Notes under the pieces: generated by a model
Databases searched by the model: none
What the model was told of the DNA's origin: nothing
Seen by the model: the letters and a program-made list of their open reading frames with translations, nothing else
Translations under genes and position numbers: made by a program
From: a bacterium 1XD42-54
GTDB lineage: Bacteria; Bacillota; Clostridia; Lachnospirales; Lachnospiraceae
Length of the DNA stretch: 64,000 bases
Direction of reading: 5' to 3'
Assembly (NCBI GenBank): GCA_003612585.1
Contig: RAZH01000001.1
Span: 496,001 to 560,000, forward strand
In this document: positions 1-64,000 of the stretch, piece after piece
How positions within the stretch are numbered: position 1 is the first letter of the stretch
Layout: each line of letters starts with the position of its first letter

Positions 1-623
1 GAGAATACATCAAAACTCCAAACACTATTGGAGCTGTCGCTCCCAGCAGCAGACATCTAGCGGCTGCCATGACTGCTTGGATCGATTTTAATAAAGCAAA
101 GTGTATTGTAGAATATGGAGCCGGAACCGGCATATTTACCCGGGAAGTGTGTGCAAAAAAAAGACCTGGCACGGTTTATATTGTGATTGAACAAAATGAC
201 CGTTTTTACAGCATGCTCCAGAAACAATTTCATGGAGTACCGGGTGTAGTACTGATCCATGGAGATGCCGGAAACGTCTGCAACTTTTTAAAAAAGCAGG
301 GCTTCTCGCATGCGGATCATATTATTTCCGGCCTACCCTTTACCTCCCTGCCGGAGCCTGTGTCCCGCAGGATATTGTCCCAGACTCAAAAAGCTGTCGG
401 AGCAAAAGGCGTATTTACTACCTTCCAGTATACTCTGCTCCGCAGGCAGTTTTTGGAGGAATACTTCAATATCCGGAAAATTGTACGCATCTGGCGCAAT
501 CTGCCTCCGGCATATGTACTGAATATGAAATTAAAATGCAGTGAATCGGATATAAACGTTACTATGAACGGCCCCCAGGCCGCGAATAGTAACAATATAA
601 ACTGCTGCTGGGAAGGTTTATGA
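1..623 (+). CDS. Class I SAM-dependent methyltransferase, phospholipid N-methyltransferase-like (5' end outside window)
   Basis: The reading frame is open from the window edge (frame starting at base 3), so the first ATG at 69 is internal and the gene is truncated on its left. The part before that ATG reads IKTPNTIGAVAPSSRHLAAAM, the usual N-terminus of PmtA-type phosphatidylethanolamine methyltransferases. It is followed by SAM-binding motif I (EYGAGTGIFT), an acidic residue closing strand 2 (IEQND), and the ISGLPF motif in place of the NPPY motif of DNA/RNA methylases. The likely role is methylation of a lipid head group or another small amphipathic substrate at the membrane. The last bases overlap the next gene (ATGA), implying translational coupling with a membrane protein and then a two-component system. 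KsgA-like rRNA methylase is the main alternative, disfavoured by the GLPF motif. Confidence 0.75.
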   Translation, partial: EYIKTPNTIGAVAPSSRHLAAAMTAWIDFNKAKCIVEYGAGTGIFTREVCAKKRPGTVYIVIEQNDRFYSMLQKQFHGVPGVVLIHGDAGNVCNFLKKQGFSHADHIISGLPFTSLPEPVSRRILSQTQKAVGAKGVFTTFQYTLLRRQFLEEYFNIRKIVRIWRNLPPAYVLNMKLKCSESDINVTMNGPQAANSNNINCCWEGL

Positions 624-1171
624 TGTGTTTCATTTATTTTCTTCTATGCGTACTTCTCCCCATATGTATTCCGGTACCAGAGGCCGCAGTGGTACTGTGG
701 GGAACGGATCATCTTGGCAGTCTGCAAGCTTTTTTACTTGGTGTCACAGGTTCCGTGCTGGGCCTTGCAGTCATGTATACCCTGTCTGCACTGGCGGCCT
801 GCCGCATTTTTAAGGGCAAAAAAGAAAGACGGCAGGCCCTTTGGCTGCAGCGGCTGACAAAGCAGCACCGCTGTCAGGCTCTGGGTATACTATTGATCGT
901 TCCCCTGGTGTCCGATGAGGTACTATGCGCAGGCTCTGCACTTTTAAAAATACCCTTGTTCCAGTTCCTGAAAATTGGTATAATTGCGAAAATCATATCT
1001 GTCGGAATGATTTCCTTTTCAGGTTCATTCGGTGTCTTATGCGGCCTGGAACACTGGCAGATCATTGCCGCTGAGCTTCTAATAATGTTTCTTGCTTCGG
1101 CAGGCCTGCAGTATTTTTGCAAAGAGGAGGATGCAAAAAGAAATCATGAAAGAATTTATATTGATCATTGA
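620..1171 (+). CDS. Small VTT/SNARE-associated-type membrane protein
   Basis: This is a 183-aa hydrophobic protein with about four to five membrane segments. A central stretch (residues about 75-160) with GILLIVPLVSDEVLCAGSALL followed by further membrane helices resembles the VTT (DedA-like, SNARE-associated) fold, members of which act as lipid scramblases or transporters. The start overlaps the stop of the upstream methyltransferase by 4 bases. The end overlaps the response-regulator gene by about 26 bases. Together with the lipid methyltransferase this suggests a membrane-lipid or envelope-stress role, but the substrate is unknown. The family assignment is by eye and moderately secure. Confidence 0.6.
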   Translation: MMCFIYFLLCVLLPICIPVPEAAVVLWGTDHLGSLQAFLLGVTGSVLGLAVMYTLSALAACRIFKGKKERRQALWLQRLTKQHRCQALGILLIVPLVSDEVLCAGSALLKIPLFQFLKIGIIAKIISVGMISFSGSFGVLCGLEHWQIIAAELLIMFLASAGLQYFCKEEDAKRNHERIYIDH

Positions 1172-1829
1172 TGATGATAAAGATATCTGTAAACTTTTGG
1201 GCATCTATCTGGGAAATGAGGGCTACCGCTACCTTGCCTGCGAAAATGCCAGGAAGGCTATGGATGTATTGGAACACTATCAAGTAGATCTGATCCTTCT
1301 GGATGTGATGATGCCAGGAATTGACGGTATCAGCGCCTGTCTCAAAATCAGGGAAACGAACAAAATGCCAATTATCTTCATGTCAGCGAAGTCGGAAGAT
1401 ATGGATATCATACAGGGACTCACAGCCGGCGGTGATGATTATGTGACCAAGCCTTTCAAGCCCATTGAGCTTCTTACCCGCATTAAGGCCCAGCTCCGCC
1501 GCTATAAGCAGTACAATGAGACAAAAATGCCGGCACATACGCTTCAGGCGGATGACCTGACGGTAGATACCAAAAGCCGCCAGGCGTGGGTAAGCGGGCG
1601 GGAAGTCCGGCTGACCCGCAAGGAGTACGATATTCTGGAATATATGCTGCGAAACAGGGGACAGGTACTGACGATGTCCAAGATTTATGAAGCAGTGTGG
1701 CACGAAGAGTTTTTTCACTCAGAAAATGCAGTGATGATGCATATTGCAAATCTGCGCAGCAAATTGAACTGGGACGGTGTTCATCCAGATTTTATCAGAA
1801 CATGCTGGGGAAGAGGGTATCAGATATGA
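1146..1829 (+). CDS. OmpR/PhoB-family response regulator (VanR-like)
   Basis: This two-domain regulator has 227 aa from the chosen start. The receiver domain covers residues 1-115, with the acidic pocket (IIDDDKD), phospho-acceptor Asp53 in LLDVMMPG, and the conserved Lys102 in VTKPFKP. A winged-helix DNA-binding domain follows (about 130-225), ending with the RGxGY-type motif WGRGYQI. The frame is open further upstream, but MKEFILIIDDD gives the normal receiver N-terminus. A GAGGAGG sequence at 1124-1130 lies somewhat far upstream of it. An alternative start is 1131. It overlaps the kinase gene by 4 bases (ATGA), so regulator and kinase are co-translated and form a pair. Targets are unknown, plausibly this same operon. 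Confidence 0.9.
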   Translation: MKEFILIIDDDKDICKLLGIYLGNEGYRYLACENARKAMDVLEHYQVDLILLDVMMPGIDGISACLKIRETNKMPIIFMSAKSEDMDIIQGLTAGGDDYVTKPFKPIELLTRIKAQLRRYKQYNETKMPAHTLQADDLTVDTKSRQAWVSGREVRLTRKEYDILEYMLRNRGQVLTMSKIYEAVWHEEFFHSENAVMMHIANLRSKLNWDGVHPDFIRTCWGRGYQI

Positions 1830-3001
1830 CAGACTGGAGAATGATTCCTGACTATATCCTGATCAACAGCATTGTCATTGCCGGGACAATCCTGGTACTT
1901 TTTCTGGTTTACAGGAGATTGTCAGTATCTTTCCGAAAACGCCTTACGGCATATTTTCTGAGAGCCGCCTGTCATTCCCTTGTTATCAGCCTGATTGTAC
2001 TGGCTGTGGAATATCTGCTGTTTTATTATGGGCTGAGAGAATTTTTCTATCATCTGGGCTCACAGCATGGCGCTGCCGCCGAATACCTTCATACTGTACT
2101 AATAGCAGCGCCCCCTCTGGTATGCTTTGTGCTGTCTTTTTCTGTCAGGATCAACCGCAAAGTAAAGTACGTGGAGTATCTTTCCCAGGAAATCCAGCTA
2201 ATCCGTGAAGAAGGCTTTGGAAGAACTATGGAACTGCAGGGCAGTGATGAAATTACAGAACTATGCGCCAGCATCAATGAGATGTCAGTCCAGCTCAGTG
2301 AAAAACAGGAACTGGAAAAGAAACAGCTGCAGAGCAAAAATGAGCTGATCACCAATGTCTCCCACGACCTGCGCAGTCCCCTCACTTCCATTATCGGTTA
2401 TGTGGATCTGCTAAAGCAGACAGGACCACAAGACCAGCAGCAGTTTGCTGAATATATTGAGGTGGTGGAACGCCGCCTGACGGGGCTGAACGTGCTGATC
2501 AATGAACTGTTTGAATATACAAAACTAAACTCTGCCGAAAAGATCCCTGATATGGAGCAGATGGATGTAATAGGACTATTGCGCCACGTCCTTTATGAAC
2601 ATAAAGTGCTGATGGAGGCAAACGGGCTGACACTTTCCTGGCAGATAAAAACAGAATCCTATACAGCCAACATCAATACACACCAAATGGTCCGGGTATT
2701 CCAAAACCTGCTCGACAATGCCCGCAAATATGCCGATAAATCTGCTCCTATAACAGTAACGGCAGAAACAGAGCTCACCGGCCAGCTCCATATCTGCATT
2801 GCAAACCAGGCAGCAGATACCCACGGGCTGAACCCTGATCAAATGTTTGAACGCTTCTATCGCGGGGACCAGGCCAGGAGTGATACTCAAAGCTCCGGGC
2901 TTGGGCTGGCCATTGCAAAGCGTATTGTGCAACTCCATGGAGGCCGGATCAGTGCTTCACTGCTGGGACAGAAGCTATCCATCCATTTATTTCTCAAATG
3001 A
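1826..3001 (+). CDS. Sensor histidine kinase (VanS-like)
   Basis: This is a 391-aa membrane sensor kinase. Two membrane segments (about 13-28 and 46-68) and a third near 91-108 are followed by a HAMP-like linker. Next come the dimerisation/phospho-acceptor domain with His180 in NVSHDLRSPLTSIIGY, then the ATP-binding domain with N-box (QNLLDNARKYAD) and G-box (SSGLGLAIAKRI). The start ATG overlaps the stop of the response-regulator gene, which fixes it despite an open frame upstream. H-box wording and topology match the VanS group of Firmicutes kinases, but no vanH/A/X genes are nearby. Resistance should therefore not be inferred. A hairpin about 30 bases downstream probably ends the operon. 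Confidence 0.9.
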   Translation: MTDWRMIPDYILINSIVIAGTILVLFLVYRRLSVSFRKRLTAYFLRAACHSLVISLIVLAVEYLLFYYGLREFFYHLGSQHGAAAEYLHTVLIAAPPLVCFVLSFSVRINRKVKYVEYLSQEIQLIREEGFGRTMELQGSDEITELCASINEMSVQLSEKQELEKKQLQSKNELITNVSHDLRSPLTSIIGYVDLLKQTGPQDQQQFAEYIEVVERRLTGLNVLINELFEYTKLNSAEKIPDMEQMDVIGLLRHVLYEHKVLMEANGLTLSWQIKTESYTANINTHQMVRVFQNLLDNARKYADKSAPITVTAETELTGQLHICIANQAADTHGLNPDQMFERFYRGDQARSDTQSSGLGLAIAKRIVQLHGGRISASLLGQKLSIHLFLK

Positions 3002-3370
3002 ATCAAACGAAACAAGTCAGAAATGATCAGAGCAGAAAACCATCGGCAAAACTGATGGTTTTCTGCCCCAATCCATTACAGTTGCTAAAAACAGCCTGGT
3101 ACACTGTCCGTTCAGTCTGCTGTTATATCAAATTCAACCTCTCCCATAAAACCAGGAGCAGCTGCGTACTTGTCAAAAATAACCACTTCAATTCCCGCGT
3201 CATTAATATAATAGTTCTGTTCTTCTGAAACAGGCTGAAACTCTTCCTATTCTGTCAATCCCTAAATCATTATTTTTTTGGCTTTGACTAATTATTTACC
3301 TCAGAAAAACAGGGCATATGATGATGGACATTCATAGTATCTTGTACTGAACAGCTATAATATGATACAC
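3002..3370. other. Intergenic region with one hairpin, no gene seen
   Basis: This is an AT-rich stretch between the kinase operon and the mobile-element scar. It contains the hairpin at 3032-3066. I see no convincing ORF, RNA motif or promoter in the rest. Confidence 0.5.
3032..3066 (+). terminator. Probable terminator hairpin of the two-component operon
   Basis: A 13-bp perfect inverted repeat (GCAGAAAACCATC / GATGGTTTTCTGC, 9-base loop) begins 30 bases after the kinase stop. It lacks a clear T-run, so it may act as an RNA end-stabiliser or a weak terminator. Confidence 0.5.
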
Positions 3371-3545
3371 TTAATAAAGCATCCTTTGTACTATAATTAT
3401 AAATGCCATGTATGCCCTTGTCGTGTAATACATGTGCAGTGTTTTGAATTCCGCCGAGTGTGATACTGCGGACTTGGCCGCCTGAAACAGCCAGTACCTG
3501 AGTTTTTTGCGACCCCTGTGGCTGATCTTTGTTTCGTAAGCATCA
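3371..3545 (-). pseudogene. IS110-family (IS116/IS110/IS902) transposase C-terminal remnant
   Basis: Read on the minus strand in the frame ending at the TAA at 3371-3373, this segment gives ETKISHRGRKKLRYWLFQAA followed by KSAVSHSAEFKTLHMYYTTRA. The GxxxLRYxLFxAA pattern is the C-terminal (transposase_20) signature of IS110-type DEDD recombinases. Only about 55 residues remain. It has no start of its own and abuts the hsdM fragment, and a frame running through both creates an apparent 175-aa ORF that is not a real protein. It is a dead insertion-sequence fragment marking a past insertion into the restriction locus. Confidence 0.75.
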
Positions 3546-4052
3546 AATAAGAACGTGTAGTGAAATATTTGGCGTTCTCTTGTAAACTTAGGGTTAGAGT
3601 TTTTAGAGTCCGCTCTCGAAACTCTGATAAAAGCTCGTCCGAAAAATCAGTATAACTTTTAGGCAATACACCTGTAAGCTGTTCGCTTTGTTCTTCTATC
3701 AGTGCCATTGCGTTATTAACTACTTCACCAAGGCTGGTCATTGTTTGTCTGTCTCGATTCACTAACCCTGCAGATGCAATATCATCCGGAAGATTTAATA
3801 AATAATCGTACTGTGCTTCTTTTGGAAGAAACAGTGCACTTTTAGCTGCAAAGTCACTTGCTTCTACCGGCATTACTCTGCCACCACGAGACGGACGATT
3901 TTTGAGAATTTCCGCTTCTACCATTTTAAATCGGCTATATGCATAACGCAGAAAAATTAAGCCAAGTACTGATTGGATGTTAGCTTTGAACCTGCGCGAA
4001 GCAGATCAGCTGATTCCCATAATTCTGCTTCTAATTTGCGAATATTAATCAT
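3546..4052 (-). pseudogene. hsdM: Broken type I restriction-modification methylase, HsdM N-terminal fragment
   Basis: The minus strand starts at an ATG (4052) with MINIRKLEAELWESADLLRA and runs to SNQYLA, then meets a stop. In another frame it continues as LGLIFLRYAYSRFKMVEAEI, then KNRPSRGGRVMPVE, FLPKEAQYDYLLNLPDD and a GVLPKSY motif. This is the order of the HsdM N-terminal helical domain, broken by a frameshifting small deletion after SNQY. The catalytic NPPF region and the rest of the gene are missing, and the IS110 remnant follows directly. No hsdS or hsdR is nearby, so this is the relic of a lost type I system. Confidence 0.8.
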
Positions 4053-4068
4053 TGGTTTTTCCTCATGT

Positions 4069-4488
4069 TTACTTCTTAGTGATTTTTAAAATATACTGGT
4101 ATGAAAATTCAATACCCTTACAAGTCAGATTTTCACACATATGGGGAGGGTCGTTTTCCGAAAAACCTGTAGGGCGTAATTCAAAACATCTTAATGAGCC
4201 AAATGTACTGTCAAAAGCAGACGCAAAATCATAACAGACAGATACAATTTCAGTTTCTGTTTTTCCCAGTGCATGAAGATAAATTCCTATAAACATAAGC
4301 GTTCCTTCGACTAAACCACATTGCGCCCTATACCCGCCTGCACCATGCAATCCAACCGCAGACCAAATTACCTGTGGTTCAATCATGGTTTCAAATAATT
4401 CACTCAGACAAATGATTGCTGTCCTTGCACAGTTTATATCATCATTCCAGTACAATTCATGTACCCTGTTCTTTATATATTCCTGCAT
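4069..4488 (-). CDS. C_GCAxxG_C_C family (putative redox-active) protein
   Basis: The 139-aa protein matches the C_GCAxxG_C_C family. It has a Gly/Cys-rich centre (GLHGAGGYRAQCGLVEG), an SLRCFELRPTGFS stretch and a C-terminal HMCENLTCKGIEF, giving the spaced cysteines that name the family. Members are small, probably metal- or disulfide-dependent redox proteins of unknown substrate, common in Clostridia. It overlaps the 3' end of the upstream DUF3795 gene by 16 bases, so the two are co-translated. The Ala of the consensus motif is not strictly kept, so function is uncertain. Confidence 0.75.
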   Translation of the reverse strand: MQEYIKNRVHELYWNDDINCARTAIICLSELFETMIEPQVIWSAVGLHGAGGYRAQCGLVEGTLMFIGIYLHALGKTETEIVSVCYDFASAFDSTFGSLRCFELRPTGFSENDPPHMCENLTCKGIEFSYQYILKITKK

Positions 4489-4748
4489 AGTATGCCATCT
4501 CCTTGACGCTCGATTTTCCAGTCAGGCAAATACGAATTATCATAATCTCCAATCAATTCTTCCCGATGATAAATTACTCCATTTTTCTCATTCCTTTCAA
4601 GGCAATCAAGTAGTGCTTCAAGCCCATACCTTTTAGCAAATACTGTGAATCCGTATGGCTTCATTTTTGATAATAACCCTTTATGGCAGTCATTTTCACA
4701 TAAAAAACAGGCTAATCCACATCTTACAATTCCAAGTTCTCTTTTCAC
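4473..4748 (-). CDS. DUF3795-like Cys-rich protein, internally shortened
   Basis: This 91-aa protein opens with the family signature RCGLACFLCENDC and continues with GLLSKMKPYGFTVFAKRYG and LLDCLERNE, typical of the DUF3795 C-terminal half. Full-length relatives carry a longer Cys-rich segment (several CxxC pairs) between these two parts. Here the first Cys cluster runs almost directly into the KPYGF part, which looks like an in-frame internal deletion. It is translationally coupled to the downstream C_GCAxxG_C_C gene. A metal-binding role is plausible but the shortened form may be non-functional. Confidence 0.6.
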   Translation of the reverse strand: MKRELGIVRCGLACFLCENDCHKGLLSKMKPYGFTVFAKRYGLEALLDCLERNEKNGVIYHREELIGDYDNSYLPDWKIERQGDGILCRNI

Positions 4749-4826
4749 TTAATTTTTCTTCTTAATTTTTATATTGCTTCTCTCATAATTCCTATTTGTT
4801 ATCAGATTCATTATACTGCAAGGGAG

Positions 4827-4958
4827 CTATACTTCATCATAAATATGTTTTTTCATTTCATCCATTTTGTTAAGCTCCTCATTCTGGTTTAATAATTGCA
4901 AGTCCGACTCTCCAGAAATATTGGTAAGACTACGGTTATCTCGTCTTTTCTCACTCAT
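4827..4958 (-). pseudogene. 43-aa ORF, possible Tn916-type integrase N-terminal stub
   Basis: The minus-strand ATG at 4958 has a GGAGAG ribosome site and encodes MSEKRRDNRSLTNISGESD followed by 24 more residues, then TAG. The first 19 residues align position by position with the N-terminus of Tn916-family tyrosine integrases (MSEKRRDN...GES). The remainder does not, and the arm-binding and catalytic domains are absent. With the adjacent hsdM and IS110 relics this suggests the stump of a departed or decayed conjugative transposon. Chance similarity over so short a stretch cannot be excluded. Confidence 0.35.
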
Positions 4959-5085
4959 CGAAATCTCTCCATTCAAAAAAGAAGCGTCAGACTTACACTA
5001 TCATGGTAGCATAAATTTCGTTCTCCGTTTAGTTTAGTTTTATGATGGAAAACATGTATGTACCAAAAAATTCTACCATCAAATT

Positions 5086-5469
5086 TCACACAGTAATCTC
5101 AATCTGATTTCCTTCCAAATCCAGAACACAGCTTTCATAATACCCGTCCCCGGTCGTCCGCGGTCCGCCGATTACCTCGTACCCGTCTGTTTTAAGCCTG
5201 CCGGTCAGTTCATCCACCCGCTCTTTGCTTCCCACACTGAATGCTACATGGATATATCCCATCTGAGCAGGTTCCTTTTTGTTCTCCGCTGCATCCGGCC
5301 TGTTCATAAGTTCCAGTCTTGCGCCATCTGCAAAGGTTAAAAAGTAAGAACGAAAATCAGTTTTCCGGTTGTGATACCCCCCGTTTGCCTGTGCTTCAAA
5401 ATATTTTATAAAAAAATCCTTTGTTCTTTCCAGATCCTTCACATATAAAGCAACATGTTCTATTCTCAT
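5086..5469 (-). CDS. VOC-superfamily (glyoxalase-like) protein
   Basis: This 127-aa single-domain protein has the paired beta-alpha-beta-beta-beta modules of the vicinal oxygen chelate fold. It opens with MRIEHVALYVKDLERTKDFF (metal-ligand His5), LELMN in the first half, and GYIHVAFSVGS and VLDLEGNQIEI in the second, supplying a second His and two Glu as likely metal ligands. The start at 5469 is chosen because GGAGGAAAGTGCC precedes it; an ATG ten codons upstream lacks such a site. Its reaction (lyase, dioxygenase or resistance-type) cannot be told from sequence. It lies downstream of an MFS exporter on the same strand. Confidence 0.8.
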   Translation of the reverse strand: MRIEHVALYVKDLERTKDFFIKYFEAQANGGYHNRKTDFRSYFLTFADGARLELMNRPDAAENKKEPAQMGYIHVAFSVGSKERVDELTGRLKTDGYEVIGGPRTTGDGYYESCVLDLEGNQIEITV

Positions 5470-5537
5470 GGCACTTTCCTCCAAAAATAAATGCGGCACT
5501 TTTCTGTGTTTCTACATTTGCTTTTATTTCTGCTTTT

Positions 5538-6842
5538 TTATAACGTTTCCTCATACCGGTACTTCTTCAAAATCCGTCCGAACACCAGGCAGATCACGAC
5601 ACCCAAAATCCCAAGAAGAAACAGTACCATTGCTGCTCCTGAGCCTTTTCCGGCTCCAAACAGCCGGTTCAGTATGCCTCCCGGAACTGCTTTTTCCATC
5701 AGAGGTTCGCAGACTTTGTCCACCAGATAACCCCCCAGGAAAAATCCGACCGGTATTGTAAAGAACTGAAGTGTATTTCTGCACGAATAAACTCTTCCCT
5801 GTAATTCCACAGGAATCGTTGTCCGAAGAATCACATCCATATTTGCATTCATAATCGGAACTGGCAGCCAGCCCATCAGCTGCCCCAGGCACCACAAAGC
5901 CGGAACTCTTGTAAATGCCAGCAGAAAATTTTCAAAGCTGAGTGAAATGAGCATCGTAATGTAAATAATCCGAATACGATTTTTCGGCCGTTTCATTCCT
6001 GTAACCACTACGCTGCCAATCAGCGTTGCGATACCTGCCGCAGATGTCACCAGACCAAGCACCATCTCCCCGCCTACTGGCACAGACAGAACGTACGCCG
6101 GTAGTACCGCATCAAATGCCGAAGCAACCAGATTGACGCCTGCCAGAAATAAAATGAGGACGAGAATCAGACCGTTTTCTCTTAAAAATGCAAGCCCTTT
6201 TCCTGCTGCTGCAAACAGCGACTCTCTCTTTTCTGTCCTGCTCCCGTTTGTTTGCGGAACATCAATCAGAAACAGCAGCGCCAGAAAAGCAATTACAAAA
6301 GAACCAAGATCCACTGCTATGACAGCATTCATTCCGAGAAGCGTAAACAGCGCCGTCGCAAGTACCGGATTCAGAATCGTAATCACAGACTGCGAAAACG
6401 ATCGCAGACCGCTTGTTCTCTGGTAATGTTTTTTCGGAATAATCAAGGTCATCGCCACATCACTTGCCGGCTGCTGTACCGTATTCATCAGACCATTCAC
6501 ACCATTCAAAAGATACAGGTGCCACGGCATCAGCAGATTGCCTCTCAGCAGCGTAAAAATCAGCACCGTACACAAGGCTGCCGCCGTATCACAGGCCAGC
6601 ATCGTTCTTTTCTTGTTCCATCTGTCACTGAGTGCTCCTGCGAATATACTCATGATAACATACGGCGCATACGAACAGATTGACAAAAGCGCTGTTTGCA
6701 GCGCGGACCCTGTCTTTTCATACAGCCATAAAGTAAGCGCAAAAGCAGTCATACTGCTTCCCAGCTGAGAAAATGACTGTGTGCTCCACAGAATCAGAAA
6801 AGTTTTCAGTTCTTTGTATGTGTTATTTATTTTTTTGTTCAT
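5538..6842 (-). CDS. MFS exporter (MFS_3 / Mef-like drug efflux group)
   Basis: This 434-aa protein has about 12 membrane segments. It carries the cytoplasmic loop 2-3 motif GALSDRWNKKRTM of the major facilitator superfamily and the LQGRVYSCRNTLQFF signature common in EntS/Mef-type exporters. It probably expels a small molecule by proton antiport. AAGGAG lies just upstream of the ATG. A stop codon of a 12-codon leader frame (MRRNGKIIKEQR) abuts the start (TAAATG), and upstream hairpins suggest regulated expression. The gene precedes the VOC gene, a pairing sometimes seen in antibiotic-protection loci, but no substrate can be named. Confidence 0.85.
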   Translation of the reverse strand: MNKKINNTYKELKTFLILWSTQSFSQLGSSMTAFALTLWLYEKTGSALQTALLSICSYAPYVIMSIFAGALSDRWNKKRTMLACDTAAALCTVLIFTLLRGNLLMPWHLYLLNGVNGLMNTVQQPASDVAMTLIIPKKHYQRTSGLRSFSQSVITILNPVLATALFTLLGMNAVIAVDLGSFVIAFLALLFLIDVPQTNGSRTEKRESLFAAAGKGLAFLRENGLILVLILFLAGVNLVASAFDAVLPAYVLSVPVGGEMVLGLVTSAAGIATLIGSVVVTGMKRPKNRIRIIYITMLISLSFENFLLAFTRVPALWCLGQLMGWLPVPIMNANMDVILRTTIPVELQGRVYSCRNTLQFFTIPVGFFLGGYLVDKVCEPLMEKAVPGGILNRLFGAGKGSGAAMVLFLLGILGVVICLVFGRILKKYRYEETL

Positions 6843-6848
6843 TTATCT

Positions 6849-6983
6849 TTGCTCCTTTATGATTTTTCCATTTCTTCTCATAAAAAGCAAAGTCTGAGGA
6901 TGCCCCTGCTATCAGGGGTAGCGATTTCAGACAAATCTGTCTCAAATCATCCTCCATGCAGTCTCCTCAAACTCTGCATGGAG
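6849..6983 (-). promoter_or_regulatory. Structured leader of the MFS exporter (attenuator-like)
   Basis: Upstream of the exporter, the minus-strand RNA would form a 10-bp perfect stem (CTCCATGCAG at 6974-6983 with CTGCATGGAG at 6952-6961). It would then form a CCCCTG-ATAG-CAGGGG hairpin (6903-6918) extended by CTGA/TCAG and followed by CTTTTT. A short leader ORF lies between this and the start codon. The layout resembles attenuation or translational control of efflux genes; the inducer is unknown. Confidence 0.45.
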
Positions 6984-7043
6984 CTGTACCAATCTCTAAA
7001 ATCATGCCGATTTCCCCTCCTCATCCTGTTCCTCTTATCTTCA

Positions 7044-7499
7044 TTATTTTGCTCCAATACGCTCCACTACCTGCTCCGCCTCGCTCTCTCCGAACACCGC
7101 TATCCCGTTTTCCCGAAGCAACGCGGCTGTCACACCAGCTCCCTCAGTCAGTGTTCCCGAAAAGGAACCATCATAAATCTGCCTGCTGCCGCAGGAAGGA
7201 CTGCGCTCCTTGAGCAGCGCCACACTGCAATGATACAGCTGAGCAATCCGCAATGTTTCCCTTGCTCCACGAAGATAATGTGCTGTCACATCCTCTCCTG
7301 CGGCATTGATGATCAGCTGCCCTCTTCGCTCTGCCGGGCATCTCGGTGTCGCCATACCGCCCAGCTGTTCCGGACAGACCGGAACCAGATGAATCCCCTC
7401 CGTATCGATCAGGCGGGCAATGTCCTCATTTTTCTTCGGTATTCCATTGTATCTGCAATTCACACCCAACAGACATGCACTGACCAGCACATTGCACAT
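7044..7499 (-). CDS. DUF523 / TudS-type 2-thiouracil desulfurase family protein
   Basis: The 151-aa protein matches DUF523, whose characterised member TudS is a [4Fe-4S] enzyme that removes sulfur from 2-thiouracil. The three cluster-binding cysteines are present: Cys9 in SACLLG, Cys42 in PVCPEQ and Cys103 in RSPSCGS. The family motifs GVNCRYNG, GGMATPR and GxGVTAALLRENGI are also present. It is therefore a cytosolic iron-sulfur protein, probably acting on thiolated nucleobases. It stands alone on the minus strand, upstream of the MFS leader. Confidence 0.8.
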   Translation of the reverse strand: MCNVLVSACLLGVNCRYNGIPKKNEDIARLIDTEGIHLVPVCPEQLGGMATPRCPAERRGQLIINAAGEDVTAHYLRGARETLRIAQLYHCSVALLKERSPSCGSRQIYDGSFSGTLTEGAGVTAALLRENGIAVFGESEAEQVVERIGAK

Positions 7500-7741
7500 A
7501 AACTTTCACCTCCTGTTGCATCATCTCCTTTGCAATCATGAGACGCTTTTTCAGGGGCCTCCTGATTTCAATACGTTTGCAGTTGCTTTTTTCTGCATCC
7601 AGTATAACGCTTCCGGATTTTCATGACAAGGAAATTGTGCCACGGCACATACAGAAACGGGAAACTTGCCTTTTTCTGTACAGAAACCACGAAATCTGAT
7701 AAAATGAACCTCAGAAAATCAAAAAATGGAGGCCCCCAGAC

Positions 7742-8506
7742 ATGAAAGAAAAACTCTATACCATCCCCCTGAATGATGCTGTCGCAGAGCATGACGAATG
7801 TCCGCTCTGTTTCATTGAACGAAAGCTTGAGCGGGATATGCTTGATTTCGTCCTTGGCAGCAGTTCCTCCTATATGGAAAGCGAGATTCGCCAGCAGACG
7901 GACGAGGCCGGGTTCTGCCGGGAACACATGAAAAAAATGTTTGACTACGGCAATACGCTGGGTAACGCTCTTATTTTAAAAACACATTACAGGAAAATTC
8001 AAAAAGAAATGAAAGAAACCTTCCGGGATTTTACCCCTGGCAAGACTTCACTGCTTGGGCGGATTCGTCGTACGCAGGATACCCAGGAGCAGAACGCAGT
8101 CTCCAAATGGACCCGGAAACGCGACTGTTCCTGCTATATCTGTCAGGGCATCCAGGAAACGTTTGACCGCTATCTCGATACCTTTTTTTACCTCTACCGA
8201 AACGACGAAGAGTTTCGTACCAAGATCAAAAACGGCCAGGGCTTCTGCCTGCATCATTTCGGCATACTCTGTGACAGCGCCGACCGTTATTTAAAAGATA
8301 CAGAAAAAGCAGAATTTTATCCTGCCATGTTTGCACTGATGGAACAGAATTTTGCAAGAATTGAAGAAGAACTTACATGGCTGGCTGATAAATTCGATTA
8401 CCGCAACCGCGACGCGGACTGGAGAAACTCGAGGGACGCGCTGCAGCGCGGCATGCAGAAATTGCGCGGCGGATATCCGGCCGATCCGCCGCACAAGGCG
8501 AAATAA
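7742..8506 (+). CDS. DUF6062 family protein with two Cys/His clusters
   Basis: This 254-aa soluble protein is typical of Lachnospiraceae. It contains a duplicated pattern. The first half has CPLC (residues 20-23) followed by FCREH (C59, H62). The second half has CSCYICQ followed by FCLHHF. The repeated CxxC...CxxH spacing suggests two structural metal sites, probably zinc. Between them lie long helices. No enzyme motif is recognisable and function is unknown. It is a single plus-strand gene converging on the ABC ATPase gene; the start is preceded by an AATGGAGG ribosome site. Confidence 0.75.
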   Translation: MKEKLYTIPLNDAVAEHDECPLCFIERKLERDMLDFVLGSSSSYMESEIRQQTDEAGFCREHMKKMFDYGNTLGNALILKTHYRKIQKEMKETFRDFTPGKTSLLGRIRRTQDTQEQNAVSKWTRKRDCSCYICQGIQETFDRYLDTFFYLYRNDEEFRTKIKNGQGFCLHHFGILCDSADRYLKDTEKAEFYPAMFALMEQNFARIEEELTWLADKFDYRNRDADWRNSRDALQRGMQKLRGGYPADPPHKAK

Positions 8507-8561
8507 AATACCGGACCGCCTGTGCTTTGTCCAGCTCGTATCACGATCTGACTGTCCCTCA

Positions 8562-9308
8562 TTACCATCCCATCATTTCAAGCCACTGGTTCACAGTCTC
8601 CTCTCTGCGCTTCTGTGTTCCGGCTCCGGGCCTTTGCAGCAGCAGTTCCCCACAAATGCGACCATCCAGCAGATACAGGATACGGCCGCATCTGCCGGCA
8701 ACCTTACTGTCATGCGTAACCAGCAGAATCGTCGTTCCCTCCTGATTCAGCTTAACAAACGTGTCCATGACCTCTGCGGCAGCGCTTTTGTTCAGTGCTC
8801 CCGTCGGCTCATCTGCAAGCAAAATTTCCGGCCGGTTGATCATGCTTCTGCAAATACACGCCCGCTGTAGCTGCCCACCTGAAACCTCTGTAATACTGCG
8901 CTCCTTCAATTCTAAGACAGAAAGCTTCTGCATCAAGCTTTCCGCTTCTTTTCGCAGTTCCAATTTTGACCTGTTATGTAAAACGCGATTTGCCTCCGCA
9001 GCAGGCAACAAAATATTGTCCAGAATATTCAGCTTTCCCATCATATTCATCTGCTGGAATACAAATCCCATCCTGTGCAGCCTGATCTCTGCCCGCTTCT
9101 CCTCAGAAATCCCAGTAATCTCCTGTCCCGCCAGATACACCCTCCCACTCGTCGGCTGATCCATACCGGCCACCTGATATAAAAGTGTAGATTTCCCAGA
9201 GCCAGACGGTCCCATAATCGCTACCATTTCACCAGAGTTCATCGTAAAAGAAACACGATCCAAAATTGGCTCCCTGCACAATGCCTCTACACGCAACAAA
9301 TCTTCCAT
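8562..9308 (-). CDS. ABC transporter ATP-binding protein (MacB/LolD-like)
   Basis: This 248-aa ATPase has Walker A GPSGSGKST (about 34-42), signature VSGGQLQRA, Walker B ILLADEPTGAL and an H-loop THD. It belongs to the group that powers FtsX-type permeases in peptide or lipoprotein export and antimicrobial-peptide resistance. It lies 90 bases downstream of its permease partner on the minus strand. The block begins with tetR and an MFS gene, so all four probably share the TetR-controlled transcript. Confidence 0.9.
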   Translation of the reverse strand: MEDLLRVEALCREPILDRVSFTMNSGEMVAIMGPSGSGKSTLLYQVAGMDQPTSGRVYLAGQEITGISEEKRAEIRLHRMGFVFQQMNMMGKLNILDNILLPAAEANRVLHNRSKLELRKEAESLMQKLSVLELKERSITEVSGGQLQRACICRSMINRPEILLADEPTGALNKSAAAEVMDTFVKLNQEGTTILLVTHDSKVAGRCGRILYLLDGRICGELLLQRPGAGTQKRREETVNQWLEMMGW

Positions 9309-9400
9309 AATCCTGATTCCTTTCCCAATATAATATACGTATCTCCTGTATGATGCCGCTATTCTTTTCCCATACAGCGCCCCAAATCCCTATCAAGCCA

Positions 9401-11773
9401 CTATGTTTTCCCTATACAGCATTCGAATGCCCGAACTCTTTCAATTTCAGCGATCCCTATCCATACAGCAATACCTGCTGTCAGGAGAACTACGGACGGA
9501 TAAAACAGCAATGCCTGTTCCCACTGGACTACAAACCGAAAATTTCCTGCTCCAAACGACTGTAACACCCTCCCGCACAACTTCTCTCCCAGCAAATTTC
9601 CGGTTACAATACCTGCCGCTATTCCCATTGCAATAAACAAAATGCCTTTTTTCATATATACCCTGCGTATACTCCCTGTCGAAAAACCAAGTGCTTTCTG
9701 TAAAGAAATATCATAGCGGTTTTGTTCTACCAGCAGGCGCATAAAGAGCGCAGCAACCACAAAAATAATAAAGATTGCTGTACTGCCCGCAACATCTGCC
9801 GCCAGACGGATTTCTTTCAATGTCTGACCATACGTTTCCTGCACATAAGTTTCCACCTCTGTTACCTCTGCGCCAAGCCGCTGATAAGCCTGCATCCACT
9901 GCTTTCGTTCTGACGTGGCCGCTTTTCGCGTATTGCCTTCCAATGCTTCTGCTTTGTACACATTTTCTTTCTGTCCATCTTCTTTCAATGTAACATACAA
10001 AACGCTCCACGCCGCAGGCCTTTCCTCCCACAGGCCAAAGGCTCCCTTTGCTGTCTTTCCGCCATTTGTAATGTCCGAATAAATCCCGCACACTGTACAG
10101 GCAAACGCTCTGTCCTCGTTTTGCAGCGTAAGTGTATCTCCTATTGTTACGTCAAACTCTTCCGCACACAAAACAGATACCGCCAGCTCCGTTTCCAGTT
10201 CCGGCGGTCTGCCCGCCTGATAACTGACCGGAAATACCGTATGATCCCCTGTCTCAACCTTCAGGTCACAGAGAGTTCCATTAGGAAGCTCAACCCGACC
10301 TGTTTTTGTCTGAAGAACCACATAACGCTCCACTTTCGGATCAGCTGCAAGCGCCGCAGCAATCCGGGGAACCGTCGTCTCATCCAGCTCAGTCATTTCT
10401 CCATTTTGGTCGGCCTCGGTATCCCAATCTTGGTTTTCTCTGACATCCATGCGAATCTCCGCATTCCCGATTCCCATATGTGTCACAAATTCAGAGGAAG
10501 AAAGTGTACTGTGGAGGTTTTTCGGAACGAAGACCAAAAACATACACGCAGTTGTCACAAAACTAATCAGCAAATACTGCCTCCGGGTATCTCTTTTCTT
10601 CTGTACCTGTCCTGGAAACAGAGCTTCCAGTATCGTAAGTCCCTCTGACTTTTTCAGGGTATGTAAAACCGAAAGCAAAAGAATTGTCTCCACCGCAAAT
10701 GCTGCCAGAAATGAAAGGATACCCAACTTCCAGCTGAACCGCGGTGCGCCATACAACTCCTGCATCTGCCTTGTCAGTGGCCCGCAAAGCAGACAAGCCA
10801 GCAAAAAGCCCGTTGTTGCCCCGCACACAGACAACAGAATATATTTGGTAAAATACAGCTGTCTGATTCGTTTTTTCCTGAATCCAAGTGCTCTTAGCAT
10901 CCCTGTTTCCTGTCTTTCTTTTTCCAATTGTAATCTCAGAATAAACTGAATACACAGCAAAGAAATCAGCAATATTACCATGCTCACCAGAAAAATCACC
11001 GCAATCATCGTCCCGTCAGACAGTGCATTCATCATACGAATAAGCGGTTTTGTAATCATCGGACCGTTTGCCGGAAGCCCGCTCTCTGTATAGGCAGTAC
11101 CAAACTCGCTGCTTTTCGTTCCTTCTTCCAGCAGAAATTCAATCAAATATTCTTCTTGTCCCTGTTCCCGCACCGTTTCATAATCCTTAGGATGAATCAG
11201 AAAGCGTTTAGAAGACGCCATCATCGAATTCATCTGCGCATCCCGAATAAAACCGGCAATCATAAACTCCCGGCTTCCTGCCTGCATAAGATCTCCTTTT
11301 TTGAGCTGGTACATAGCACGGTAACAAACCGGCACATACACTTCCCCCGGCCGCACCTCCGGCATCATGCCTTCTAGATCCAGCAGATAATCAAAGTTCT
11401 GCCCCTGCACACACAATCCGTTGTCCTGCGTGTTGTCCGCAAGACTGTAGTTTCCCAGCATGATTGCTGCATTCTCCAAATTTAATAGCCTGCTCACCTG
11501 CCAGTTCCGGATCTGCGCATGGTCATCGGCAAATTCCTGAAGCGATTTTTCATCCAAGTCTCCCGTATGCATCTGCAAAAAATCGGGAGTACGAGCCTGT
11601 TCCATCAGCGTATTGATCGAATGCAGCAAACTAATCCCCAACAGTACTGTGAGCGCCATAAACATAGCCGATACAGCCATAAAAATCATTGTCGCAACAG
11701 CCAACATCCTGCTGCGTCTGATGTCATTCCATACCAGAGTCTTACGTACACCATATTTCAAAATTCCAGTCAC
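9401..11773 (-). CDS. FtsX/MacB-like ABC transporter permease
   Basis: This 790-aa permease has the duplicated FtsX layout. There is an N-terminal membrane helix, a large extracytoplasmic domain, three helices (about 260-380), a second extracytoplasmic domain (about 430-660) and three C-terminal helices. Such Firmicutes permeases work with the adjacent ATPase to export or sense peptides. The start is GTG at 11773 with GGAGG nine bases before it. It lies 110 bases after the MFS gene, in the same direction. Confidence 0.85.
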   Translation of the reverse strand: MTGILKYGVRKTLVWNDIRRSRMLAVATMIFMAVSAMFMALTVLLGISLLHSINTLMEQARTPDFLQMHTGDLDEKSLQEFADDHAQIRNWQVSRLLNLENAAIMLGNYSLADNTQDNGLCVQGQNFDYLLDLEGMMPEVRPGEVYVPVCYRAMYQLKKGDLMQAGSREFMIAGFIRDAQMNSMMASSKRFLIHPKDYETVREQGQEEYLIEFLLEEGTKSSEFGTAYTESGLPANGPMITKPLIRMMNALSDGTMIAVIFLVSMVILLISLLCIQFILRLQLEKERQETGMLRALGFRKKRIRQLYFTKYILLSVCGATTGFLLACLLCGPLTRQMQELYGAPRFSWKLGILSFLAAFAVETILLLSVLHTLKKSEGLTILEALFPGQVQKKRDTRRQYLLISFVTTACMFLVFVPKNLHSTLSSSEFVTHMGIGNAEIRMDVRENQDWDTEADQNGEMTELDETTVPRIAAALAADPKVERYVVLQTKTGRVELPNGTLCDLKVETGDHTVFPVSYQAGRPPELETELAVSVLCAEEFDVTIGDTLTLQNEDRAFACTVCGIYSDITNGGKTAKGAFGLWEERPAAWSVLYVTLKEDGQKENVYKAEALEGNTRKAATSERKQWMQAYQRLGAEVTEVETYVQETYGQTLKEIRLAADVAGSTAIFIIFVVAALFMRLLVEQNRYDISLQKALGFSTGSIRRVYMKKGILFIAMGIAAGIVTGNLLGEKLCGRVLQSFGAGNFRFVVQWEQALLFYPSVVLLTAGIAVWIGIAEIERVRAFECCIGKT

Positions 11774-11882
11774 AAGGCTTTCCTCCCAAATTTTATTCTC
11801 ACTACTTTCGTTCCGGCCTCAGCCCGTATTGTTTTCTTTCTGGGCTTTTCTTGCCGGGAGATCCGCATTCAGCCATATCTCC

Positions 11883-13133
11883 TCACCGTTTTTGCCGCTC
11901 CAGCGCCCGTACACTTCTGGCTGGATATAACAGCAACGCAGTCACACTCAGTAAAACCCCGGCTGCCATAATTACCCCGGCTGCACCTCTGCCGACTCCA
12001 ATCTGAAACCGTTCTGCCAGATAATCCGCAGTAATCCCAGCGGCCCCATAAGCTACCACGTATCCGATCTGTGACAAAAAACCAATCAGCCCCCAGGCCC
12101 TTCCCTGAAGTTCGTCCGGAATATTCGTCCGTACCAGATAATCGAGGCAGTTATTTGCAAACGGCAGCATTGCAAAAAATAGAAACCCAAACACACAGAT
12201 GATATATTTATTTTCCCTTATCCCAAAGCCAACCATCCCGATTCCTGCCACAAACAGCGAGCCGCACAACACTTTCACATAACTGCCTCTGATTCCCTTT
12301 GCACCCAGAAAAATACCGGAGGCCAGCATCCCGCTCGCACAGACTGTCTCACCGACTCCGAGCGTCACACTGTCCGCAAAATCCAGAATCAAAGGTTCTG
12401 CCAAAACCTGAAGCGTCCCCATAAAGCATGTGATTGCTGCGGAAACCGCAATCAGGAGCCGCACGCCCCTGTGTTCCGTCACTGCCTTCCAGCCCTGCCG
12501 CAAGCTCTCCCGAACCGTTTCTTCCTTCCGTGTCTTTTTCACCGCTATCCCTCGCTTTACAACCGCCGTAGAGACAACTGTGAGAAAAAAGGTACCGATA
12601 TCAATCACCAGCAAGAGCTTGATATCACTGACCGCAAGCAATACAGCCGCCAAAATCGGCGATACCAGATACCTTGCACTCCCTGCAATACTGACAAGGC
12701 CGCTTGCTCTCGAATACTCTTCCCTGGTCAGCAAATCCGTAATTGTTGCACGGTATGCCGGCTCAAGCAGTGCCGAAAATGCAGCGCTTATCAGTACACC
12801 GATGCAAATCTCATAAAATTCAGCCCCGCCGCGAAGCATACAGACCAGAATATAAATCAGCCCAAGCGCAGAAAATCCGTCTCCCACCATCATCAGCACT
12901 CTTCTGTCATATCGGTCCGCCAGCACCCCCGCCGGAACACTGAGCACCAGCGTGGGCAAAAATGCAAGCAGCGTTATCAGTGCCATACTGGCAGCGCTTC
13001 CCGTCTGTCGAAACACATACACCCCCAGTCCGAAGCTCGTCAAGCCGCCGCCAACTGACGAGACCAACTCTCCTGCCCAAAGAAGCATAAATTTTGAAAA
13101 ATTACTGTTTCTGTTTGCTTTTTTCTGTTCCAT
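11883..13133 (-). CDS. MFS exporter
   Basis: This 416-aa protein has 12 predicted helices, the loop motif GVLADRYDRRVLM after helix 2 and the IPDELQGRAWGLIGF stretch shared with MFS_3 exporters. It is related in type, but not closely, to the exporter at 5538-6842. It follows the TetR gene after 150 bases that contain a perfect 11-bp inverted repeat. It is probably an efflux pump under that regulator. Confidence 0.85.
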   Translation of the reverse strand: MEQKKANRNSNFSKFMLLWAGELVSSVGGGLTSFGLGVYVFRQTGSAASMALITLLAFLPTLVLSVPAGVLADRYDRRVLMMVGDGFSALGLIYILVCMLRGGAEFYEICIGVLISAAFSALLEPAYRATITDLLTREEYSRASGLVSIAGSARYLVSPILAAVLLAVSDIKLLLVIDIGTFFLTVVSTAVVKRGIAVKKTRKEETVRESLRQGWKAVTEHRGVRLLIAVSAAITCFMGTLQVLAEPLILDFADSVTLGVGETVCASGMLASGIFLGAKGIRGSYVKVLCGSLFVAGIGMVGFGIRENKYIICVFGFLFFAMLPFANNCLDYLVRTNIPDELQGRAWGLIGFLSQIGYVVAYGAAGITADYLAERFQIGVGRGAAGVIMAAGVLLSVTALLLYPARSVRALERQKR

Positions 13134-13208
13134 CTTTTATCTCCTTTTTACTGACCGTCTGACTGTCGATAATAAAATAAAAAAAAATATGCTTTACAGG
13201 CACCAGCA

Positions 13209-13239
13209 ATGGAACAAAACCTCCTGGCTTTTGTTCCAT
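13209..13239 (-). repeat. Perfect 11-bp inverted repeat between tetR and MFS genes
   Basis: ATGGAACAAAA and its exact complement TTTTGTTCCAT are separated by 9 bases. There is no T-run, so it may be an operator or an RNA processing/stability element inside the operon rather than a terminator. Confidence 0.5.
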
Positions 13240-13283
13240 CCGCAAGCAAAATGCAAAGCACTCCTTTCACTCTGCCTTCTGGC

Positions 13284-13925
13284 TCAGCGTGCAGCACCGG
13301 TATTTTGCAATGCCGGCAGGATAGCTTCCTGCAAACTTCCGCCTTCCATGCCCAACATCCGTTCCAGATTGTAGACAAACGCCATCGCCTTTTTCTGCCG
13401 CTCATCCTCCCCGTACCCGGACAGCTCATCAAACACGGTACATGAATATAGGAGCGTCATCTCTACCACCTCAGCCGGATAATCTGTCCGGCAAAGCCCC
13501 TGAGCGATACCCTCGTTTACCAGCTCCGTGATCACTGGATTCACCTCTCGCAGCAGCCGCTCCATCATTTTCTGATGCATCAGCGCGTTTTGCGGCTTAT
13601 GAACCTGCTCCATCACCTCGTGTCCGAGGTCATTATCCACATTCAAAGCCAGAAGAGTCATCGTCAGACGCTGCAGCACCGGTACTTCCTTTTGTCCGGC
13701 AATTGCCTTCGCTGCCGCAACAATCTGTCCTGTCATACGTCCGATCATAGCATCCAGAATATCCTCTTTTGACTTAAAATGATAGTACAAGGTACCCCTG
13801 GCAATCCCGACTTCATTTAAAATATCATTGGTACTGGTGTGGTCAAAGCCTTTCATCCCAAACAGGCGCTCCGCCACATCCAGTATCTCATTTCTGCGCT
13901 CCTCTGCCTCTTTTACAATTCTCAC
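13284..13925 (-). CDS. TetR/AcrR-family transcriptional regulator
   Basis: This 213-aa protein has the TetR N-terminal helix-turn-helix (residues 8-55: ILDVAERLFGMKGFDHTST, then the IARGTLYYHFKSKEDIL recognition region) and an all-helical ligand-binding C-terminus. The start is GTG at 13925. A strong sigma-A promoter and a CGACA-ATC-TGTCG dyad lie directly upstream, consistent with autorepression. It is the first gene of a minus-strand run with an MFS exporter and an ABC exporter, the usual arrangement for an inducible efflux operon. Confidence 0.9.
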   Translation of the reverse strand: MRIVKEAEERRNEILDVAERLFGMKGFDHTSTNDILNEVGIARGTLYYHFKSKEDILDAMIGRMTGQIVAAAKAIAGQKEVPVLQRLTMTLLALNVDNDLGHEVMEQVHKPQNALMHQKMMERLLREVNPVITELVNEGIAQGLCRTDYPAEVVEMTLLYSCTVFDELSGYGEDERQKKAMAFVYNLERMLGMEGGSLQEAILPALQNTGAAR

Positions 13926-13953
13926 TTATTTTCCCATCCTGCGTAATAGATAT

Positions 13954-14000
13954 CGACAATCTGTCGGTTTCATTGTACCGCCAGGGAACTCGCTTGTCAA
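13954..14000 (-). promoter_or_regulatory. Promoter and operator of the tetR efflux operon
   Basis: On the minus strand a consensus -35 (TTGACA, 13995-14000) and -10 (TACAAT, 13972-13977) are spaced by 17 bases. A perfect CGACA/TGTCG dyad (13954-13966) sits just downstream of the -10, a typical TetR-family operator position. Confidence 0.75.
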
Positions 14001-14026
14001 CTACTGCCTGAACCCTTTCCCAAAAA

Positions 14027-15529
14027 CTACTGTCTGTATGTTTCAAGGAAGTCTCTCAGTTGTATGGTAGCGTCTTTCAAAACCTCGATCCGCGGCAGAT
14101 AAACCACCCGGAAATGGTCCGGTTCTTTCCAGTTAAAACCACCGCCATGAACGATCAGAATCTTTTTCTCACGCAGCAGATCCAGTGCAAATTTTTCATC
14201 GTTCCAGATATTGAATTTCTTTACATCAAGTTTCGGGAAAATATAAAACGCAGCCTTTGGTTTTACGGCGCTCACACCCGGAATGTCATTCAGGGCTTTA
14301 TAAATGAATTCACGCTGCTCATAAATCCTCCCACCCGGCACAATATAATTATTTACGCTCTGATGCCCGCCAAGCGCTGTCTGTACGATGGACTGCGCCG
14401 GTACATTGGAACACAGACGCATGTTGGAAAGCATATTCAGGCCCTGAATATAATCCTTTGCCGCAGCTTTATTACCACTCAGCACCATCCAGCCAATCCG
14501 GAATCCTGCGATCATATGTGATTTTGACAGACCACTAAAAGTCACGCAAAACAGATCCGGAGCCAGCGAAGCAATTGAAACATGCTCCTCTCCGTCCATC
14601 ACCAGACGATCATATATTTCATCCGAAAAGATCATCAGCTGATGCTCTCTCGCTATGTTCACAATCTGCTGCAATACCTCGCGCGGATACAGAGCGCCTG
14701 TCGGGTTATTCGGATTGATCAGTACGATCGCTTTTGTCTTGTCTGTAATCTTTTTCCGGATATCATCCATATCAGGGTACCACTCTGCCTCCTCGTCACA
14801 AATATAATGAACGGCTGTACCGCCCGCAAGTGTGACACACGCCGTCCACAAAGGATAATCCGGCGACGGAACAAGCACCTCATCCCCATTGTCCAGAAGC
14901 GCTGACATACTCAGATTGATCAACTCACTGACACCATTTCCTGTATAGATGTCATCCACCGAAACGTTCGGGATCTTTTTCAGCTGCGCATACTGCATAA
15001 TCGCCTTTCTCGCGGAAAAAAGTCCTTTGGCTGCCGAATAGCCCTCACATTCCGTCAACTGCCTTTGCATATCATAGACCACTTCGTCCGGCGTCCGGAA
15101 TCCAAACGGCGCCGGGTTCCCGATGTTGAGCTTCAGGACACTCGTTCCGTTATCTTCCATCCTCGTCGCCTCTTCTACAACAGGTCCTCTGACGTCATAT
15201 AATACATTATCGAGCTTTGTTGATTTCTTAAATTCCCTCATTTTTGTTTCTCCTTTCGGCACTCCATATTCATTTTGTTCTGTCAAATTATTCTGTTTTG
15301 CCAAGACGTTTGACGCCCCATAGAGCCATTCCATCTTAACTCCCAGCGTTTCAGCCAGAAACGCCGCAATATTTTTTCTGGGAACCGCTTTTCCGCTGAC
15401 ATACTGGCTCACCTGACTTTTTCCAAGCTTTACCCCTGCCGCCTCCGCGGCCCGTATCAGATCTACCTGCTTCAGCCCACACTGCTCCATCGCTTCATTC
15501 AGCCTATTCGCAAAAGTAGTGTTTTCCAC
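14027..15529 (-). CDS. XRE-type HTH domain fused to an AlaA-like PLP aminotransferase
   Basis: This is a single 500-aa frame. Residues 1-70 form an XRE-like helix-turn-helix (FANRLNEAMEQCGLKQVDLI, then QVSQYVSGKAVP) and residues 97-500 a complete fold-type I aminotransferase of the AlaA group. The enzyme part has NPNNPTG, SDEIYD and the PLP lysine in FSGLSKSHM (residue 336 of the fusion, 240 of the enzyme part). The enzyme part also has its own start: ATG at 15241 preceded by AAAGGAG at good spacing. A stand-alone 404-aa enzyme may therefore be made as well. The likely reaction is pyruvate/glutamate-alanine transamination. The HTH part may link amino-acid status to control of this gene through the repeated boxes upstream. 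Confidence 0.85.
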   Translation of the reverse strand: MENTTFANRLNEAMEQCGLKQVDLIRAAEAAGVKLGKSQVSQYVSGKAVPRKNIAAFLAETLGVKMEWLYGASNVLAKQNNLTEQNEYGVPKGETKMREFKKSTKLDNVLYDVRGPVVEEATRMEDNGTSVLKLNIGNPAPFGFRTPDEVVYDMQRQLTECEGYSAAKGLFSARKAIMQYAQLKKIPNVSVDDIYTGNGVSELINLSMSALLDNGDEVLVPSPDYPLWTACVTLAGGTAVHYICDEEAEWYPDMDDIRKKITDKTKAIVLINPNNPTGALYPREVLQQIVNIAREHQLMIFSDEIYDRLVMDGEEHVSIASLAPDLFCVTFSGLSKSHMIAGFRIGWMVLSGNKAAAKDYIQGLNMLSNMRLCSNVPAQSIVQTALGGHQSVNNYIVPGGRIYEQREFIYKALNDIPGVSAVKPKAAFYIFPKLDVKKFNIWNDEKFALDLLREKKILIVHGGGFNWKEPDHFRVVYLPRIEVLKDATIQLRDFLETYRQ

Positions 15530-15555
15530 TGTAAAACCTCCTTAATTAAAACCAG

Positions 15556-15668
15556 AAGTTCATTTTCTTGGATATTCTACCATGTCACACGAAAAAGTTC
15601 AATGTTTTATTTAAAAAAGTTTATTTATAGTTCATTTCCCCACATATTGAAACCAAAAAGTTCATTTT
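15556..15668 (-). promoter_or_regulatory. Repeated AAGTTCATTTT boxes upstream of the HTH-aminotransferase
   Basis: Five copies, some imperfect, of the plus-strand word AAGTTCATTTT occur at 15556, 15595, 15617 (AAGTTTATTTA), 15628 (TAGTTCATTTC) and 15658. The steps are 39, 22, 11 and 30 bases, close to whole helical turns. They lie directly upstream of a gene with an N-terminal HTH domain and are probable operator sites for it. The region from 15530 to 15755 holds no other gene. Confidence 0.6.
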
Positions 15669-15754
15669 ATACAAGTTCCCAAAACAATATATTATTTCTT
15701 TAAAAACTACTTTGTTTTGTATCTGATACTTATCAAAACATTATGCAACAAACA

Positions 15755-15798
15755 AAAACACAGGCCTCTTTTTCAGATTCCTGTGTTTTATGTTTTTT
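15755..15798. terminator. Bidirectional-type terminator after the dlt operon
   Basis: A 10-bp perfect stem AAAACACAGG / CCTGTGTTTT (loop of 15) has T-rich tails on both sides. On the minus strand it lies about 65 bases past the dltX stop and fits the end of the dlt transcript. Confidence 0.65.
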
Positions 15799-15854
15799 AA
15801 TTCAATTCCTTTATATAGCTTGCATACCTGCTCACTTCTTACTCAATCCACAAA

Positions 15855-16016
15855 TCAAAACTGCGCGTACACAAACTTCGGCGCGCTGGACAGATTCGCC
15901 AGCATAAAATACAGATACAACGTCATCATCAACACATAGAAGCCGCACACGCTCCACAAAAACTGCAGCCGCGGACGTTCCTTAATCTTCTTGATAGAAT
16001 TGATAAAGGCTTTCAC
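15855..16016 (-). CDS. dltX: DltX-like D-alanylation accessory protein
   Basis: This 53-aa protein starts at a GTG that overlaps the end of dltD. It has a basic N-terminus (FINSIKKIKERPRLQ), one membrane helix (about 19-42) and the C-terminus SAPKFVYAQF. A short single-pass protein ending in (F)xYxxF is the hallmark of DltX, whose C-terminal motif takes part in D-alanine transfer with DltB and DltD. DltX is usually encoded upstream of dltA; here it is last in the operon. Its size makes it easy to miss. The assignment rests on motif and location. Confidence 0.75.
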   Translation of the reverse strand: MKAFINSIKKIKERPRLQFLWSVCGFYVLMMTLYLYFMLANLSSAPKFVYAQF

Positions 16017-17151
16017 AGACCATCACCCATCCTTTCTTTCCGATATGAACCCGGTCCTTGAAGAAATACTTTGTGTATTCCTCACCGGAAAAATCAGCAA
16101 CCTGCGCGCCGTATTCCGCAGCTACGCCGAGTACCTTTTTATAGTAGCCCTCCCGGGCCGTTTTCGGGAACCCGGTAAAATCATAGTAATAACCGTTCAC
16201 CGGAAGGATGACCAGCATAGGTGTGATATCAAGTTCCTGACACACCTGAAGGAAGCAGCGCAGATCATCGTATTCCGGAGAATTTTGATAACCGTTTACT
16301 GCGTCTTTGTCCTTGTCCTTTTTCTCGTCCAGATACGGCTGTATCAGTTTATAGCTGACAGCGTCCATAAAAAACTCATTCTGGTTCTCCTCCTCGCCAG
16401 CTGCTTCCGCCTGCTCGATCAGCGCTTCCCAGTCCGGAGCAATATCCTCTGACACCAGACCGTCGCCTTTTTCAATTCCTGCTGCCGTCACCTTTGTACT
16501 GATCGAAAAAAGCTCTTTTTCATACAGAAAATTCTCCCAGATCGTTTCCTGAAGATTTTCCAGAACATTGCCCTCTTTTTTCCACAATACTTTCTCATGC
16601 AGATCCACATGATCTAAGGTTTTCTGATCCACACTGCCAATCAGCTTGTGGGTTCGCTCAGAAATATAGGATCTCGTCTCCTCGCTCAGCTTCTCGTTTT
16701 CCAGCATTCCCGCATATAAGGTTTCTGAAAAACGGGATGTATACGCCTGATCGACCACGCCGGTCTTTCGGAACCACTGCGGAGAAACAATCAGAACCGC
16801 TTTTCTCATGGTCATGCTGTCTTCGATCGCTGCCAGAGTCACCGCATGGCTTAGACACTGATAATATCCTGCGCCAATCAGCATGGGATTGAAACGGTTC
16901 CCTGCAAATACCTGCGCCGGATGATACGCGGTATCTGCTCCGTGCTGAAATTCAGACGAACCGAATACCGGTATACACGCTTCGTTCATATTCTGCGTCA
17001 GCGCTGCGAGAGATTTTCCCTTCTCTTCTTCCGACCACATGGAAAACTGAGGGTTGTTTACCGCCACGCAGTTTCCAATATAAAAATGGCACCCGAGAAC
17101 TGTTCCTGCAAAAAGCAAAAGCGCCACCAGAAATGCTTTTACCCGCCGCAC
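15982..17151 (-). CDS. dltD: D-alanyl transfer protein DltD
   Basis: The 389-aa protein has one N-terminal membrane anchor (residues 5-24) and an extracytoplasmic SGNH-like domain. The putative nucleophile is in FGSSEFQH, with VSPQWF and a C-terminal DxxH (FKDRVHIGKKGW). DltD moves D-alanine from the DltB/DltC system to teichoic acids outside the cell. The start is GTG with GGAG upstream, 3 bases after dltC. It overlaps dltX. D-alanylation lowers the net negative charge of the wall and reduces sensitivity to cationic peptides. Confidence 0.9.
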   Translation of the reverse strand: MRRVKAFLVALLLFAGTVLGCHFYIGNCVAVNNPQFSMWSEEEKGKSLAALTQNMNEACIPVFGSSEFQHGADTAYHPAQVFAGNRFNPMLIGAGYYQCLSHAVTLAAIEDSMTMRKAVLIVSPQWFRKTGVVDQAYTSRFSETLYAGMLENEKLSEETRSYISERTHKLIGSVDQKTLDHVDLHEKVLWKKEGNVLENLQETIWENFLYEKELFSISTKVTAAGIEKGDGLVSEDIAPDWEALIEQAEAAGEEENQNEFFMDAVSYKLIQPYLDEKKDKDKDAVNGYQNSPEYDDLRCFLQVCQELDITPMLVILPVNGYYYDFTGFPKTAREGYYKKVLGVAAEYGAQVADFSGEEYTKYFFKDRVHIGKKGWVMVCESLYQFYQED

Positions 17152-17154
17152 CGT

Positions 17155-17412
17155 TTATCTCCTCGCTTCTACCAGAGCAAGTATTTTCTCCGGTGTGTTA
17201 ATATCTCCACGTTCCACTTCAGACGGTGAAATCACGATCTCAAACTGCTCCTCCAGCTCCACCAGAAACTCTGCAAATCCCAGAGAATCCATCAATCCGG
17301 ACTCAAACAGCTCCAGTTCCATGTCTTCTTTTACTCCGTCATCCTCACAAATTTCTGCAAGCAGTTCCAAAACTTCTTCTCTCATGGCTTTTCTCCTCTT
17401 CCTTTCATTCAA
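17155..17412 (-). CDS. dltC: D-alanyl carrier protein DltC
   Basis: The 85-aa acyl-carrier-like protein has the phosphopantetheine-attachment Ser43 in GLMDSLGFAEF. It carries the D-alanyl thioester made by DltA to the membrane transferase DltB. It sits between dltB (3-base gap) and dltD (3-base gap). Length and motif are normal for the family. Confidence 0.92.
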   Translation of the reverse strand: MNERKRRKAMREEVLELLAEICEDDGVKEDMELELFESGLMDSLGFAEFLVELEEQFEIVISPSEVERGDINTPEKILALVEARR

Positions 17413-17415
17413 TAA

Positions 17416-18570
17416 CTATCCAATCAGCTCCACCAGTTTTCCGGAAAACAGGAAGAAACCGAACATCACAAGCTGCATCGTTACAAACCAGGATGCCGCC
17501 TGATACCATTTCTTTGCTTTATACTTTTTATAAAAAGATGATTTTTTCTGATAAACTTCAGTGCCAGCCAGAAGCGCACCGTGATACAGGCCATACAGAA
17601 TATACGAGACGCTCACGCCGTGCCACAATCCCATAATCCCCATGTTCACAAAAAACCCGACACATGCTCGCTGCAATCTGCTTGAAAACCATTTTTTCTT
17701 TGCACTGAACATCACAAACCGCGTAAACACGAAATCCCGGAACCAGTGGGACAGCGAAATATGCCAGCGGTCCCAAAATTCGCGGATATCCTTGCTGATA
17801 AACGGCAGATTAAAATTATCGGGCAATTCGATCCCAAGGATATAAGAGCTGCCCACCGCCATCAGAGAATAACCCGCAAAATCAAAAAACAGATACGCGC
17901 CGTACGCATAAGCATACACAACCCACTGATACCAGATATGTCCTGTCTCAAAATAACCCATCACTTTGTAGGCTGCAGCTGCCAGCACCATCTTATAGAC
18001 GGCTCCGAGCAAAAGTTTCCAACACCCGCGGCCACACAGCTCCATATAGGCTTCCCGCGAAAGCTTTCGCGACCAGTCGGCCCCAAACCTCCTGCTCCGG
18101 TCAATCGGACCAGAGGAAAAACTTGGAAAAAATACGAGAAACGCCGTTGTCTCTGCAAACGACACTTCCTTGATCACACCGTCATACAGCTCGATCAAAA
18201 TCTGAATCACGCGGAAATTCAGGTAAGAAATTCCGATAAATCCAAAAATATTCAAATGAAACAGCGGCGTCACCTTACACAATACAAGCGGCAGCAAAGC
18301 GAGCAATACCACTGCGTGATAAACACCAGCCTTTCTTCCCTGCCTGCTGCGAAGACGCGCATAGCCAAAAATCAGCAGCATCGACCAGCCATAAAACAGC
18401 AGGAGATAAAAAAGTGATTCCGGCTTTCCCCCGAAAATAAGTGCCGCGAAGATCAACGAAACAACAAAGCCATATTGCCCGAGCGGTTTTTCCATCCATC
18501 CAAGCACTGCTGCCACCAAAAGCACCAGCACCAGAAGCAGGAAAAACGGCAGTCCTTCATAATAACTCAT
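17416..18570 (-). CDS. dltB: MBOAT-family D-alanyl transferase DltB
   Basis: This 384-aa protein has about 11 membrane segments. It has the MBOAT signatures REFWDRWHISLSHWFRDFVF and the catalytic-site histidine in MGLWHGVSVSYILYG. DltB passes D-alanine from DltC across the membrane. Its ATG overlaps the dltA stop by 4 bases (ATGA). Confidence 0.93.
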   Translation of the reverse strand: MSYYEGLPFFLLLVLVLLVAAVLGWMEKPLGQYGFVVSLIFAALIFGGKPESLFYLLLFYGWSMLLIFGYARLRSRQGRKAGVYHAVVLLALLPLVLCKVTPLFHLNIFGFIGISYLNFRVIQILIELYDGVIKEVSFAETTAFLVFFPSFSSGPIDRSRRFGADWSRKLSREAYMELCGRGCWKLLLGAVYKMVLAAAAYKVMGYFETGHIWYQWVVYAYAYGAYLFFDFAGYSLMAVGSSYILGIELPDNFNLPFISKDIREFWDRWHISLSHWFRDFVFTRFVMFSAKKKWFSSRLQRACVGFFVNMGIMGLWHGVSVSYILYGLYHGALLAGTEVYQKKSSFYKKYKAKKWYQAASWFVTMQLVMFGFFLFSGKLVELIG

Positions 18571-20297
18571 TCGACTGTTCCTCCGCTCTTCTGCACTTCA
18601 TGATTCTTCGTCAATATTGCCTTATTTGGTTCCACACATGTAGTCTTTCTACCCGAAACGCCATCCTGAGCAAGCCGCTTCCGGTCCACCTTGCCATTAT
18701 TGGTCATCGGTAATTCATCCACAAAAACAATTTTTTTCGGTATCATATAATCCGGCAGAAATTGTTTCAGATCACTGCGCAGCTTTGCCAGCTCATCCAC
18801 AGTACGCTCGCTTCCTGATCCGGAAACTGACGCACAATTGTCCTCCAAAGGCCGCTTCACAATATACGCCGTCAGACTGGATACCTTCCCGCCGCGTATC
18901 CCCGGTACCACCACCGCATGTTCCACCTGCGGCAATTTGGAAATATTGCTCTCCACATCCTCCAGCTCAATCCGGTATCCATGCAACTTGATCTGCAAAT
19001 CAATTCTTCCGCAGTAGTACAGCATCCCGTTTTTCAAGTAGCCTTTATCTCCGGTATGATAACCTCGCACACAATGCTCAGACACAAAAAATGATTTTTC
19101 CGTCAAATCCGGCCTTCCATAATATCCTGTACTAACCGTATCGCCAAGGATAATAATCTCACCCTTTTCGCCCTCCGGCAAAACGTTTCCATCCTCATCC
19201 CATATTTCAATTTTTGTACCTGGTTTCGGACTGCCAACCGGCAGAGGCTCTTCCAAAACTGCAAGTTCCTGCGTCACAAGCACATCTGTCACAGCAACTG
19301 TAGATTCCGTCGGACCGTATGTATTGATAACCTTTGCCCCTGGAAAACGTTCCTGCAGCTTCCGCGCCGTCTTGTTTGTCAGCGTCTCTCCGCAAAACAG
19401 AAACACTTCCAGTTCAGGCAGTAATTCTCGATCAAAACTCTTATCAGAAAGACAGACATCCGCAAACGACGGAGTAGAAACCCAAACCTGTGCTTTTGAT
19501 GCCGCAAGCCCCTGCAGCAACGCACGATAGTCCGACTGTACTGTTTTTTCGAGACAATAAAGCGTTCCACCGCTCGCAAGCGACGTATACAGATCCATCA
19601 CCGACAAGTCAAAGGAAAACGGAGCCTGATTCAAAAATACCTGCCCCTGCTTTGCCTCCGGGCTGCTCCCAAGTCCCGTGGACCAATCCAGATAATAATT
19701 CAGGCAATCTGCCGTGATCTGTACGCCTTTGGGCGTTCCTGTACTGCCGGACGTAAAGATAATATAATACGTCTCATTCCCATGCACCCAGTTTTCTTCC
19801 GCTATTACATGCAGAATTTCTTTCCCGTCTGTATTGAAACCGATCTTTTCCTTGCCTGTTGCAGAATCTGTCTGCTTCTGCTCTGCTCCTCGCCAAAAGC
19901 CGTCCTCATCACCTAAAATATGTCTCAAAGCATCCAGCCCAAGCACCTGCTTTTCTCCGACATCCGCGCAAAGCTCCTCTGTTGCAAGCACATACCTGGA
20001 CGGGAGCGCTGCAAGCGTTGCCTCCACCCGCGCATCCGGCACAGAAATATCAATCGGGCAGTACGCCCGTCCCGACTTCACACACGCCAGAAAGCATACC
20101 AGCATCCATGGATGCTTATGTCCGTACACCGCCATGGGTGTCCTGTCTTCATCCGCATGTTCCATCAACCATGCAGCCAGCCGTTCTGAGTAATCCCAAA
20201 GCTCTCCATAAGAAATCGCGTCCTCACAGCCCCGCCGAAACGCAATGCGCTGTGGATACTGTTTCGCACACTCCTGTATTTTCTTTAAAATATCCAA
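18567..20297 (-). CDS. dltA: D-alanine--D-alanyl carrier protein ligase DltA (enlarged)
   Basis: This adenylation enzyme activates D-alanine with ATP and loads it on DltC. It has the P-loop-like FTSGSTGTPKGVQ, TYGPTESTVAVT, GRIDLQIKLHGYRIE and the C-terminal lysine motif NNGKVDRKRL. At 576 aa it is about 70 residues longer than usual. Extra residues lie before the P-loop (around 133-165, rich in charged residues), around 470-490 (SVSGSGSER) and in a tail after VDRKRL. The start codon is TTG with GAGGTGA upstream. It is the first gene of dltABCD-X; the promoter is at 20329-20357. Confidence 0.9.
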   Translation of the reverse strand: MDILKKIQECAKQYPQRIAFRRGCEDAISYGELWDYSERLAAWLMEHADEDRTPMAVYGHKHPWMLVCFLACVKSGRAYCPIDISVPDARVEATLAALPSRYVLATEELCADVGEKQVLGLDALRHILGDEDGFWRGAEQKQTDSATGKEKIGFNTDGKEILHVIAEENWVHGNETYYIIFTSGSTGTPKGVQITADCLNYYLDWSTGLGSSPEAKQGQVFLNQAPFSFDLSVMDLYTSLASGGTLYCLEKTVQSDYRALLQGLAASKAQVWVSTPSFADVCLSDKSFDRELLPELEVFLFCGETLTNKTARKLQERFPGAKVINTYGPTESTVAVTDVLVTQELAVLEEPLPVGSPKPGTKIEIWDEDGNVLPEGEKGEIIILGDTVSTGYYGRPDLTEKSFFVSEHCVRGYHTGDKGYLKNGMLYYCGRIDLQIKLHGYRIELEDVESNISKLPQVEHAVVVPGIRGGKVSSLTAYIVKRPLEDNCASVSGSGSERTVDELAKLRSDLKQFLPDYMIPKKIVFVDELPMTNNGKVDRKRLAQDGVSGRKTTCVEPNKAILTKNHEVQKSGGTVE

Positions 20298-20328
20298 AAA
20301 ATCACCTCATTTGTTTTTTACCTTGACT

Positions 20329-20357
20329 AACATAGCATGTTCATTCGTTTAATTCAA
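20329..20357 (-). promoter_or_regulatory. dlt operon promoter
   Basis: On the minus strand: -35 TTGAAT (20352-20357), 17-base spacer, -10 TATGTT (20329-20334) with an extended TG element before it. It lies about 30 bases before the TTG start of dltA. Upstream AT-rich repeats of TTAACAT/TTACAT type could bind a response regulator. Confidence 0.6.
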
Positions 20358-20559
20358 CTTTTCTTTGCAAAACTTAAGGTTATTTTTAAAAATGTAAGAA
20401 TTATGTTAAAAAATAACGCAAAGAGAGCCACTGTATAAACACAATGTTCGTACAGTGACCCGCTCCGTTTTCATTAAAATGATAACATCCTGCCATATCT
20501 GAAATAATCAGCTGCCTAATACACCATTTCTTTTACCACATCCGGTGTAAGACAGCCAC

Positions 20560-21966
20560 TCAGAAGATCCGATCTGCCAGTCCAGTCGATACCAGGAACA
20601 GAATCAGCATTACGACCGGAACAACATACCGGATCATAAAACGATATAGACCGGCACGTTTAAAATGTTCTCCGTTTCGTTCTACTTCCCCTACAATCCA
20701 TTCAGGGCCGATCACCCATCCAATCAGAATGCTTGTCATCAGTGAGATAAACGGCATCAGAAAACTGTTGCTGATATAATCCATGACATCCAGAAGCTGT
20801 CCCACAGAACCATTTGGAAGTTTTAATTCAAAATACAGCTTGTTGTATCCAAGGCAGATCAGTACAGCAGTGATCAGTGCATAAATACTGACAGCGCCGC
20901 ACATTTTTTTACGTGGTTTATGATAAAGTTCCATACAGTTTGCAACCAGTGTTTCCATAACAGATACACAGGAAGTCAGCGCAGCAAAACCCATCATCAG
21001 GAAAAATGCGATTGCCACTGGACGGCCAAGCACACCCATTGCATCAAAAACTTTTGGCAGTGAAATGAAGATAAGGCTTGGGCCGGAAGCCATTCCATCA
21101 TTCCCGAGAAAAACGAATACAGCCGGGATGATCATCATTCCTGCAAGAAACGCAACGCCAGTATCAAAAATTTCAATCTGGTTTGTCGCCTTGTTCAGAT
21201 TCACTTCATTTTTTACATAAGAGCCATAAGTAATCATGATTCCCATCGAAACGCTCAGTGAAAAGAACAGCTGGCTCATGGCATCCAGAAGGATTTCCAG
21301 GAAACGTTTTACAGTCAGTCCGCTAAAATCAGGTTTGAGATAAACGGATAATCCCTGCAAACCTGTGCGGACCGTACCATCACCATCTGTATGAGACAGA
21401 GTCAGTGAAAATACAGCAATAATCAAGATCAGAAGGATCAGCCCCGGCATAATGACCTTGGAAAACTTTTCAATCCCCTTCTCCACACCGTGAAATACGA
21501 TCCAGGCTGTCAGCACCAGAAAGATCAGCATAAATACGATTGGTGCAATGTCCGCAGTGATAAACGATGAAAAATATGTATCAGCAGCCGCTTCCGATCC
21601 ATCTGACACAATGTATTCAAAGAAATATTTCATGATCCATCCACCGATGACAGAATAATAAGTCATAATCAGTGCCGGAACAAGAAATGTGAGATTTCCC
21701 AAAAATTTCCATTTCGGATGAAGTGCTCCAAATGCCCGAAGTGCATTTTTCTTTGTTTTCCGTCCGATTGCCACATCTGTTGTCAGCAAGACAAATCCAA
21801 AGGTCAGTACCAGCACCAGATAAACCAGTAAGAACAGACCACCGCCATCTTTTGCACAAAGATACGGGAATCTCCAGATATTTCCCACACCTACCGCGCT
21901 TCCGGCAGCTGCCAGAACGAAGCCGATTGAACCGGAAAAACTACTTCCTTTTTCTTTCATTTTCAA
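20560..21966 (-). CDS. Sodium:neurotransmitter symporter (NSS/SNF) family transporter
   Basis: This 468-aa protein has about 11-12 helices and the LeuT-type N-terminus GSIGFVLAAAGSAVGVGNIWRFPY, which holds the Na+ and substrate site, followed by NGGG-like KDGGGLF. Bacterial members import amino acids such as tryptophan, leucine or tyrosine with sodium; the substrate here is not predictable. It is divergent from an XRE-type regulator gene, and the shared intergenic region has two palindromes that may be its operator. Confidence 0.9.
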   Translation of the reverse strand: MKMKEKGSSFSGSIGFVLAAAGSAVGVGNIWRFPYLCAKDGGGLFLLVYLVLVLTFGFVLLTTDVAIGRKTKKNALRAFGALHPKWKFLGNLTFLVPALIMTYYSVIGGWIMKYFFEYIVSDGSEAAADTYFSSFITADIAPIVFMLIFLVLTAWIVFHGVEKGIEKFSKVIMPGLILLILIIAVFSLTLSHTDGDGTVRTGLQGLSVYLKPDFSGLTVKRFLEILLDAMSQLFFSLSVSMGIMITYGSYVKNEVNLNKATNQIEIFDTGVAFLAGMMIIPAVFVFLGNDGMASGPSLIFISLPKVFDAMGVLGRPVAIAFFLMMGFAALTSCVSVMETLVANCMELYHKPRKKMCGAVSIYALITAVLICLGYNKLYFELKLPNGSVGQLLDVMDYISNSFLMPFISLMTSILIGWVIGPEWIVGEVERNGEHFKRAGLYRFMIRYVVPVVMLILFLVSTGLADRIF

Positions 21967-22061
21967 TTTCCCCTCTTTAAGTATAAGTTAAATGAAAGGC
22001 CAGACCATTTCCAACCCAACAGCTCTATATTAACCGAAATAAATATAAGTGCAAACGCCAT

Positions 22062-22136
22062 AAATTTCTTTATAAGAAATTTTATATCTTAAAAGTTTCT
22101 TATAACTTTACAAACATCCTATTTATTGAGTATAAT
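22062..22136 (+). promoter_or_regulatory. Two dyads and a promoter between the NSS gene and its regulator
   Basis: There is a perfect inverted repeat AAATTTCTT-TAT-AAGAAATTT (22062-22082) and a second dyad AAAGTT-TCTTAT-AACTTT (22092-22109). The plus-strand promoter is TTTACA (22107-22112), 18 bases, TATAAT (22131-22136). The second dyad overlaps the -35, fitting repression by the XRE protein. Confidence 0.6.
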
Positions 22137-22185
22137 TGCACAGAAAAGAAAAAAGTAAAAATAATAGATAGTATGAGGAAACAAA

Positions 22186-22914
22186 ATGAGTGATTTTACC
22201 CGTTATGTAGGAGAACAGATACGAAAATACCGAAAGGCAGGAAAGCTGACGCTGCAGGATCTGGCGGATGCGATCCACAAAAGCCGAGCTACCGTATGTA
22301 AATACGAAAACGGAGAAATTGCAGTTGATATTGAAACATTGTATGAGATCAGCCAGGTACTTCAGGTATCAATGACACAGCTCACCGCCTATCTTCCTGA
22401 ATCGACCAAGCAGGTCCTCAGCGCACCGCACAGAAACCAGAAAAGCCCTTTTTTCCAGGCACAGAGATTATATTTTTATTTTTACGATGGACGTTATCAG
22501 CGGACAAAAGATGGAATCATAGACATTTACGAAAAGACAGGAGAACCGGGAAAATACGAGGCAACCTTGTCGATCTGTTCTGTGTCTGCAAATGGCAGAA
22601 GCAGTGAAACTTTTTACACGGGAAAAGTTCTTTATAGTGATATGTTAATTCGTTTTTCTTTTGTAAACCAGTATAACCCGCTGGAAGAAGACCTTTTGTA
22701 TATTTTTAATCCACTGGATCTGAGAGATTTTACGACGGGACTTCTCTGCGGAATTTCCAGTACGGATCTGATGCCGTGTGCCTTTAAATGTGTGATCACA
22801 CTGAAACCACAGGAACTGACAGAAGAATTCCGCCACCAGTTGCTTTTTACAAAAAAGGATCTCAAAAGAGGGGAACAGCTGAATATGTTATTGGTCGATA
22901 ATATGGAAAAATAA
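22186..22914 (+). CDS. XRE-family transcriptional regulator
   Basis: This 242-aa regulator has an N-terminal lambda-repressor-type HTH (residues 5-62: YVGEQIRKYRKAGKLTLQDL, then the KSRATVCKYENGE recognition helix) and an unassigned C-terminal domain of about 170 residues rich in beta strands. It is divergent from the sodium symporter gene and probably controls it, the C-terminal part being a candidate effector-binding domain. GAGGAAAC precedes the ATG. Confidence 0.8.
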   Translation: MSDFTRYVGEQIRKYRKAGKLTLQDLADAIHKSRATVCKYENGEIAVDIETLYEISQVLQVSMTQLTAYLPESTKQVLSAPHRNQKSPFFQAQRLYFYFYDGRYQRTKDGIIDIYEKTGEPGKYEATLSICSVSANGRSSETFYTGKVLYSDMLIRFSFVNQYNPLEEDLLYIFNPLDLRDFTTGLLCGISSTDLMPCAFKCVITLKPQELTEEFRHQLLFTKKDLKRGEQLNMLLVDNMEK

Positions 22915-22963
22915 AGCAGGGGTGCGGATACAAAAGGATATATTTCAAAATTTCCCCTTTGAA

Positions 22964-23003
22964 AAAAGCCACCGCACAAATCTATATTTGAACGGTAGCT
23001 TTT
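22964..23003 (-). terminator. Terminator of ftsH
   Basis: An 11-bp stem (AAAAGCTACCG with CGGTGGCTTTT on the minus strand, one G-U pair) is followed by a T-run, 23 bases beyond the ftsH stop. It may also serve the convergent XRE gene. Confidence 0.65.
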
Positions 23004-23025
23004 CTGTCATTATGTTTCCTGTTAT

Positions 23026-25203
23026 TTATACTTCCGGCTTCTCATCTATGACACTCTCGCCTGATTCTTCCGGCTTCCCATCTGCCGCTTTTTCGCGGGA
23101 ATCTTCAGATTCCTCCGGGGTCCCATCCGCTACGCTCTCGCCCGCATCTGTCGTCACCTCGGATGCTTCTGCCTCCCCAGCCTCAGGTCCTGCTGGTTCT
23201 GCAACCTCTCCCGGCAGTTCGATCACAGGGGGAAGCTTTGTCTCCTGTTCTTTTCCTTCTTTCTCGGAAATCCTGGAAACTGGTTCTTTTTCATCTGTCT
23301 CCTCAATTCCCTCCACCTCGCGGAATATCTTCATAAATTCTTTTCCGGTGATGGTCTCTTTTTCAATCAGGAACGCTGCGATCTGATCAAGGGCCGCACG
23401 ATGCTCTGTAAGCAGACGTTTTGCCTCATCATAAGAATCTTTGAGTACCTGCATGACCTCCTGGTCCACATCTGCCGCAGTAGCCTCGCTGCAGTTCATG
23501 ATCGGGCGGTTATCCAGGTACTGGTTCGCCTGTACCTCCAGTCCCATCAGACCAAAACGCTTTGACATTCCGTACTGTGTTACCATCGCACGCGCAATCC
23601 GCGTCGCTTTCTCAATATCATTTGCCGCACCTGTTGTCACGGTATCAAACACAATCTCCTCAGCAGCACGACCGGCCACGAATTCCACCAGCATTGCACG
23701 GATTTCTTTTTCCGTGTTCAGATATTTTTCTTCTTCCGGTACATTCATCACATAGCCGAGCGCTCCCATCGTACGCGGCACGATCGTGATTTTCTGAACC
23801 GGCTCGGAATGCTTCTGAAGCGCGCTCACAAGCGCATGGCCAACCTCATGATAAGAAACTATTCTCCGCTCCTCTTTGCTCAAAATACGATCTTTCTTTT
23901 CCTTGCCGACCAGAACGATCTCCACTGATTCGAACAAATCCTTTTGCGATACGGCCTGACGCCCCTTCTTGACAGCGAGAATAGCAGCCTCATTGATCAT
24001 ATTCGCAAGATCAGAACCCACTGCCCCGGAAGTCGCCAGTGCGATTGCTTCCAGATCCACGGTCTCATCCATATGAACGTCCTTCGCATGCACTTTCAGG
24101 ACATCTACACGACCCTTGAGATCCGGACGATCCACAATAACCCGACGGTCAAAACGGCCCGGACGCAGAAGCGCCTGGTCAAGTACCTCCGGACGGTTCG
24201 TCGCTGCAAGTACCAGAAGTCCCTTGGACGTATCAAAACCATCCATCTCTGCCAGAAGCTGATTCAAAGTCTGCTCACGCTCGTCATTTCCGCCGCCGTA
24301 ACGGCTGTCACGGCTCTTTCCGATCGCGTCAATCTCGTCAATAAAAATGATACACGGCGCGTTTTTCTTCGCCTCTTCAAACAGATCGCGGACACGGGAC
24401 GCACCCACGCCGACAAACATTTCCACAAAATCAGAACCGGAAAGTGAGAAAAACGGACATTTGGCCTCTCCTGCAACCGCCTTCGCCAAAAGCGTTTTAC
24501 CAGTTCCTGGAGGTCCGACAAGCAAAGCTCCCTTTGGCAGTTTCGCGCCAATCGTCGTATATTTTCCGGGATGCTCAAGGAAATCCACAACCTCCTGCAG
24601 AGATTCCTTTGCTTCCTCCTGACCTGCAACGTCCTTGAACGTCACACCTGTTTCTTTCTGAACATACACCTTGGCCTTGCTCTTTCCGACACCCATGATG
24701 CCGCCGCTTCCACCGCCCATCCTGCGCATGACAAACGCAAACAAAATCCAGATAAACAAAAGCGGCAGAATAAAGGTAACTACCACTTCCAGTATCAGAT
24801 TGGAAGTCGTATCGGGTATCTCCCTTTTAAAAGCCACACCTGCTGCCACAAGCCGCTTTACCAGATCCGGGTCATTCGGATTTCCTGTATAATAAGACAG
24901 GCTTCCATGCCCCTGCAGCTTATCCACCACCTCACCGATCGCGTTCTGTTTGAACTCGATCTTCGTGGAAGTGATGACCACGCTCTCCACCATTCCCCGG
25001 TCCAGGCGGTTTAAAAACTCATCATAAGTCGTCTCAACCGCTGTCGTGGAATTCCTCAGATTATTGAACATCGCCATGACTAGAAGCGTAATAAGAGAAA
25101 TCACCAAAAATACCGTAAATGTGGATCGATTTTTATTCGGCCCGTTCTGATTTCCATTTCCGCCGCCGGACGGACGATTGTCTTTTTGCTGGTTGTTATC
25201 CAT
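23026..25203 (-). CDS. ftsH: ATP-dependent zinc metalloprotease FtsH
   Basis: This 725-aa membrane-anchored AAA protease degrades misfolded membrane proteins and short-lived regulators. An N-terminal helix (about 28-50), an extracytoplasmic domain and a second helix (about 137-158) are followed by the AAA module. That module has Walker A GPPGTGKT, Walker [13 protein letters not shown] and an arginine-finger region [18 protein letters not shown]. The peptidase motif is HEVGH. The start at 25203 is preferred over the ATG nine codons upstream because GAGGAGGAGAGC precedes it. After the normal C-terminus comes an acidic tail of about 90 residues, rich in E/P/A/S with repeated PEES/KPE units. It is a single gene with its own terminator. 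Confidence 0.95.
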
Positions 25204-25465
25204 GCTCTCCTCCTCATCTGACCCTGCCAATCATACCATATATGTTATGCAGGTTCATTGATGCAAACTCGCAAAACTTATACCTTATTGAATATGAGCA
25301 GTTCAATACGTATATATGTTTGCTCGTTGACATATCGCTGCCGCGAAATAAAGGAAGTTCCTTCAAAACTTCCGACATGTTACATTATAAAGATACGTTT
25401 GGCATAAATCAATACCGGAAATATAAATGTTTTCTAAATTTCTGTGAACAATACCTATTACAGCC
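25204..25465. other. Intergenic region between ftsH and carB
   Basis: AT-rich, with no ORF or RNA motif that I can support. It should contain the ftsH promoter; a TATGAT sequence lies on the minus strand near 25235 without a convincing -35. Confidence 0.4.
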
Positions 25466-25519
25466 AAATGGAGCTGTGGCACGAAGGTTTTATATTTCCT
25501 TCATACCACAGCCCCATTT
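25466..25519 (-). terminator. Terminator hairpin after carB
   Basis: A long stem of about 20 bp with few mismatches (AAATGG.GCTGTGG..GAAGG and its complement) is centred on an AT-rich loop, 13 bases past the carB stop. The T-run is short on the minus strand and longer on the plus strand. Confidence 0.65.
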
Positions 25520-25531
25520 TTCAAATGCTTT

Positions 25532-28756
<3,225 letters not shown>

Positions 28757-28809
28757 CGCTTTGTCCTCCTTCATGGTTTCGACACATTTTCACAAATTTT
28801 ATCCCGCCT

Positions 28810-28838
28810 ATTATACAGAGAAAAATGGGAAAAAGCAA
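28810..28838 (-). promoter_or_regulatory. carB promoter
   Basis: Minus strand: -35 TTGCTT (28833-28838), 17-base spacer, consensus -10 TATAAT (28810-28815), about 55 bases before the carB start. I see no PyrR-type leader between them. Confidence 0.7.
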
Positions 28839-28856
28839 TACCTGTAATTAGAATTT

Positions 28857-30095
28857 TTAGATTCCAAGGGATGCAAGCACCTCATCTGTTATGGTTCCGG
28901 TAACTGTGAGGCCTTTTTCTGTCTGATATTTTTCAACCTGTCCCGCTGTGCCGCTTCCTGCAATTCCATCTGGCGCACCACAGTCGTAGCCTGCGGCATT
29001 GAGCGCTTCCTGCACTTTTTTTACTGTTTCAGAATCTGTGTAAACTTTCATTGGCTTTGCCGGGATTTCTGCAAATTTACACCTACTTAAAAGTAAGTAC
29101 TGTCCATCAGATACAGTGACGTAGTTCTGATTCTCAAAATTATCATTTGCAATAATATCATCCTGACGGCTGTCCGGATACACGCAATAATAACCGCTTG
29201 TTCCTGTTGCGGTCAGTTTATACTCGCCCGCCGGGATATGTGTTCCTACCTTGAACATCCCGCTGTCGCTCAGGGCAATATCCGGGTTTTCTTCCAACGG
29301 AACCGCATAACATCTTGAGAGTTCAAGATATTCTCCGTCCCGTATTGTAATAATGGAATTATATGCAAAATTCTCATTAAAAGTGATATCCTTCTGGTTA
29401 CTATCAGAGGATACGCAAAAATACCCTTGATCGCTTTCTGCAAATACGACGTATTCACCTGCCGGAATATCAGTACCCACCTTGTAAAAATCAGCCGAAT
29501 ATCTTGTATGTTCTTTTGCTGTACCGGAAATTGCCTGCGATGTATCTGAAGCTTCTCCGCCGGATGTGCCAACTGTTTTTGTTGATTTCATGACATCCAA
29601 GAATGCATCAGAATTCACATCTAATATCAACGTAGTGGGAAATCCCATGATAAACATTCCGATTCCCTCTCCGGTATACATTACATTCGTCATCGTCGTT
29701 ACATTTGTACCACTTACATCATAAGTAAACAATCTGGCATTTCCTGAATTTCCTTCAAAATTATAATAATCATTACTCATTTCCGTATAATCATCCATAG
29801 CCTCAAAAGACTCCATGGGCGCGTTTAACATCAATTTCTGTATAGAACTATCCATACCCGACATATCTAACTCCATCGGCATATAGGTAACTACCATACT
29901 GACCTTTCCGTCCGTATAAGTTTTAGACACGGTAGTATCTGCATCGCTTGTACTGACCACCCAATTATCAGGAACTTCATACACAAGATTCCCGATCGTC
30001 TCTGTTTTCACTTCCCCTGCCGCCAAGGCTACTACTGACAAAAATGCCGCACATACTGAAGCACCTAATAATTTGAAAATTCTGTTTTTTCTCAC
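28857..30095 (-). CDS. Secreted protein with IPAGEY repeats and a peptidoglycan-binding-like domain (copy 1)
   Basis: This 412-aa protein has a signal peptide (cleavage near ALA-AGE, residues 24-27) and an N-terminal domain of unknown type (about 28-180). Two tandem repeats of about 70 residues follow, each opening with FKVGT.IPAGEY or YKVGT.IPAGEY and holding a Y(F)C(V)..DS stretch. The C-terminal domain of about 60 residues resembles PG_binding_1 (YTDSETVKKVQEALNAAGYD). It is a full-length paralog of the protein at 43869-45092; the two bracket the tail-morphogenesis block. A sigma-A-type promoter lies directly upstream. It is probably a wall-associated exported protein; activity unknown. 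Confidence 0.75.
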   Translation of the reverse strand: MRKNRIFKLLGASVCAAFLSVVALAAGEVKTETIGNLVYEVPDNWVVSTSDADTTVSKTYTDGKVSMVVTYMPMELDMSGMDSSIQKLMLNAPMESFEAMDDYTEMSNDYYNFEGNSGNARLFTYDVSGTNVTTMTNVMYTGEGIGMFIMGFPTTLILDVNSDAFLDVMKSTKTVGTSGGEASDTSQAISGTAKEHTRYSADFYKVGTDIPAGEYVVFAESDQGYFCVSSDSNQKDITFNENFAYNSIITIRDGEYLELSRCYAVPLEENPDIALSDSGMFKVGTHIPAGEYKLTATGTSGYYCVYPDSRQDDIIANDNFENQNYVTVSDGQYLLLSRCKFAEIPAKPMKVYTDSETVKKVQEALNAAGYDCGAPDGIAGSGTAGQVEKYQTEKGLTVTGTITDEVLASLGI

Positions 30096-30126
30096 AACTC
30101 ATCCCTCCATCATTTGTTTTCTTTCT

Positions 30127-30155
30127 ATTCTAACATACATTTTCCACATTGCAAA
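30127..30155 (-). promoter_or_regulatory. Promoter of the copy-1 secreted protein gene
   Basis: Minus strand: -35 TTTGCA (30150-30155), 17-base spacer, -10 TAGAAT (30127-30132) with a TGT extended element. This suggests transcription separate from the lysis genes. Confidence 0.6.
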
Positions 30156-30229
30156 ATATTTTTATGTGTTTTAACTAATTTTTTTATAAAATTCCGATAT
30201 TTATCGTACATTTTTTCGGCTTCGTATTT

Positions 30230-31264
30230 CTATTTTATAATTGCCTCAAATCCCGCCGCTTTCAATTCCTTCACCAGCTTCTCCGCGTTTTCCCGACTGC
30301 TGAAGCTTCCTGCCTGCACAAGGAACTGGCGGCAATCCTGCTGTACTGGATTTGTTTTATACCCAAAATACAGATGTCCCCAACGGTTATCCCTGGCATC
30401 CTTGCCAAGATACTCATATTGCTTCAGTAAGTCCGCGCATTTCTGTCTGTCTATGTTTCCTGTGCCGTCAGAATATTTTGTAAAACTGCGAAACTGCAAA
30501 ATCTGAGCTTCCGGAAAGCGCCTTTTTTCTTTGCAAAATACATCGTGCACCGCCCTGCACGCTTCCTCTGTGGTTTCCTGCCTGCCATAAGCTGCATAAT
30601 TGCGCTGCATTACCTCCGTAACCGTCTGCCCAAATTGTCCAGACTTCCACATATCGTAAATACACTGTGCTACGCCAAGAAGCGCATCATAAGAATGAAT
30701 CACCCCTGCCTCCCCGTATACCACTTTGCTGATTTCTTCAATACTGCTGTCGCTGACCACAATTCCCCGCACCTCTGAAGCCTCTGCCCCAATCAGAGCC
30801 TGGAAGAGGTTCCAGTCCTTTTTTGCCCGAATCTGCGACGGACAATTCTTAGCGCATACGTCATAATGCATTACCACATGGTCCGTACGGATTCCAAGCT
30901 CCCGCATAAGCTGCCGCGTGAGCGCAGCAGTATTCTGAAATGCTTTTTCATAGTCATATCCGGCATTTACACACATCTCAATACCAATACTGTTCCGGTT
31001 ATTCACAGTGCCAAACAATTTCCCTCCATAATCCACACCTACATGCCAGGCTCCGCGGCTGTGAGGCATTGCCTGGTATACGCTGCTGCTATCCACGTAA
31101 TAATGCGCGGACATTCCCTTAAAATTCCCATCATGCTGTGCCTGGGCATGAGCCTTTGCATCTGCCGTTTTATTAAAATTATCTGTATTGTGAATCACAA
31201 TATACTTTGGATTATTATCCACATAGCTGTTCTGATTTGATATAAAATCTTTATTGATCTGCAT
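30230..31264 (-). CDS. Phage-type endolysin: N-acetylmuramoyl-L-alanine amidase with hydrolase-like and SPOR domains
   Basis: This 344-aa three-part lysin starts at 31264 (AGAGGAGCAGAC upstream); a longer open frame is only the shadow of the holin gene. Part 1 (15-160) is an Amidase_2 domain with zinc ligands His25 (VIHNTD), His133 (VMHYDV) and Cys141 (KNCP). Part 2 (about 172-290) begins EISKVVYGEAG and resembles SleB-type cell-wall hydrolases with Glu185 as candidate catalytic residue. Part 3 (about 300-344) is a SPOR-like repeat (FLVQAGSFSSRENAEKLVKEL) that would bind denuded glycan strands. It cleaves host peptidoglycan for release of particles. It follows the holin-type genes directly. 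Confidence 0.85.
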   Translation of the reverse strand: MQINKDFISNQNSYVDNNPKYIVIHNTDNFNKTADAKAHAQAQHDGNFKGMSAHYYVDSSSVYQAMPHSRGAWHVGVDYGGKLFGTVNNRNSIGIEMCVNAGYDYEKAFQNTAALTRQLMRELGIRTDHVVMHYDVCAKNCPSQIRAKKDWNLFQALIGAEASEVRGIVVSDSSIEEISKVVYGEAGVIHSYDALLGVAQCIYDMWKSGQFGQTVTEVMQRNYAAYGRQETTEEACRAVHDVFCKEKRRFPEAQILQFRSFTKYSDGTGNIDRQKCADLLKQYEYLGKDARDNRWGHLYFGYKTNPVQQDCRQFLVQAGSFSSRENAEKLVKELKAAGFEAIIK

Positions 31265-31320
31265 GTCTGCTCCTCTCCGCTGCATATTCGCAGCACAAAA
31301 AGAGAGCGGTTTCCCGCCCT

Positions 31321-31518
31321 CTATTCTTCCAGCTCCGGCAGTCCGGCCACTGATGTCAGCAGTGACAGAATTCCTGCCAGCACTGCTGTAGACGCCACCA
31401 TCCTCGCATCCACCTGACCGAGGACCGTCGCTGACCCGATCGCTGCCACGGCTGCCTGCGCCACGGTTCTTGCTGCCCGTATTCCCGCAGCCTGTCCCCA
31501 TCTTTTCCAGTCTCTCAT
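31321..31518 (-). CDS. Holin (phage r1t type)
   Basis: The 65-aa protein has two hydrophobic segments (about 17-33 and 38-58) and the family pattern AGIRAARTVAQAAVAAIG ... AVLAGILSLLTSVAGLPEL typical of r1t-type holins. It forms membrane holes letting the downstream endolysin reach the wall. It sits between a second small membrane protein and the endolysin gene. Confidence 0.85.
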   Translation of the reverse strand: MRDWKRWGQAAGIRAARTVAQAAVAAIGSATVLGQVDARMVASTAVLAGILSLLTSVAGLPELEE

Positions 31519-31522
31519 TTTC

Positions 31523-31891
31523 TCACGCCTCCTTCAAAGGTAACCGTTTCACCCGCTCGTACAGCTCTGTGCCTGTCCCATTACCGCCAAGCGCATGATA
31601 TCCATTATACAGGTATTCCATATTTCGCATTTCTTCGTCTGTAATCCGGCCATTGTGTATATGGTACCGACACCCCTGGTACAGCCTGTCGTGAAGCAGG
31701 GCGAGCACGCCTTCCTTGAGTGCTTCCTGTTCCGCCCGGTCAGCCGCTTCCTCCCTCTGGCGCTCCTGTAATTTTTTTGCCACCAGCCGGAAACCGGCTC
31801 CGACGACTGCACACAGCAGCCCGAAGCCGGCCTCCAGCCAGTATTTCATAATAAACTCTGCCACTGGTTTGCCCTTTCTGCCAATCCCCAT
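31523..31891 (-). CDS. Small phage membrane protein next to holin
   Basis: This protein has up to 122 aa. One membrane helix (about 15-35) is followed by a charged coiled-coil stretch (KKLQERQREEAADRAEQEAL) and a conserved C-terminal part (YHALGGNGTGTELYERV). Similar proteins lie beside holins in clostridial siphophages and may be accessory lysis proteins, but no function is established. The start is uncertain: ATG 31891 and ATG 31849 both lack a strong ribosome site. Confidence 0.65.
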   Translation of the reverse strand: MGIGRKGKPVAEFIMKYWLEAGFGLLCAVVGAGFRLVAKKLQERQREEAADRAEQEALKEGVLALLHDRLYQGCRYHIHNGRITDEEMRNMEYLYNGYHALGGNGTGTELYERVKRLPLKEA

Positions 31892-31931
31892 AAAAATTTG
31901 ATTTTTCTTATTTCACGTAAAATCTTACTGC

Positions 31932-34900
31932 TTATACCCTGATTTTTAACTGTTCCAGCTCTTCCCCCTTTTTCTCTTTTGCTTCTTTGAGCCTTGCAAT
32001 TTCATATACAGCAGCATCCAGCTTTTTCTGCATCTCTTCTTCCCTGGATAATATTGTACTGACTCTTATTTCCACATCAGCTTCCAATGCATCTATGCGA
32101 TTTATCGCTTTTGTAATCATATATTTATTCAGCGGAACCCACTCCAGATAATTTACATGATATACGTTCGTATCATGTATTACCTCAACCTCATCTTTTA
32201 CTGCCTGAGATACACCATACAGATTACTGTCAGGTGAAAGACCGTATTTCAATAAGGCTGCCTCTACTTCCTGCGCTATAAATCCATAATGAACCTCTGC
32301 ATCATCCAGAATATACCTGAAAGCTGATACGTTTACATCCATATACATTTTCTCATATGCTTCTGTAATCTCTGAAAAATCCTTTTTTAAGCGCCAGTCC
32401 GATCCTGACGTCGTGGCAAAATATGTGCTTGTATTATGCAGCCATACACGACTGCTTGTTGTAAATAACCTCAGGGGCGTACTTGCATTTCCAACTCCGA
32501 CGCAATTCTCTGTGCCATTTAAATATGGACGTATCACCCAATGGTTGGTTGTTTGGCAACGTAATCCATAGTTCGTTGGTACGTTAATATTTCCTGTCAT
32601 ATTTCCTCCGCTCAATGGCAGTCTTGCATTGATTGCATTTACCATATCCCGTACGTTTGCATAGGCCATTGTGCTTCCATTCATATAGCGGAAATTAATA
32701 TTGTTATTTTCATTGTAAATATATGGCGTTGCGCCTATCGGGCCGAGGAAAAAGCCGTTATTTGCAGCTACATATACGGTACTTAACCCATTGCTGGTAC
32801 AGGTCACGCCATTTACCATCAGGCTTGCTTCTGCGTTCTCCCAAATCCGACTCGTATAATCTTTTGTCGAATTGTTAAAATGAAAGTCGATAAAAGGATA
32901 TTGTGCACTTAATTCAATAGTTCCGGTATATATTTTGTATGCTTCAAAGCTGCTGCTGTGTTTAAGATAACCTGTGCCTACATCCCATTCCGTATTCCAG
33001 GTTATCCCATTTCCTGTCAACGATTGATTATACCCATACATACCTACTTTATCGCCAATGCCTCCGATATTCCACACATGGCCGGATGCGGTATTGATTC
33101 GCATCATCGGGTAATATTTACCCTCAAGTTGTTTCGTAGAGCTATAAATACAGTTTGTTGCTGTTTTTCCATTTATCCATAATCCTCCAATCGTTGAAAT
33201 TTCCAGCCCTCTTTTTACTACTATAGAATTTGCAGTCAACAGTCCGCTCTCTATTTCAACATCGTTTATATCCAGCACTCCTGGACTTTTTTCCTGAATT
33301 TGACTAGAATACAGATCCAATTGTGAATAATTTGTATTCCGGAATTTGATACATGGAATAGATGGCGCGGAAATGTTAATATTCCCTTTCGTAGTAAGTC
33401 CCCTTTCTAAATGCATACTGCTGAAACAAGCGAATCTATCACTATGAACTTCTCCGCTGTCATCTATATAAAATGGAAAAGTTGTAACGCCATCTTTGGT
33501 TTCCTTTATACCAACGACTGCATGCGAATATTCGTCTGCAATCACACCGTCTTCTACTCTTGTTATAGATATCACAAAGGAAAAATCCACATCTACGTAC
33601 ATGCTCTCGGCATTAAATACCAATATCATCATCTGGTATGGTGCAGAACTTGCAGGTGTATTCAGAATAGTGCTCATCTTAACCGGCCATCCCTGCTTGT
33701 TATCTTCCAGTTCTTTAAGATCAGTTGTCCCTGTATTGGGCGAAGGAACGACATCCGTATCCCATTCCGTCTGAAATGTATCCTGATGACGCCAGGCAAC
33801 ATAAGCCTGTCCATCATTTTCCTTGCCCTCCCCCTGATAGTCTGTGTATACGGTGATTGTATATTTGCCCGGTTCTATGTTTGGAACGCCAACCCGCACG
33901 CGCCCGTGTCCGTCTTTTGTCGGTGTAATATAAATAGTATCATCCAACACATCTGCTGTACAATTTACAGGAGTTACCAACATATCCCCAAGCAGGGCAG
34001 CGCCTGGTGGTTGCAAAATAACAGTTCTCGTCCACGTTTTCTCCAGATGTCTCTCGTCGGCATAAAGACTTTTTAATCCAATGTTCCATCCGCCTATTTT
34101 ACCTCTCGTTGCATTAATTTTTACACCTGAAATGCTTCCGGTTGCTGTAATCTCTTTTGAAAAAAGATCACGTGTGTTAATCTTACCGGCTGTAATGCTT
34201 CCTGCAGCTATATTTTCACCGGTAATTGTATTTGCTGCAATCCTGTCTCCTGTAATACTTCCTGCAAGAATGTGATTACCTGTGATTGTATTTCCTGCGA
34301 TCCTGTCCCCTGTAATACTTCCTGCAACAATATCTGTCCCATTCAGATACTTCTGATATTTCTCGTTTTCAAGCTCCGTCATCGTTAGGCCGCTGCTCGC
34401 CACATTAATCTGATAGACAATTGAGTCTTCGCCGGTCACCATCAGGCGGTCTACTGATAACGTTCCCGCAGTTATTACATCCGCATTAATACGCACGCCA
34501 TTTAGCTGACCCGTTACATAACCATCTACAACGGTCATATCCGTCAACACGCCAGCCCTTACGAGCATCTCACCAACAGAAGCAATCTCCACATTGGCAA
34601 AATCAATACTGGCATAATTTGCTTCCAGGTATTCTGTAGTGACAGTTCCGGCGTTTATGTTATCTATCCGGGCATTGGCTGCAGCAATCTCCTGTGCAGT
34701 CAATGTTTTAAAATCAGCATAGTCGCCCCGAATAGAATGCACCGCTTCATCTATCACATTCAAATTTCCGATCGTAGCGTATTTAAGGTCTGCCTCGTCT
34801 GCTTTTAAATAGTTTGTCTTAATTTGCCCTATTGACAGACCTATTTCTCCCAATTCTCCCTGCATTGTAAAAATACTGCTATTAATTTCGGTTACAGTAT

Positions 34901-35990
34901 TGCTGCCAGCTACTCCCTGTTCAAAATGTAAAATATCGGAAACATTAATTTTCCCCGTATAGCGTCCGTCTCCCGCCACTGTATAATTAATAATTTCCGC
35001 TGCAGCCTGATATTTTTGCTGAAGCTCTTCAAACGTCAAAACTGTATTTGCAATCTCACACGTATCAAGATCCGGAGCATCCGGATAATGGGTCAGCTTT
35101 TTAATTCGCTGACATTCCATAATTCCTGTTTCCCGGTCAACCAATTTTATTGTATCTCCCAGTGCATACGCAAACTCCGCATATTCCGGTCTCTGCGCCG
35201 CCAGATTTCGAACTTCTACCTGATAAGAAATCTCAGGTTTAGACAAATCTTCAAGCTTCATCTGAGCGTCTTCCTTTAAAGCCTCAGGATCTGTATAAGA
35301 CTCATCCTTCCACAGATAGGTCAAAATTTTATTGGAATACTGAAAATTGTCCAGATAATTTTTCCCATCATTCACTGATTCGATCGTAAGCCCATTCTGT
35401 CCAACCGGTATAATCCGCGTATAATAATCATAGCTGTCGCTTTTTCTTTGAATCTTCTTTAAGTTCAATCCTTTCAGAAAATAAACGCCCCGGTCTTCTC
35501 CTCGTTTTCTAAAAAAAGATACTTTCTTATTCAGAGTATCAAATAGTGGTTCACATAAAAACGCTGTACAGAGATTTTGTATTACATCCAGAGACGACAC
35601 CTGCACCATACCGGCGTTTCGCCTTTTTGTAACGTCACAGTAACCAATCGTCCATCCTGTTCCTGCAAGTACTGTCCTTGCCGCTTCTTCAATCGTAGTA
35701 TCTGTTACTGAGAAGGTCTGCCACATTTCCTGCTTTAAATCTTCCAGATTTAAAATTGCAACAATCTGTGAAAAAGTCCCCGTTGCTGACGGTACTTCTT
35801 TGATTACATACTCATCGCCCTCCGTCTGTACATACATCTCATTTTCCAGACGATGATGATTCGCCAGATACGTAAAAGAGAGCGTCTTATCACCAGTGGC
35901 AACATCGCTCTCTATCCTGCAATCCTTATATTTCACAAGATGCCCTATGGCCTTGTGATTTTTATCAAAAAGTTTTAACATAGGGCACAC
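31932..35990 (-). CDS. Tail-associated/receptor-binding protein with C-terminal S74 chaperone domain
   Basis: This 1352-aa tail-tip protein has an N-terminal region (about 1-340) with the layout of siphophage Tal / prophage endopeptidase tail proteins. A long shaft follows with tandem ITGxxI/IAAGSIT repeats (around 555-620) and beta-rich receptor-binding candidates. From about residue 1195 comes an intramolecular chaperone (Peptidase_S74) with the autocleavage motif GSDWRLKKDF, ending in a coiled coil. The chaperone helps trimerisation and is then released. It is the only fibre-like protein in the cluster and so the likely determinant of target range. It follows DUF1617 and Dit. Confidence 0.85.
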   Translation of the reverse strand: MCPMLKLFDKNHKAIGHLVKYKDCRIESDVATGDKTLSFTYLANHHRLENEMYVQTEGDEYVIKEVPSATGTFSQIVAILNLEDLKQEMWQTFSVTDTTIEEAARTVLAGTGWTIGYCDVTKRRNAGMVQVSSLDVIQNLCTAFLCEPLFDTLNKKVSFFRKRGEDRGVYFLKGLNLKKIQRKSDSYDYYTRIIPVGQNGLTIESVNDGKNYLDNFQYSNKILTYLWKDESYTDPEALKEDAQMKLEDLSKPEISYQVEVRNLAAQRPEYAEFAYALGDTIKLVDRETGIMECQRIKKLTHYPDAPDLDTCEIANTVLTFEELQQKYQAAAEIINYTVAGDGRYTGKINVSDILHFEQGVAGSNTVTEINSSIFTMQGELGEIGLSIGQIKTNYLKADEADLKYATIGNLNVIDEAVHSIRGDYADFKTLTAQEIAAANARIDNINAGTVTTEYLEANYASIDFANVEIASVGEMLVRAGVLTDMTVVDGYVTGQLNGVRINADVITAGTLSVDRLMVTGEDSIVYQINVASSGLTMTELENEKYQKYLNGTDIVAGSITGDRIAGNTITGNHILAGSITGDRIAANTITGENIAAGSITAGKINTRDLFSKEITATGSISGVKINATRGKIGGWNIGLKSLYADERHLEKTWTRTVILQPPGAALLGDMLVTPVNCTADVLDDTIYITPTKDGHGRVRVGVPNIEPGKYTITVYTDYQGEGKENDGQAYVAWRHQDTFQTEWDTDVVPSPNTGTTDLKELEDNKQGWPVKMSTILNTPASSAPYQMMILVFNAESMYVDVDFSFVISITRVEDGVIADEYSHAVVGIKETKDGVTTFPFYIDDSGEVHSDRFACFSSMHLERGLTTKGNINISAPSIPCIKFRNTNYSQLDLYSSQIQEKSPGVLDINDVEIESGLLTANSIVVKRGLEISTIGGLWINGKTATNCIYSSTKQLEGKYYPMMRINTASGHVWNIGGIGDKVGMYGYNQSLTGNGITWNTEWDVGTGYLKHSSSFEAYKIYTGTIELSAQYPFIDFHFNNSTKDYTSRIWENAEASLMVNGVTCTSNGLSTVYVAANNGFFLGPIGATPYIYNENNNINFRYMNGSTMAYANVRDMVNAINARLPLSGGNMTGNINVPTNYGLRCQTTNHWVIRPYLNGTENCVGVGNASTPLRLFTTSSRVWLHNTSTYFATTSGSDWRLKKDFSEITEAYEKMYMDVNVSAFRYILDDAEVHYGFIAQEVEAALLKYGLSPDSNLYGVSQAVKDEVEVIHDTNVYHVNYLEWVPLNKYMITKAINRIDALEADVEIRVSTILSREEEMQKKLDAAVYEIARLKEAKEKKGEELEQLKIRV

Positions 35991-35995
35991 CTCCT

Positions 35996-36418
35996 CTATT
36001 CTTCTAACATGAATGACAACGCAAGCAGCTCTGCCACACTGAGCAGATCATAACGTTCTATCTTTTCACATTGTTCAATTTCTTCCATCCCTGATTTTCT
36101 GATATCGATCTCCACTTCTGTTTCCAGAAGCTGTGTATATTCCTCAGAGAATGCCTTTTTATTCTCCTCCGACATTTTATATTCCTGCATTTTCTGACCG
36201 TTTATAACGCTCTCCGCCATAAGTACATTTCCGCTTTCATCCTTTTCTGCATACATTTCACAGAGTTTCTTTCTCTCCTTTTCCACTCTTTCGATCTCCT
36301 CCTGCATTCTTTCCAGGTTGCAGGAAATTGCGAATCCAAGTCTTGACGGAAACACCTTTTTTCCAAATCCGGCCAACTCTGTAAAGTGTCTGTTTACTTC
36401 TTTTAACGTCATTCTCAT
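35996..36418 (-). CDS. DUF1617 phage protein
   Basis: This 140-aa alpha-helical protein matches DUF1617: KLCEMYAEKDESGNV, ENKKAFSEEYTQLLETEVEIDI. The family occurs next to Dit/Tal in Firmicutes siphophages; function unknown, probably tail assembly. It lies 5 bases from the Tal gene and 36 from Dit. Confidence 0.75.
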   Translation of the reverse strand: MRMTLKEVNRHFTELAGFGKKVFPSRLGFAISCNLERMQEEIERVEKERKKLCEMYAEKDESGNVLMAESVINGQKMQEYKMSEENKKAFSEEYTQLLETEVEIDIRKSGMEEIEQCEKIERYDLLSVAELLALSFMLEE

Positions 36419-36454
36419 TTTCTTATTCTCCTCTTATTCCTGATTTTTTGCCTG

Positions 36455-37210
36455 CTACATAAAACGTGGACGCATTCTCACTGTAAGAATCATTTGATTA
36501 TTATTTATGGTTATCCTGTTTTCACCGGGAAGCAGTGTCGGACGTTCCCAGATATCAAGCTCTGCTTTCAGCTCTCCTTCCTGAGTAAACAACCCGCTTT
36601 CCCCGTCCAACACAACTGTTTTTCCGGTTTTCAATTCACGAATTGTTACGGGAAGCGGCTGTAGTGTTCCCAGATCCCGGCAAATCCCCGTCAGGGTCAC
36701 AGACGCAGCTCCGATTTTAGGTGTAATTTCTACAATTGCAGGTGTCAGAAGATTTCCTGTATTATTAATAACCATGCTTGTTTCTCCGTCTGCCAAAACA
36801 GAAAATGGATCCCCATTTTCCAAAACAGCAAATTCATAGCAGCCAAATTCCAGCGTTAATTTTGCCATACGGTTAAAATTAACCGAAGAAATTTTCATTG
36901 GATTTTCTTCCAGGCTGTAATTTTCCAGTACTCCATAAAATCTGTGTTCAAAATCATCAAGCTTCAATTCTGCCGGTTCTACCAGGCGTGACAAAATATC
37001 ACTGCATCTTGCAAGTATTTCCTGTCTCCCACCTTCTCTTTTGATCATCAATATTACTTTTATCTTTTTGACACCAAGTTCATTTTTCAAAAATAGCGGT
37101 GACAAACTGCCGCCGCTCCAGTCACTGCTATTTGAAATTGCATGATAGCCGGGAGTTACATTCCACTGTCTTGCTCCGGCATTTAAAATATCCCAGTTAT
37201 TAATCAGCAT
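36455..37210 (-). CDS. Distal tail protein (Dit)
   Basis: This 251-aa protein sits in the canonical position after the tape measure. Sequence features are those of the siphophage Dit/SPP1 gp19.1 group: LKLDDFEHRFYGVLENYSLEE in the N-terminal ring domain and a C-terminal galectin-like half with LLPGENRITI. It forms the hexameric hub joining the tube end to Tal. The start at 37210 is set by AGGAGAGGAGAAAC; the frame is open further up but overlaps the tape-measure end. Confidence 0.8.
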   Translation of the reverse strand: MLINNWDILNAGARQWNVTPGYHAISNSSDWSGGSLSPLFLKNELGVKKIKVILMIKREGGRQEILARCSDILSRLVEPAELKLDDFEHRFYGVLENYSLEENPMKISSVNFNRMAKLTLEFGCYEFAVLENGDPFSVLADGETSMVINNTGNLLTPAIVEITPKIGAASVTLTGICRDLGTLQPLPVTIRELKTGKTVVLDGESGLFTQEGELKAELDIWERPTLLPGENRITINNNQMILTVRMRPRFM

Positions 37211-37232
37211 GTTTCTCCTCTCCTTTCTGAAA

Positions 37233-40200
37233 TCAATACCGACCTCTGCTTTTTCTGACTGCTGCTGCCGCATTTTCCTGACTCATAATAGGCTGCAGCT
37301 CTCCTGCAACCACATCCGGATACATCACAACCTGCAGCCCTTTCATCTCATCCACCATCCCCCACATTCCATCCAGCATCTGCTGCATGACAGACAGAAT
37401 CTCATGGTTGTCTATGTTTACAATGGTCTCCTGACGCGAATCATATTCTGTCAGTTGGTTCAGCCTTGCAATACCGGAAACATCCAGCTGCTCTACCTGA
37501 GCCTGCAAAGCTGCCTGCTGCAGGCTCCTGCCTGTTTCCTCTTCTACTGCACGTCTTATAGACTGTACCATCTGTCTGGACGCAGTGTCTATTTTGGTAT
37601 AATCGGTCATACCGTCCAGAATCTGATTCAGTGTATTCTGTCCAATAACCATCCCCTCCTGCTGCAGTGCCCCAAGCTGTCCTGACACGTAATCTACCAC
37701 CCGCGTTGTGCTGTTGTATACTTCTACCGAATCAACAGCCTTTCCGATTCCGGCAATAAGTCCGGAAACCGTGTCTTCTCCAATGCTTCCCGCTTTATTG
37801 ATCAGACTTCTAAGATCACCGGAAATTCCTGCATTCAATTCCTCCAATGCAGCCCGATAGTCTGCGTTCAATGCAGACAGCTCAGCCTGAGCCTCTGCCC
37901 GCAATTCACTAATCTGTTTATTTGTATCTGCAAGCAAAGGGGCGTTCTCTTTGAGGGCCTGCGACTGTGCCAAAGCACCCTTTTGTTCCCAAAGTCGATT
38001 GTATTCATCCAGCTGCTCTGCTGTCATCTGATTCAAAGAGTAAATGTTTGCAGCAGCATCAGGTCCCATTTCGCGCAGCTCCTCCATCAGTTCAGACGCA
38101 AGTCCCTTTCTTCCAAGCTCCTCCAACTGCTGTTCCCATAGTGCAAGCCCCGCTACCTGAGTCTTGAGATTATATAACAATGCGTCTGCCGTATATCCCT
38201 CTGCATCCCAGGCTTCAAAAAGATTCATCGAAGAAAGAATATCTTTTTTCCGGCTCTCAACAGCATCCCGATACGTATCCTGTAAATTTTTTACATCTTC
38301 CGTCAGACGCTCGTTGATATCCTGGCTGTTTTTCGCATAGTCCTCATCCAGATCCTTCCGTTCTTTATACCAGTCTTCCAGTGCATTCAAATATTTCTGA
38401 TCTGCCTGAATTCTTTCATCGGTTCCCTGTTTAAACTGCTGCCGTGCAATATTCCAGTAATCAGCCTCCGCTTTGGCGGAAACTTTGTAATAAACTTTGT
38501 ATTTATCCAAAATATCTTTCTGGACATTCTGATGCGTTTTTATTCGTTCCTGCGCAGCTCTGGCCTCTTCTTCCTTTATCTTTTCCTGCAAATCTTTTGT
38601 CCTTTTTGTCGCATCATACCAGGCCTGTGTACCCTTTTTCAGCTGCCCGGTTACTGCGCTCCAGTAACTCAGTTCCTGCGACAGCGACCAGTCATTGAGT
38701 ATCTGCTGATTCGAAGCATATTTTTCAGCTGCTGAATATACTTCCGAATAATACGTTGCCGCACTTTTCTTTTTCTTCCCATCCTTTTCGGACACGCCGA
38801 AATTTGACTGTATCTTGGTTGCTGTTTTCGATGCTGCTTTCGTTGAAAAACCTGCACCTTTCAACTCTGCCGCAGCGGCTTTCTGTATTTTTGCCTCCGC
38901 TTTTTTTCTTGCTGCGCTTCCTTCTTTTGTATGTTTTACTACCTGCTGCCAGTACCAGCGCTCTTCTTCCAGCGAAACCTGGTGCGACCGTTTATACTTC
39001 GAAAGCCACTTCGTCCCCTCTGTATATATTTTATTTGACATCTTTGCAGCTTCTTTTCCCGCAAGTGCAGCCTTGTCCGAAATACCAAATGCAAATCCCT
39101 CTGATATCCTTGCGCCAACATCGTTTCGGAATACTTTTGACGGAGATGCAATCTTCAGAACTGCTTTTGCAGCAGCAAGTGCCATTGCTGCCATAGAAGC
39201 GGCCGCGGCAATAGCCCCGGACGCCCCCATACCAATGCCAAGAGCAACACCTCCTGCCATGCTCATACCAGCGCCAAGCCAGGAACCCAGATCAGAACCA
39301 GCTGCAGTAAGGGCACCGTTTACTACGCCTTTTACCTGCTCGATCACACCTGCGCCGCCACTTTCGATGCCATTACCGATCATTGATGTTATATCGCTTC
39401 CGGTCGTATCCATTCCCGATGCAGAACCATTAGACAAAATCAATGCAATCAGAGCCTTATACGCATCAATTGCTTCCTGTCCACCTCCAGCAATCCCTTC
39501 TGCCAGATTCGGCGGAACCTCAATACCAGCTTCCTGTGCAGCCTCCACCAGCCCATTAAATGTTCCCTGTAAACTTCCATTTAATTGCGCAATTGCTACT
39601 TCAGGAAGCAATACGCCAGAGCCTATCCCTTCTGTCAGTCCTTCCGGAATTGCAATTCCGCATTCCTTTGCAACACGAATTGCCTCTCGCAATGCACTTT
39701 CCGTATCTTCCGGCAGCTTCTGCCATCCAGAGGCAACCGACGATACGGCCGCATCCACCGCAGCACTCAGCTCTGAAAACTCTTCCTCAGACGAACCAAA
39801 TTCACCGATAGACGCAGCATAAGCTGCTGCATTCGCCGCTCCTGCATTTGCAATCTGTTCGGTCTGATTCATCGCTTGTCCCCACTTGTCAGACAATTCC
39901 TTTACCTTTTCCGGTTCCTCGTCTGCAAATGTCTGAAGAATATGTTCCAGTGTATTTGCTCCTTCCAGCCCCATATCTTCCAGATAACGCATAAATTCCG
40001 GTGAGATTTCTTTTCCGACATGCTCCTTGACCGCTTCCAAATTTTTCTGATAATTATCAAACGCCTCAATCTGGCTGTCCAGATTTTCGGTCATATCTTC
40101 GACGCTCAAATCTGCGCCGCCGTCTTCTCTGTCAAACATATCAAAAAGCGACAGCTTGCCCTGCAGGTCTGATTCTATACCGGACTTTACACTGTCAAAA

Positions 40201-42365
40201 GTACTTCTGACGGACTGTGCTGCCTGCTCCTGAACCACTGCAACGTTTTGGGCTGCCTTTATATTCTCCAACAGCGCATATGTCTGTTCATCCAGCGCCT
40301 CCGTACTTTCCTGCGATGACTCAGATACCTCCGTCTGTTTTTGACTCAGCACCTCCTGACTTTGTATATTTGCATCCGTCTGCTCTGAGTTTTCTTCCAG
40401 TGCCTCAGATTCTTCCTTCTGCGCTTTCGCATTTTGTTCCGCCGCTTCTGCAGTCTGCCCTGTAGCGTCTGCGTTTTGCTCGGAGGCATCTGCATTCTGG
40501 TTCATGGCTTCTGTATTCTGATCCAGCGCGTCTGTAACTGTTGGAATCACCCCTCCATGTGCCACAATGCTCTTTCCGCAATTCTCAATACTTTCACTCA
40601 GATTATCCGTCTCCGTTTTAGCGCCTACTTCAGCAAGCGTATAGGTTCCGAGCCGTTCCTCAACATATTGCAGGATAAAAGCGATATCGGAGCCGCTCCT
40701 TTCCAGTTCCGTTATCGCTGCTTCATACTCTTCCACACTGATTTTTCCTGTGTTTTTCGCATCTTCCAGACTGGTTTTTACCTCTTTGAGTTTTTCTGTA
40801 ATATTGTTTCCGTCTTTCAGATCCATATCAATTTCCAGTAAGCCCACATGAAGCCCATCCCAGTATTCCTGCTCCTCACGAAGGGCTTTCTCTGCCATCT
40901 GCACATTGTTAAGCGTTTTCCAGTATTCCGTATACGCCTGCTGTTCTGCCGCTAAAGCTGTTTTTTCTGCACTGTCCGTCATCAGTTTCTTTTTACTCTT
41001 AGCCAATTCCTTTATTGCATTATTGGTAAGTTCTATCTTGCCGGTCTGTGTATCATATGCCTGGCTGATCTCCGGTATCATTTGCCCCAACTCTTTGACT
41101 GTCTCATCCATGCGCATTTTTTGCAGATCTGTTTTCCCGCTAATACTGTTTAATTCCAGAGCCTGTTTTATCAATTCGTCCAAATGTTTTGTCTGTTCTT
41201 TCGTATCTAAAATTTTTGTGCTATTCTCGCTCAGGATATCATCAATTACCTTCCTGGCTTCTTTTGCATCAGCCGTATAAGCTTCCAGTTCCATTCTCTC
41301 CGGACGTATAATTGTTGTATCTATCTCATTTAACAGATCTGTCCCTATCTGGACAGCCCCTGCAACAATTGGACTGAATGCATCTGCTATCGGCGTAACA
41401 ATTATTTCCTCGGCCTTATTCTTGAATCCCGTGACCTGCGCCTCAACACTCTCCGCTTCGGCCTTTTTTATGCGTTCCATTGTACCGTCCAGATTTTCGT
41501 ATGCATTATTAACATCATTCAGTGAGAATAAGACACGCATGGCATCTTCTGAACTTCCTGATGACCAGATACTCGAAGCCAGCGCCAGCTGCGCCTGTTT
41601 GTCTTCCATATTCTCCAAATCTGAAATCATACTGTAAAACACATCGCTCGCCAGCCCGTTTCCACTTTTCCAGCTGTCAAACAGGGATTGGGTCTGTGCG
41701 GAAAATCCCCCTATCGTTTCCTCAATTCCACCATTTATCAGTGAATCATGAAACTCTTTTACATATCCGGTTATCTCACCAAGCCCGCCTGCGCCGGCAT
41801 TAAGACCATTATCCAGGATTGTAAATACCTGCTCCAGAGAAAGCCCCGTTTGTTGCCATAAAGAACAGTTCCCCTCTACGATCTTTGCCAGATCACCATA
41901 AAAATTCAATCCATTTTGACTGCCCACCGCAAGGAAATCAAAAGCCTGAGTTGCTGTTACTCCCATTGTTTCCATCATTTTCTTTACTGCTAGCAATGCA
42001 TCTACCGTATCTACCTTTAAATACCTCTGCACAATGAGAACTGATTCTGTTATATTCTTCAAATCTATATTATCCATTTTTCCCATGACCTTTACAATTT
42101 CTGCCATGGTTTTTGCAATCTCAAGATAACTTTCTTCTCCACGATTGTTCCCTTTTACAGATTTCAGCACCTTTTTATAATCGTTTAAGGCCGTTCCTCT
42201 TAAACCTGTATTCACTGCAAAATACACTATCGCTTTGCTGAGTTCATCCATATTTTCATAAAGTACTTTAGCTGCATGAATTGCATCCTCCTTTATACTT
42301 CTATCACCATATAATTTTCCTATTAAGCCAAATAAATCATTGACCTGTGTATTTTCATCCGCCAT
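37233..42365 (-). CDS. Tail tape measure protein
   Basis: This is a 1710-aa protein. The N-terminal helical part (ATQAFDFLAVGSQNGLNFYGDL and related) is of TP901-type tape measures. A central low-complexity stretch has repeated xQNA/EQNA units (about 625-690) and a hydrophobic Ala/Gly-rich segment (about 1040-1110). The C-terminal half is long and coiled-coil rich. Tape measures set tail length, roughly 1.5 angstrom per residue in studied phages, which would give a tail near 250 nm (inference). The start at 42365 is chosen for the GGAGG before it. Unusually it is separated from the tail-chaperone gene by about 9 kb and has its own promoter candidate. Confidence 0.9.
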   Translation of the reverse strand: MADENTQVNDLFGLIGKLYGDRSIKEDAIHAAKVLYENMDELSKAIVYFAVNTGLRGTALNDYKKVLKSVKGNNRGEESYLEIAKTMAEIVKVMGKMDNIDLKNITESVLIVQRYLKVDTVDALLAVKKMMETMGVTATQAFDFLAVGSQNGLNFYGDLAKIVEGNCSLWQQTGLSLEQVFTILDNGLNAGAGGLGEITGYVKEFHDSLINGGIEETIGGFSAQTQSLFDSWKSGNGLASDVFYSMISDLENMEDKQAQLALASSIWSSGSSEDAMRVLFSLNDVNNAYENLDGTMERIKKAEAESVEAQVTGFKNKAEEIIVTPIADAFSPIVAGAVQIGTDLLNEIDTTIIRPERMELEAYTADAKEARKVIDDILSENSTKILDTKEQTKHLDELIKQALELNSISGKTDLQKMRMDETVKELGQMIPEISQAYDTQTGKIELTNNAIKELAKSKKKLMTDSAEKTALAAEQQAYTEYWKTLNNVQMAEKALREEQEYWDGLHVGLLEIDMDLKDGNNITEKLKEVKTSLEDAKNTGKISVEEYEAAITELERSGSDIAFILQYVEERLGTYTLAEVGAKTETDNLSESIENCGKSIVAHGGVIPTVTDALDQNTEAMNQNADASEQNADATGQTAEAAEQNAKAQKEESEALEENSEQTDANIQSQEVLSQKQTEVSESSQESTEALDEQTYALLENIKAAQNVAVVQEQAAQSVRSTFDSVKSGIESDLQGKLSLFDMFDREDGGADLSVEDMTENLDSQIEAFDNYQKNLEAVKEHVGKEISPEFMRYLEDMGLEGANTLEHILQTFADEEPEKVKELSDKWGQAMNQTEQIANAGAANAAAYAASIGEFGSSEEEFSELSAAVDAAVSSVASGWQKLPEDTESALREAIRVAKECGIAIPEGLTEGIGSGVLLPEVAIAQLNGSLQGTFNGLVEAAQEAGIEVPPNLAEGIAGGGQEAIDAYKALIALILSNGSASGMDTTGSDITSMIGNGIESGGAGVIEQVKGVVNGALTAAGSDLGSWLGAGMSMAGGVALGIGMGASGAIAAAASMAAMALAAAKAVLKIASPSKVFRNDVGARISEGFAFGISDKAALAGKEAAKMSNKIYTEGTKWLSKYKRSHQVSLEEERWYWQQVVKHTKEGSAARKKAEAKIQKAAAAELKGAGFSTKAASKTATKIQSNFGVSEKDGKKKKSAATYYSEVYSAAEKYASNQQILNDWSLSQELSYWSAVTGQLKKGTQAWYDATKRTKDLQEKIKEEEARAAQERIKTHQNVQKDILDKYKVYYKVSAKAEADYWNIARQQFKQGTDERIQADQKYLNALEDWYKERKDLDEDYAKNSQDINERLTEDVKNLQDTYRDAVESRKKDILSSMNLFEAWDAEGYTADALLYNLKTQVAGLALWEQQLEELGRKGLASELMEELREMGPDAAANIYSLNQMTAEQLDEYNRLWEQKGALAQSQALKENAPLLADTNKQISELRAEAQAELSALNADYRAALEELNAGISGDLRSLINKAGSIGEDTVSGLIAGIGKAVDSVEVYNSTTRVVDYVSGQLGALQQEGMVIGQNTLNQILDGMTDYTKIDTASRQMVQSIRRAVEEETGRSLQQAALQAQVEQLDVSGIARLNQLTEYDSRQETIVNIDNHEILSVMQQMLDGMWGMVDEMKGLQVVMYPDVVAGELQPIMSQENAAAAVRKSRGRY

Positions 42366-42458
42366 TACAATTCGCCTCCATTTCCAGTTTTCCCTGAACA
42401 CAAAAAGACGCCTGCTAATTTAAGCTGACGCCTTTTCCTATTTCATACTATAACTATT

Positions 42459-42486
42459 TTTATATATAATCCACTCGTCACTTCAA
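42459..42486 (-). promoter_or_regulatory. Candidate promoter of the tape measure-Dit-Tal-lysis block
   Basis: Minus strand: TTGAAG (42481-42486), 16-base spacer, TATAAA (42459-42464), directly after the lipoprotein stop and about 95 bases before the tape-measure start. The surrounding sequence is very AT-rich. Confidence 0.4.
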
Positions 42487-43587
42487 TCAATGAAATCTTA
42501 CTTCTGAAGCATATCCTTTATAAAATTCGCAATCCTCCTCCGCTTTTTCAATAAGCTCACGATTCGCCTCAATCTTATTGTTCACACCTATATATGCAGA
42601 TACTACGGGGCTTTCTATCAAATCTCCCAGTGCATAATAGGAACTGCTCTCATAGAATCTGTTTTTCAAAAAAATACTGCTGTAAAGCAACAGTTCCAGT
42701 TCTTCTCCTGTCGCCGCCGGTCTGTTATCCGGATACAAATATAGATTCCTGTACTTTTTCAAAATTTCAAGAATACATGCGCTATCATCGATTCCGGGAT
42801 TTCCTGCGTTTTCTTGTGCCAGCTGTCTTATAATCGACACCGCATTACTTGTTTTTCGCCTGACAGACCCCGCTTTGACCGCGTCATGAATTTTCTTTTT
42901 TATACCATTTTCAAAATCCGTTTTTCTATCCTCTATACTTTTAAAAATCAGTTTCGGTTCAATGGCCTGCCATAAATCAGAATCCATCGCTTCATAACTT
43001 TCTGCCACATGCTTTCTCGCTCTTAATTCTTCAATTCCCCAGTGTTTCCAATATTTATTTATTTTATTCTCCATCTCATGGAAGTTTTCATCTTCATACA
43101 TTTCACTTTGCGTAACGTACACTTGCAATGCACTCCGTAACATATCCTGATATGGTTCTTTTGAAGCGCCGGTATAAAGTACAAACGTTGATTCTGTATC
43201 GGTATATGTAGAATAAAGAGTCCGCAAACTGTCTCCTATCCCCTGAATATCATCATTCTGCAGAATATACATACTTACCCAAATATCTTCCCCATCCTTT
43301 GAGTCTAAATCAGCAGTATTCAGCAACTCGACGTCTTCTTCCTTTGCTCCTGAAGTATCTATCCGCAGAACACAGAACCCATAATTTACCCCTGGCGAAT
43401 CATAGTAGTAAAATTCCGGTTCCTTAAGAACAAACACGGAATCGTCCTTTACCATTTCAACCGGAAATTCCGTAATATCCTGCTCAATTCCCTCCTTGGC
43501 TCCATCGCCTATAAAGGCTTCGCACCCGGACAGAAATATTGTTATAAGCAAAGCTGCTGCCATCAGAAAATACCGTTTCTTCTTCAT
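42487..43587 (-). CDS. Lipoprotein of unknown function
   Basis: This 366-aa protein has a lipoprotein signal (KKKRYFLMAAALL, lipobox LSGC, Cys about 20). The mature part is highly charged, with helical C-terminal half and Glu-rich segments. No known domain was recognised. The start at 43587 follows GAGAGGG; the frame is open upstream but that part reads poorly. It lies between the secreted paralog and the tape measure on the same strand, so it is part of the island, possibly a surface accessory or immunity factor (speculative). Confidence 0.7.
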   Translation of the reverse strand: MKKKRYFLMAAALLITIFLSGCEAFIGDGAKEGIEQDITEFPVEMVKDDSVFVLKEPEFYYYDSPGVNYGFCVLRIDTSGAKEEDVELLNTADLDSKDGEDIWVSMYILQNDDIQGIGDSLRTLYSTYTDTESTFVLYTGASKEPYQDMLRSALQVYVTQSEMYEDENFHEMENKINKYWKHWGIEELRARKHVAESYEAMDSDLWQAIEPKLIFKSIEDRKTDFENGIKKKIHDAVKAGSVRRKTSNAVSIIRQLAQENAGNPGIDDSACILEILKKYRNLYLYPDNRPAATGEELELLLYSSIFLKNRFYESSSYYALGDLIESPVVSAYIGVNNKIEANRELIEKAEEDCEFYKGYASEVRFH

Positions 43588-43800
43588 CCGCAATCCCTCT
43601 CTTTCTGCTTTCTCCTGTTTTCTTCCCAGACCCGTTCCTACCCCGGGTTCCGATGTGGCCGGTTCGTATACACTGGTACGGCATGCCAAAATGCACACTC
43701 CTGTACCTCGTATCAATCTGGACAGGATAATAAATTTTCAAGGTTCCGGCCTTTTTTCCGACTTTTCTTTCCAAAATTAAAGTCTGCGAAAAAGGATTAA

Positions 43801-43843
43801 CTTCTTTCACTAATCCCATATCTGCCAGAATCCTTTACAAGCC
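43801..43843. repeat. 43-base near-repeat, copy A
   Basis: 35 of 41 aligned positions match 52964-53006 in the same orientation (with two gaps). It lies in the untranslated stretch upstream of the lipoprotein gene. On the minus strand both copies can encode AD(M/V)GLVKE. Confidence 0.6.
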
Positions 43844-43868
43844 TTCTTCTTTAAATAATACAACAAAA

Positions 43869-45092
43869 TTAGATGCCAAGAGATGCAAGCACTTCCTCTG
43901 TTATCGTCATAGTTAATGTCAAACCGTTGACCAACTGATATACCGTAACCTGCTCTAGTACATTCTCAAGAATTCCGTCCGGCGTACCACAGTCATATCC
44001 GGCTGCATTCAGTGCCTCCTGCACTTTTTTCACCGTTTCAGAATCCGTATAATTCTTTACCGGCCCCTCCGGAATTCTCATAAATTTACATTCATCCAAA
44101 AGCAGATAACAGCCATCTGCTACAAAAACTTCAACCTCATCCTCAAAATTACTGTTCTTAACAATATCTCCGTGACGGCTGTCCGAATAAACACAATAAT
44201 ACGGATTTACTCCGCTTATCTGCAGCTTATAGCTTCCCTCCGGAATATGTAGCCCTGCTTTAAACATCCCGTTTCCGCTCAATATCACTTTCGGCTCCTC
44301 TTCTATCGGAATGGCATAGCTCCCCGAAAGCTCCAGATATTCTCCCTCTTTTACTGTAATAATGGAATTATAGGAAAAACTCTCTTTAAACAGGATTTCA
44401 TTCTGCTCGCGGTCAGAGGATACGCGAAAATATCCCTGGTTTTTTTCTGAAAATACAATATACTCACCCGCTGGGATATCCATGCCCACTTTATAAAAAC
44501 CGGCCGGATATTTTGTGTATTCTTTTTCCGGCTCAGACAAATTCTTCTCACCTTCATCAGATAGCACAACCGTCCTTACTGTATCCATAATCTTCGAAAA
44601 TCCCTCATAATCTCCAACCGCTGCAGAGGCTGCATCAAACCTGAACTCAAATATACCGATTCCCTTCCCTGTACACATCATATGAACAGCCATCCCATAA
44701 TCGGTTTCATCTGCCTGATCATAATACTGAAATAGTCGGAACCTTCCTCTGTTCTCTTCAAAATCATAATTCTCTTTTTCAAACTCCTGATAATAATCAA
44801 AAGATGATGTATACTTATCCAGCTGCATATCCAGAAATACGTCCTGAAGGAGAGAATCTCTCCCCAATTTGATTGGAACATAAGCAACGGTCAGCACATA
44901 GTTTCCAGCCATATATCTTTTTTCCACCATATCATCATCACTGCGTGTACTGACTGGCCACTCTTCCGGAACTTCATATTCAAGATTTCCTATCCTCTCA
45001 GTCTTTACTTCACCAGCCGCCAAAGCTCCAACAGTCCAAACTACCATACATATGACACAGCTTAAAAAAAACAAAACCCTGCCTTTTCTCAT
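43869..45092 (-). CDS. Secreted protein with IPAGEY repeats and a peptidoglycan-binding-like domain (copy 2)
   Basis: The 407-aa paralog of 28857-30095 has the same order: signal peptide, N-terminal domain opening AGEVKTERIGNLEYEVPE, two repeats with YKVGMDIPAGEY and FKAGLHIPEGSY, and a C-terminal YTDSETVKKVQEALNAAGYD domain. The C-termini and start of the mature proteins are nearly the same in both copies while the middle has diverged. This indicates an old duplication with continued constraint. It lies 45 bases after the NlpC-like gene and is probably co-transcribed with it. Confidence 0.75.
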   Translation of the reverse strand: MRKGRVLFFLSCVICMVVWTVGALAAGEVKTERIGNLEYEVPEEWPVSTRSDDDMVEKRYMAGNYVLTVAYVPIKLGRDSLLQDVFLDMQLDKYTSSFDYYQEFEKENYDFEENRGRFRLFQYYDQADETDYGMAVHMMCTGKGIGIFEFRFDAASAAVGDYEGFSKIMDTVRTVVLSDEGEKNLSEPEKEYTKYPAGFYKVGMDIPAGEYIVFSEKNQGYFRVSSDREQNEILFKESFSYNSIITVKEGEYLELSGSYAIPIEEEPKVILSGNGMFKAGLHIPEGSYKLQISGVNPYYCVYSDSRHGDIVKNSNFEDEVEVFVADGCYLLLDECKFMRIPEGPVKNYTDSETVKKVQEALNAAGYDCGTPDGILENVLEQVTVYQLVNGLTLTMTITEEVLASLGI

Positions 45093-45137
45093 AAATCCTT
45101 CTTCCCTCCTTATCTCTTTCTTACCCTTTGTATCCTT

Positions 45138-47015
45138 CTACTTTACCGTCACCCTACACTTTACAGTAACCTTTCCTGACTTCACTGTAATGGTACTCTT
45201 TCCCCTCTTTAAAGCCTTAATCTTCCCATTTTTATCTACTTCCGCAACTTTTTTATTCGAAGAGGTATACGTAATGGCTTCATCGCTGTTCGACGGATAC
45301 AATTTTGTTTTCAATCTATACGATTTGCCCTTTTTCAGAGACAACTTTGTTTTTACACCCGTAATTTTTGTTGTTTTTGTTTTCGGGACTGCAATCGTTA
45401 CGGTATATTTTGCTGTTCCCGATTTCACAGTAATTTTTGCCGTTCCGGCCTTTTTTGCCCGTACCACGCCTTTGGAAGACACAGTTGCTACTGCCTTATC
45501 GGACGATGTATACGTAATCTTCTCCTGTGATGTAATCGGATAACACACAGGCTGTAACGTCATTCTGCTGCCCTTTTTTAGCGTATATTTTTTCTTAAGA
45601 CCCGTAAGTTTCGTAGTCTCCACATCATCTTTGCGTACATAGACCGTTATCTTCTTTTTGAAACCGCTCTTCAGGGTAATCGTTAAAGTAGCCTTTCCTG
45701 TTTTCTTGCCTGCTGTTATTGTTCCTTTGCTACTCACCTTAAAAATATTCTCGTTGCTTGACCTCCAGGATGCTACCTTATCCCCCTTCGCCATTTCCAG
45801 AATCTTCAATGCACTTGATTTTTGCTTCACCTTCAGCACAATCTTATCTGCATTCAGCCTCAGTATTGGTGTTGCCACTTCCCCTGTTCTGGTCTCCTCA
45901 AACCCACAATCCTGACACTTTCGCATCTCGACAGAAGCACTGTCAACAGTCGGCTCCTGTATGATTTTCCACTTTCCAAATTTATGGCTGACTATCTTTG
46001 GTATTTCCTCCTCGCTGTCCACTTTTACCATATTACAAACTCTGCAATGTATACTTTTTACACCTGTTTCTGTCATAGTCGCTGGCTGATCTACTGTGTA
46101 TTCCGTATTCCATATATGATTTCCCGTTTTAAATAACATACGCTCATCGCTTATAACCATTCCGCATACATTACAGTAACTTCTTGCCGTTGTTCCAGCA
46201 CTTATACAGGTTGGTTTCTTTCCTGGTTTTGTCACTACAGCATGCTCCGTACAAATTGTACTTTTCCCAATATCCCAGTATCGAACACAACGTATCCCAG
46301 AAGAACCCAGAAGTTGTTCATAATCACTCACCTTAATTCCACCAGAAGGATATGGACCATAGTTCGCAGCAACATATACTATCTCACCATTTCCTATATA
46401 AATTCCTGCAAAAGCAGCTGAAAGCTCTACCCCAGAATCCCCTTCATTAATAGGTTCTAACAAAGGATATCCTCCATTAAAAATAATATCCCCTGGCTGA
46501 CAAAATCTCGGATTAATCTTAATCCCCTGTGTGTAACCCTGTGCAATAAGCTCGTCTGATGGCCCTTTACACTGATCCGCTGGAGACCGCGGCAGTTTCA
46601 TTCCAAAGTTTCCAAACACCAGCTGAATAAATCCGCCAACATCCGTTCCTTCTATTAGACTGTTGCCATTAGGTTTATACGGCTTTCCCACAAACTGCAA
46701 CGCATAATCCACAATAGCCTCGTTCAGCGGTTTTTCCTGTATATCCACCGCCACCAGTTCCGCCAGAGTTTCCATCACAGAAACCTCTTCCACCGCAATC
46801 TCCCCCGGCAAATGCTCCTCTTCAAAAGTTTCTGACTCATCCTCTTCCGTTTCCATATACAGCTCTGACATATCAGCCATTTCTTCCAAAATAATCTCGT
46901 CTTCCACTGGCCCATATAAAAATTCATCTTCCACGGCCCGCACGCAGGCTGCCTCTCCTGTTAATAAACTCCCAATCAGTACAAATGACAGAAAACTAAG
47001 ATACCTTTTTTTCAT
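45138..47015 (-). CDS. Secreted NlpC/P60-like pseudoenzyme with bacterial Ig-like (Big_2) repeats
   Basis: This 625-aa exported protein has a signal peptide (1-27) and an acidic stretch (30-85). An NlpC/P60-shaped domain (about 98-235) and Cys-containing segments (CxxC near 255-385) follow, then three Big_2-type domains rich in Lys (about 395-625). The domain keeps the fold landmarks (FVGKPYKPNG, QPGDIIF, GIYIGNGEIVYVA). But the catalytic Cys of DCSGF is Val126 (DVGGF) and the catalytic His is replaced by Phe202 (AFAGIYIG). Peptidase activity is therefore unlikely; binding to wall peptides or adhesion is more plausible. Own promoter at 47045-47074. Confidence 0.8.
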   Translation of the reverse strand: MKKRYLSFLSFVLIGSLLTGEAACVRAVEDEFLYGPVEDEIILEEMADMSELYMETEEDESETFEEEHLPGEIAVEEVSVMETLAELVAVDIQEKPLNEAIVDYALQFVGKPYKPNGNSLIEGTDVGGFIQLVFGNFGMKLPRSPADQCKGPSDELIAQGYTQGIKINPRFCQPGDIIFNGGYPLLEPINEGDSGVELSAAFAGIYIGNGEIVYVAANYGPYPSGGIKVSDYEQLLGSSGIRCVRYWDIGKSTICTEHAVVTKPGKKPTCISAGTTARSYCNVCGMVISDERMLFKTGNHIWNTEYTVDQPATMTETGVKSIHCRVCNMVKVDSEEEIPKIVSHKFGKWKIIQEPTVDSASVEMRKCQDCGFEETRTGEVATPILRLNADKIVLKVKQKSSALKILEMAKGDKVASWRSSNENIFKVSSKGTITAGKKTGKATLTITLKSGFKKKITVYVRKDDVETTKLTGLKKKYTLKKGSRMTLQPVCYPITSQEKITYTSSDKAVATVSSKGVVRAKKAGTAKITVKSGTAKYTVTIAVPKTKTTKITGVKTKLSLKKGKSYRLKTKLYPSNSDEAITYTSSNKKVAEVDKNGKIKALKRGKSTITVKSGKVTVKCRVTVK

Positions 47016-47044
47016 GCATTTCTCCTTCCTGATCTCTTTTTTTC

Positions 47045-47074
47045 ATTGTATCATATAAAGAAACCTCTGCCCAA
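47045..47074 (-). promoter_or_regulatory. Promoter of the NlpC-like gene
   Basis: Minus strand: -35 TTGGGC (47069-47074), 18-base spacer, -10 TACAAT (47045-47050), 30 bases before the start codon. Confidence 0.55.
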
Positions 47075-47116
47075 TTGAAATATGCCATGATCTCCCTGTT
47101 TTTTCCGAACTGTTTC

Positions 47117-47725
47117 CTATCCAACCTTCCTTCTCACTCTCCGAATCCCCTTTCGCAGCATATCCGAAACAGCCTGCTGCGTTACGCCCAACTCTTCTGC
47201 AATCTCATCCTCCTGCATCTGCTCCATATAATATTTCTTCATCACCATCCGTTGTTTTTCCGTCGAAAAACTTAAAAGCTTCTCCACTTCCTCCTGACAG
47301 ATAAGTTCATGCAGCATCATATCCTCCTGTGCCATTTCGCTCCAGTCCTCTGCTACTGCACTATACGATATACATTTTCTCTCATTACACCAGTCCTCAT
47401 TTTTTGCGATCCGGTCTTCCCCCTCCAGCATTACACGAAAATACCAGTTTTTATTTTCAAAAAAATCATCCTCAAAATGAAAATGATCTTTCTGATTAAA
47501 CTCATACACATAAGCACAGCAGGCATGAAGCGGAAACACCGTGCTGTGTCTTCCGACCCGATACGCAACAAATCCATTCTGGTAAACATCAATCCTGCTC
47601 TGCGCATCTACCATTTCCTTTGCCACAATCGGACTTCCCGATTCCCGGAGTGCCCGGTAAGTCGGAACCCGGTCCGTGAAAGCTGCGTTCTCAACGGCAT
47701 GTTTCAGTTCTCTCAATGTCAGCAT
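47117..47725 (-). CDS. Sigma-70-region-4-like regulator with a distinct N-terminal domain (copy 1)
   Basis: This is a 202-aa protein. Residues about 148-200 (STEKQRMVMKKYY, then EIAEELGVTQQAVSDMLRKG) form a sigma-factor region 4 helix-turn-helix. Residues 1-105 form a separate domain (VYQNGFVAYRVGRHSTVFPL) not seen in ordinary sigma factors, and no region 2 is evident. Such proteins could work with another RNA-polymerase factor or as plain activators. Its paralog is at 49772-50386. Both are preceded by a strong terminator and a GC-rich hairpin beside the ribosome site. It is a candidate activator of the tail or secreted-protein genes. Confidence 0.75.
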   Translation of the reverse strand: MLTLRELKHAVENAAFTDRVPTYRALRESGSPIVAKEMVDAQSRIDVYQNGFVAYRVGRHSTVFPLHACCAYVYEFNQKDHFHFEDDFFENKNWYFRVMLEGEDRIAKNEDWCNERKCISYSAVAEDWSEMAQEDMMLHELICQEEVEKLLSFSTEKQRMVMKKYYMEQMQEDEIAEELGVTQQAVSDMLRKGIRRVRRKVG

Positions 47726-47735
47726 ATTACCCTTT

Positions 47736-47752
47736 CCGCCTTTCGGCTGCGG
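47736..47752 (-). promoter_or_regulatory. GC hairpin next to the ribosome site of copy 1 regulator
   Basis: The minus-strand RNA CCGC...GCGG stem lies 3-4 bases before GGAAAGGG and 10 bases before the ATG. The same element occurs before the second copy (50396-50412), suggesting shared translational control. Confidence 0.45.
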
Positions 47753-47811
47753 GCTGACGTCCGAATCTGAACCATGCAGAACATTTCATAACAGAATCTT
47801 TGTAAGTGCAG

Positions 47812-47859
47812 CAAAAAACAGCTCCGATACCGCCCGTTTTTTTAACGGAAACCGAAGCC
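47812..47859 (-). terminator. Terminator upstream of regulator copy 1
   Basis: Minus-strand hairpin with CCGTT/AACGG core and outer TTCGG/TCGGAG pairing, followed by TGTTTTTTGC. The same module occurs at 50533-50583. Confidence 0.65.
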
Positions 47860-47890
47860 AGACAGTAACTTTCCACCTATTCCCCTGAAC

Positions 47891-47951
47891 CAAAAAACGA
47901 CCGGATAAATAGGATAAATGATCTTTCATTTACCCTCATCTCTCCGGTCGT
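47891..47951 (-). terminator. Terminator of the immA operon
   Basis: An 8-bp perfect stem ACGACCGG / CCGGTCGT with further internal pairing is followed by TTTTTT on the minus strand. With the hairpin at 47812-47859 it forms two tandem terminators. The region 47726-48006 holds these and the leader of regulator copy 1 but no gene. Confidence 0.75.
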
Positions 47952-48006
47952 CCAGCAACTCTCATGGATTCTTCTATTCTGTTTTTTCTCTTATGAATTC
48001 TCTACT

Positions 48007-48279
48007 TTATTCTTTTATTATATTGTCTGTCTCGTTTTCTACTTCATACCCTGATTCTTCACCTTGTCTCTCCAAATCCAGAGAGACCGTTGTAGCAATC
48101 TCGATTGCATCCCGGTTCGTAACGAACGACTCCAGCAGATCAGAAACCGGGATCATATAGCAGCTGTCGATGCCGTGCTGCTTTAACAGAATAACCAGTT
48201 TATTCTGATATGTACCAAGGCGAAACAATAACTTATTGAGCCTGTCGTTTCCCCTCACTTCCCCAATGACAACGCTCAT
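48007..48279 (-). CDS. Small protein of the immA operon, unknown
   Basis: The 90-aa protein has an ATG overlapping the immA stop by 4 bases (ATGA), so it is translationally coupled. It is acidic at the C-terminus (ERQGEESGYEVENETDNI) and has no recognisable domain; the segment IPVSDLLESFVTNRDAIEIA could be helical. It is probably a partner or modulator of the ImmR/ImmA switch. Confidence 0.6.
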   Translation of the reverse strand: MSVVIGEVRGNDRLNKLLFRLGTYQNKLVILLKQHGIDSCYMIPVSDLLESFVTNRDAIEIATTVSLDLERQGEESGYEVENETDNIIKE

Positions 48280-49073
48280 TTCTTCCCTGTCTTCCATTTG
48301 CCATTATCCCTCCTATCATTCCTCAAAATTTCCTTTTCCAGAAGACCAAACCTGACAAGCCGGAGCTCCACTGCCTTTCCGGGCACCTGGAATATCTGTT
48401 TCATCTCATCTACAACTGCAGTTACCCTAGTTCTACCATGTTTTCGTAAAAGAATATCTCCGTATATGCTTTGTCTGCGCATGACATCATAAAATGCCAG
48501 AAGGAACGTATCCTTCGACATCAGTAACGCTGCTGCCAGATTGTTGGCCTGCCATTCCTTCCATACTTCATCGCTCCATTTTCGGTGTTCCTTCTTTACG
48601 GCAAGCTCTGCCCCCGCAGCCCGGCAGGCAATTACAGGACATTTCGCCTGCATGCAAAATTCATAAGGCCGGTGGTCCCAGGCATGATAGGTACAATGGC
48701 AAATCCAATGGCTTGCCTCATGCGCCTGGGTAAAGCGTTTGATTCCGGTATTTTCCGGCTTATCCAGCGACTGCTCCAGCAATACCGTCCCTTCCGGAAT
48801 TTCAATCTGGTATGGTTCATCATTCTTCCCGATCCCTGTATACACAGTATCTGAAAATACAATCAGCCCCCATATCTGCCCGTCTTTTGATAACCGTTCC
48901 GATTTCAGATCAAGATACAGACATTCCTTCATGAAATGTTCTATATCAAGAGGCTGAGGCTTTCTCAATACCTGCGGCTGGTACTCAGACAGTACCCACT
49001 GTGCAATGTCTTCATAATCTGCTGTCTCCAAAATAAACAGCCCGTTTTTTGTCATCGGATAATCCAGATGCAT
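48276..49073 (-). CDS. ImmA/IrrE-family metallopeptidase
   Basis: This 265-aa protein has the zinc peptidase motif HEASH in FTQAHEASHWICH and downstream WQANNLAAALLMS, matching the second-half EANxFAAxLLMP pattern of ImmA/IrrE proteins. In ICEBs1 and related phages ImmA cleaves the ImmR repressor to induce the element. It is thus the likely de-repressor of this island. The start at 49073 follows AAAGGAGTG. The partner repressor gene lies just upstream, separated by a long hairpin. Confidence 0.85.
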   Translation of the reverse strand: MHLDYPMTKNGLFILETADYEDIAQWVLSEYQPQVLRKPQPLDIEHFMKECLYLDLKSERLSKDGQIWGLIVFSDTVYTGIGKNDEPYQIEIPEGTVLLEQSLDKPENTGIKRFTQAHEASHWICHCTYHAWDHRPYEFCMQAKCPVIACRAAGAELAVKKEHRKWSDEVWKEWQANNLAAALLMSKDTFLLAFYDVMRRQSIYGDILLRKHGRTRVTAVVDEMKQIFQVPGKAVELRLVRFGLLEKEILRNDRRDNGKWKTGKK

Positions 49074-49128
49074 ATCATTCACTCCTTTTCTCTGCGTATC
49101 TAATTCCTGTACAACAACAGAAAAAACA

Positions 49129-49188
49129 GCGCCTTTACGCATCATCAAAAAAACCTGTCCCGTTTATTTTTGATGGCCGTAAAGGCGC
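49129..49188 (-). terminator. Long inverted repeat between immR and immA
   Basis: Arms of 23 bases (49129-49151 and 49166-49188) match except for small interruptions: GCGCCTTTACG.ATCATCAAAAA and its complement. On the minus strand it ends in TGTTTTTTC, as a terminator would. Its position inside an immR-immA pair suggests partial termination or attenuation that keeps ImmA low. Confidence 0.6.
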
Positions 49189-49214
49189 CATTTTATCATT
49201 CCGTGTATTTTAAA

Positions 49215-49655
49215 TTACTCGTTTTCTTTTAATAATTGAAGCTGTTCTTCCGCAATTCGGTCAAACTCTTTCATAAAAGTAAGCCACAGTTCGTCGCACT
49301 TGTCTTCCGGTATTCTGGCCTCTTTAAATTTTCGAAGAGCCTCCCTGGCCAGAGGCTGTCCCCCCAGAATCGGATTGATATCTTCATATGTGTACCCCCT
49401 GGTAGCTGCAGCCAGATCCTCAAAAATTTCCTTCTCCTCTTCTGATATTCCAAATGCCTCAATAAACTTATCAAGGTATTTCCTCGGAGCATATCGGTTT
49501 CCTTTTTCAATATCACTTAAATAGGCTGCTGTCATTCCCAGTTCTTCCGCAAATCCCCGCACACTTTTGCCCAGCGTCTCTCTTTTCTTCCGAAGATACT
49601 GACCGAACGTGTGCTCATTGATATCTTTTGACATCTTTAATTCTTTTAAATCCAC
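49215..49655 (-). CDS. ImmR-like XRE-family repressor
   Basis: The 146-aa protein has an N-terminal HTH (residues 16-75: FGQYLRKKRETLGKSVRGFA, then MTAAYLSDIEKGNRYAPRKY) and a helical C-terminus. The start is GTG at 49655 with GGAAAG upstream. Paired with a following ImmA-type peptidase it fits the repressor/anti-repressor switch of Gram-positive mobile elements. A palindrome with 9-bp arms lies about 70 bases upstream as probable operator. Confidence 0.8.
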   Translation of the reverse strand: MDLKELKMSKDINEHTFGQYLRKKRETLGKSVRGFAEELGMTAAYLSDIEKGNRYAPRKYLDKFIEAFGISEEEKEIFEDLAAATRGYTYEDINPILGGQPLAREALRKFKEARIPEDKCDELWLTFMKEFDRIAEEQLQLLKENE

Positions 49656-49725
49656 GCTATGCTTTCCTTTCTTTGATTTTATACCTTAATTGCGAAACGA
49701 TATGAAAATCAGGCATCCGTTAACT

Positions 49726-49748
49726 ATGTAAGCAATTTATGCTTACAT
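49726..49748. promoter_or_regulatory. Palindromic operator candidate for ImmR
   Basis: Perfect dyad ATGTAAGCA - ATTTA - TGCTTACAT, between immR and the upstream regulator gene. It contains a TTGCTT usable as a -35 on the minus strand. Confidence 0.65.
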
Positions 49749-49771
49749 TTTAATAGAACTGTGATTTTTTG

Positions 49772-50386
49772 TCAACACATGTTATTTTTCTTCCGAACTC
49801 TCCGGATTGCTTTTCGAAGCGTATCAGAAACGGCCTGCTGCGTAATCCCCAGCTCTTTTGCAATTTCATCCTCCTGTAACTGATCCATATAATATTTCTT
49901 CATTACCATTCTCTGCCGTTCTGTCATAAGCTGCCAGAGTTCCTCCAGTTCTTCCCGAATGACGAAAGCGTTTAATACCGTATCTTCCTGTGCCAGTTCA
50001 CTCCAGTCTTCTGCAATTGCACTGTAAGAAATACTTTTTCTTCCATTGTACCAGTCTTCGTTTTTGGCTATCCGGTCTTCTCCTTCCAAAAACAAACGAA
50101 TATACCAGTTTTCATTTTCAAAGAAATCACTTTTCACATTGAAACTGAGATTTTGATGAAACTCATATCTGTATCCGCCGCAGGAATGAAGCGGAAATAC
50201 CGTACTCCGCTTTCTGGCTTTGTACACCACATATCCATTCTGATAAACTATAAGTTCTGACTGCACATCAACAACCTTCTTTACCACAACCGGAATTCCT
50301 GATTCCCGAAGTACCTTATACGTAGGTACCCGCTCCACTGAGGAAGCTTCTGTAACGTTGTTTTTCAGCTCTTTTAATGTCAGCAT
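49772..50386 (-). CDS. Sigma-70-region-4-like regulator with a distinct N-terminal domain (copy 2)
   Basis: The 204-aa paralog of 47117-47725 has the same two-part layout and more than half of residues identical by eye, including VYQNGYVVYKARKRSTVFPLHSC and the HTH EIAKELGITQQAVSDTLRKA. It lies between the tail-tube genes and immR. A terminator separates it from the tube gene upstream, and its leader holds a GTGTGC-TTC-GCACAC hairpin (50454-50468) plus the GC hairpin near the ribosome site. Two related regulators at the two edges of the immR/immA block suggest division of labour or a duplication of the switch. Confidence 0.75.
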   Translation of the reverse strand: MLTLKELKNNVTEASSVERVPTYKVLRESGIPVVVKKVVDVQSELIVYQNGYVVYKARKRSTVFPLHSCGGYRYEFHQNLSFNVKSDFFENENWYIRLFLEGEDRIAKNEDWYNGRKSISYSAIAEDWSELAQEDTVLNAFVIREELEELWQLMTERQRMVMKKYYMDQLQEDEIAKELGITQQAVSDTLRKAIRRVRKKNNMC

Positions 50387-50532
50387 TCTGCCCTTTCCCG
50401 CCTTTCGGCTGCGGGCTGATGCAGAGAACTCTGTATGTACTGCTTGGACAAAAGTGTGCTTCGCACACCTCGCGAGTCAATAAATTTCAGAGCACAGCTT
50501 TTGTTTCGCGCACGAATCTGCGCATCCAGGAC

Positions 50533-50583
50533 AGCAAAAAACAGCTCCGGCACAGCCCGTTTTTTTTAACGGGCGCCGGAACT
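50533..50583 (-). terminator. Terminator after the second tail-tube gene
   Basis: Minus-strand hairpin GTTCCGGC..GCCCGTT / AACGGGC...GCCGGAGC followed by TGTTTTTTGC, 85 bases beyond the tube stop. It ends the tail-tube operon and resembles the element at 47812-47859. Confidence 0.75.
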
Positions 50584-50667
50584 CTTATTCATTTTATGCT
50601 CGCGGAACAACACTTCCCGTCAGATGCTCTTGCAGCGCAGGTCATCTGTCTGATCCTTTCCATGTAA

Positions 50668-51207
50668 TTACGCTGCCGCAATCCCTACCTTGCCGTTCAG
50701 CCACGTTTTTGCCTCCGCCAGAGTCGCAAACTCTTCCCTGAGCTTCCATGCGCCGTCCTCCGGAATCAGGATGGTTCCTTCCACAGTGGTGTGACCGAAT
50801 GTCGTGTTCTCCTGCTTTGTTGTGTTCTCGTCGTTCGGTTCGGAAAACTGTACTTTTTTATAGAACTTTGCCACATATTTGCTGCCGCTCTTTCCAATTG
50901 CACCACAGCCGACATACGGAGCCGTGTCATTTACGTTATAAATAATTTCTCCGGTCTCCTTGTCTTTTGCATGTCCAAGAAGGAACACATAAATATCATC
51001 TTCATCCTGATTCATCTCGATGGACAGTGTGCCGCCTGTAACAGAATTATCCGTTTCCAGTGCGCGGTTATCGCCATAATCCGTTACGCTTGCCTTGGTT
51101 GGTGTACCGTTAAAATTTGTCACCGGACTCAGGTACTTTCCGCCCGTGTAGGTTCCATCCTCCTGTAATAAGCCAAATACTGCATACTCAATTCCTGTTT
51201 TTGCCAT
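50668..51207 (-). CDS. Major tail tube protein, copy 2
   Basis: This 179-aa protein is almost identical to the product of 51810-52364 over its whole length (MAKTGIEYAVFGLLQEDGTY start, NGTPTKASVTDYGDNRALE, PYVGCGAIGKSGSKYVAKFY). Differences are scattered plus a changed C-terminus. It is a siphophage-type tube subunit. Its place, after the tail chaperone and before a terminator, is unusual; tube genes normally precede the chaperone. Either a mixed tube or a recent duplication is implied. Confidence 0.8.
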   Translation of the reverse strand: MAKTGIEYAVFGLLQEDGTYTGGKYLSPVTNFNGTPTKASVTDYGDNRALETDNSVTGGTLSIEMNQDEDDIYVFLLGHAKDKETGEIIYNVNDTAPYVGCGAIGKSGSKYVAKFYKKVQFSEPNDENTTKQENTTFGHTTVEGTILIPEDGAWKLREEFATLAEAKTWLNGKVGIAAA

Positions 51208-51259
51208 AATAAAATCCTCCTGCTTTCCTTTTCATTTCCTGCCGCACAAGCCTTTTCAC

Positions 51260-51813
51260 TTACGGCAGTGCTTCAATTTCAGATCCCTTTTCCTTTTTCA
51301 ATCCGTTTAATTCCAAAAACTCCCGGTATACCCGGAAAAACTTCCGCGGAGTCATCTGAAACAATTCTGACTCCCGGTACCCCAGCTTTATCTGTCCGAT
51401 ATAGATCAGGCGGGCGACGTTCAGCGGTTCGTCTGCCCGCTCTTCCGGTTTGGGTCGTCTTCCTCCTCCGGCTCCGGAAGCGAAATACCGTAAGCCCGCA
51501 GAATTGCTGCCATGACTGTATAGTAATTGTCCAGTCCGATCATTTCCCCGACTTCCGTCTCTGTCACCACGGCATACCTCGATGCTTCCCCCGGATTCTT
51601 TGCCATCCGCTGCGCTTCGTCATTCAGCAGAATTACAACCAGGTTACGCAGCGTATGCTCTGTCCCGTCTGCTTTTGCCAGATCTGCAATCACCTCATGA
51701 AGCGTCTTTCCATATCGGTCCTGAATTTCATCAATAATGTTCAGGGTAAAGAGAAAATGTCTCTCCACCCCGTCCAGAACCACCGGTATGCCGCGCGGTC
51801 TCAGATCACTCAT
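51260..51813 (-). CDS. Tail assembly chaperone (gpG; -1 frameshift product gpGT)
   Basis: The zero-frame product is 130 aa (51421-51813; FLFTLNIIDEIQDRYGKTLHE, a typical chaperone N-terminus). The slippery heptamer C-CCA-AAC at 51448-51454 allows -1 frameshifting into a second frame, PEERADEPLNVARLIYIGQI then KLGYRESELFQMTPRKFF, which ends at 51260 and matches the gpT half of Firmicutes tail chaperones. The fused product would have 184 aa. Both forms guide tube protein onto the tape measure. The start overlaps the tube copy 1 stop by 4 bases. Confidence 0.85.
51448..51454 (-). promoter_or_regulatory. Programmed -1 ribosomal frameshift site
   Basis: Minus-strand heptamer CCCAAAC in the X-XXY-YYZ arrangement relative to the zero frame, just before the zero-frame stop. 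It joins gpG to gpT. Confidence 0.85.
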
Positions 51814-52364
51814 TCGTTGCCTCCCTGTACTGCTGTAATGCCGACTTTTTTATTCAGCCAGTCTTTGGCAGCAGCCAGTGTTGCAAATTCTTCTCTCAGT
51901 TTCCATGCGCCGTCTTCCGGAATCAGGATAGTTCCCTCTACTGTGGTATGACCAAAAGTCGTATTCTCCTGCTTTGTTGTATTTTCATCATTCGGCTCAG
52001 AAAACTGTACCTTTTTGTAAAACTTCGCCACATATTTCGCGCCGCTTTTTCCAATTGCACCACAGCCGACATACGGTGCGGTATCATTCACATTGTAAAT
52101 AATCTCCCCGGATGTCTCATCCTTCGTATGCCCCAGCAGGAATACATAGATATCGACCTCATCCTGGTTCATCTCAATGGACAGCGTACCGCCCGTCACT
52201 GAATTATCGTTTTCAAGTGCACGGTTATCGCCATAATCCGTAACGCTCGCCTTGGTCGGTGTACCGTTAAAATTTGTTACCGGGCTCAGATATTTCCCGT
52301 TTTTATAAGTTCCGTCTTCCTGCAGCAGACCGAATACTGCATATTCAATTCCTGTTTTTGCCAT
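51810..52364 (-). CDS. Major tail tube protein, copy 1
   Basis: This 184-aa tail tube subunit stands in the canonical order tail terminator - tube - chaperone. The start at 52364 is chosen for GGAGGAACAGACA; the frame is open eleven codons further. The beta-rich sequence with LSPVTNFNGTPT and TTVEGTILIPEDGAWKLREE is shared with copy 2. Stacked hexameric rings of this protein form the non-contractile tube; no sheath gene is present, which makes the tail siphophage-like. Confidence 0.85.
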   Translation of the reverse strand: MAKTGIEYAVFGLLQEDGTYKNGKYLSPVTNFNGTPTKASVTDYGDNRALENDNSVTGGTLSIEMNQDEVDIYVFLLGHTKDETSGEIIYNVNDTAPYVGCGAIGKSGAKYVAKFYKKVQFSEPNDENTTKQENTTFGHTTVEGTILIPEDGAWKLREEFATLAAAKDWLNKKVGITAVQGGNE

Positions 52365-52431
52365 TGTCTGTTCCTCCATTTTTTGTTTTTCGTTCATTCT
52401 GAAACTCTGTTTCCGAAATCTGCCCCATAAA

Positions 52432-52557
52432 CTACCCAGAATGGGTGTGATTTCTATGTTGCCATCTATTTTTATACTCTCTAAACTGCCTGTCCTCCCT
52501 CCGATTTTCTCTGATTGCCTGTCGGATCGCGGCTCCGGCTTCTCTCTCTGCCCTCAA
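52432..52557 (-). CDS. Possible 41-aa protein between tail terminator and tube
   Basis: A TTG-initiated frame reads as a highly charged helix (AGAAIRQAIRENRREDRQFR). GGAGGAG lies upstream but also serves a 27-codon overlapping ATG frame. Small ORFs do occur here in siphophages, but support is weak. Confidence 0.25.
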   Translation of the reverse strand: MRAEREAGAAIRQAIRENRREDRQFREYKNRWQHRNHTHSG

Positions 52558-52599
52558 GCCTCATAGCTTCTCCTCCCCCCTTTCTGCCCTTCTTTGCGC

Positions 52600-52941
52600 C
52601 TAAACTGACTGACTGCTGCTGAAAAATACCAGATGCATTATTTTTGTATCCTGTTCAAAAGAATACAAAATACTCGTTACCGAAAAACCCGCCTCCTCCA
52701 GGGCGGAACGAATATCTTTCCTGATATTCATATAATCCTGCGTCCCTTTCGCAAACCAGTGGACCTGCCAGGAAAGCATCCACTCCTGACTCACTCCGTC
52801 CCCGTAATCCACTGGCTGTTCTTTCTCCGGAAAGTACGTGATCCACATATCCGGTTCTATCTCCAGCGGACACACGAACGGCCATATGTTTCCATCCGTA
52901 ATCTCTGAAAGCACTGCTTCCAATTTTGTACCTGTACTCAT
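52600..52941 (-). CDS. Tail terminator / tail completion protein
   Basis: This 113-aa protein directly precedes the tube gene, where siphophages encode the tail terminator (lambda gpU / SPP1 gp17 group). The short alpha-beta pattern WITYFPEKEQP ... WQVHWFAKGTQDYMNIRKDI ... ALEEAGF is compatible with it. It caps the head-proximal end of the tube and would be needed for headless tails too. Its ATG overlaps the stop of a 50-aa upstream frame. Confidence 0.65.
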   Translation of the reverse strand: MSTGTKLEAVLSEITDGNIWPFVCPLEIEPDMWITYFPEKEQPVDYGDGVSQEWMLSWQVHWFAKGTQDYMNIRKDIRSALEEAGFSVTSILYSFEQDTKIMHLVFFSSSQSV

Positions 52942-53090
52942 TTCATTCCCTCCGTCCTTTCGTCTTCCTTCACTAACCCCACATCTGCGTAAGTCCTGTA
53001 CAAGCTTGCAGAAAATTTTTCTAAGAAAACTTTGATTAAATCAGCGTTCCACAAATAAAAAAGCAAAAATACCCCAGGCAAACTCTGCAT
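52938..53090 (-). pseudogene. 50-aa upstream frame, possible remnant of a head-tail connector gene
   Basis: This ATG-initiated frame ends ADVGLVKEDERTEGMK and overlaps the tail-terminator start by ATGA, as the preceding connector gene does in intact siphophages. The N-terminal half (FLLFYLWNADLIKVF) looks like translated terminator sequence. I read it as the fossil 3' end of a deleted connector gene at the edge of the island, now perhaps only providing translational coupling. Confidence 0.35.
52964..53006. repeat. 43-base near-repeat, copy B
   Basis: Matches 43801-43843 at 35 of 41 aligned positions. It lies inside the 50-aa frame before the tail terminator gene. Confidence 0.6.
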
Positions 53091-53109
53091 AGGATATTCC
53101 TGCTTTTTT
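53057..53109. terminator. Hairpin at the head of the tail operon
   Basis: Stem AAAAAAGCA / TGCTTTTTT with inner pairing, T-runs on both strands. On the minus strand it would lie between a candidate promoter and the first tail gene, so it could act as an attenuator. Confidence 0.6.
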
Positions 53110-53179
53110 AAAAAATAAGTTTTATCAGATATTATGGTACATGATAGAAGAAAAAATTAAGACTTTCCACACAATACCT

Positions 53180-53206
53180 ACTATATAATTTTTCTCTTTC
53201 TGTCAA
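53180..53206 (-). promoter_or_regulatory. Candidate promoter of the tail-tube operon
   Basis: Minus strand: perfect -35 TTGACA (53201-53206), short 15-base spacer, -10 TATAGT (53180-53185). The off-optimal spacing suggests a need for activation. Confidence 0.4.
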
Positions 53207-53236
53207 AAAAATATAGCATTCCCACCCAAACAGGTG

Positions 53237-53339
53237 TATAATAGCCCCATTGTTTTATTTTTGAAATTATAAAACCACTACAAACATACAGAAGACACCA
53301 GGCCAACGGCGGCCGGGCTGTCTTCTGTATTCTTTTTTT
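53237..53339 (+). promoter_or_regulatory. pyrG promoter and attenuator hairpin
   Basis: The plus-strand -10 TATAAT (53237-53242) is followed by a leader whose hairpin ACAGAAGACA / TGTCTTCTGT (53288-53297, 53319-53328, with inner GGCC/GGCC) runs into a T-run ending at the ribosome site. This is an intrinsic terminator just before pyrG, so expression is probably attenuated. The G-run start known from Bacillus pyrG is not seen. Confidence 0.7.
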
Positions 53340-53351
53340 GGAGGAAAAATT

Positions 53352-54977
53352 ATGCCAGTAAAATACGTATTTGTGACCGGCGGCGTTGTTTCCGGTCTCG
53401 GCAAAGGAATCACGGCGGCATCGCTTGGAAGGCTGCTGAAGGCAAGAGGTTACAAAGTAACCATGCAGAAATTTGACCCCTATATCAATATCGACCCGGG
53501 TACCATGAATCCGATTCAGCACGGAGAGGTGTTTGTCACGGACGACGGCGCAGAGACAGATCTTGATCTTGGACATTATGAACGTTTTATTGACGAGAGT
53601 CTGAACAAAAATTCCAATGTCACGACTGGAAAGATTTACTGGTCCGTTCTTCACAAAGAACGGCGCGGCGATTACGGCGGCGGCACGGTTCAGGTCATCC
53701 CGCATATTACAAATGAGATTAAGAACCGTTTCTACCGCGATTACTCCAGCGATGAAACACAGATTGCCATTATTGAAGTCGGCGGCACGGTCGGAGATAT
53801 TGAGAGCCAGCCGTTTCTTGAGGCCATCCGCCAGTTCCAGCACGACATCGGCCATGAGAATGCAATCCTGCTTCATGTAACGCTAATTCCTTATTTAAAA
53901 GCTTCCGGGGAAATGAAGACGAAACCGACGCAGGCAAGTGTGAAAGCCCTGCAAAGTATGGGAATCTGGCCGGATATGATCGTCTGCCGCTCTGAGCATC
54001 CGCTTGACCAATCTTTGAAAGATAAGATAGCACTATTCTGTAATGTGCCAAGCTCGCACGTTTTACAGAATCTTGATGTGGAATATTTATACGAAGCGCC
54101 ACTTGCCATGGAAAAAGAAAACCTCGCGCAGGTAGCCTGCGAATGCCTTCATCTGGACTGTCCCGCACCGGATCTCTCTGACTGGGAAGCCATGGTGGAA
54201 GCACTGCGGACACCGACACGCGAAGTGGACATTGCCCTGGTTGGTAAATACATTCAGCTTCACGACGCCTATATCAGTGTTGTAGAAGCGCTGAAGCATG
54301 GCGGAATTGCCAGCCGTGCAGTTGTGAATCTGCACTGGATCAATTCCGAAGAGGTAACACAGGAAAATGCCGCCAGTCTTCTTGGAAACATGGATGGCAT
54401 CCTTGTTCCCGGCGGCTTTGGAGACCGCGGCATTGATGGTAAAATCGAAGCGATCCGCTTCGCTCGCATGAACCAGATTCCGTTTCTCGGGATCTGCCTC
54501 GGCATGCAGCTTGCGATCATAGAATATGCCAGAAATGTAGCCGGACTGGACAAAGCGCACAGCATTGAGCTGGACCCACAGACGCCGCATCCGGTGATCG
54601 CACTGCTCCCTGACCAGAACGGTGTGGAAGATATCGGCGGAACACTCCGACTCGGTTCCTGTCCCTGCCTCCTCGATGAAACGACGAAAGCCTTTGGTCT
54701 TTATGGCAAAAAAGAAATCGAAGAGCGCCACCGCCACCGCTACGAAGTCAACAACGATTACCGGAAAATCCTGACAGATCATGGAATGACGCTATCCGGA
54801 CTTTCGCCCGACGGGCGCATTGTAGAGATGATCGAGCTGAAAAACCATCCGTTTTTCCTCGCCACCCAGGCCCATCCAGAACTGAAATCGCGCCCGAACC
54901 GCCCGCATCCTCTCTTCCGCGGTTTCGTCGCGGCAGCGCTTGACCGACAGAAGCAAAAAGCAAAGTCAGCTGACTGA
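53352..54977 (+). CDS. pyrG: CTP synthase
   Basis: The 541-aa enzyme converts UTP to CTP using ATP and glutamine. The N-terminal synthase domain (1-270) has [20 protein letters not shown] and the [13 protein letters not shown] loop. The C-terminal class I glutaminase has the oxyanion region GGFGDRG, catalytic Cys in [11 protein letters not shown], and the His/Glu pair in [11 protein letters not shown]. The ribosome site GGAGGAAAAATT follows the attenuator T-run directly. It converges on ptsI. Confidence 0.97.
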
Positions 54978-55037
54978 TTTTATAATTCGACGCAAGAATT
55001 CCAGTCGATTTTGCAAACACGGTTATCAAAAATATAG

Positions 55038-56651
55038 TTAGTGAATTTTACGGATTAGCTCGCGAAGCGGAAGGATAAAGGCCGGGGACACGGACAGCTC
55101 GTCAATCCCCATTTCCACAAAACGTTTCGTGAGCTCCATATCTGCACCCAGCTCACCGCAGATGCCGACCCATATTCCCTCTCTGTGTCCGTTTTCCACC
55201 GTCATTTCGATCAGCCGGAGTACAGCCGGATGATGAGCGTCATAAAACGGGTCCAGCTTCGGGTTCTGACGGTCAATTGCCAGGGTATACTGTGTCAGAT
55301 CATTCGTTCCAATGCTAAAAAAGTCCACTTCTTTTGCCAGTTCCCGGCTGATCAGAGCTGCTGCTGGAGTTTCTATCATAACGCCAAGTTCCACATCCCG
55401 GTATGTGGTACCAATCACACGAAGCTCTGCTTTTACTTCCTCGACCAGTTCTTTGATGCGAACAATCTCTTTCACAGAAATAATCATCGGGAACATGATG
55501 GAAATATTGCCAAACGCACTGGCCCGCAGCAGGGCCCGCAGCTGTGTTTTAAAGATTTCTTCCTGTGTCAGACAGATTCGAATAGCCCGATAACCAAGCG
55601 CCGGATTTTCCTCTGCGTCAAGTCCAAAATAATCTACATTTTTATCTGCACCGATATCCAATGTACGGATAATAACCTTCTTGCCTGCCATATTCTGGGC
55701 AACTAAGCGGTATACCTGAAACTGCTCGTCCTCAGTTGGATAATGATCAGACTCCAGGTACAGAAATTCGCTCCGGAAAAGGCCGATTCCCTCCGCATCG
55801 TTTGCAAGCGCCTCTGCCGTATCTGAGACGCCGCCGATATTCGCGTAGAGGTGAATCTCCCGCCCGCTTTGAGTCACGGTCTTCTGTCCCTTCAGTTTTT
55901 TCAGAAGATTGGCCCTGCGCGCTTCCTCCTCCATCTGCGCCCTTGTTTTCAGGATTTGGTCCTCATTCGGTTCAATGATTACAGTCCCTGTGAAACCATC
56001 TATAATTGCCAGCTTTCCGTCCCATTCCTTTTTTACCGGAATACCGATTACTGCCGGAATATTCATCGTTCTAGCAAGAATCGCCGTATGTGAATTTGCA
56101 GACCCATGTACCGTGACAAAGCCCAGCAGCTTCGACTTGTCAAGCTGAACCGTCTCGCTCGGCGCCAGATCGTCTGCGGCCAAAATGACCGGCTCTGCCA
56201 GACTCCCCATATCTGCCGCGTCTCCATGCAAAACTCGCACAAGTCGTTCTGAGATATCCCGGATATCTGCGGCTCTTTCTTTCATGTAGTTATCGTCCAT
56301 GCTCGCAAACATCTGAGAAAAATTGTCTCCGGTTACTGCTGCCGCATACGCTGCACTCACCTTTTCCTGCCGTATCATACTACAGACTGACTCACAGTAA
56401 TCCTCATCATCCAGCATCATCTGGTGTACTTCAAAAATGGCTGCCCCAGACTCCCCGACTTCTTTCAATGCCTTTTCATATAAATCCTGAAGCTCCCTGG
56501 CCGCCTCGCGCCGCGCGGATGCAAAACGATCCAGCTCTGCCTCCGAATCCTCCACGCGTTCCCGCTTCACAATCGCATGATTTTTCTCATAGAAAAAAAT
56601 TCTTCCCATTGCAATTTTTCGCAAAATAGATTTTCCCTCATACTGTTCCAT
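55038..56651 (-). CDS. ptsI: Phosphoenolpyruvate-protein phosphotransferase (PTS enzyme I)
   Basis: The 537-aa general PTS component autophosphorylates from phosphoenolpyruvate and passes phosphate to HPr. The phosphorylated His188 lies in GSANSHTAILAR. The C-terminal PEP-binding barrel has LFRSEFLYL, the metal-binding E/D region ARVIIRTLDIGADKN-like motif and GTNDLTQYTLA with the closing GICGELGAD. It lies 55 bases after ptsH in the same direction; the start is preceded by GGAGGG. Confidence 0.96.
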   Translation of the reverse strand: MEQYEGKSILRKIAMGRIFFYEKNHAIVKRERVEDSEAELDRFASARREAARELQDLYEKALKEVGESGAAIFEVHQMMLDDEDYCESVCSMIRQEKVSAAYAAAVTGDNFSQMFASMDDNYMKERAADIRDISERLVRVLHGDAADMGSLAEPVILAADDLAPSETVQLDKSKLLGFVTVHGSANSHTAILARTMNIPAVIGIPVKKEWDGKLAIIDGFTGTVIIEPNEDQILKTRAQMEEEARRANLLKKLKGQKTVTQSGREIHLYANIGGVSDTAEALANDAEGIGLFRSEFLYLESDHYPTEDEQFQVYRLVAQNMAGKKVIIRTLDIGADKNVDYFGLDAEENPALGYRAIRICLTQEEIFKTQLRALLRASAFGNISIMFPMIISVKEIVRIKELVEEVKAELRVIGTTYRDVELGVMIETPAAALISRELAKEVDFFSIGTNDLTQYTLAIDRQNPKLDPFYDAHHPAVLRLIEMTVENGHREGIWVGICGELGADMELTKRFVEMGIDELSVSPAFILPLRELIRKIH

Positions 56652-56705
56652 GCCGCATTCCCTCCGATTCTAACTTCTTATCAGGCCATCTTCTTGTAAA
56701 CTATC

Positions 56706-56963
56706 TTACAAGTTCTCCCGGAAAAATTTTTCGATCGCCGCACATGCTACGTCCTCATCCTCACCTTCCACCGTAACTGTAATAGTTGCACCTCTTTTAG
56801 CGCCCATGCTCATCAGCATCATAAGCTGCGTTGCAGATACCGTTTTTCCATCCTTTGTGAGATTAATCTTACTCGCAAACTGCTTTGCTTCCTTCACAAG
56901 CAGTCCGGCCGGTCTCGCGTGAAGCCCCAGTTCATCCTGAATGACATACTCAAATGATTTCAT
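56706..56963 (-). CDS. ptsH: Phosphocarrier protein HPr with Gln at position 46
   Basis: This 85-aa protein has the PEP-dependent phospho-acceptor His15 in GLHARPAG. In Firmicutes HPr the regulatory Ser46 lies in KSIMGVMSLG; here the aligned segment is ATQLMMLMSMG with Gln46 (Thr45 before it). Phosphorylation by HPr kinase at the usual site, and so the CcpA co-effector role, appears impossible for this copy unless Thr45 substitutes. Sugar-PTS phosphotransfer should still work. It is upstream of ptsI, with a strong promoter at 57013-57041. Confidence 0.93.
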   Translation of the reverse strand: MKSFEYVIQDELGLHARPAGLLVKEAKQFASKINLTKDGKTVSATQLMMLMSMGAKRGATITVTVEGEDEDVACAAIEKFFRENL

Positions 56964-57012
56964 TTACATTTCCTCTTTTCTTGATGTATTGGAATCTGCC
57001 TTTTCTGCTTTC

Positions 57013-57041
57013 ATTTTACGCGATACGTAATTACCCGTCAA
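57013..57041 (-). promoter_or_regulatory. ptsHI promoter
   Basis: Minus strand: -35 TTGACG (57036-57041), 17-base spacer, -10 TAAAAT (57013-57018), 50 bases before ptsH. Confidence 0.75.
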
Positions 57042-57207
57042 AAGAAATCCGGCACCTTCCTCTTTTACCAGTTTCTCCGTATCGCTTCAATCTTATTCTC
57101 CGTATCTTTCAATAACATGCACATGGAATATTCCACAAAAGGCAAAATAAATCTTTCCTCTTATCCCAAAACACGTTGAAAAGTAAAATTTTGTTATTAT
57201 GAAAAAT

Positions 57208-57256
57208 GCCCACAGAGCATTCGGGCCAACTGCCGTATCTGCTCTGTGGGCTTTTC
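57208..57256 (-). terminator. Terminator after purV
   Basis: An 11-bp perfect stem GCCCACAGAGC / GCTCTGTGGGC with T-rich tails on both sides, directly at the end of the purO-purV operon. Confidence 0.8.
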
Positions 57257-57259
57257 TAT

Positions 57260-58438
57260 TTAATGATGGAACAGACGGATTCCGGTAAATACCATCGCCA
57301 TTCCATATTTATTACAGGTTGCAATCACATCCTCGTCACGGACAGAACCGCCTGGTTCCGCAATGTATGCTACACCTGATTTATGCGCACGTTCAATGTT
57401 GTCGCTGAACGGGAAGAATGCGTCCGAACCAAGGGCGACACCCTGCATCTGATCAAGCCATGCACGCTTTTCTTCTGCGGTAAATACTTCCGGCTTTTCG
57501 GTAAAAATCTTCTGCCATGCACCCTCTGCCAGAACATCCATGTATTCTGCGCCAATGTAAACATCAATCGCATTGTCACGCTCTGCCCTTGTAATCTTGT
57601 CAGAGAACGGCAGGTTCAATACCTTCGGGCACTGACGTAAAAACCAGTTATCCGCTTTCTGGCCTGCAAGACGGGTACAATGAACACGCGACTGCTGTCC
57701 TGCTCCGATTCCAATTGCCTGTCCGCCTTTTACAAAGCAAACTGAGTTGGACTGCGTATATTTTAAAGTGATCAGCGCAATTTTCAAATCCATGGCAGCC
57801 TCTGCCGGAATTTCTTTTTTCTCCGTCACAAAGTCAGACATCAGCGCATCGTCAATTTTAAGTTCCTGACGTCCCTGCTCAAAGGTAATGCCATACACCT
57901 GCTTGCGCTCAAGCGGATTCGGACGATAATTTTCATCAATCTGAATCACATTGTAGTTGCCGTTTTTCTTTTCTTTTAAAATCGCCAGAGCCTCCTCCGT
58001 ATAGCCCGGAGCAATCACTCCATCCGACACTTCACGCTTAATTAAAAGCGCCGTATCCTTATCACAGACATCAGACAGGGAAATAAAATCTCCAAAAGAG
58101 GACATGCGGTCTGCGCCGCGCGCTCTCGCATACGCACAGGCAAGCGGCGAAAGATTTTCATAATCCTCCACCCAGTAAATTTTTGCAAGCGTCTCATCAA
58201 GCGGAAGGCCGACTGCCGCCCCTGCCGGAGATACATGCTTAAAAGACGTTGCTGCCGGAAGCCCTGTTGCCTCCTTCAGCTCCCTGACAAGCTGCCATCC
58301 ATTAAACGCATCCAGAAAATTAATATATCCCGGACGACCGGAAAGCACTTTGATCGGAAGCTCGCTGCCATCTTCCATATAAATACGAGACGGCTTCTGA
58401 TTCGGATTACAACCATATTTCAATGCGAATTCGTTCAT
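57260..58438 (-). CDS. AICAR formyltransferase, stand-alone (PurH N-terminal domain absent)
   Basis: This 392-aa protein equals only the transformylase part of PurH and transfers the formyl group to AICAR in purine synthesis. It has LKYGCNPNQKP at the start, the SFKHVSPAGAAVG motif with catalytic Lys-His, and the YTQSNSVCFVKGGQAIGIGAGQQSR region. The IMP cyclohydrolase domain is missing and is supplied by the separate upstream gene. Such split pairs occur in Clostridia and Bifidobacterium (sometimes named PurV). It lies 23 bases after purO. Confidence 0.92.
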   Translation of the reverse strand: MNEFALKYGCNPNQKPSRIYMEDGSELPIKVLSGRPGYINFLDAFNGWQLVRELKEATGLPAATSFKHVSPAGAAVGLPLDETLAKIYWVEDYENLSPLACAYARARGADRMSSFGDFISLSDVCDKDTALLIKREVSDGVIAPGYTEEALAILKEKKNGNYNVIQIDENYRPNPLERKQVYGITFEQGRQELKIDDALMSDFVTEKKEIPAEAAMDLKIALITLKYTQSNSVCFVKGGQAIGIGAGQQSRVHCTRLAGQKADNWFLRQCPKVLNLPFSDKITRAERDNAIDVYIGAEYMDVLAEGAWQKIFTEKPEVFTAEEKRAWLDQMQGVALGSDAFFPFSDNIERAHKSGVAYIAEPGGSVRDEDVIATCNKYGMAMVFTGIRLFHH

Positions 58439-58461
58439 TATAGAATCTCCTCTTCTGCTAT

Positions 58462-59178
58462 TTATTTCTGATTTTTATTTACAATTCTTGTCTCATAAGT
58501 GCCTGTCGCAAGATCAATATAACGAACAAACAGAGACACCTTGTTCTCCTCATTCAGACTGTTCCAGAGCATCTCTGTAAAAGCGTCCATATCGTCCGGA
58601 ATAGCCACCAGCTTCGGTTCACCCTCAAAGCTCGGCAGCGGATTCCCGTCACACATGTAAGTGTGAATAAAATGTCCCTCGCCGGCCACACAGTTTTCAT
58701 AGTTAAAAGTATAACGGTTGCAGGCCTCAGGATTTCCATTGTTGCTTTTTAAAATAGACATCTCATACCCATACACGCCGTCCTTCACGTGCATCACGCC
58801 GGAAATACGAGGCGTATAATTTGGTGCATCCGGCTCAAATTCACGGCTGCGCAGAGACTCTTCGAACGTCAGTCCCTTTTTCAGTCCCTCAAAAATCGTA
58901 TCCGTCTGGTCGCCGTTTGTCACAATTGTGTCAGTTCCAAGCACGCGCACCGGTGCATAGATAATCAGACTCGGATCTGTCAGCTTTGACTCATCAAATG
59001 CCTGTGTGCGGATTCCCTCTCCATCCTCTGCAAAAATACGGTTTCTGCTGTTTTCACTTCTGCCCATAATAAAATAGGCTGCTGCTGCTTTCGTCCCGTC
59101 TGCCGTTCTGCCAATCACAATTCCCCGGCCCGGGTAGCTGTTTTCCCTCAGTTCGTTTTCCAAAACAGTCATTTTCAT
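58462..59178 (-). CDS. purO: IMP cyclohydrolase, PurO type
   Basis: The 238-aa protein of the archaeal-type (PurO) cyclohydrolase family closes FAICAR to IMP, the last step of purine synthesis. Motifs: YPGRGIVIGRTADG near the N-terminus, YFIMGRSENSRNR and NYTPRISG in the middle. It is unrelated in fold to the PurH cyclohydrolase domain and replaces it here. It is the first gene of the operon with the formyltransferase and sits directly under a ZTP riboswitch. Confidence 0.9.
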   Translation of the reverse strand: MKMTVLENELRENSYPGRGIVIGRTADGTKAAAAYFIMGRSENSRNRIFAEDGEGIRTQAFDESKLTDPSLIIYAPVRVLGTDTIVTNGDQTDTIFEGLKKGLTFEESLRSREFEPDAPNYTPRISGVMHVKDGVYGYEMSILKSNNGNPEACNRYTFNYENCVAGEGHFIHTYMCDGNPLPSFEGEPKLVAIPDDMDAFTEMLWNSLNEENKVSLFVRYIDLATGTYETRIVNKNQK

Positions 59179-59297
59179 AGTTTCTCTCCTTTTCTTTTCC
59201 GGAATGCTATTTTTCTGTGTTCCAAAATCGGGATGTCACGGTAACACGGTATGGAGGTTCCTCCCTTTCAAATCCGCACCCGCACATACCACTGCAC

Positions 59298-59424
59298 AAA
59301 AAAAGCCGCATTCCAGACATGTAATGAAACAATGCCCAGACGGTCGGCTTCCAAAGACTCATACTCCCTGTGGTTTTCTCGGCGACAAAATGCCGCCGAA
59401 ACTCCACTTCCGTCAGTCATATGA
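59298..59424 (-). ncRNA. ZTP riboswitch (pfl motif) with terminator platform
   Basis: The minus-strand leader of purO contains the conserved pieces of the pfl motif in order: ATGACTGACGG (59411-59424), CCACAGGGAGTATG in the centre, and the 3' GCCGACCGTCTGGGCA (ending 59333). A hairpin GCATT/AATGC with GCCG/CGGC pairing and a run of seven T (59298-59304) follows. It shares the GCCGACC segment, giving a terminator/antiterminator switch. ZTP signals 10-formyl-tetrahydrofolate shortage, the co-substrate of the downstream formyltransferase. Confidence 0.85.
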
Positions 59425-59556
59425 GCAATAACACCATATCATTTTGCCAGAAAAAAATCAAGCTTATTTTTTAATCAAATCTATCTATCTTTTTCAGCCA
59501 TACAGATTTGCATGACTCTAAGGAAACGCACGAATCAGTGTTTCTCTGACACAGTT

Positions 59557-61287
59557 CTACAGAAGTCGATATCTCGCCAGACATGCCAGTATCTCCTGTT
59601 TGCGCACCATCGCCGCAGCACCCGCTCCATAATTTCTCGGAGTTACAGACAGGATTCCCTCTTTTTCCAGCTTACGTGATACCTCCTCGGCAAGATACGC
59701 CGCTGTCTTTTTGCCGTCCGCCAGCTTTCCAAGCGTGTAAGAAAGAATATAGGCAAGCGCTGCCGTCTGGCTTTCATCCACAATCTGTTCCAGATACCGC
59801 AGATCAATCTCTGTTTTATCCAGACTCAGACTGTCCCAGCCATGTACACGCGCTTTTTCTATATTTTTTCTGGATACAGCTTTTTTGATCCACACCTTTC
59901 TGTCCGCCTTTTCCTCCGTCAGCGGCGCCGCAAGCTCTCTGGCGCGCGCCGTCACATCCTTTGTCACGTAGCAATCCATCTGCAACACCGTATCTGCCAC
60001 GCCAAGAAAATCTCCGGAGCTGCCCGCTACAAGAACCGTGGATATTCCAAGATCTTGATACAGGCTCCGCACCTTACGGATGAATGGCGTAATGGGTTCC
60101 TTTTCATCAGAGACAAGGCGCGCCATCCGATCGTCTCGAATCATAAAATTTGTAGCCGATGTGTCCTCATCAATTAGCAGAACCGTACTACCACTTGCAA
60201 GCGCCTCCACCGTATTTGCTGCCTGCGACGTACTGCCGCTGGCATTTTCTGTTGAAAATCGGGCCGTATCGGTTCTGGTTGGAAGGTTTGTAATAAACAT
60301 TGAAATGTCCGTCTCATGAATACACCGGCCCTCTTCTGCCCGCAGCTTAAACGCCCCTGCGTCTGTGATTACATACTCTCTGCCATCTCCCGCGATATGA
60401 TGATACACACCGCGTTCCAATGCTTTCAAAAGCGTTGATTTTCCATGGAAACCGCCTCCGGCAACTACCGTAATTCCCTTTCGAATTCCCATACCACGAA
60501 GCGTTCCGCCATGCGGAAGTTCCATCGTGACTGCGAGACTTTCCGGGCTATTGAACACAACTGCCCCTCTCAGCGGCTTCTGAGACACTCCGCTCTCACG
60601 TGGAAGAACCGAACCATCTGCCACAAAGGCGACAAGCCCCTGCTGAACCAGCTGCTCCCGGATATACTCTTGGTTATCCGCGAGAAAAACTGCAGCCTCA
60701 AGCTCCTTTGCAAGCGGCATCTGTCCGCTGCGCCCAAAACCTGAGCTGCTTCGCGGCGTTCCCTGCTTCTGTCGCATTTCCGGTGACTGCTTTCCGGAAA
60801 AGGCCCGCTCAGCCACCTCCGGCAGCAGGTCAAACAGAATATCTGCCAGCGCATCCGCAGCAATCGTCCGTCCAAAAGCCGGGAAGCCTACTTCAATTCT
60901 CGCTTCAATTGCATCTGGTGCCACATGCATTGCCGTCCGCTCCAGAATTTCCTGACCGGTCCGGCACGCGGTCACAAGCCCGCTTTTTCCAGATCCCTTC
61001 CGCTCACGGTCTCTGCACTCACCAAGCGCACGGTGCAGACGCCGCAGAAGCGTGTCCTCCACCGCAATCCTGCGGTGCTTCTTTTCCAAATACTCTCCCG
61101 GAATGATTCGCCTGTTAAAATACACAATCCGTACCCTGGAAGGTGAGGCAAACGGGTCCCCCTGCACATGATCAATGCAGAGCCGATATGTACCAAAATC
61201 ATATTCCCCTTCCAATACCTTATATGCTTTGTATCCCTTATGATCAATCTGCCTTAGTTGATTCCTCAATTCCTGTTGTGTTCTCAT
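59557..61287 (-). CDS. ABC-class predicted ATPase (COG3044)
   Basis: This 576-aa soluble protein matches the COG3044 ABC-ATPase family. It has an N-terminal domain with GDPFASPSRVRI, a Walker A-like GGGFHGKSTLLKALE (about residue 280), a central RTDTARFSTENASGSTSQAAN signature region and Walker B-like STVLLIDEDTSATNFM. No membrane partner exists. A possible role in nucleic-acid or RNA processing is suggested by a trypanosome relative, but the bacterial function is unknown. It is a single gene with GGAGGAG upstream. Confidence 0.85.
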   Translation of the reverse strand: MRTQQELRNQLRQIDHKGYKAYKVLEGEYDFGTYRLCIDHVQGDPFASPSRVRIVYFNRRIIPGEYLEKKHRRIAVEDTLLRRLHRALGECRDRERKGSGKSGLVTACRTGQEILERTAMHVAPDAIEARIEVGFPAFGRTIAADALADILFDLLPEVAERAFSGKQSPEMRQKQGTPRSSSGFGRSGQMPLAKELEAAVFLADNQEYIREQLVQQGLVAFVADGSVLPRESGVSQKPLRGAVVFNSPESLAVTMELPHGGTLRGMGIRKGITVVAGGGFHGKSTLLKALERGVYHHIAGDGREYVITDAGAFKLRAEEGRCIHETDISMFITNLPTRTDTARFSTENASGSTSQAANTVEALASGSTVLLIDEDTSATNFMIRDDRMARLVSDEKEPITPFIRKVRSLYQDLGISTVLVAGSSGDFLGVADTVLQMDCYVTKDVTARARELAAPLTEEKADRKVWIKKAVSRKNIEKARVHGWDSLSLDKTEIDLRYLEQIVDESQTAALAYILSYTLGKLADGKKTAAYLAEEVSRKLEKEGILSVTPRNYGAGAAAMVRKQEILACLARYRLL

Positions 61288-61542
61288 TCGCTCTTATCTC
61301 CTCCAAAAAAGCCTATTCCCACTGCGCCCGAATCTCATCCGTGAGCCATATTATGCCCAGTATATGTTCCTGCGGCATCTTTTCGCCACAGGCCTAAACT
61401 GGCACGTATAGTTAAGTGTATCGCCTGCTACCTACTTCGTCAACTGGTATTCCTCAAAACACAGTTCAAACTTCCTGCTTCCCCCGTAAGGCAAACACCG
61501 CGCGCCTGTCTGAAAAAGCAAGTTCTTACGGCCAACGCAAAA

Positions 61543-61572
61543 GGAGAAAGCCGAAAGTCTCAGGCTTTCCCC
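61543..61572 (-). terminator. Terminator of the spoVA operon
   Basis: Stem GGAGAAAGCC / GGCTTTCCCC overlapping the spoVAB stop codon, followed on the minus strand by CTCCTTTTG. The remaining 61288-61542 region has no gene I can support. Confidence 0.55.
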
Positions 61573-61979
61573 CATCGCATATAAAACAGCATCAGACTTC
61601 CGAGCACCTTTCCAACTGCCATTGTGATGACAATCCAGCTCAGGCCTTTTGTAATTCCAAGTCTCCGGCAATATACCGGGAAAACATTGATGACCTCTGA
61701 CAACGCCATAATCCAGCCCCCGACAAAAACCCCGATAAACAGTCCGCCCAGCACCAAAAACCAGACGCCAATCGGCAGACTGACCTCATATACAGTTACA
61801 ATCGTTCCTCCGATTCCACCAAGCAGAATCGCGTCTTCATAGTATTTTACATGCTTTGCCGTATGGGACACCCCGATAAATCTTGTAATAATTCCCAGTC
61901 CTACCATCAGGGCCACCACGCCACCGGCCACAATAAAACCTGAAGCAAAACCTATCACTGCAAGCAGTGCATGTTCCAT
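61560..61979 (-). CDS. spoVAB: Stage V sporulation protein AB
   Basis: The 139-aa membrane protein has four to five helices matching SpoVAB (GFASGFIVAGGVVALMVGLG, HTAKHVKYYEDAILLGG, SEVINVFPVYCRRLG). It belongs to the SpoVA complex in the inner spore membrane, which imports dipicolinic acid. The start at 61979 is preferred for GAGGTG upstream. It follows spoVAA by 74 bases. It implies that the organism can make endospores. Confidence 0.88.
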   Translation of the reverse strand: MEHALLAVIGFASGFIVAGGVVALMVGLGIITRFIGVSHTAKHVKYYEDAILLGGIGGTIVTVYEVSLPIGVWFLVLGGLFIGVFVGGWIMALSEVINVFPVYCRRLGITKGLSWIVITMAVGKVLGSLMLFYMRWGKA

Positions 61980-62053
61980 AGTTAACACCTCATCCCAGTC
62001 CAATTCCCCGGACCCTTTTATGCTCCATATTTTGCTTTATGGCACACAACCAG

Positions 62054-62677
62054 TCATGACTGCGCCTTTTTCACACTCCGTCCGTTTGCTTCGATCATTG
62101 TTGTGTCAATATCATCCTCATACGTCCGCATTTCGACTTCAAGCGGCGTAGGATCAGAAGCGTTCTTTTTGCGCGCAAAATGATGGAAGAAAATTAAAAT
62201 GCCAAGCCCCACACCTATGGAATAGGAAATTTCCAGCAAGGTAAATCCATTTGAAGTTTCGCCGGTAAATATCTCATAAAGCTGTCCGAACAGAGTCGTA
62301 ATTCCGACGTCATTATTAAAAGCCATAATGGAAAACGCCGCGCCGAAAAAGGCAAGCAAACAGACAAGAATTGTTTTTACCCAGCTCACCGCATCCGGAC
62401 AGTGTTTTTCTTTTTCTACTGTCAGAATAAAATCGGATTCTCCCAGATTGTTCACCTCGAGAGACGGGTATTCTTTCTGAATTACATCAATCACATCCAG
62501 AACAGAAAATACATATCGCCCTGGTCCCTTAATCTGCTGTGTCGGAAGACGGAGCGTCTTGATCTTGTTTACTATCGCCTTTTCTGCGCAGTTCATTTCC
62601 GCAATGTCTCCCAATACAACCTGCTTGCTTTTAATCTGAATATTTTTATCAATTTTCAGATATAATACTTCGCCCAT
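62054..62677 (-). CDS. spoVAA: Stage V sporulation protein AA
   Basis: The 207-aa protein has an N-terminal soluble domain (LGDIAEMNC, RYVFSVLDVIDVIQKEYPSLE) and two C-terminal helices (about 100-120 and 145-165), as in SpoVAA. The extra C-terminus is charged. It overlaps the preceding 60-aa gene by 22 bases, so the three genes form one operon under a sigma-G-like promoter. Confidence 0.88.
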   Translation of the reverse strand: MGEVLYLKIDKNIQIKSKQVVLGDIAEMNCAEKAIVNKIKTLRLPTQQIKGPGRYVFSVLDVIDVIQKEYPSLEVNNLGESDFILTVEKEKHCPDAVSWVKTILVCLLAFFGAAFSIMAFNNDVGITTLFGQLYEIFTGETSNGFTLLEISYSIGVGLGILIFFHHFARKKNASDPTPLEVEMRTYEDDIDTTMIEANGRSVKKAQS

Positions 62678-62838
62678 GACGCGTCCTCCTCCATTCTCTC
62701 CGGAAAGCCTTCCTGATGCGCAAGCACCGCATCTTCATGTACTTTGTCCGTTCTCTCTGTGAAATACCACGCGGCTCCGAGACATAAGACTAAAATTGCT
62801 ATAAATATCACATACTTCATCAGATATTTTCGAATCAT
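62656..62838 (-). CDS. 60-aa single-pass membrane protein heading the spoVA operon
   Basis: Residues 6-26 form one membrane helix (KYVIFIAILVLCLGAAWYF) followed by an acidic, soluble tail. AGGAGG stands before the ATG. It is the first gene after a sigma-G-like promoter and overlaps spoVAA, so it should be made in the forespore. No family was recognised; it is not a usual member of the spoVA operon in Bacillus. Confidence 0.7.
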   Translation of the reverse strand: MIRKYLMKYVIFIAILVLCLGAAWYFTERTDKVHEDAVLAHQEGFPERMEEDASWAKYYI

Positions 62839-62877
62839 TCCAGTTCCTCCTGGTCAGGTTTTTGGAATCTGCCGGAT

Positions 62878-62907
62878 TAGTATGTGCAGGTGGTGTGTGT
62901 TTTATAC
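62878..62907 (-). promoter_or_regulatory. Sigma-G-like promoter of the spoVA operon
   Basis: Minus strand: GTATA (62903-62907), 18-base spacer, CATACTA (62878-62884). This fits the forespore sigma-G consensus and the known control of spoVA genes. Confidence 0.65.
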
Positions 62908-62918
62908 TTTAAGAGGAC

Positions 62919-62989
62919 GAAACAGAGGACTGCCACTGCCCGGGGTTCCGACAAACAAGTCACCCCGGGCAGTGGCAGTCCTCTGTTTC
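62919..62989. repeat. Perfect 28-bp palindrome with 15-base loop
   Basis: Arms 62919-62946 and 62962-62989 are exact complements, GC-rich in the centre (CACTGCCCGGGGT). No T-run follows the stem on either strand. It is a very stable hairpin between the kinase gene and the spoVA promoter, perhaps a REP- or MITE-like element. Confidence 0.85.
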
Positions 62990-63059
62990 TGGCTTTTGAA
63001 TAAAGAGGATAAATTACTGTGTTCATTTGGATATACGTACTGCATTTATCCGAATACAA

Positions 63060-64000
63060 TTATAAGTATCTAATCAGCTCCTGGGCCGCCTTAAGCGTTG
63101 GATAGATTCCCGCAGCCGTCATTGCATACAGGGCGGCTCCGTAGGATGCTTCTTCGCGGTGTACCGGGATTTGCATTTTCATATGGTACAGATTTTCGAA
63201 TATGTTCCGGAAGTGGCGGTTGAAACGGATTGCGTTGCCGCTTCCGATCAGGTATTTGGGGATACCGGCTCCTTGGGCGCACATTGATTTGTGGAAGGTT
63301 ACAAGTTCTTCTGCAATGCCTGACAGTATGCCGTAGAGAAACTCCTCTGGTGTGAAATTGTCGAGTTTCAGGCCGCAGATGCTTCCGGTAAGCTCCGGGT
63401 TTTCTCTGGTGCCGCAAAACTGCGTATGAAACTGCAATGTGCAGGGGCGGCTACCGCGTCTTGCAAGTATTTCATCCATTTTTGCGTATAAATTTCCCGT
63501 GTCCAGGCCGGTTATGTCCTTCACTGTAGCGCGGAAAAATTTTTCCATTGCCGCATAGGCCAGACCGCCGCAAAGGCTCGAACCAACAAGAATATAGGAT
63601 GCTTCTGTAAGTACGCGAAGTTCCACGTCTATGACATCCATATAGTGTGCAACACCCGCTGAGACCTGTCCTGAGGTGCCGACGTTCATCAGGACACTGT
63701 TCTCACTGTCTTTGACAGAGCCAATCACGCTTGCCTGATTGTCTCCGATTGCAGCACTGACCGGTATCCCCTCTGGCGTCCTGCCAATCACGGTACAGCT
63801 GCGCTCACACTCCGGAAGCAAGGAGCAGTCAATGCCTGCCTGTTTTACAGCTTCTGTATCAAACCGCAGCGTTTTCAGGTCAAAGCAGCCATGACTTGCC
63901 GCATCGGAAGCTGAGACCAGCGGCTCTCTGCGTCCAGTCAGACGCATACCGATGTAATCATGAATTGTACAAAAATGAACTGCCTGATCCGGCACAAGAT
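63060..64000 (-). CDS. FGGY-family carbohydrate kinase, sedoheptulokinase-like (5' end outside window)
   Basis: The last 313 residues of an FGGY sugar kinase; the frame stays open to the window edge, so the true start is outside. CTIHDYIGMRLTGR, the GDNQASVIGSV segment with the catalytic Asp, LMNVGTSGQVS of the ATP site and the C-terminal PKYLIGSGNAIRFN all fit the family. The IGDNQASVIG...NVGTSGQVS wording is closest to sedoheptulokinases, but another sugar is possible. It lies upstream of the palindrome and spoVA genes. Confidence 0.85.
   Translation of the reverse strand, partial: LVPDQAVHFCTIHDYIGMRLTGRREPLVSASDAASHGCFDLKTLRFDTEAVKQAGIDCSLLPECERSCTVIGRTPEGIPVSAAIGDNQASVIGSVKDSENSVLMNVGTSGQVSAGVAHYMDVIDVELRVLTEASYILVGSSLCGGLAYAAMEKFFRATVKDITGLDTGNLYAKMDEILARRGSRPCTLQFHTQFCGTRENPELTGSICGLKLDNFTPEEFLYGILSGIAEELVTFHKSMCAQGAGIPKYLIGSGNAIRFNRHFRNIFENLYHMKMQIPVHREEASYGAALYAMTAAGIYPTLKAAQELIRYL

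Follow-up and report, generated by a model that had tools for sequence, protein, structure and literature searches.

A headless siphophage-type tail and lysis locus beside pyrG in a gut Lachnospiraceae bacterium, a candidate F-type tailocin

The F-pyocin of Pseudomonas aeruginosa is encoded by a tail-only locus derived from a siphophage, as is the locus described here (the island); it is Lambda-like, belongs to a Gram-negative host and differs from the island in its regulation. F-type tailocins have seldom been described, the F-pyocin, named as the prototype, and the monocin being exceptions among mostly R-type particles (PMC10811719). For the Listeria monocin (ftb cluster, an F-type tailocin), a CI-like repressor is described together with MpaR, a protease of the DUF955 family, a pair which the authors likened to ImmR/ImmA (PMC6872733, PMC7076858). 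Such a pair is common to monocin and island, and the first-pass annotation, which had considered ImmR/ImmA in a tail-only locus to be new, was mistaken on this point, the arrangement being known in kind from the monocin description (PMC6872733). In contrast to the monocin, which was taken from descriptions and not from sequence, the island has its regulators inside the tail cluster on the same strand, belongs to another host family and contains region-4-only regulators, a duplicated tube, secreted-looking cargo and a tube of phrog_88. Rhizoviticin of Allorhizobium vitis, a further F-type tailocin, resembles the island in being a headless flexible-tail locus with lysis genes; it is described as chimeric, with a regulator portion joined to a tail portion, to which the island can be likened, and a sigma-factor gene is reported to be required for its activity (PMC10811719). 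Rhizoviticin is described to retain replication genes, an integrase remnant and a LexA-family repressor (PMC10811719), whereas the island regulators partly resemble conjugative-element genes. The island's tail gene order is also found in the phage record G075 (IMG/VR, 51 kb) and in contig C27 of Parablautia sp. Marseille-Q6255 (G017), both of which, unlike the island, have genes for terminase, portal, protease and capsid ahead of those for the tail. The newer points are the region-4-only regulators, a 40-bp element ahead of both tail operons and an exchangeable cassette from tape measure to Tal.

Tail and lysis genes in the pyrG-carB interval

A 64-kb stretch of a gut bacterium genome was analysed (the window), within which all coordinates are numbered. 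The pyrG-carB interval contains an intact tail and lysis locus of siphophage type, on the minus strand throughout. The tail and lysis genes and the flanks are as follows, with pyrG and carB named according to the first-pass annotation:

53352..54977, plus strand: pyrG, host flank (45 of 47 genomes of the genus have homologues)
52600..52941, minus strand: tail terminator, 113 aa (phrog_78, 1.5e-09)
51810..52397, minus strand: major tail tube protein 1 (phrog_88, 5.9e-30; PF04630 below cut-off)
51421..51813, minus strand: tail assembly chaperone carrying a -1 frameshift signal (phrog_2115)
50668..51207, minus strand: major tail tube protein 2, almost a copy of tube 1 (phrog_88, 4.8e-28)
37233..42365, minus strand: tape measure protein (TMP), 1710 aa (phrog_1686, 2.5e-40)
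36455..37210, minus strand: distal tail protein Dit (phrog_33, 2.4e-14; start picked by eye)
35996..36418, minus strand: small tail-region protein (phrog_1401, 3.7e-16, function not assigned in PHROG)
31932..35990, minus strand: Tal (tail-associated protein), 1352 aa, with S74 domain (PF06605 Prophage_tail, 7e-46; PF13884, 1.3e-8)
31523..31891, minus strand: small protein upstream of the holin (phrog_4105, no function assigned in PHROG)
31321..31518, minus strand: holin (phrog_443, 3.7e-11)
30230..31264, minus strand: endolysin, amidase 2 with SPOR (PF01510 and SPOR, on the longer frame; phrog_3088)
28857..30095, minus strand: secreted protein between lysin and carB (paralogue of 43869-45092, 51% identical)
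25532..28774, minus strand: carB, host flank (98.5% match in the sister species G070)

Pfam and PHROG scans and the ORFs bore out the earlier gene list in that tail terminator, two tubes, chaperone, tape measure, Dit, Tal with S74 domain and endolysin are all present, unbroken and on the minus strand. A non-contractile tail module as in F-type tailocins (terminator, tube, chaperone, tape measure, Dit, Tal) is thus accompanied by its own holin and endolysin. Three entries had to be narrowed: the ORF called DUF1617 exists and matches its PHROG, but is without Pfam match and owes its name to the first-pass annotation; one of the supposed holins (31321-31518) is supported, while 31523-31891 matches only PHROGs without function; and the island does lie beside pyrG, but is separated from carB by the secreted protein. 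Tube 2 is 92% identical to tube 1, and the best named phage matches of the tube are from Lactobacillus delbrueckii phages (~32% identity). An in-phase slippery heptamer, CCCAAAC (51454-51448), lies in the chaperone gene together with an open -1 extension (frame translated), and the frameshift signal is intact in both IMG/VR haplotypes described below.

Four head HMMs (terminase, portal, head protease, capsid), whose training ORFs came from some of the loci surveyed below, gave no match in the 64 kb at E 1e-5, and PF04860 (portal), PF04586 (protease) and phrog_9 (terminase) were unmatched in the whole genome, which is 99.98% complete. As in F-type tailocins, capsid, portal and terminase are therefore absent from the locus (window; three families genome-wide). 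The claim that head, integrase and replication genes are missing holds for the head genes in the window; integrase and replication genes were not found among the 20 minus-strand island genes, to which the Pfam and PHROG scans were confined. Several PHROGs labelled head or packaging match Tal (phrog_1067, 12312, 4311, 32822) or the NlpC/Big_2 protein (phrog_215), which we take to reflect tail-tip or Ig domains common to the labelled families and these proteins. A full prophage in disguise was rejected, as three head families are absent genome-wide and four head HMMs were negative in the window.

The survey of related tail loci comprised 89 tube-bearing loci, not dereplicated (L041 and L140 are one place, as are L026 and L137); head-labelled PHROG matches on tail-tip proteins (island, G243) were not counted as head genes. 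Head genes lie upstream in 61 of the 63 loci having at least 6 kb upstream, the exceptions being L193 and L050. The 26 loci with less than 6 kb upstream were left out; 14 of these have head genes and 12, including L021 and L022 (the island itself), have none in view. L050 (G034) was rejected as a headless locus and treated as decayed, since only a fragment of the tube is present, close to the end of a contig. A separate locus of headless appearance, L193/L215, occurs in G243, which belongs to another Lachnospiraceae genus; it encodes terminator, tube, chaperone, a tape measure of 1227 aa, Dit, Tal, fibres and lysin, and between Dit and Tal a protein that matches PHROGs labelled head protein; head genes in L215-L217 were checked by tblastn only.

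Regulators and secreted proteins between the two tail operons

Between tube 2 and the tape measure lie regulators and secreted-looking proteins, listed here with the two copies of the 40-bp element and a hairpin:

52964..53003, minus strand: first copy of the 40-bp element, directly ahead of the gene for the tail terminator
50537..50583, minus strand: hairpin of terminator type that follows tube 2 and has a U-run (z-score -4.55 on folding of 50495-50600)
49772..50386, minus strand: sig1, regulator combining a sigma region 4 HTH with a beta-rich N-terminus (Sigma70_r4)
49215..49655, minus strand: ImmR-like HTH repressor (HTH_31, HTH_3)
48276..49148, minus strand: ImmA-like M78 metalloprotease (Peptidase_M78, 1.7e-4, just under the curated cut-off)
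48007..48297, minus strand: small conserved protein s96, 96 aa (no family match; in both IMG/VR haplotypes)
47117..47725, minus strand: sig2, paralogue of sig1, ~65% identical (Sigma70_r4)
45138..47015, minus strand: NlpC/P60 protein with Big_2 domains, variable cargo (Pfam; secreted by eye)
43869..45092, minus strand: cargo protein with weak peptidoglycan-binding domain (PG_binding_1 just under cut-off; secreted by eye)
43801..43840, minus strand: second copy of the 40-bp element (copy 2), ahead of the operon of the tape measure
42487..43716, minus strand: putative lipoprotein, by eye (no family match)

The term sigma-like factors, used earlier for sig1 and sig2, proved too generous. Their family matches are confined to region 4; an AlphaFold2 model of sig1 (mean pLDDT 79.8) has a beta-rich N-terminus, and region 2 was not seen in it. 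On these grounds canonical sigma-70 factors (regions 2 and 4) were ruled out. The best Foldseek hits of the model are sigma factors (best E 1.9e-3), with nothing at E 0.001 or better. The order HTH repressor gene followed by M78 protease gene, as in ImmR/ImmA pairs, is present; the best homologue of the protease is named ImmA/IrrE, and its HEASH motif (HExxH) was read by eye. A simple scan listed a promoter-like consensus match at 49775-49747 with the ImmR-like gene.

Relatives of sig1 were sampled as the best 8 of 18 places outside the source genome, all in the same genus. One homologue (L222) adjoins RepA_N and conjugation genes, and another (L224) adjoins ParA, ParB and RepA_N; by eye, the surroundings of L223 and L225 resemble these. 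Loci L224-L229 encode a giant secreted-looking protein one or two genes from the sig gene, and it is of SpaA/TED type in both loci tested (L224, L226). From their sequences, sig1 and sig2 are taken to be regulators with region 4 only, some of whose sampled relatives in the genus are genes of conjugative elements, and part of the 8-kb block may therefore be cargo and not tail control. It is a real possibility, which we put somewhat short of even, that the whole block from sig1 through ImmR, ImmA, s96, sig2 and NlpC to the lipoprotein is conjugative-element cargo, which controls its own secreted proteins and is unrelated to tail expression. The neighbourhoods above point in this direction, as do the secreted-looking proteins downstream of sig2, which differ between the window and haplotype G072 (the NlpC/P60 gene is missing from the corresponding place in G072), and the sister species G070, which retains NlpC without tails. 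Against it stand the order from sig1 to sig2, constant in three haplotypes, the control of the monocin by an ImmR/ImmA-like pair as described (PMC6872733), and the position of the block, with one of the two sole copies of the 40-bp element to either side.

The 40-bp pattern was derived from these two copies, so that its two matches in the window arise by construction. With its 20-bp core at up to 3 mismatches, the genome contains only the two copies; the backward control pattern matched once, so that a chance match at this leniency is not unusual. At up to 2 mismatches, the core was absent from the scanned loci outside the island (L001-L020 left out). Copy 2 is retained in G072 with one core mismatch, ahead of a different tape measure. 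One frame of the element reads ADVGLVKE / ADMGLVKE, and the element may therefore be left over from the duplication of a coding segment; its role as a plain promoter or operator is putative.

The hairpin after tube 2 was missed by the simple terminator scan. For the second leader, RNA folding did not reach significance (43650-43790, z -1.35; 47790-47900, z -0.12). Simple scans gave 45 promoter-like sites vs. 30.6 in shuffles and 15 terminator-like sites vs. 13.8. A LexA-type box GAACNNNNGTTC was not found in the window, and SOS control via such a box was rejected; control through ImmA is possible. The hairpin inside the cluster, the missing LexA box and the head-labelled protein of G243 were counted against the tailocin reading.

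Haplotypes and relatives of the locus

The main rival to a tailocin, which we regard as unlikely, is a well-preserved defective prophage that has lost head, integration and replication genes, is now neutral, and looks intact because it is young and refreshed by recombination with live phages. Its tail gene order, identical to that of phages with heads from this genus and family, fits such an origin, whereas a head relic was absent from the window as judged by HMMs.

The first-pass annotation had proposed comparisons of the carB-pyrG interval and of dN/dS, and had named head genes in the same locus of relatives or frameshifted tail genes as signs of decay. The same headless locus was found beside pyrG in two IMG/VR records, G071 and G072, and head genes were seen in none of these haplotypes. 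The headless form is known from these three sequences only, a small number that favours the rival. Broken or frameshifted tail genes, which a decaying prophage should show, are absent from the window, from G071 and from G072 up to its end within Tal, beyond which its lysis genes would lie. The window likewise lacks truncated tail genes, but the sister species G070 does have scars: nearly the entire locus is gone, and the FtsH-carB stretch is ~90% identical. While this loss favours a defective prophage, the scars imply that the locus most simply predates the split from the sister species, which speaks against it.

G071 is near-identical to the window from NlpC to Tal. It differs at 128 positions in 47.5-55 kb, at 7 in 32-47.5 kb and at 39 in 30.1-32 kb, and its first 7 kb have just 2 differences from G072; by these patterns, G071 is a mosaic (recombinant). 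In G072, tape measure, Dit and Tal have 59-69% aa identity to those of the window (parts compared by codon), and the tape measure, over its first half, has 36%. Judged from this comparison, the cassette from tape measure to Tal is exchangeable and has been swapped as a whole block.

For the island genes, ~62 of 143 differences between window and G071 are non-synonymous (hand sum), tested against an assumed 77%. Outside ImmA the differences are mostly synonymous, which argues against a neutral prophage. ImmA, with 21 synonymous and 28 non-synonymous differences between the headless haplotypes, is unlike the other genes and appears relaxed from these counts; small indels have changed its C-terminal end in G071 and G072 (290 aa vs. 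277), in favour of the rival. The rival is also favoured by the Tal of the head-bearing phage record G075, which shares 85% DNA identity and 76-77% aa identity with that of the island. Exchange with live phages is therefore recent, and the low dN/dS could be partly inherited.

It is highly improbable that the tails serve another use than killing, e.g. one common to a capsid-encoding element (helper/satellite), as the Tal similarity to G075, a record sharing its metagenome number with G072, might suggest, since the three head families are unmatched genome-wide and the locus has its own lysis genes.

Proposed function and meaning

With tail and lysis genes intact and head genes apparently absent, headless, competitor-killing tails are probable. 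Most likely the locus, consisting of tail without head, is maintained and its products are tailocin-like bacteriocin particles of the F type (flexible and non-contractile), a reading to which we assign a probability of roughly 0.62. The tailocin-like interpretation of the first-pass annotation is in part supported and ranks ahead of the others (no head in any haplotype, intact tail genes, mostly synonymous differences, cassette swap), with the loss of the locus in the sister species counting against it. At rest, the ImmR-like repressor would keep the locus off. Under stress, the M78 protease may cleave ImmR, by family like MpaR in the Listeria monocin, and two operons would turn on together, i.e. 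terminator-tube 1-chaperone-tube 2 and tape measure-Dit-Tal-holin-amidase, possibly through the common 40-bp element and sig1/sig2. Headless tails would then assemble, holin and amidase would lyse the producer, and Tal would direct the tail to related cells; swapping of the block from tape measure to Tal may change the target range. More doubtful is a three-part weapon, in which a siphophage tail used as bacteriocin is combined with an ImmR/ImmA switch and region-4-only regulators derived from a conjugative element and acting via the 40-bp element, and with a strain-swapped cassette that retargets killing and alters tail length.

A Lachnospiraceae tailocin was not found in titles and abstract openings of the best-ranked matches in the open-licence literature. 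If the tailocin reading is true, the island would be a natural system for altering target range by exchange of the cassette from tape measure to Tal and, together with the separate G243 locus, would suggest that tail-based killing also occurs in this anaerobic gut family.

Gene content of the island and survey of related tail loci

The island between pyrG and carB is most likely an F-type tailocin-like locus (probability roughly 0.6). In the genome carrying it (completeness 99.98%), every island gene is encoded on the minus strand (52941 to 30230). The tail terminator, tube 1, a frameshifted chaperone and tube 2 are followed by the regulator gene sig1, an ImmR-like and an ImmA-like gene, a 96-aa protein, the sig1 paralogue sig2, an NlpC/Big_2 protein, a PG-binding-like protein and a probable lipoprotein. 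The last part comprises the tape measure, Dit, a phrog_1401 protein, Tal, a small protein, holin and amidase; a paralogue of the PG-binding-like protein lies between amidase and carB. The -1 frameshift site of the chaperone, CCCAAAC, is in phase with an open extension after it, and both are retained in two IMG/VR haplotypes (G071 and G072). The tail and lysis gene set described by the first-pass annotation was a sound observation. Outside the island, a ZMP/ZTP riboswitch (59327-59430, minus strand) precedes two genes, one at 58462-59178 and a PurH-like one at 57260-58438.

Head-gene HMMs (large terminase, portal, head protease, capsid), each built from 28-35 ORFs of related phages, had no match within the 64-kb window (E 1e-5). 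Portal PF04860, protease PF04586 and the phrog_9 terminase had zero matches genome-wide. The window scan and these three families agree with the earlier statement that terminase, portal and capsid genes are absent.

For comparison, 89 tube-bearing loci from viral contigs and genomes were surveyed; a family-wide search had given a tube match in 27 of 397 genomes. Head genes were present upstream in 61 of the 63 loci with 6 kb or more of sequence before the tube, the exceptions being L050 and L193. L050 (genome G034) has a tube fragment only, near a contig end. By eye, this fragment (L050:14164-15276) sits inside an open frame whose start resembles a Rha-type regulator and which follows an XRE-like gene; the whole looks like a rearranged remnant. 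L193, continued in L215, is a compact locus of another genus of Lachnospiraceae:

L215:5889-19305 (G243, contig C83): headless-looking siphophage tail locus

It encodes a terminator, tube, chaperone, 1227-aa tape measure, Dit, Tal, two fibre proteins and an NlpC protein, with host-like ORFs on either side (by eye). PHROGs carrying a head-protein label match the protein encoded between Dit and Tal; this was taken as a tail-tip label. Another contig of this genome (C64, L195) carries head genes and a Tal related to that of the L215 locus (74-79%).

Proposed operon structure and regulators

A 40-bp element has one copy ahead of the first tail gene and another ahead of the tape-measure operon. Its position before both tail operons, together with a strong terminator-like hairpin downstream of tube 2, suggests that the regulator block is flanked by two late operons sharing one control element. 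The element is retained in G072 with one core mismatch, ahead of a different tape measure. Within 3 mismatches, its 20-bp core matched nowhere else in the genome beyond these two copies, and a backward control pattern had one match. The element could also be a duplicated coding relic, as one of its frames can be translated into a short peptide.

The 'sigma-like factors' of the first-pass annotation, sig1 and sig2, match the sigma family in region 4 only; with an N-terminus predicted to be beta-rich, they were ruled out as full sigma factors. A fold search with the regulator model gave weak matches only, to sigma factors. The leaders of sig1 and sig2 are alike, each having a terminator-like hairpin and, close to the start codon, a GC-rich stretch:

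50390-50590 (minus strand): leader of sig1
47727-47900 (minus strand): leader of sig2

This similarity suggests that leader and gene were duplicated together; of the two, just the leader of sig1 folds better than shuffled sequences.

The sig family is large (2781 homologues). Out of 18 places, neighbourhoods were read for the eight best homologues from other genomes of the genus (L222-L229). A RepA_N protein and conjugation genes were found at L222, ParA, ParB and RepA_N at L224, and L223 and L225 were similar by eye. Because of these neighbours, we infer that the island regulators derive from a conjugative element, and perhaps the secreted cargo does too. In six loci (L224-L229), a giant secreted-looking protein is encoded one or two genes away from the sig homologue and is of SpaA/TED type in both loci tested. 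L222-L229 represent a family of region-4-only regulators in Lachnospiraceae, some of them located in conjugative elements and often near such proteins.

Regulators in a tail-only locus had been considered new. The ImmR/ImmA-like pair is indeed present, but the Listeria monocin already has such a repressor-protease pair, in which the repressor is a substrate cleaved by the protease (PMC6872733). Such pairs are an already known kind of switch.

Haplotypes, recombination and loss

In G071 and G072, the island adjoins pyrG. All 24,855 bases of G071 align to the window, with 128 differing positions in 47.5-55 kb, 7 across the 15.5 kb spanning NlpC to Tal and 39 in the final 1.9 kb. Given these uneven differences and only 2 differences from G072 in its first 7 kb, G071 looks like a recombinant of the window and G072 haplotypes. 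G072, whose sequence stops within Tal, retains the part from terminator to sig2 and has a different secreted-looking protein (337 aa), tape measure (about 1908 aa, calculated from two overlapping pieces), Dit and Tal. Identity to the window is 59-69% in the codon-compared parts of the exchanged block and 36% over the first half of the tape measure. Tal of G075, a 51-kb head-bearing phage record, is 77% (protein) and 85% (DNA) identical to that of the window; therefore, parts have been exchanged between island and phages. ImmA and sig1 scans of viral contigs, whose reach is limited to close relatives, returned just the two island records, and a wider protein search gave 23 ImmA homologues (38-92% identity). 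The island is probably present in further strains, because protein cluster P0002, resembling sig2 itself, represents 16 contigs.

In the sister species G070, the FtsH-carB stretch is about 90% identical to that of the window. After it come 181 nt from the amidase 3' end, NlpC together with the sig2 end, a 41-nt match to the sig2 start, and pyrG:

L115:5379-8000 (G070): island scars between carB and pyrG (amidase 3' end, NlpC and sig2 pieces)

With these scars in place, the island would most simply predate the split from G070 and have been deleted there later. Among 20 pyrG-side stretches from same-genus genomes, the pyrG neighbour was FtsH in 10 and other genes in 7; two were too short and one was G070. 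Besides G070, no carB or tail-gene match was obtained in these stretches, and L118 and L130 had weak NlpC matches (31% and 41%). The proposed carB-pyrG comparison yielded no head genes in the G071 and G072 island haplotypes as far as these records extend, and a scarred loss in G070.

Selection and overall reading

The main rival to the tailocin-like reading is a defective prophage. Between window and G071, about 62 of 143 coding differences (hand sum) are non-synonymous, tested against an assumed neutral share of 77%. Among single genes, the amidase shows a low non-synonymous share most clearly (23 synonymous against 11 non-synonymous differences); ImmA departs from this pattern (21 and 28). 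The haplotypes also differ by small indels in the last ImmA codons (290 aa in the window against 277 aa in G072); this gene end (48276-48330, minus strand) overlaps the next gene. The low non-synonymous share is no proof that selection acts in the headless state, because parts may come from live phages.

Novelty of the locus, read as tailocin-like, is moderate, since tail-only loci with repressor-protease switches are already known. The newer points are the regulators of conjugative-element type, the shared element, the exchange from tape measure to Tal, and the headless-looking locus in another genus.
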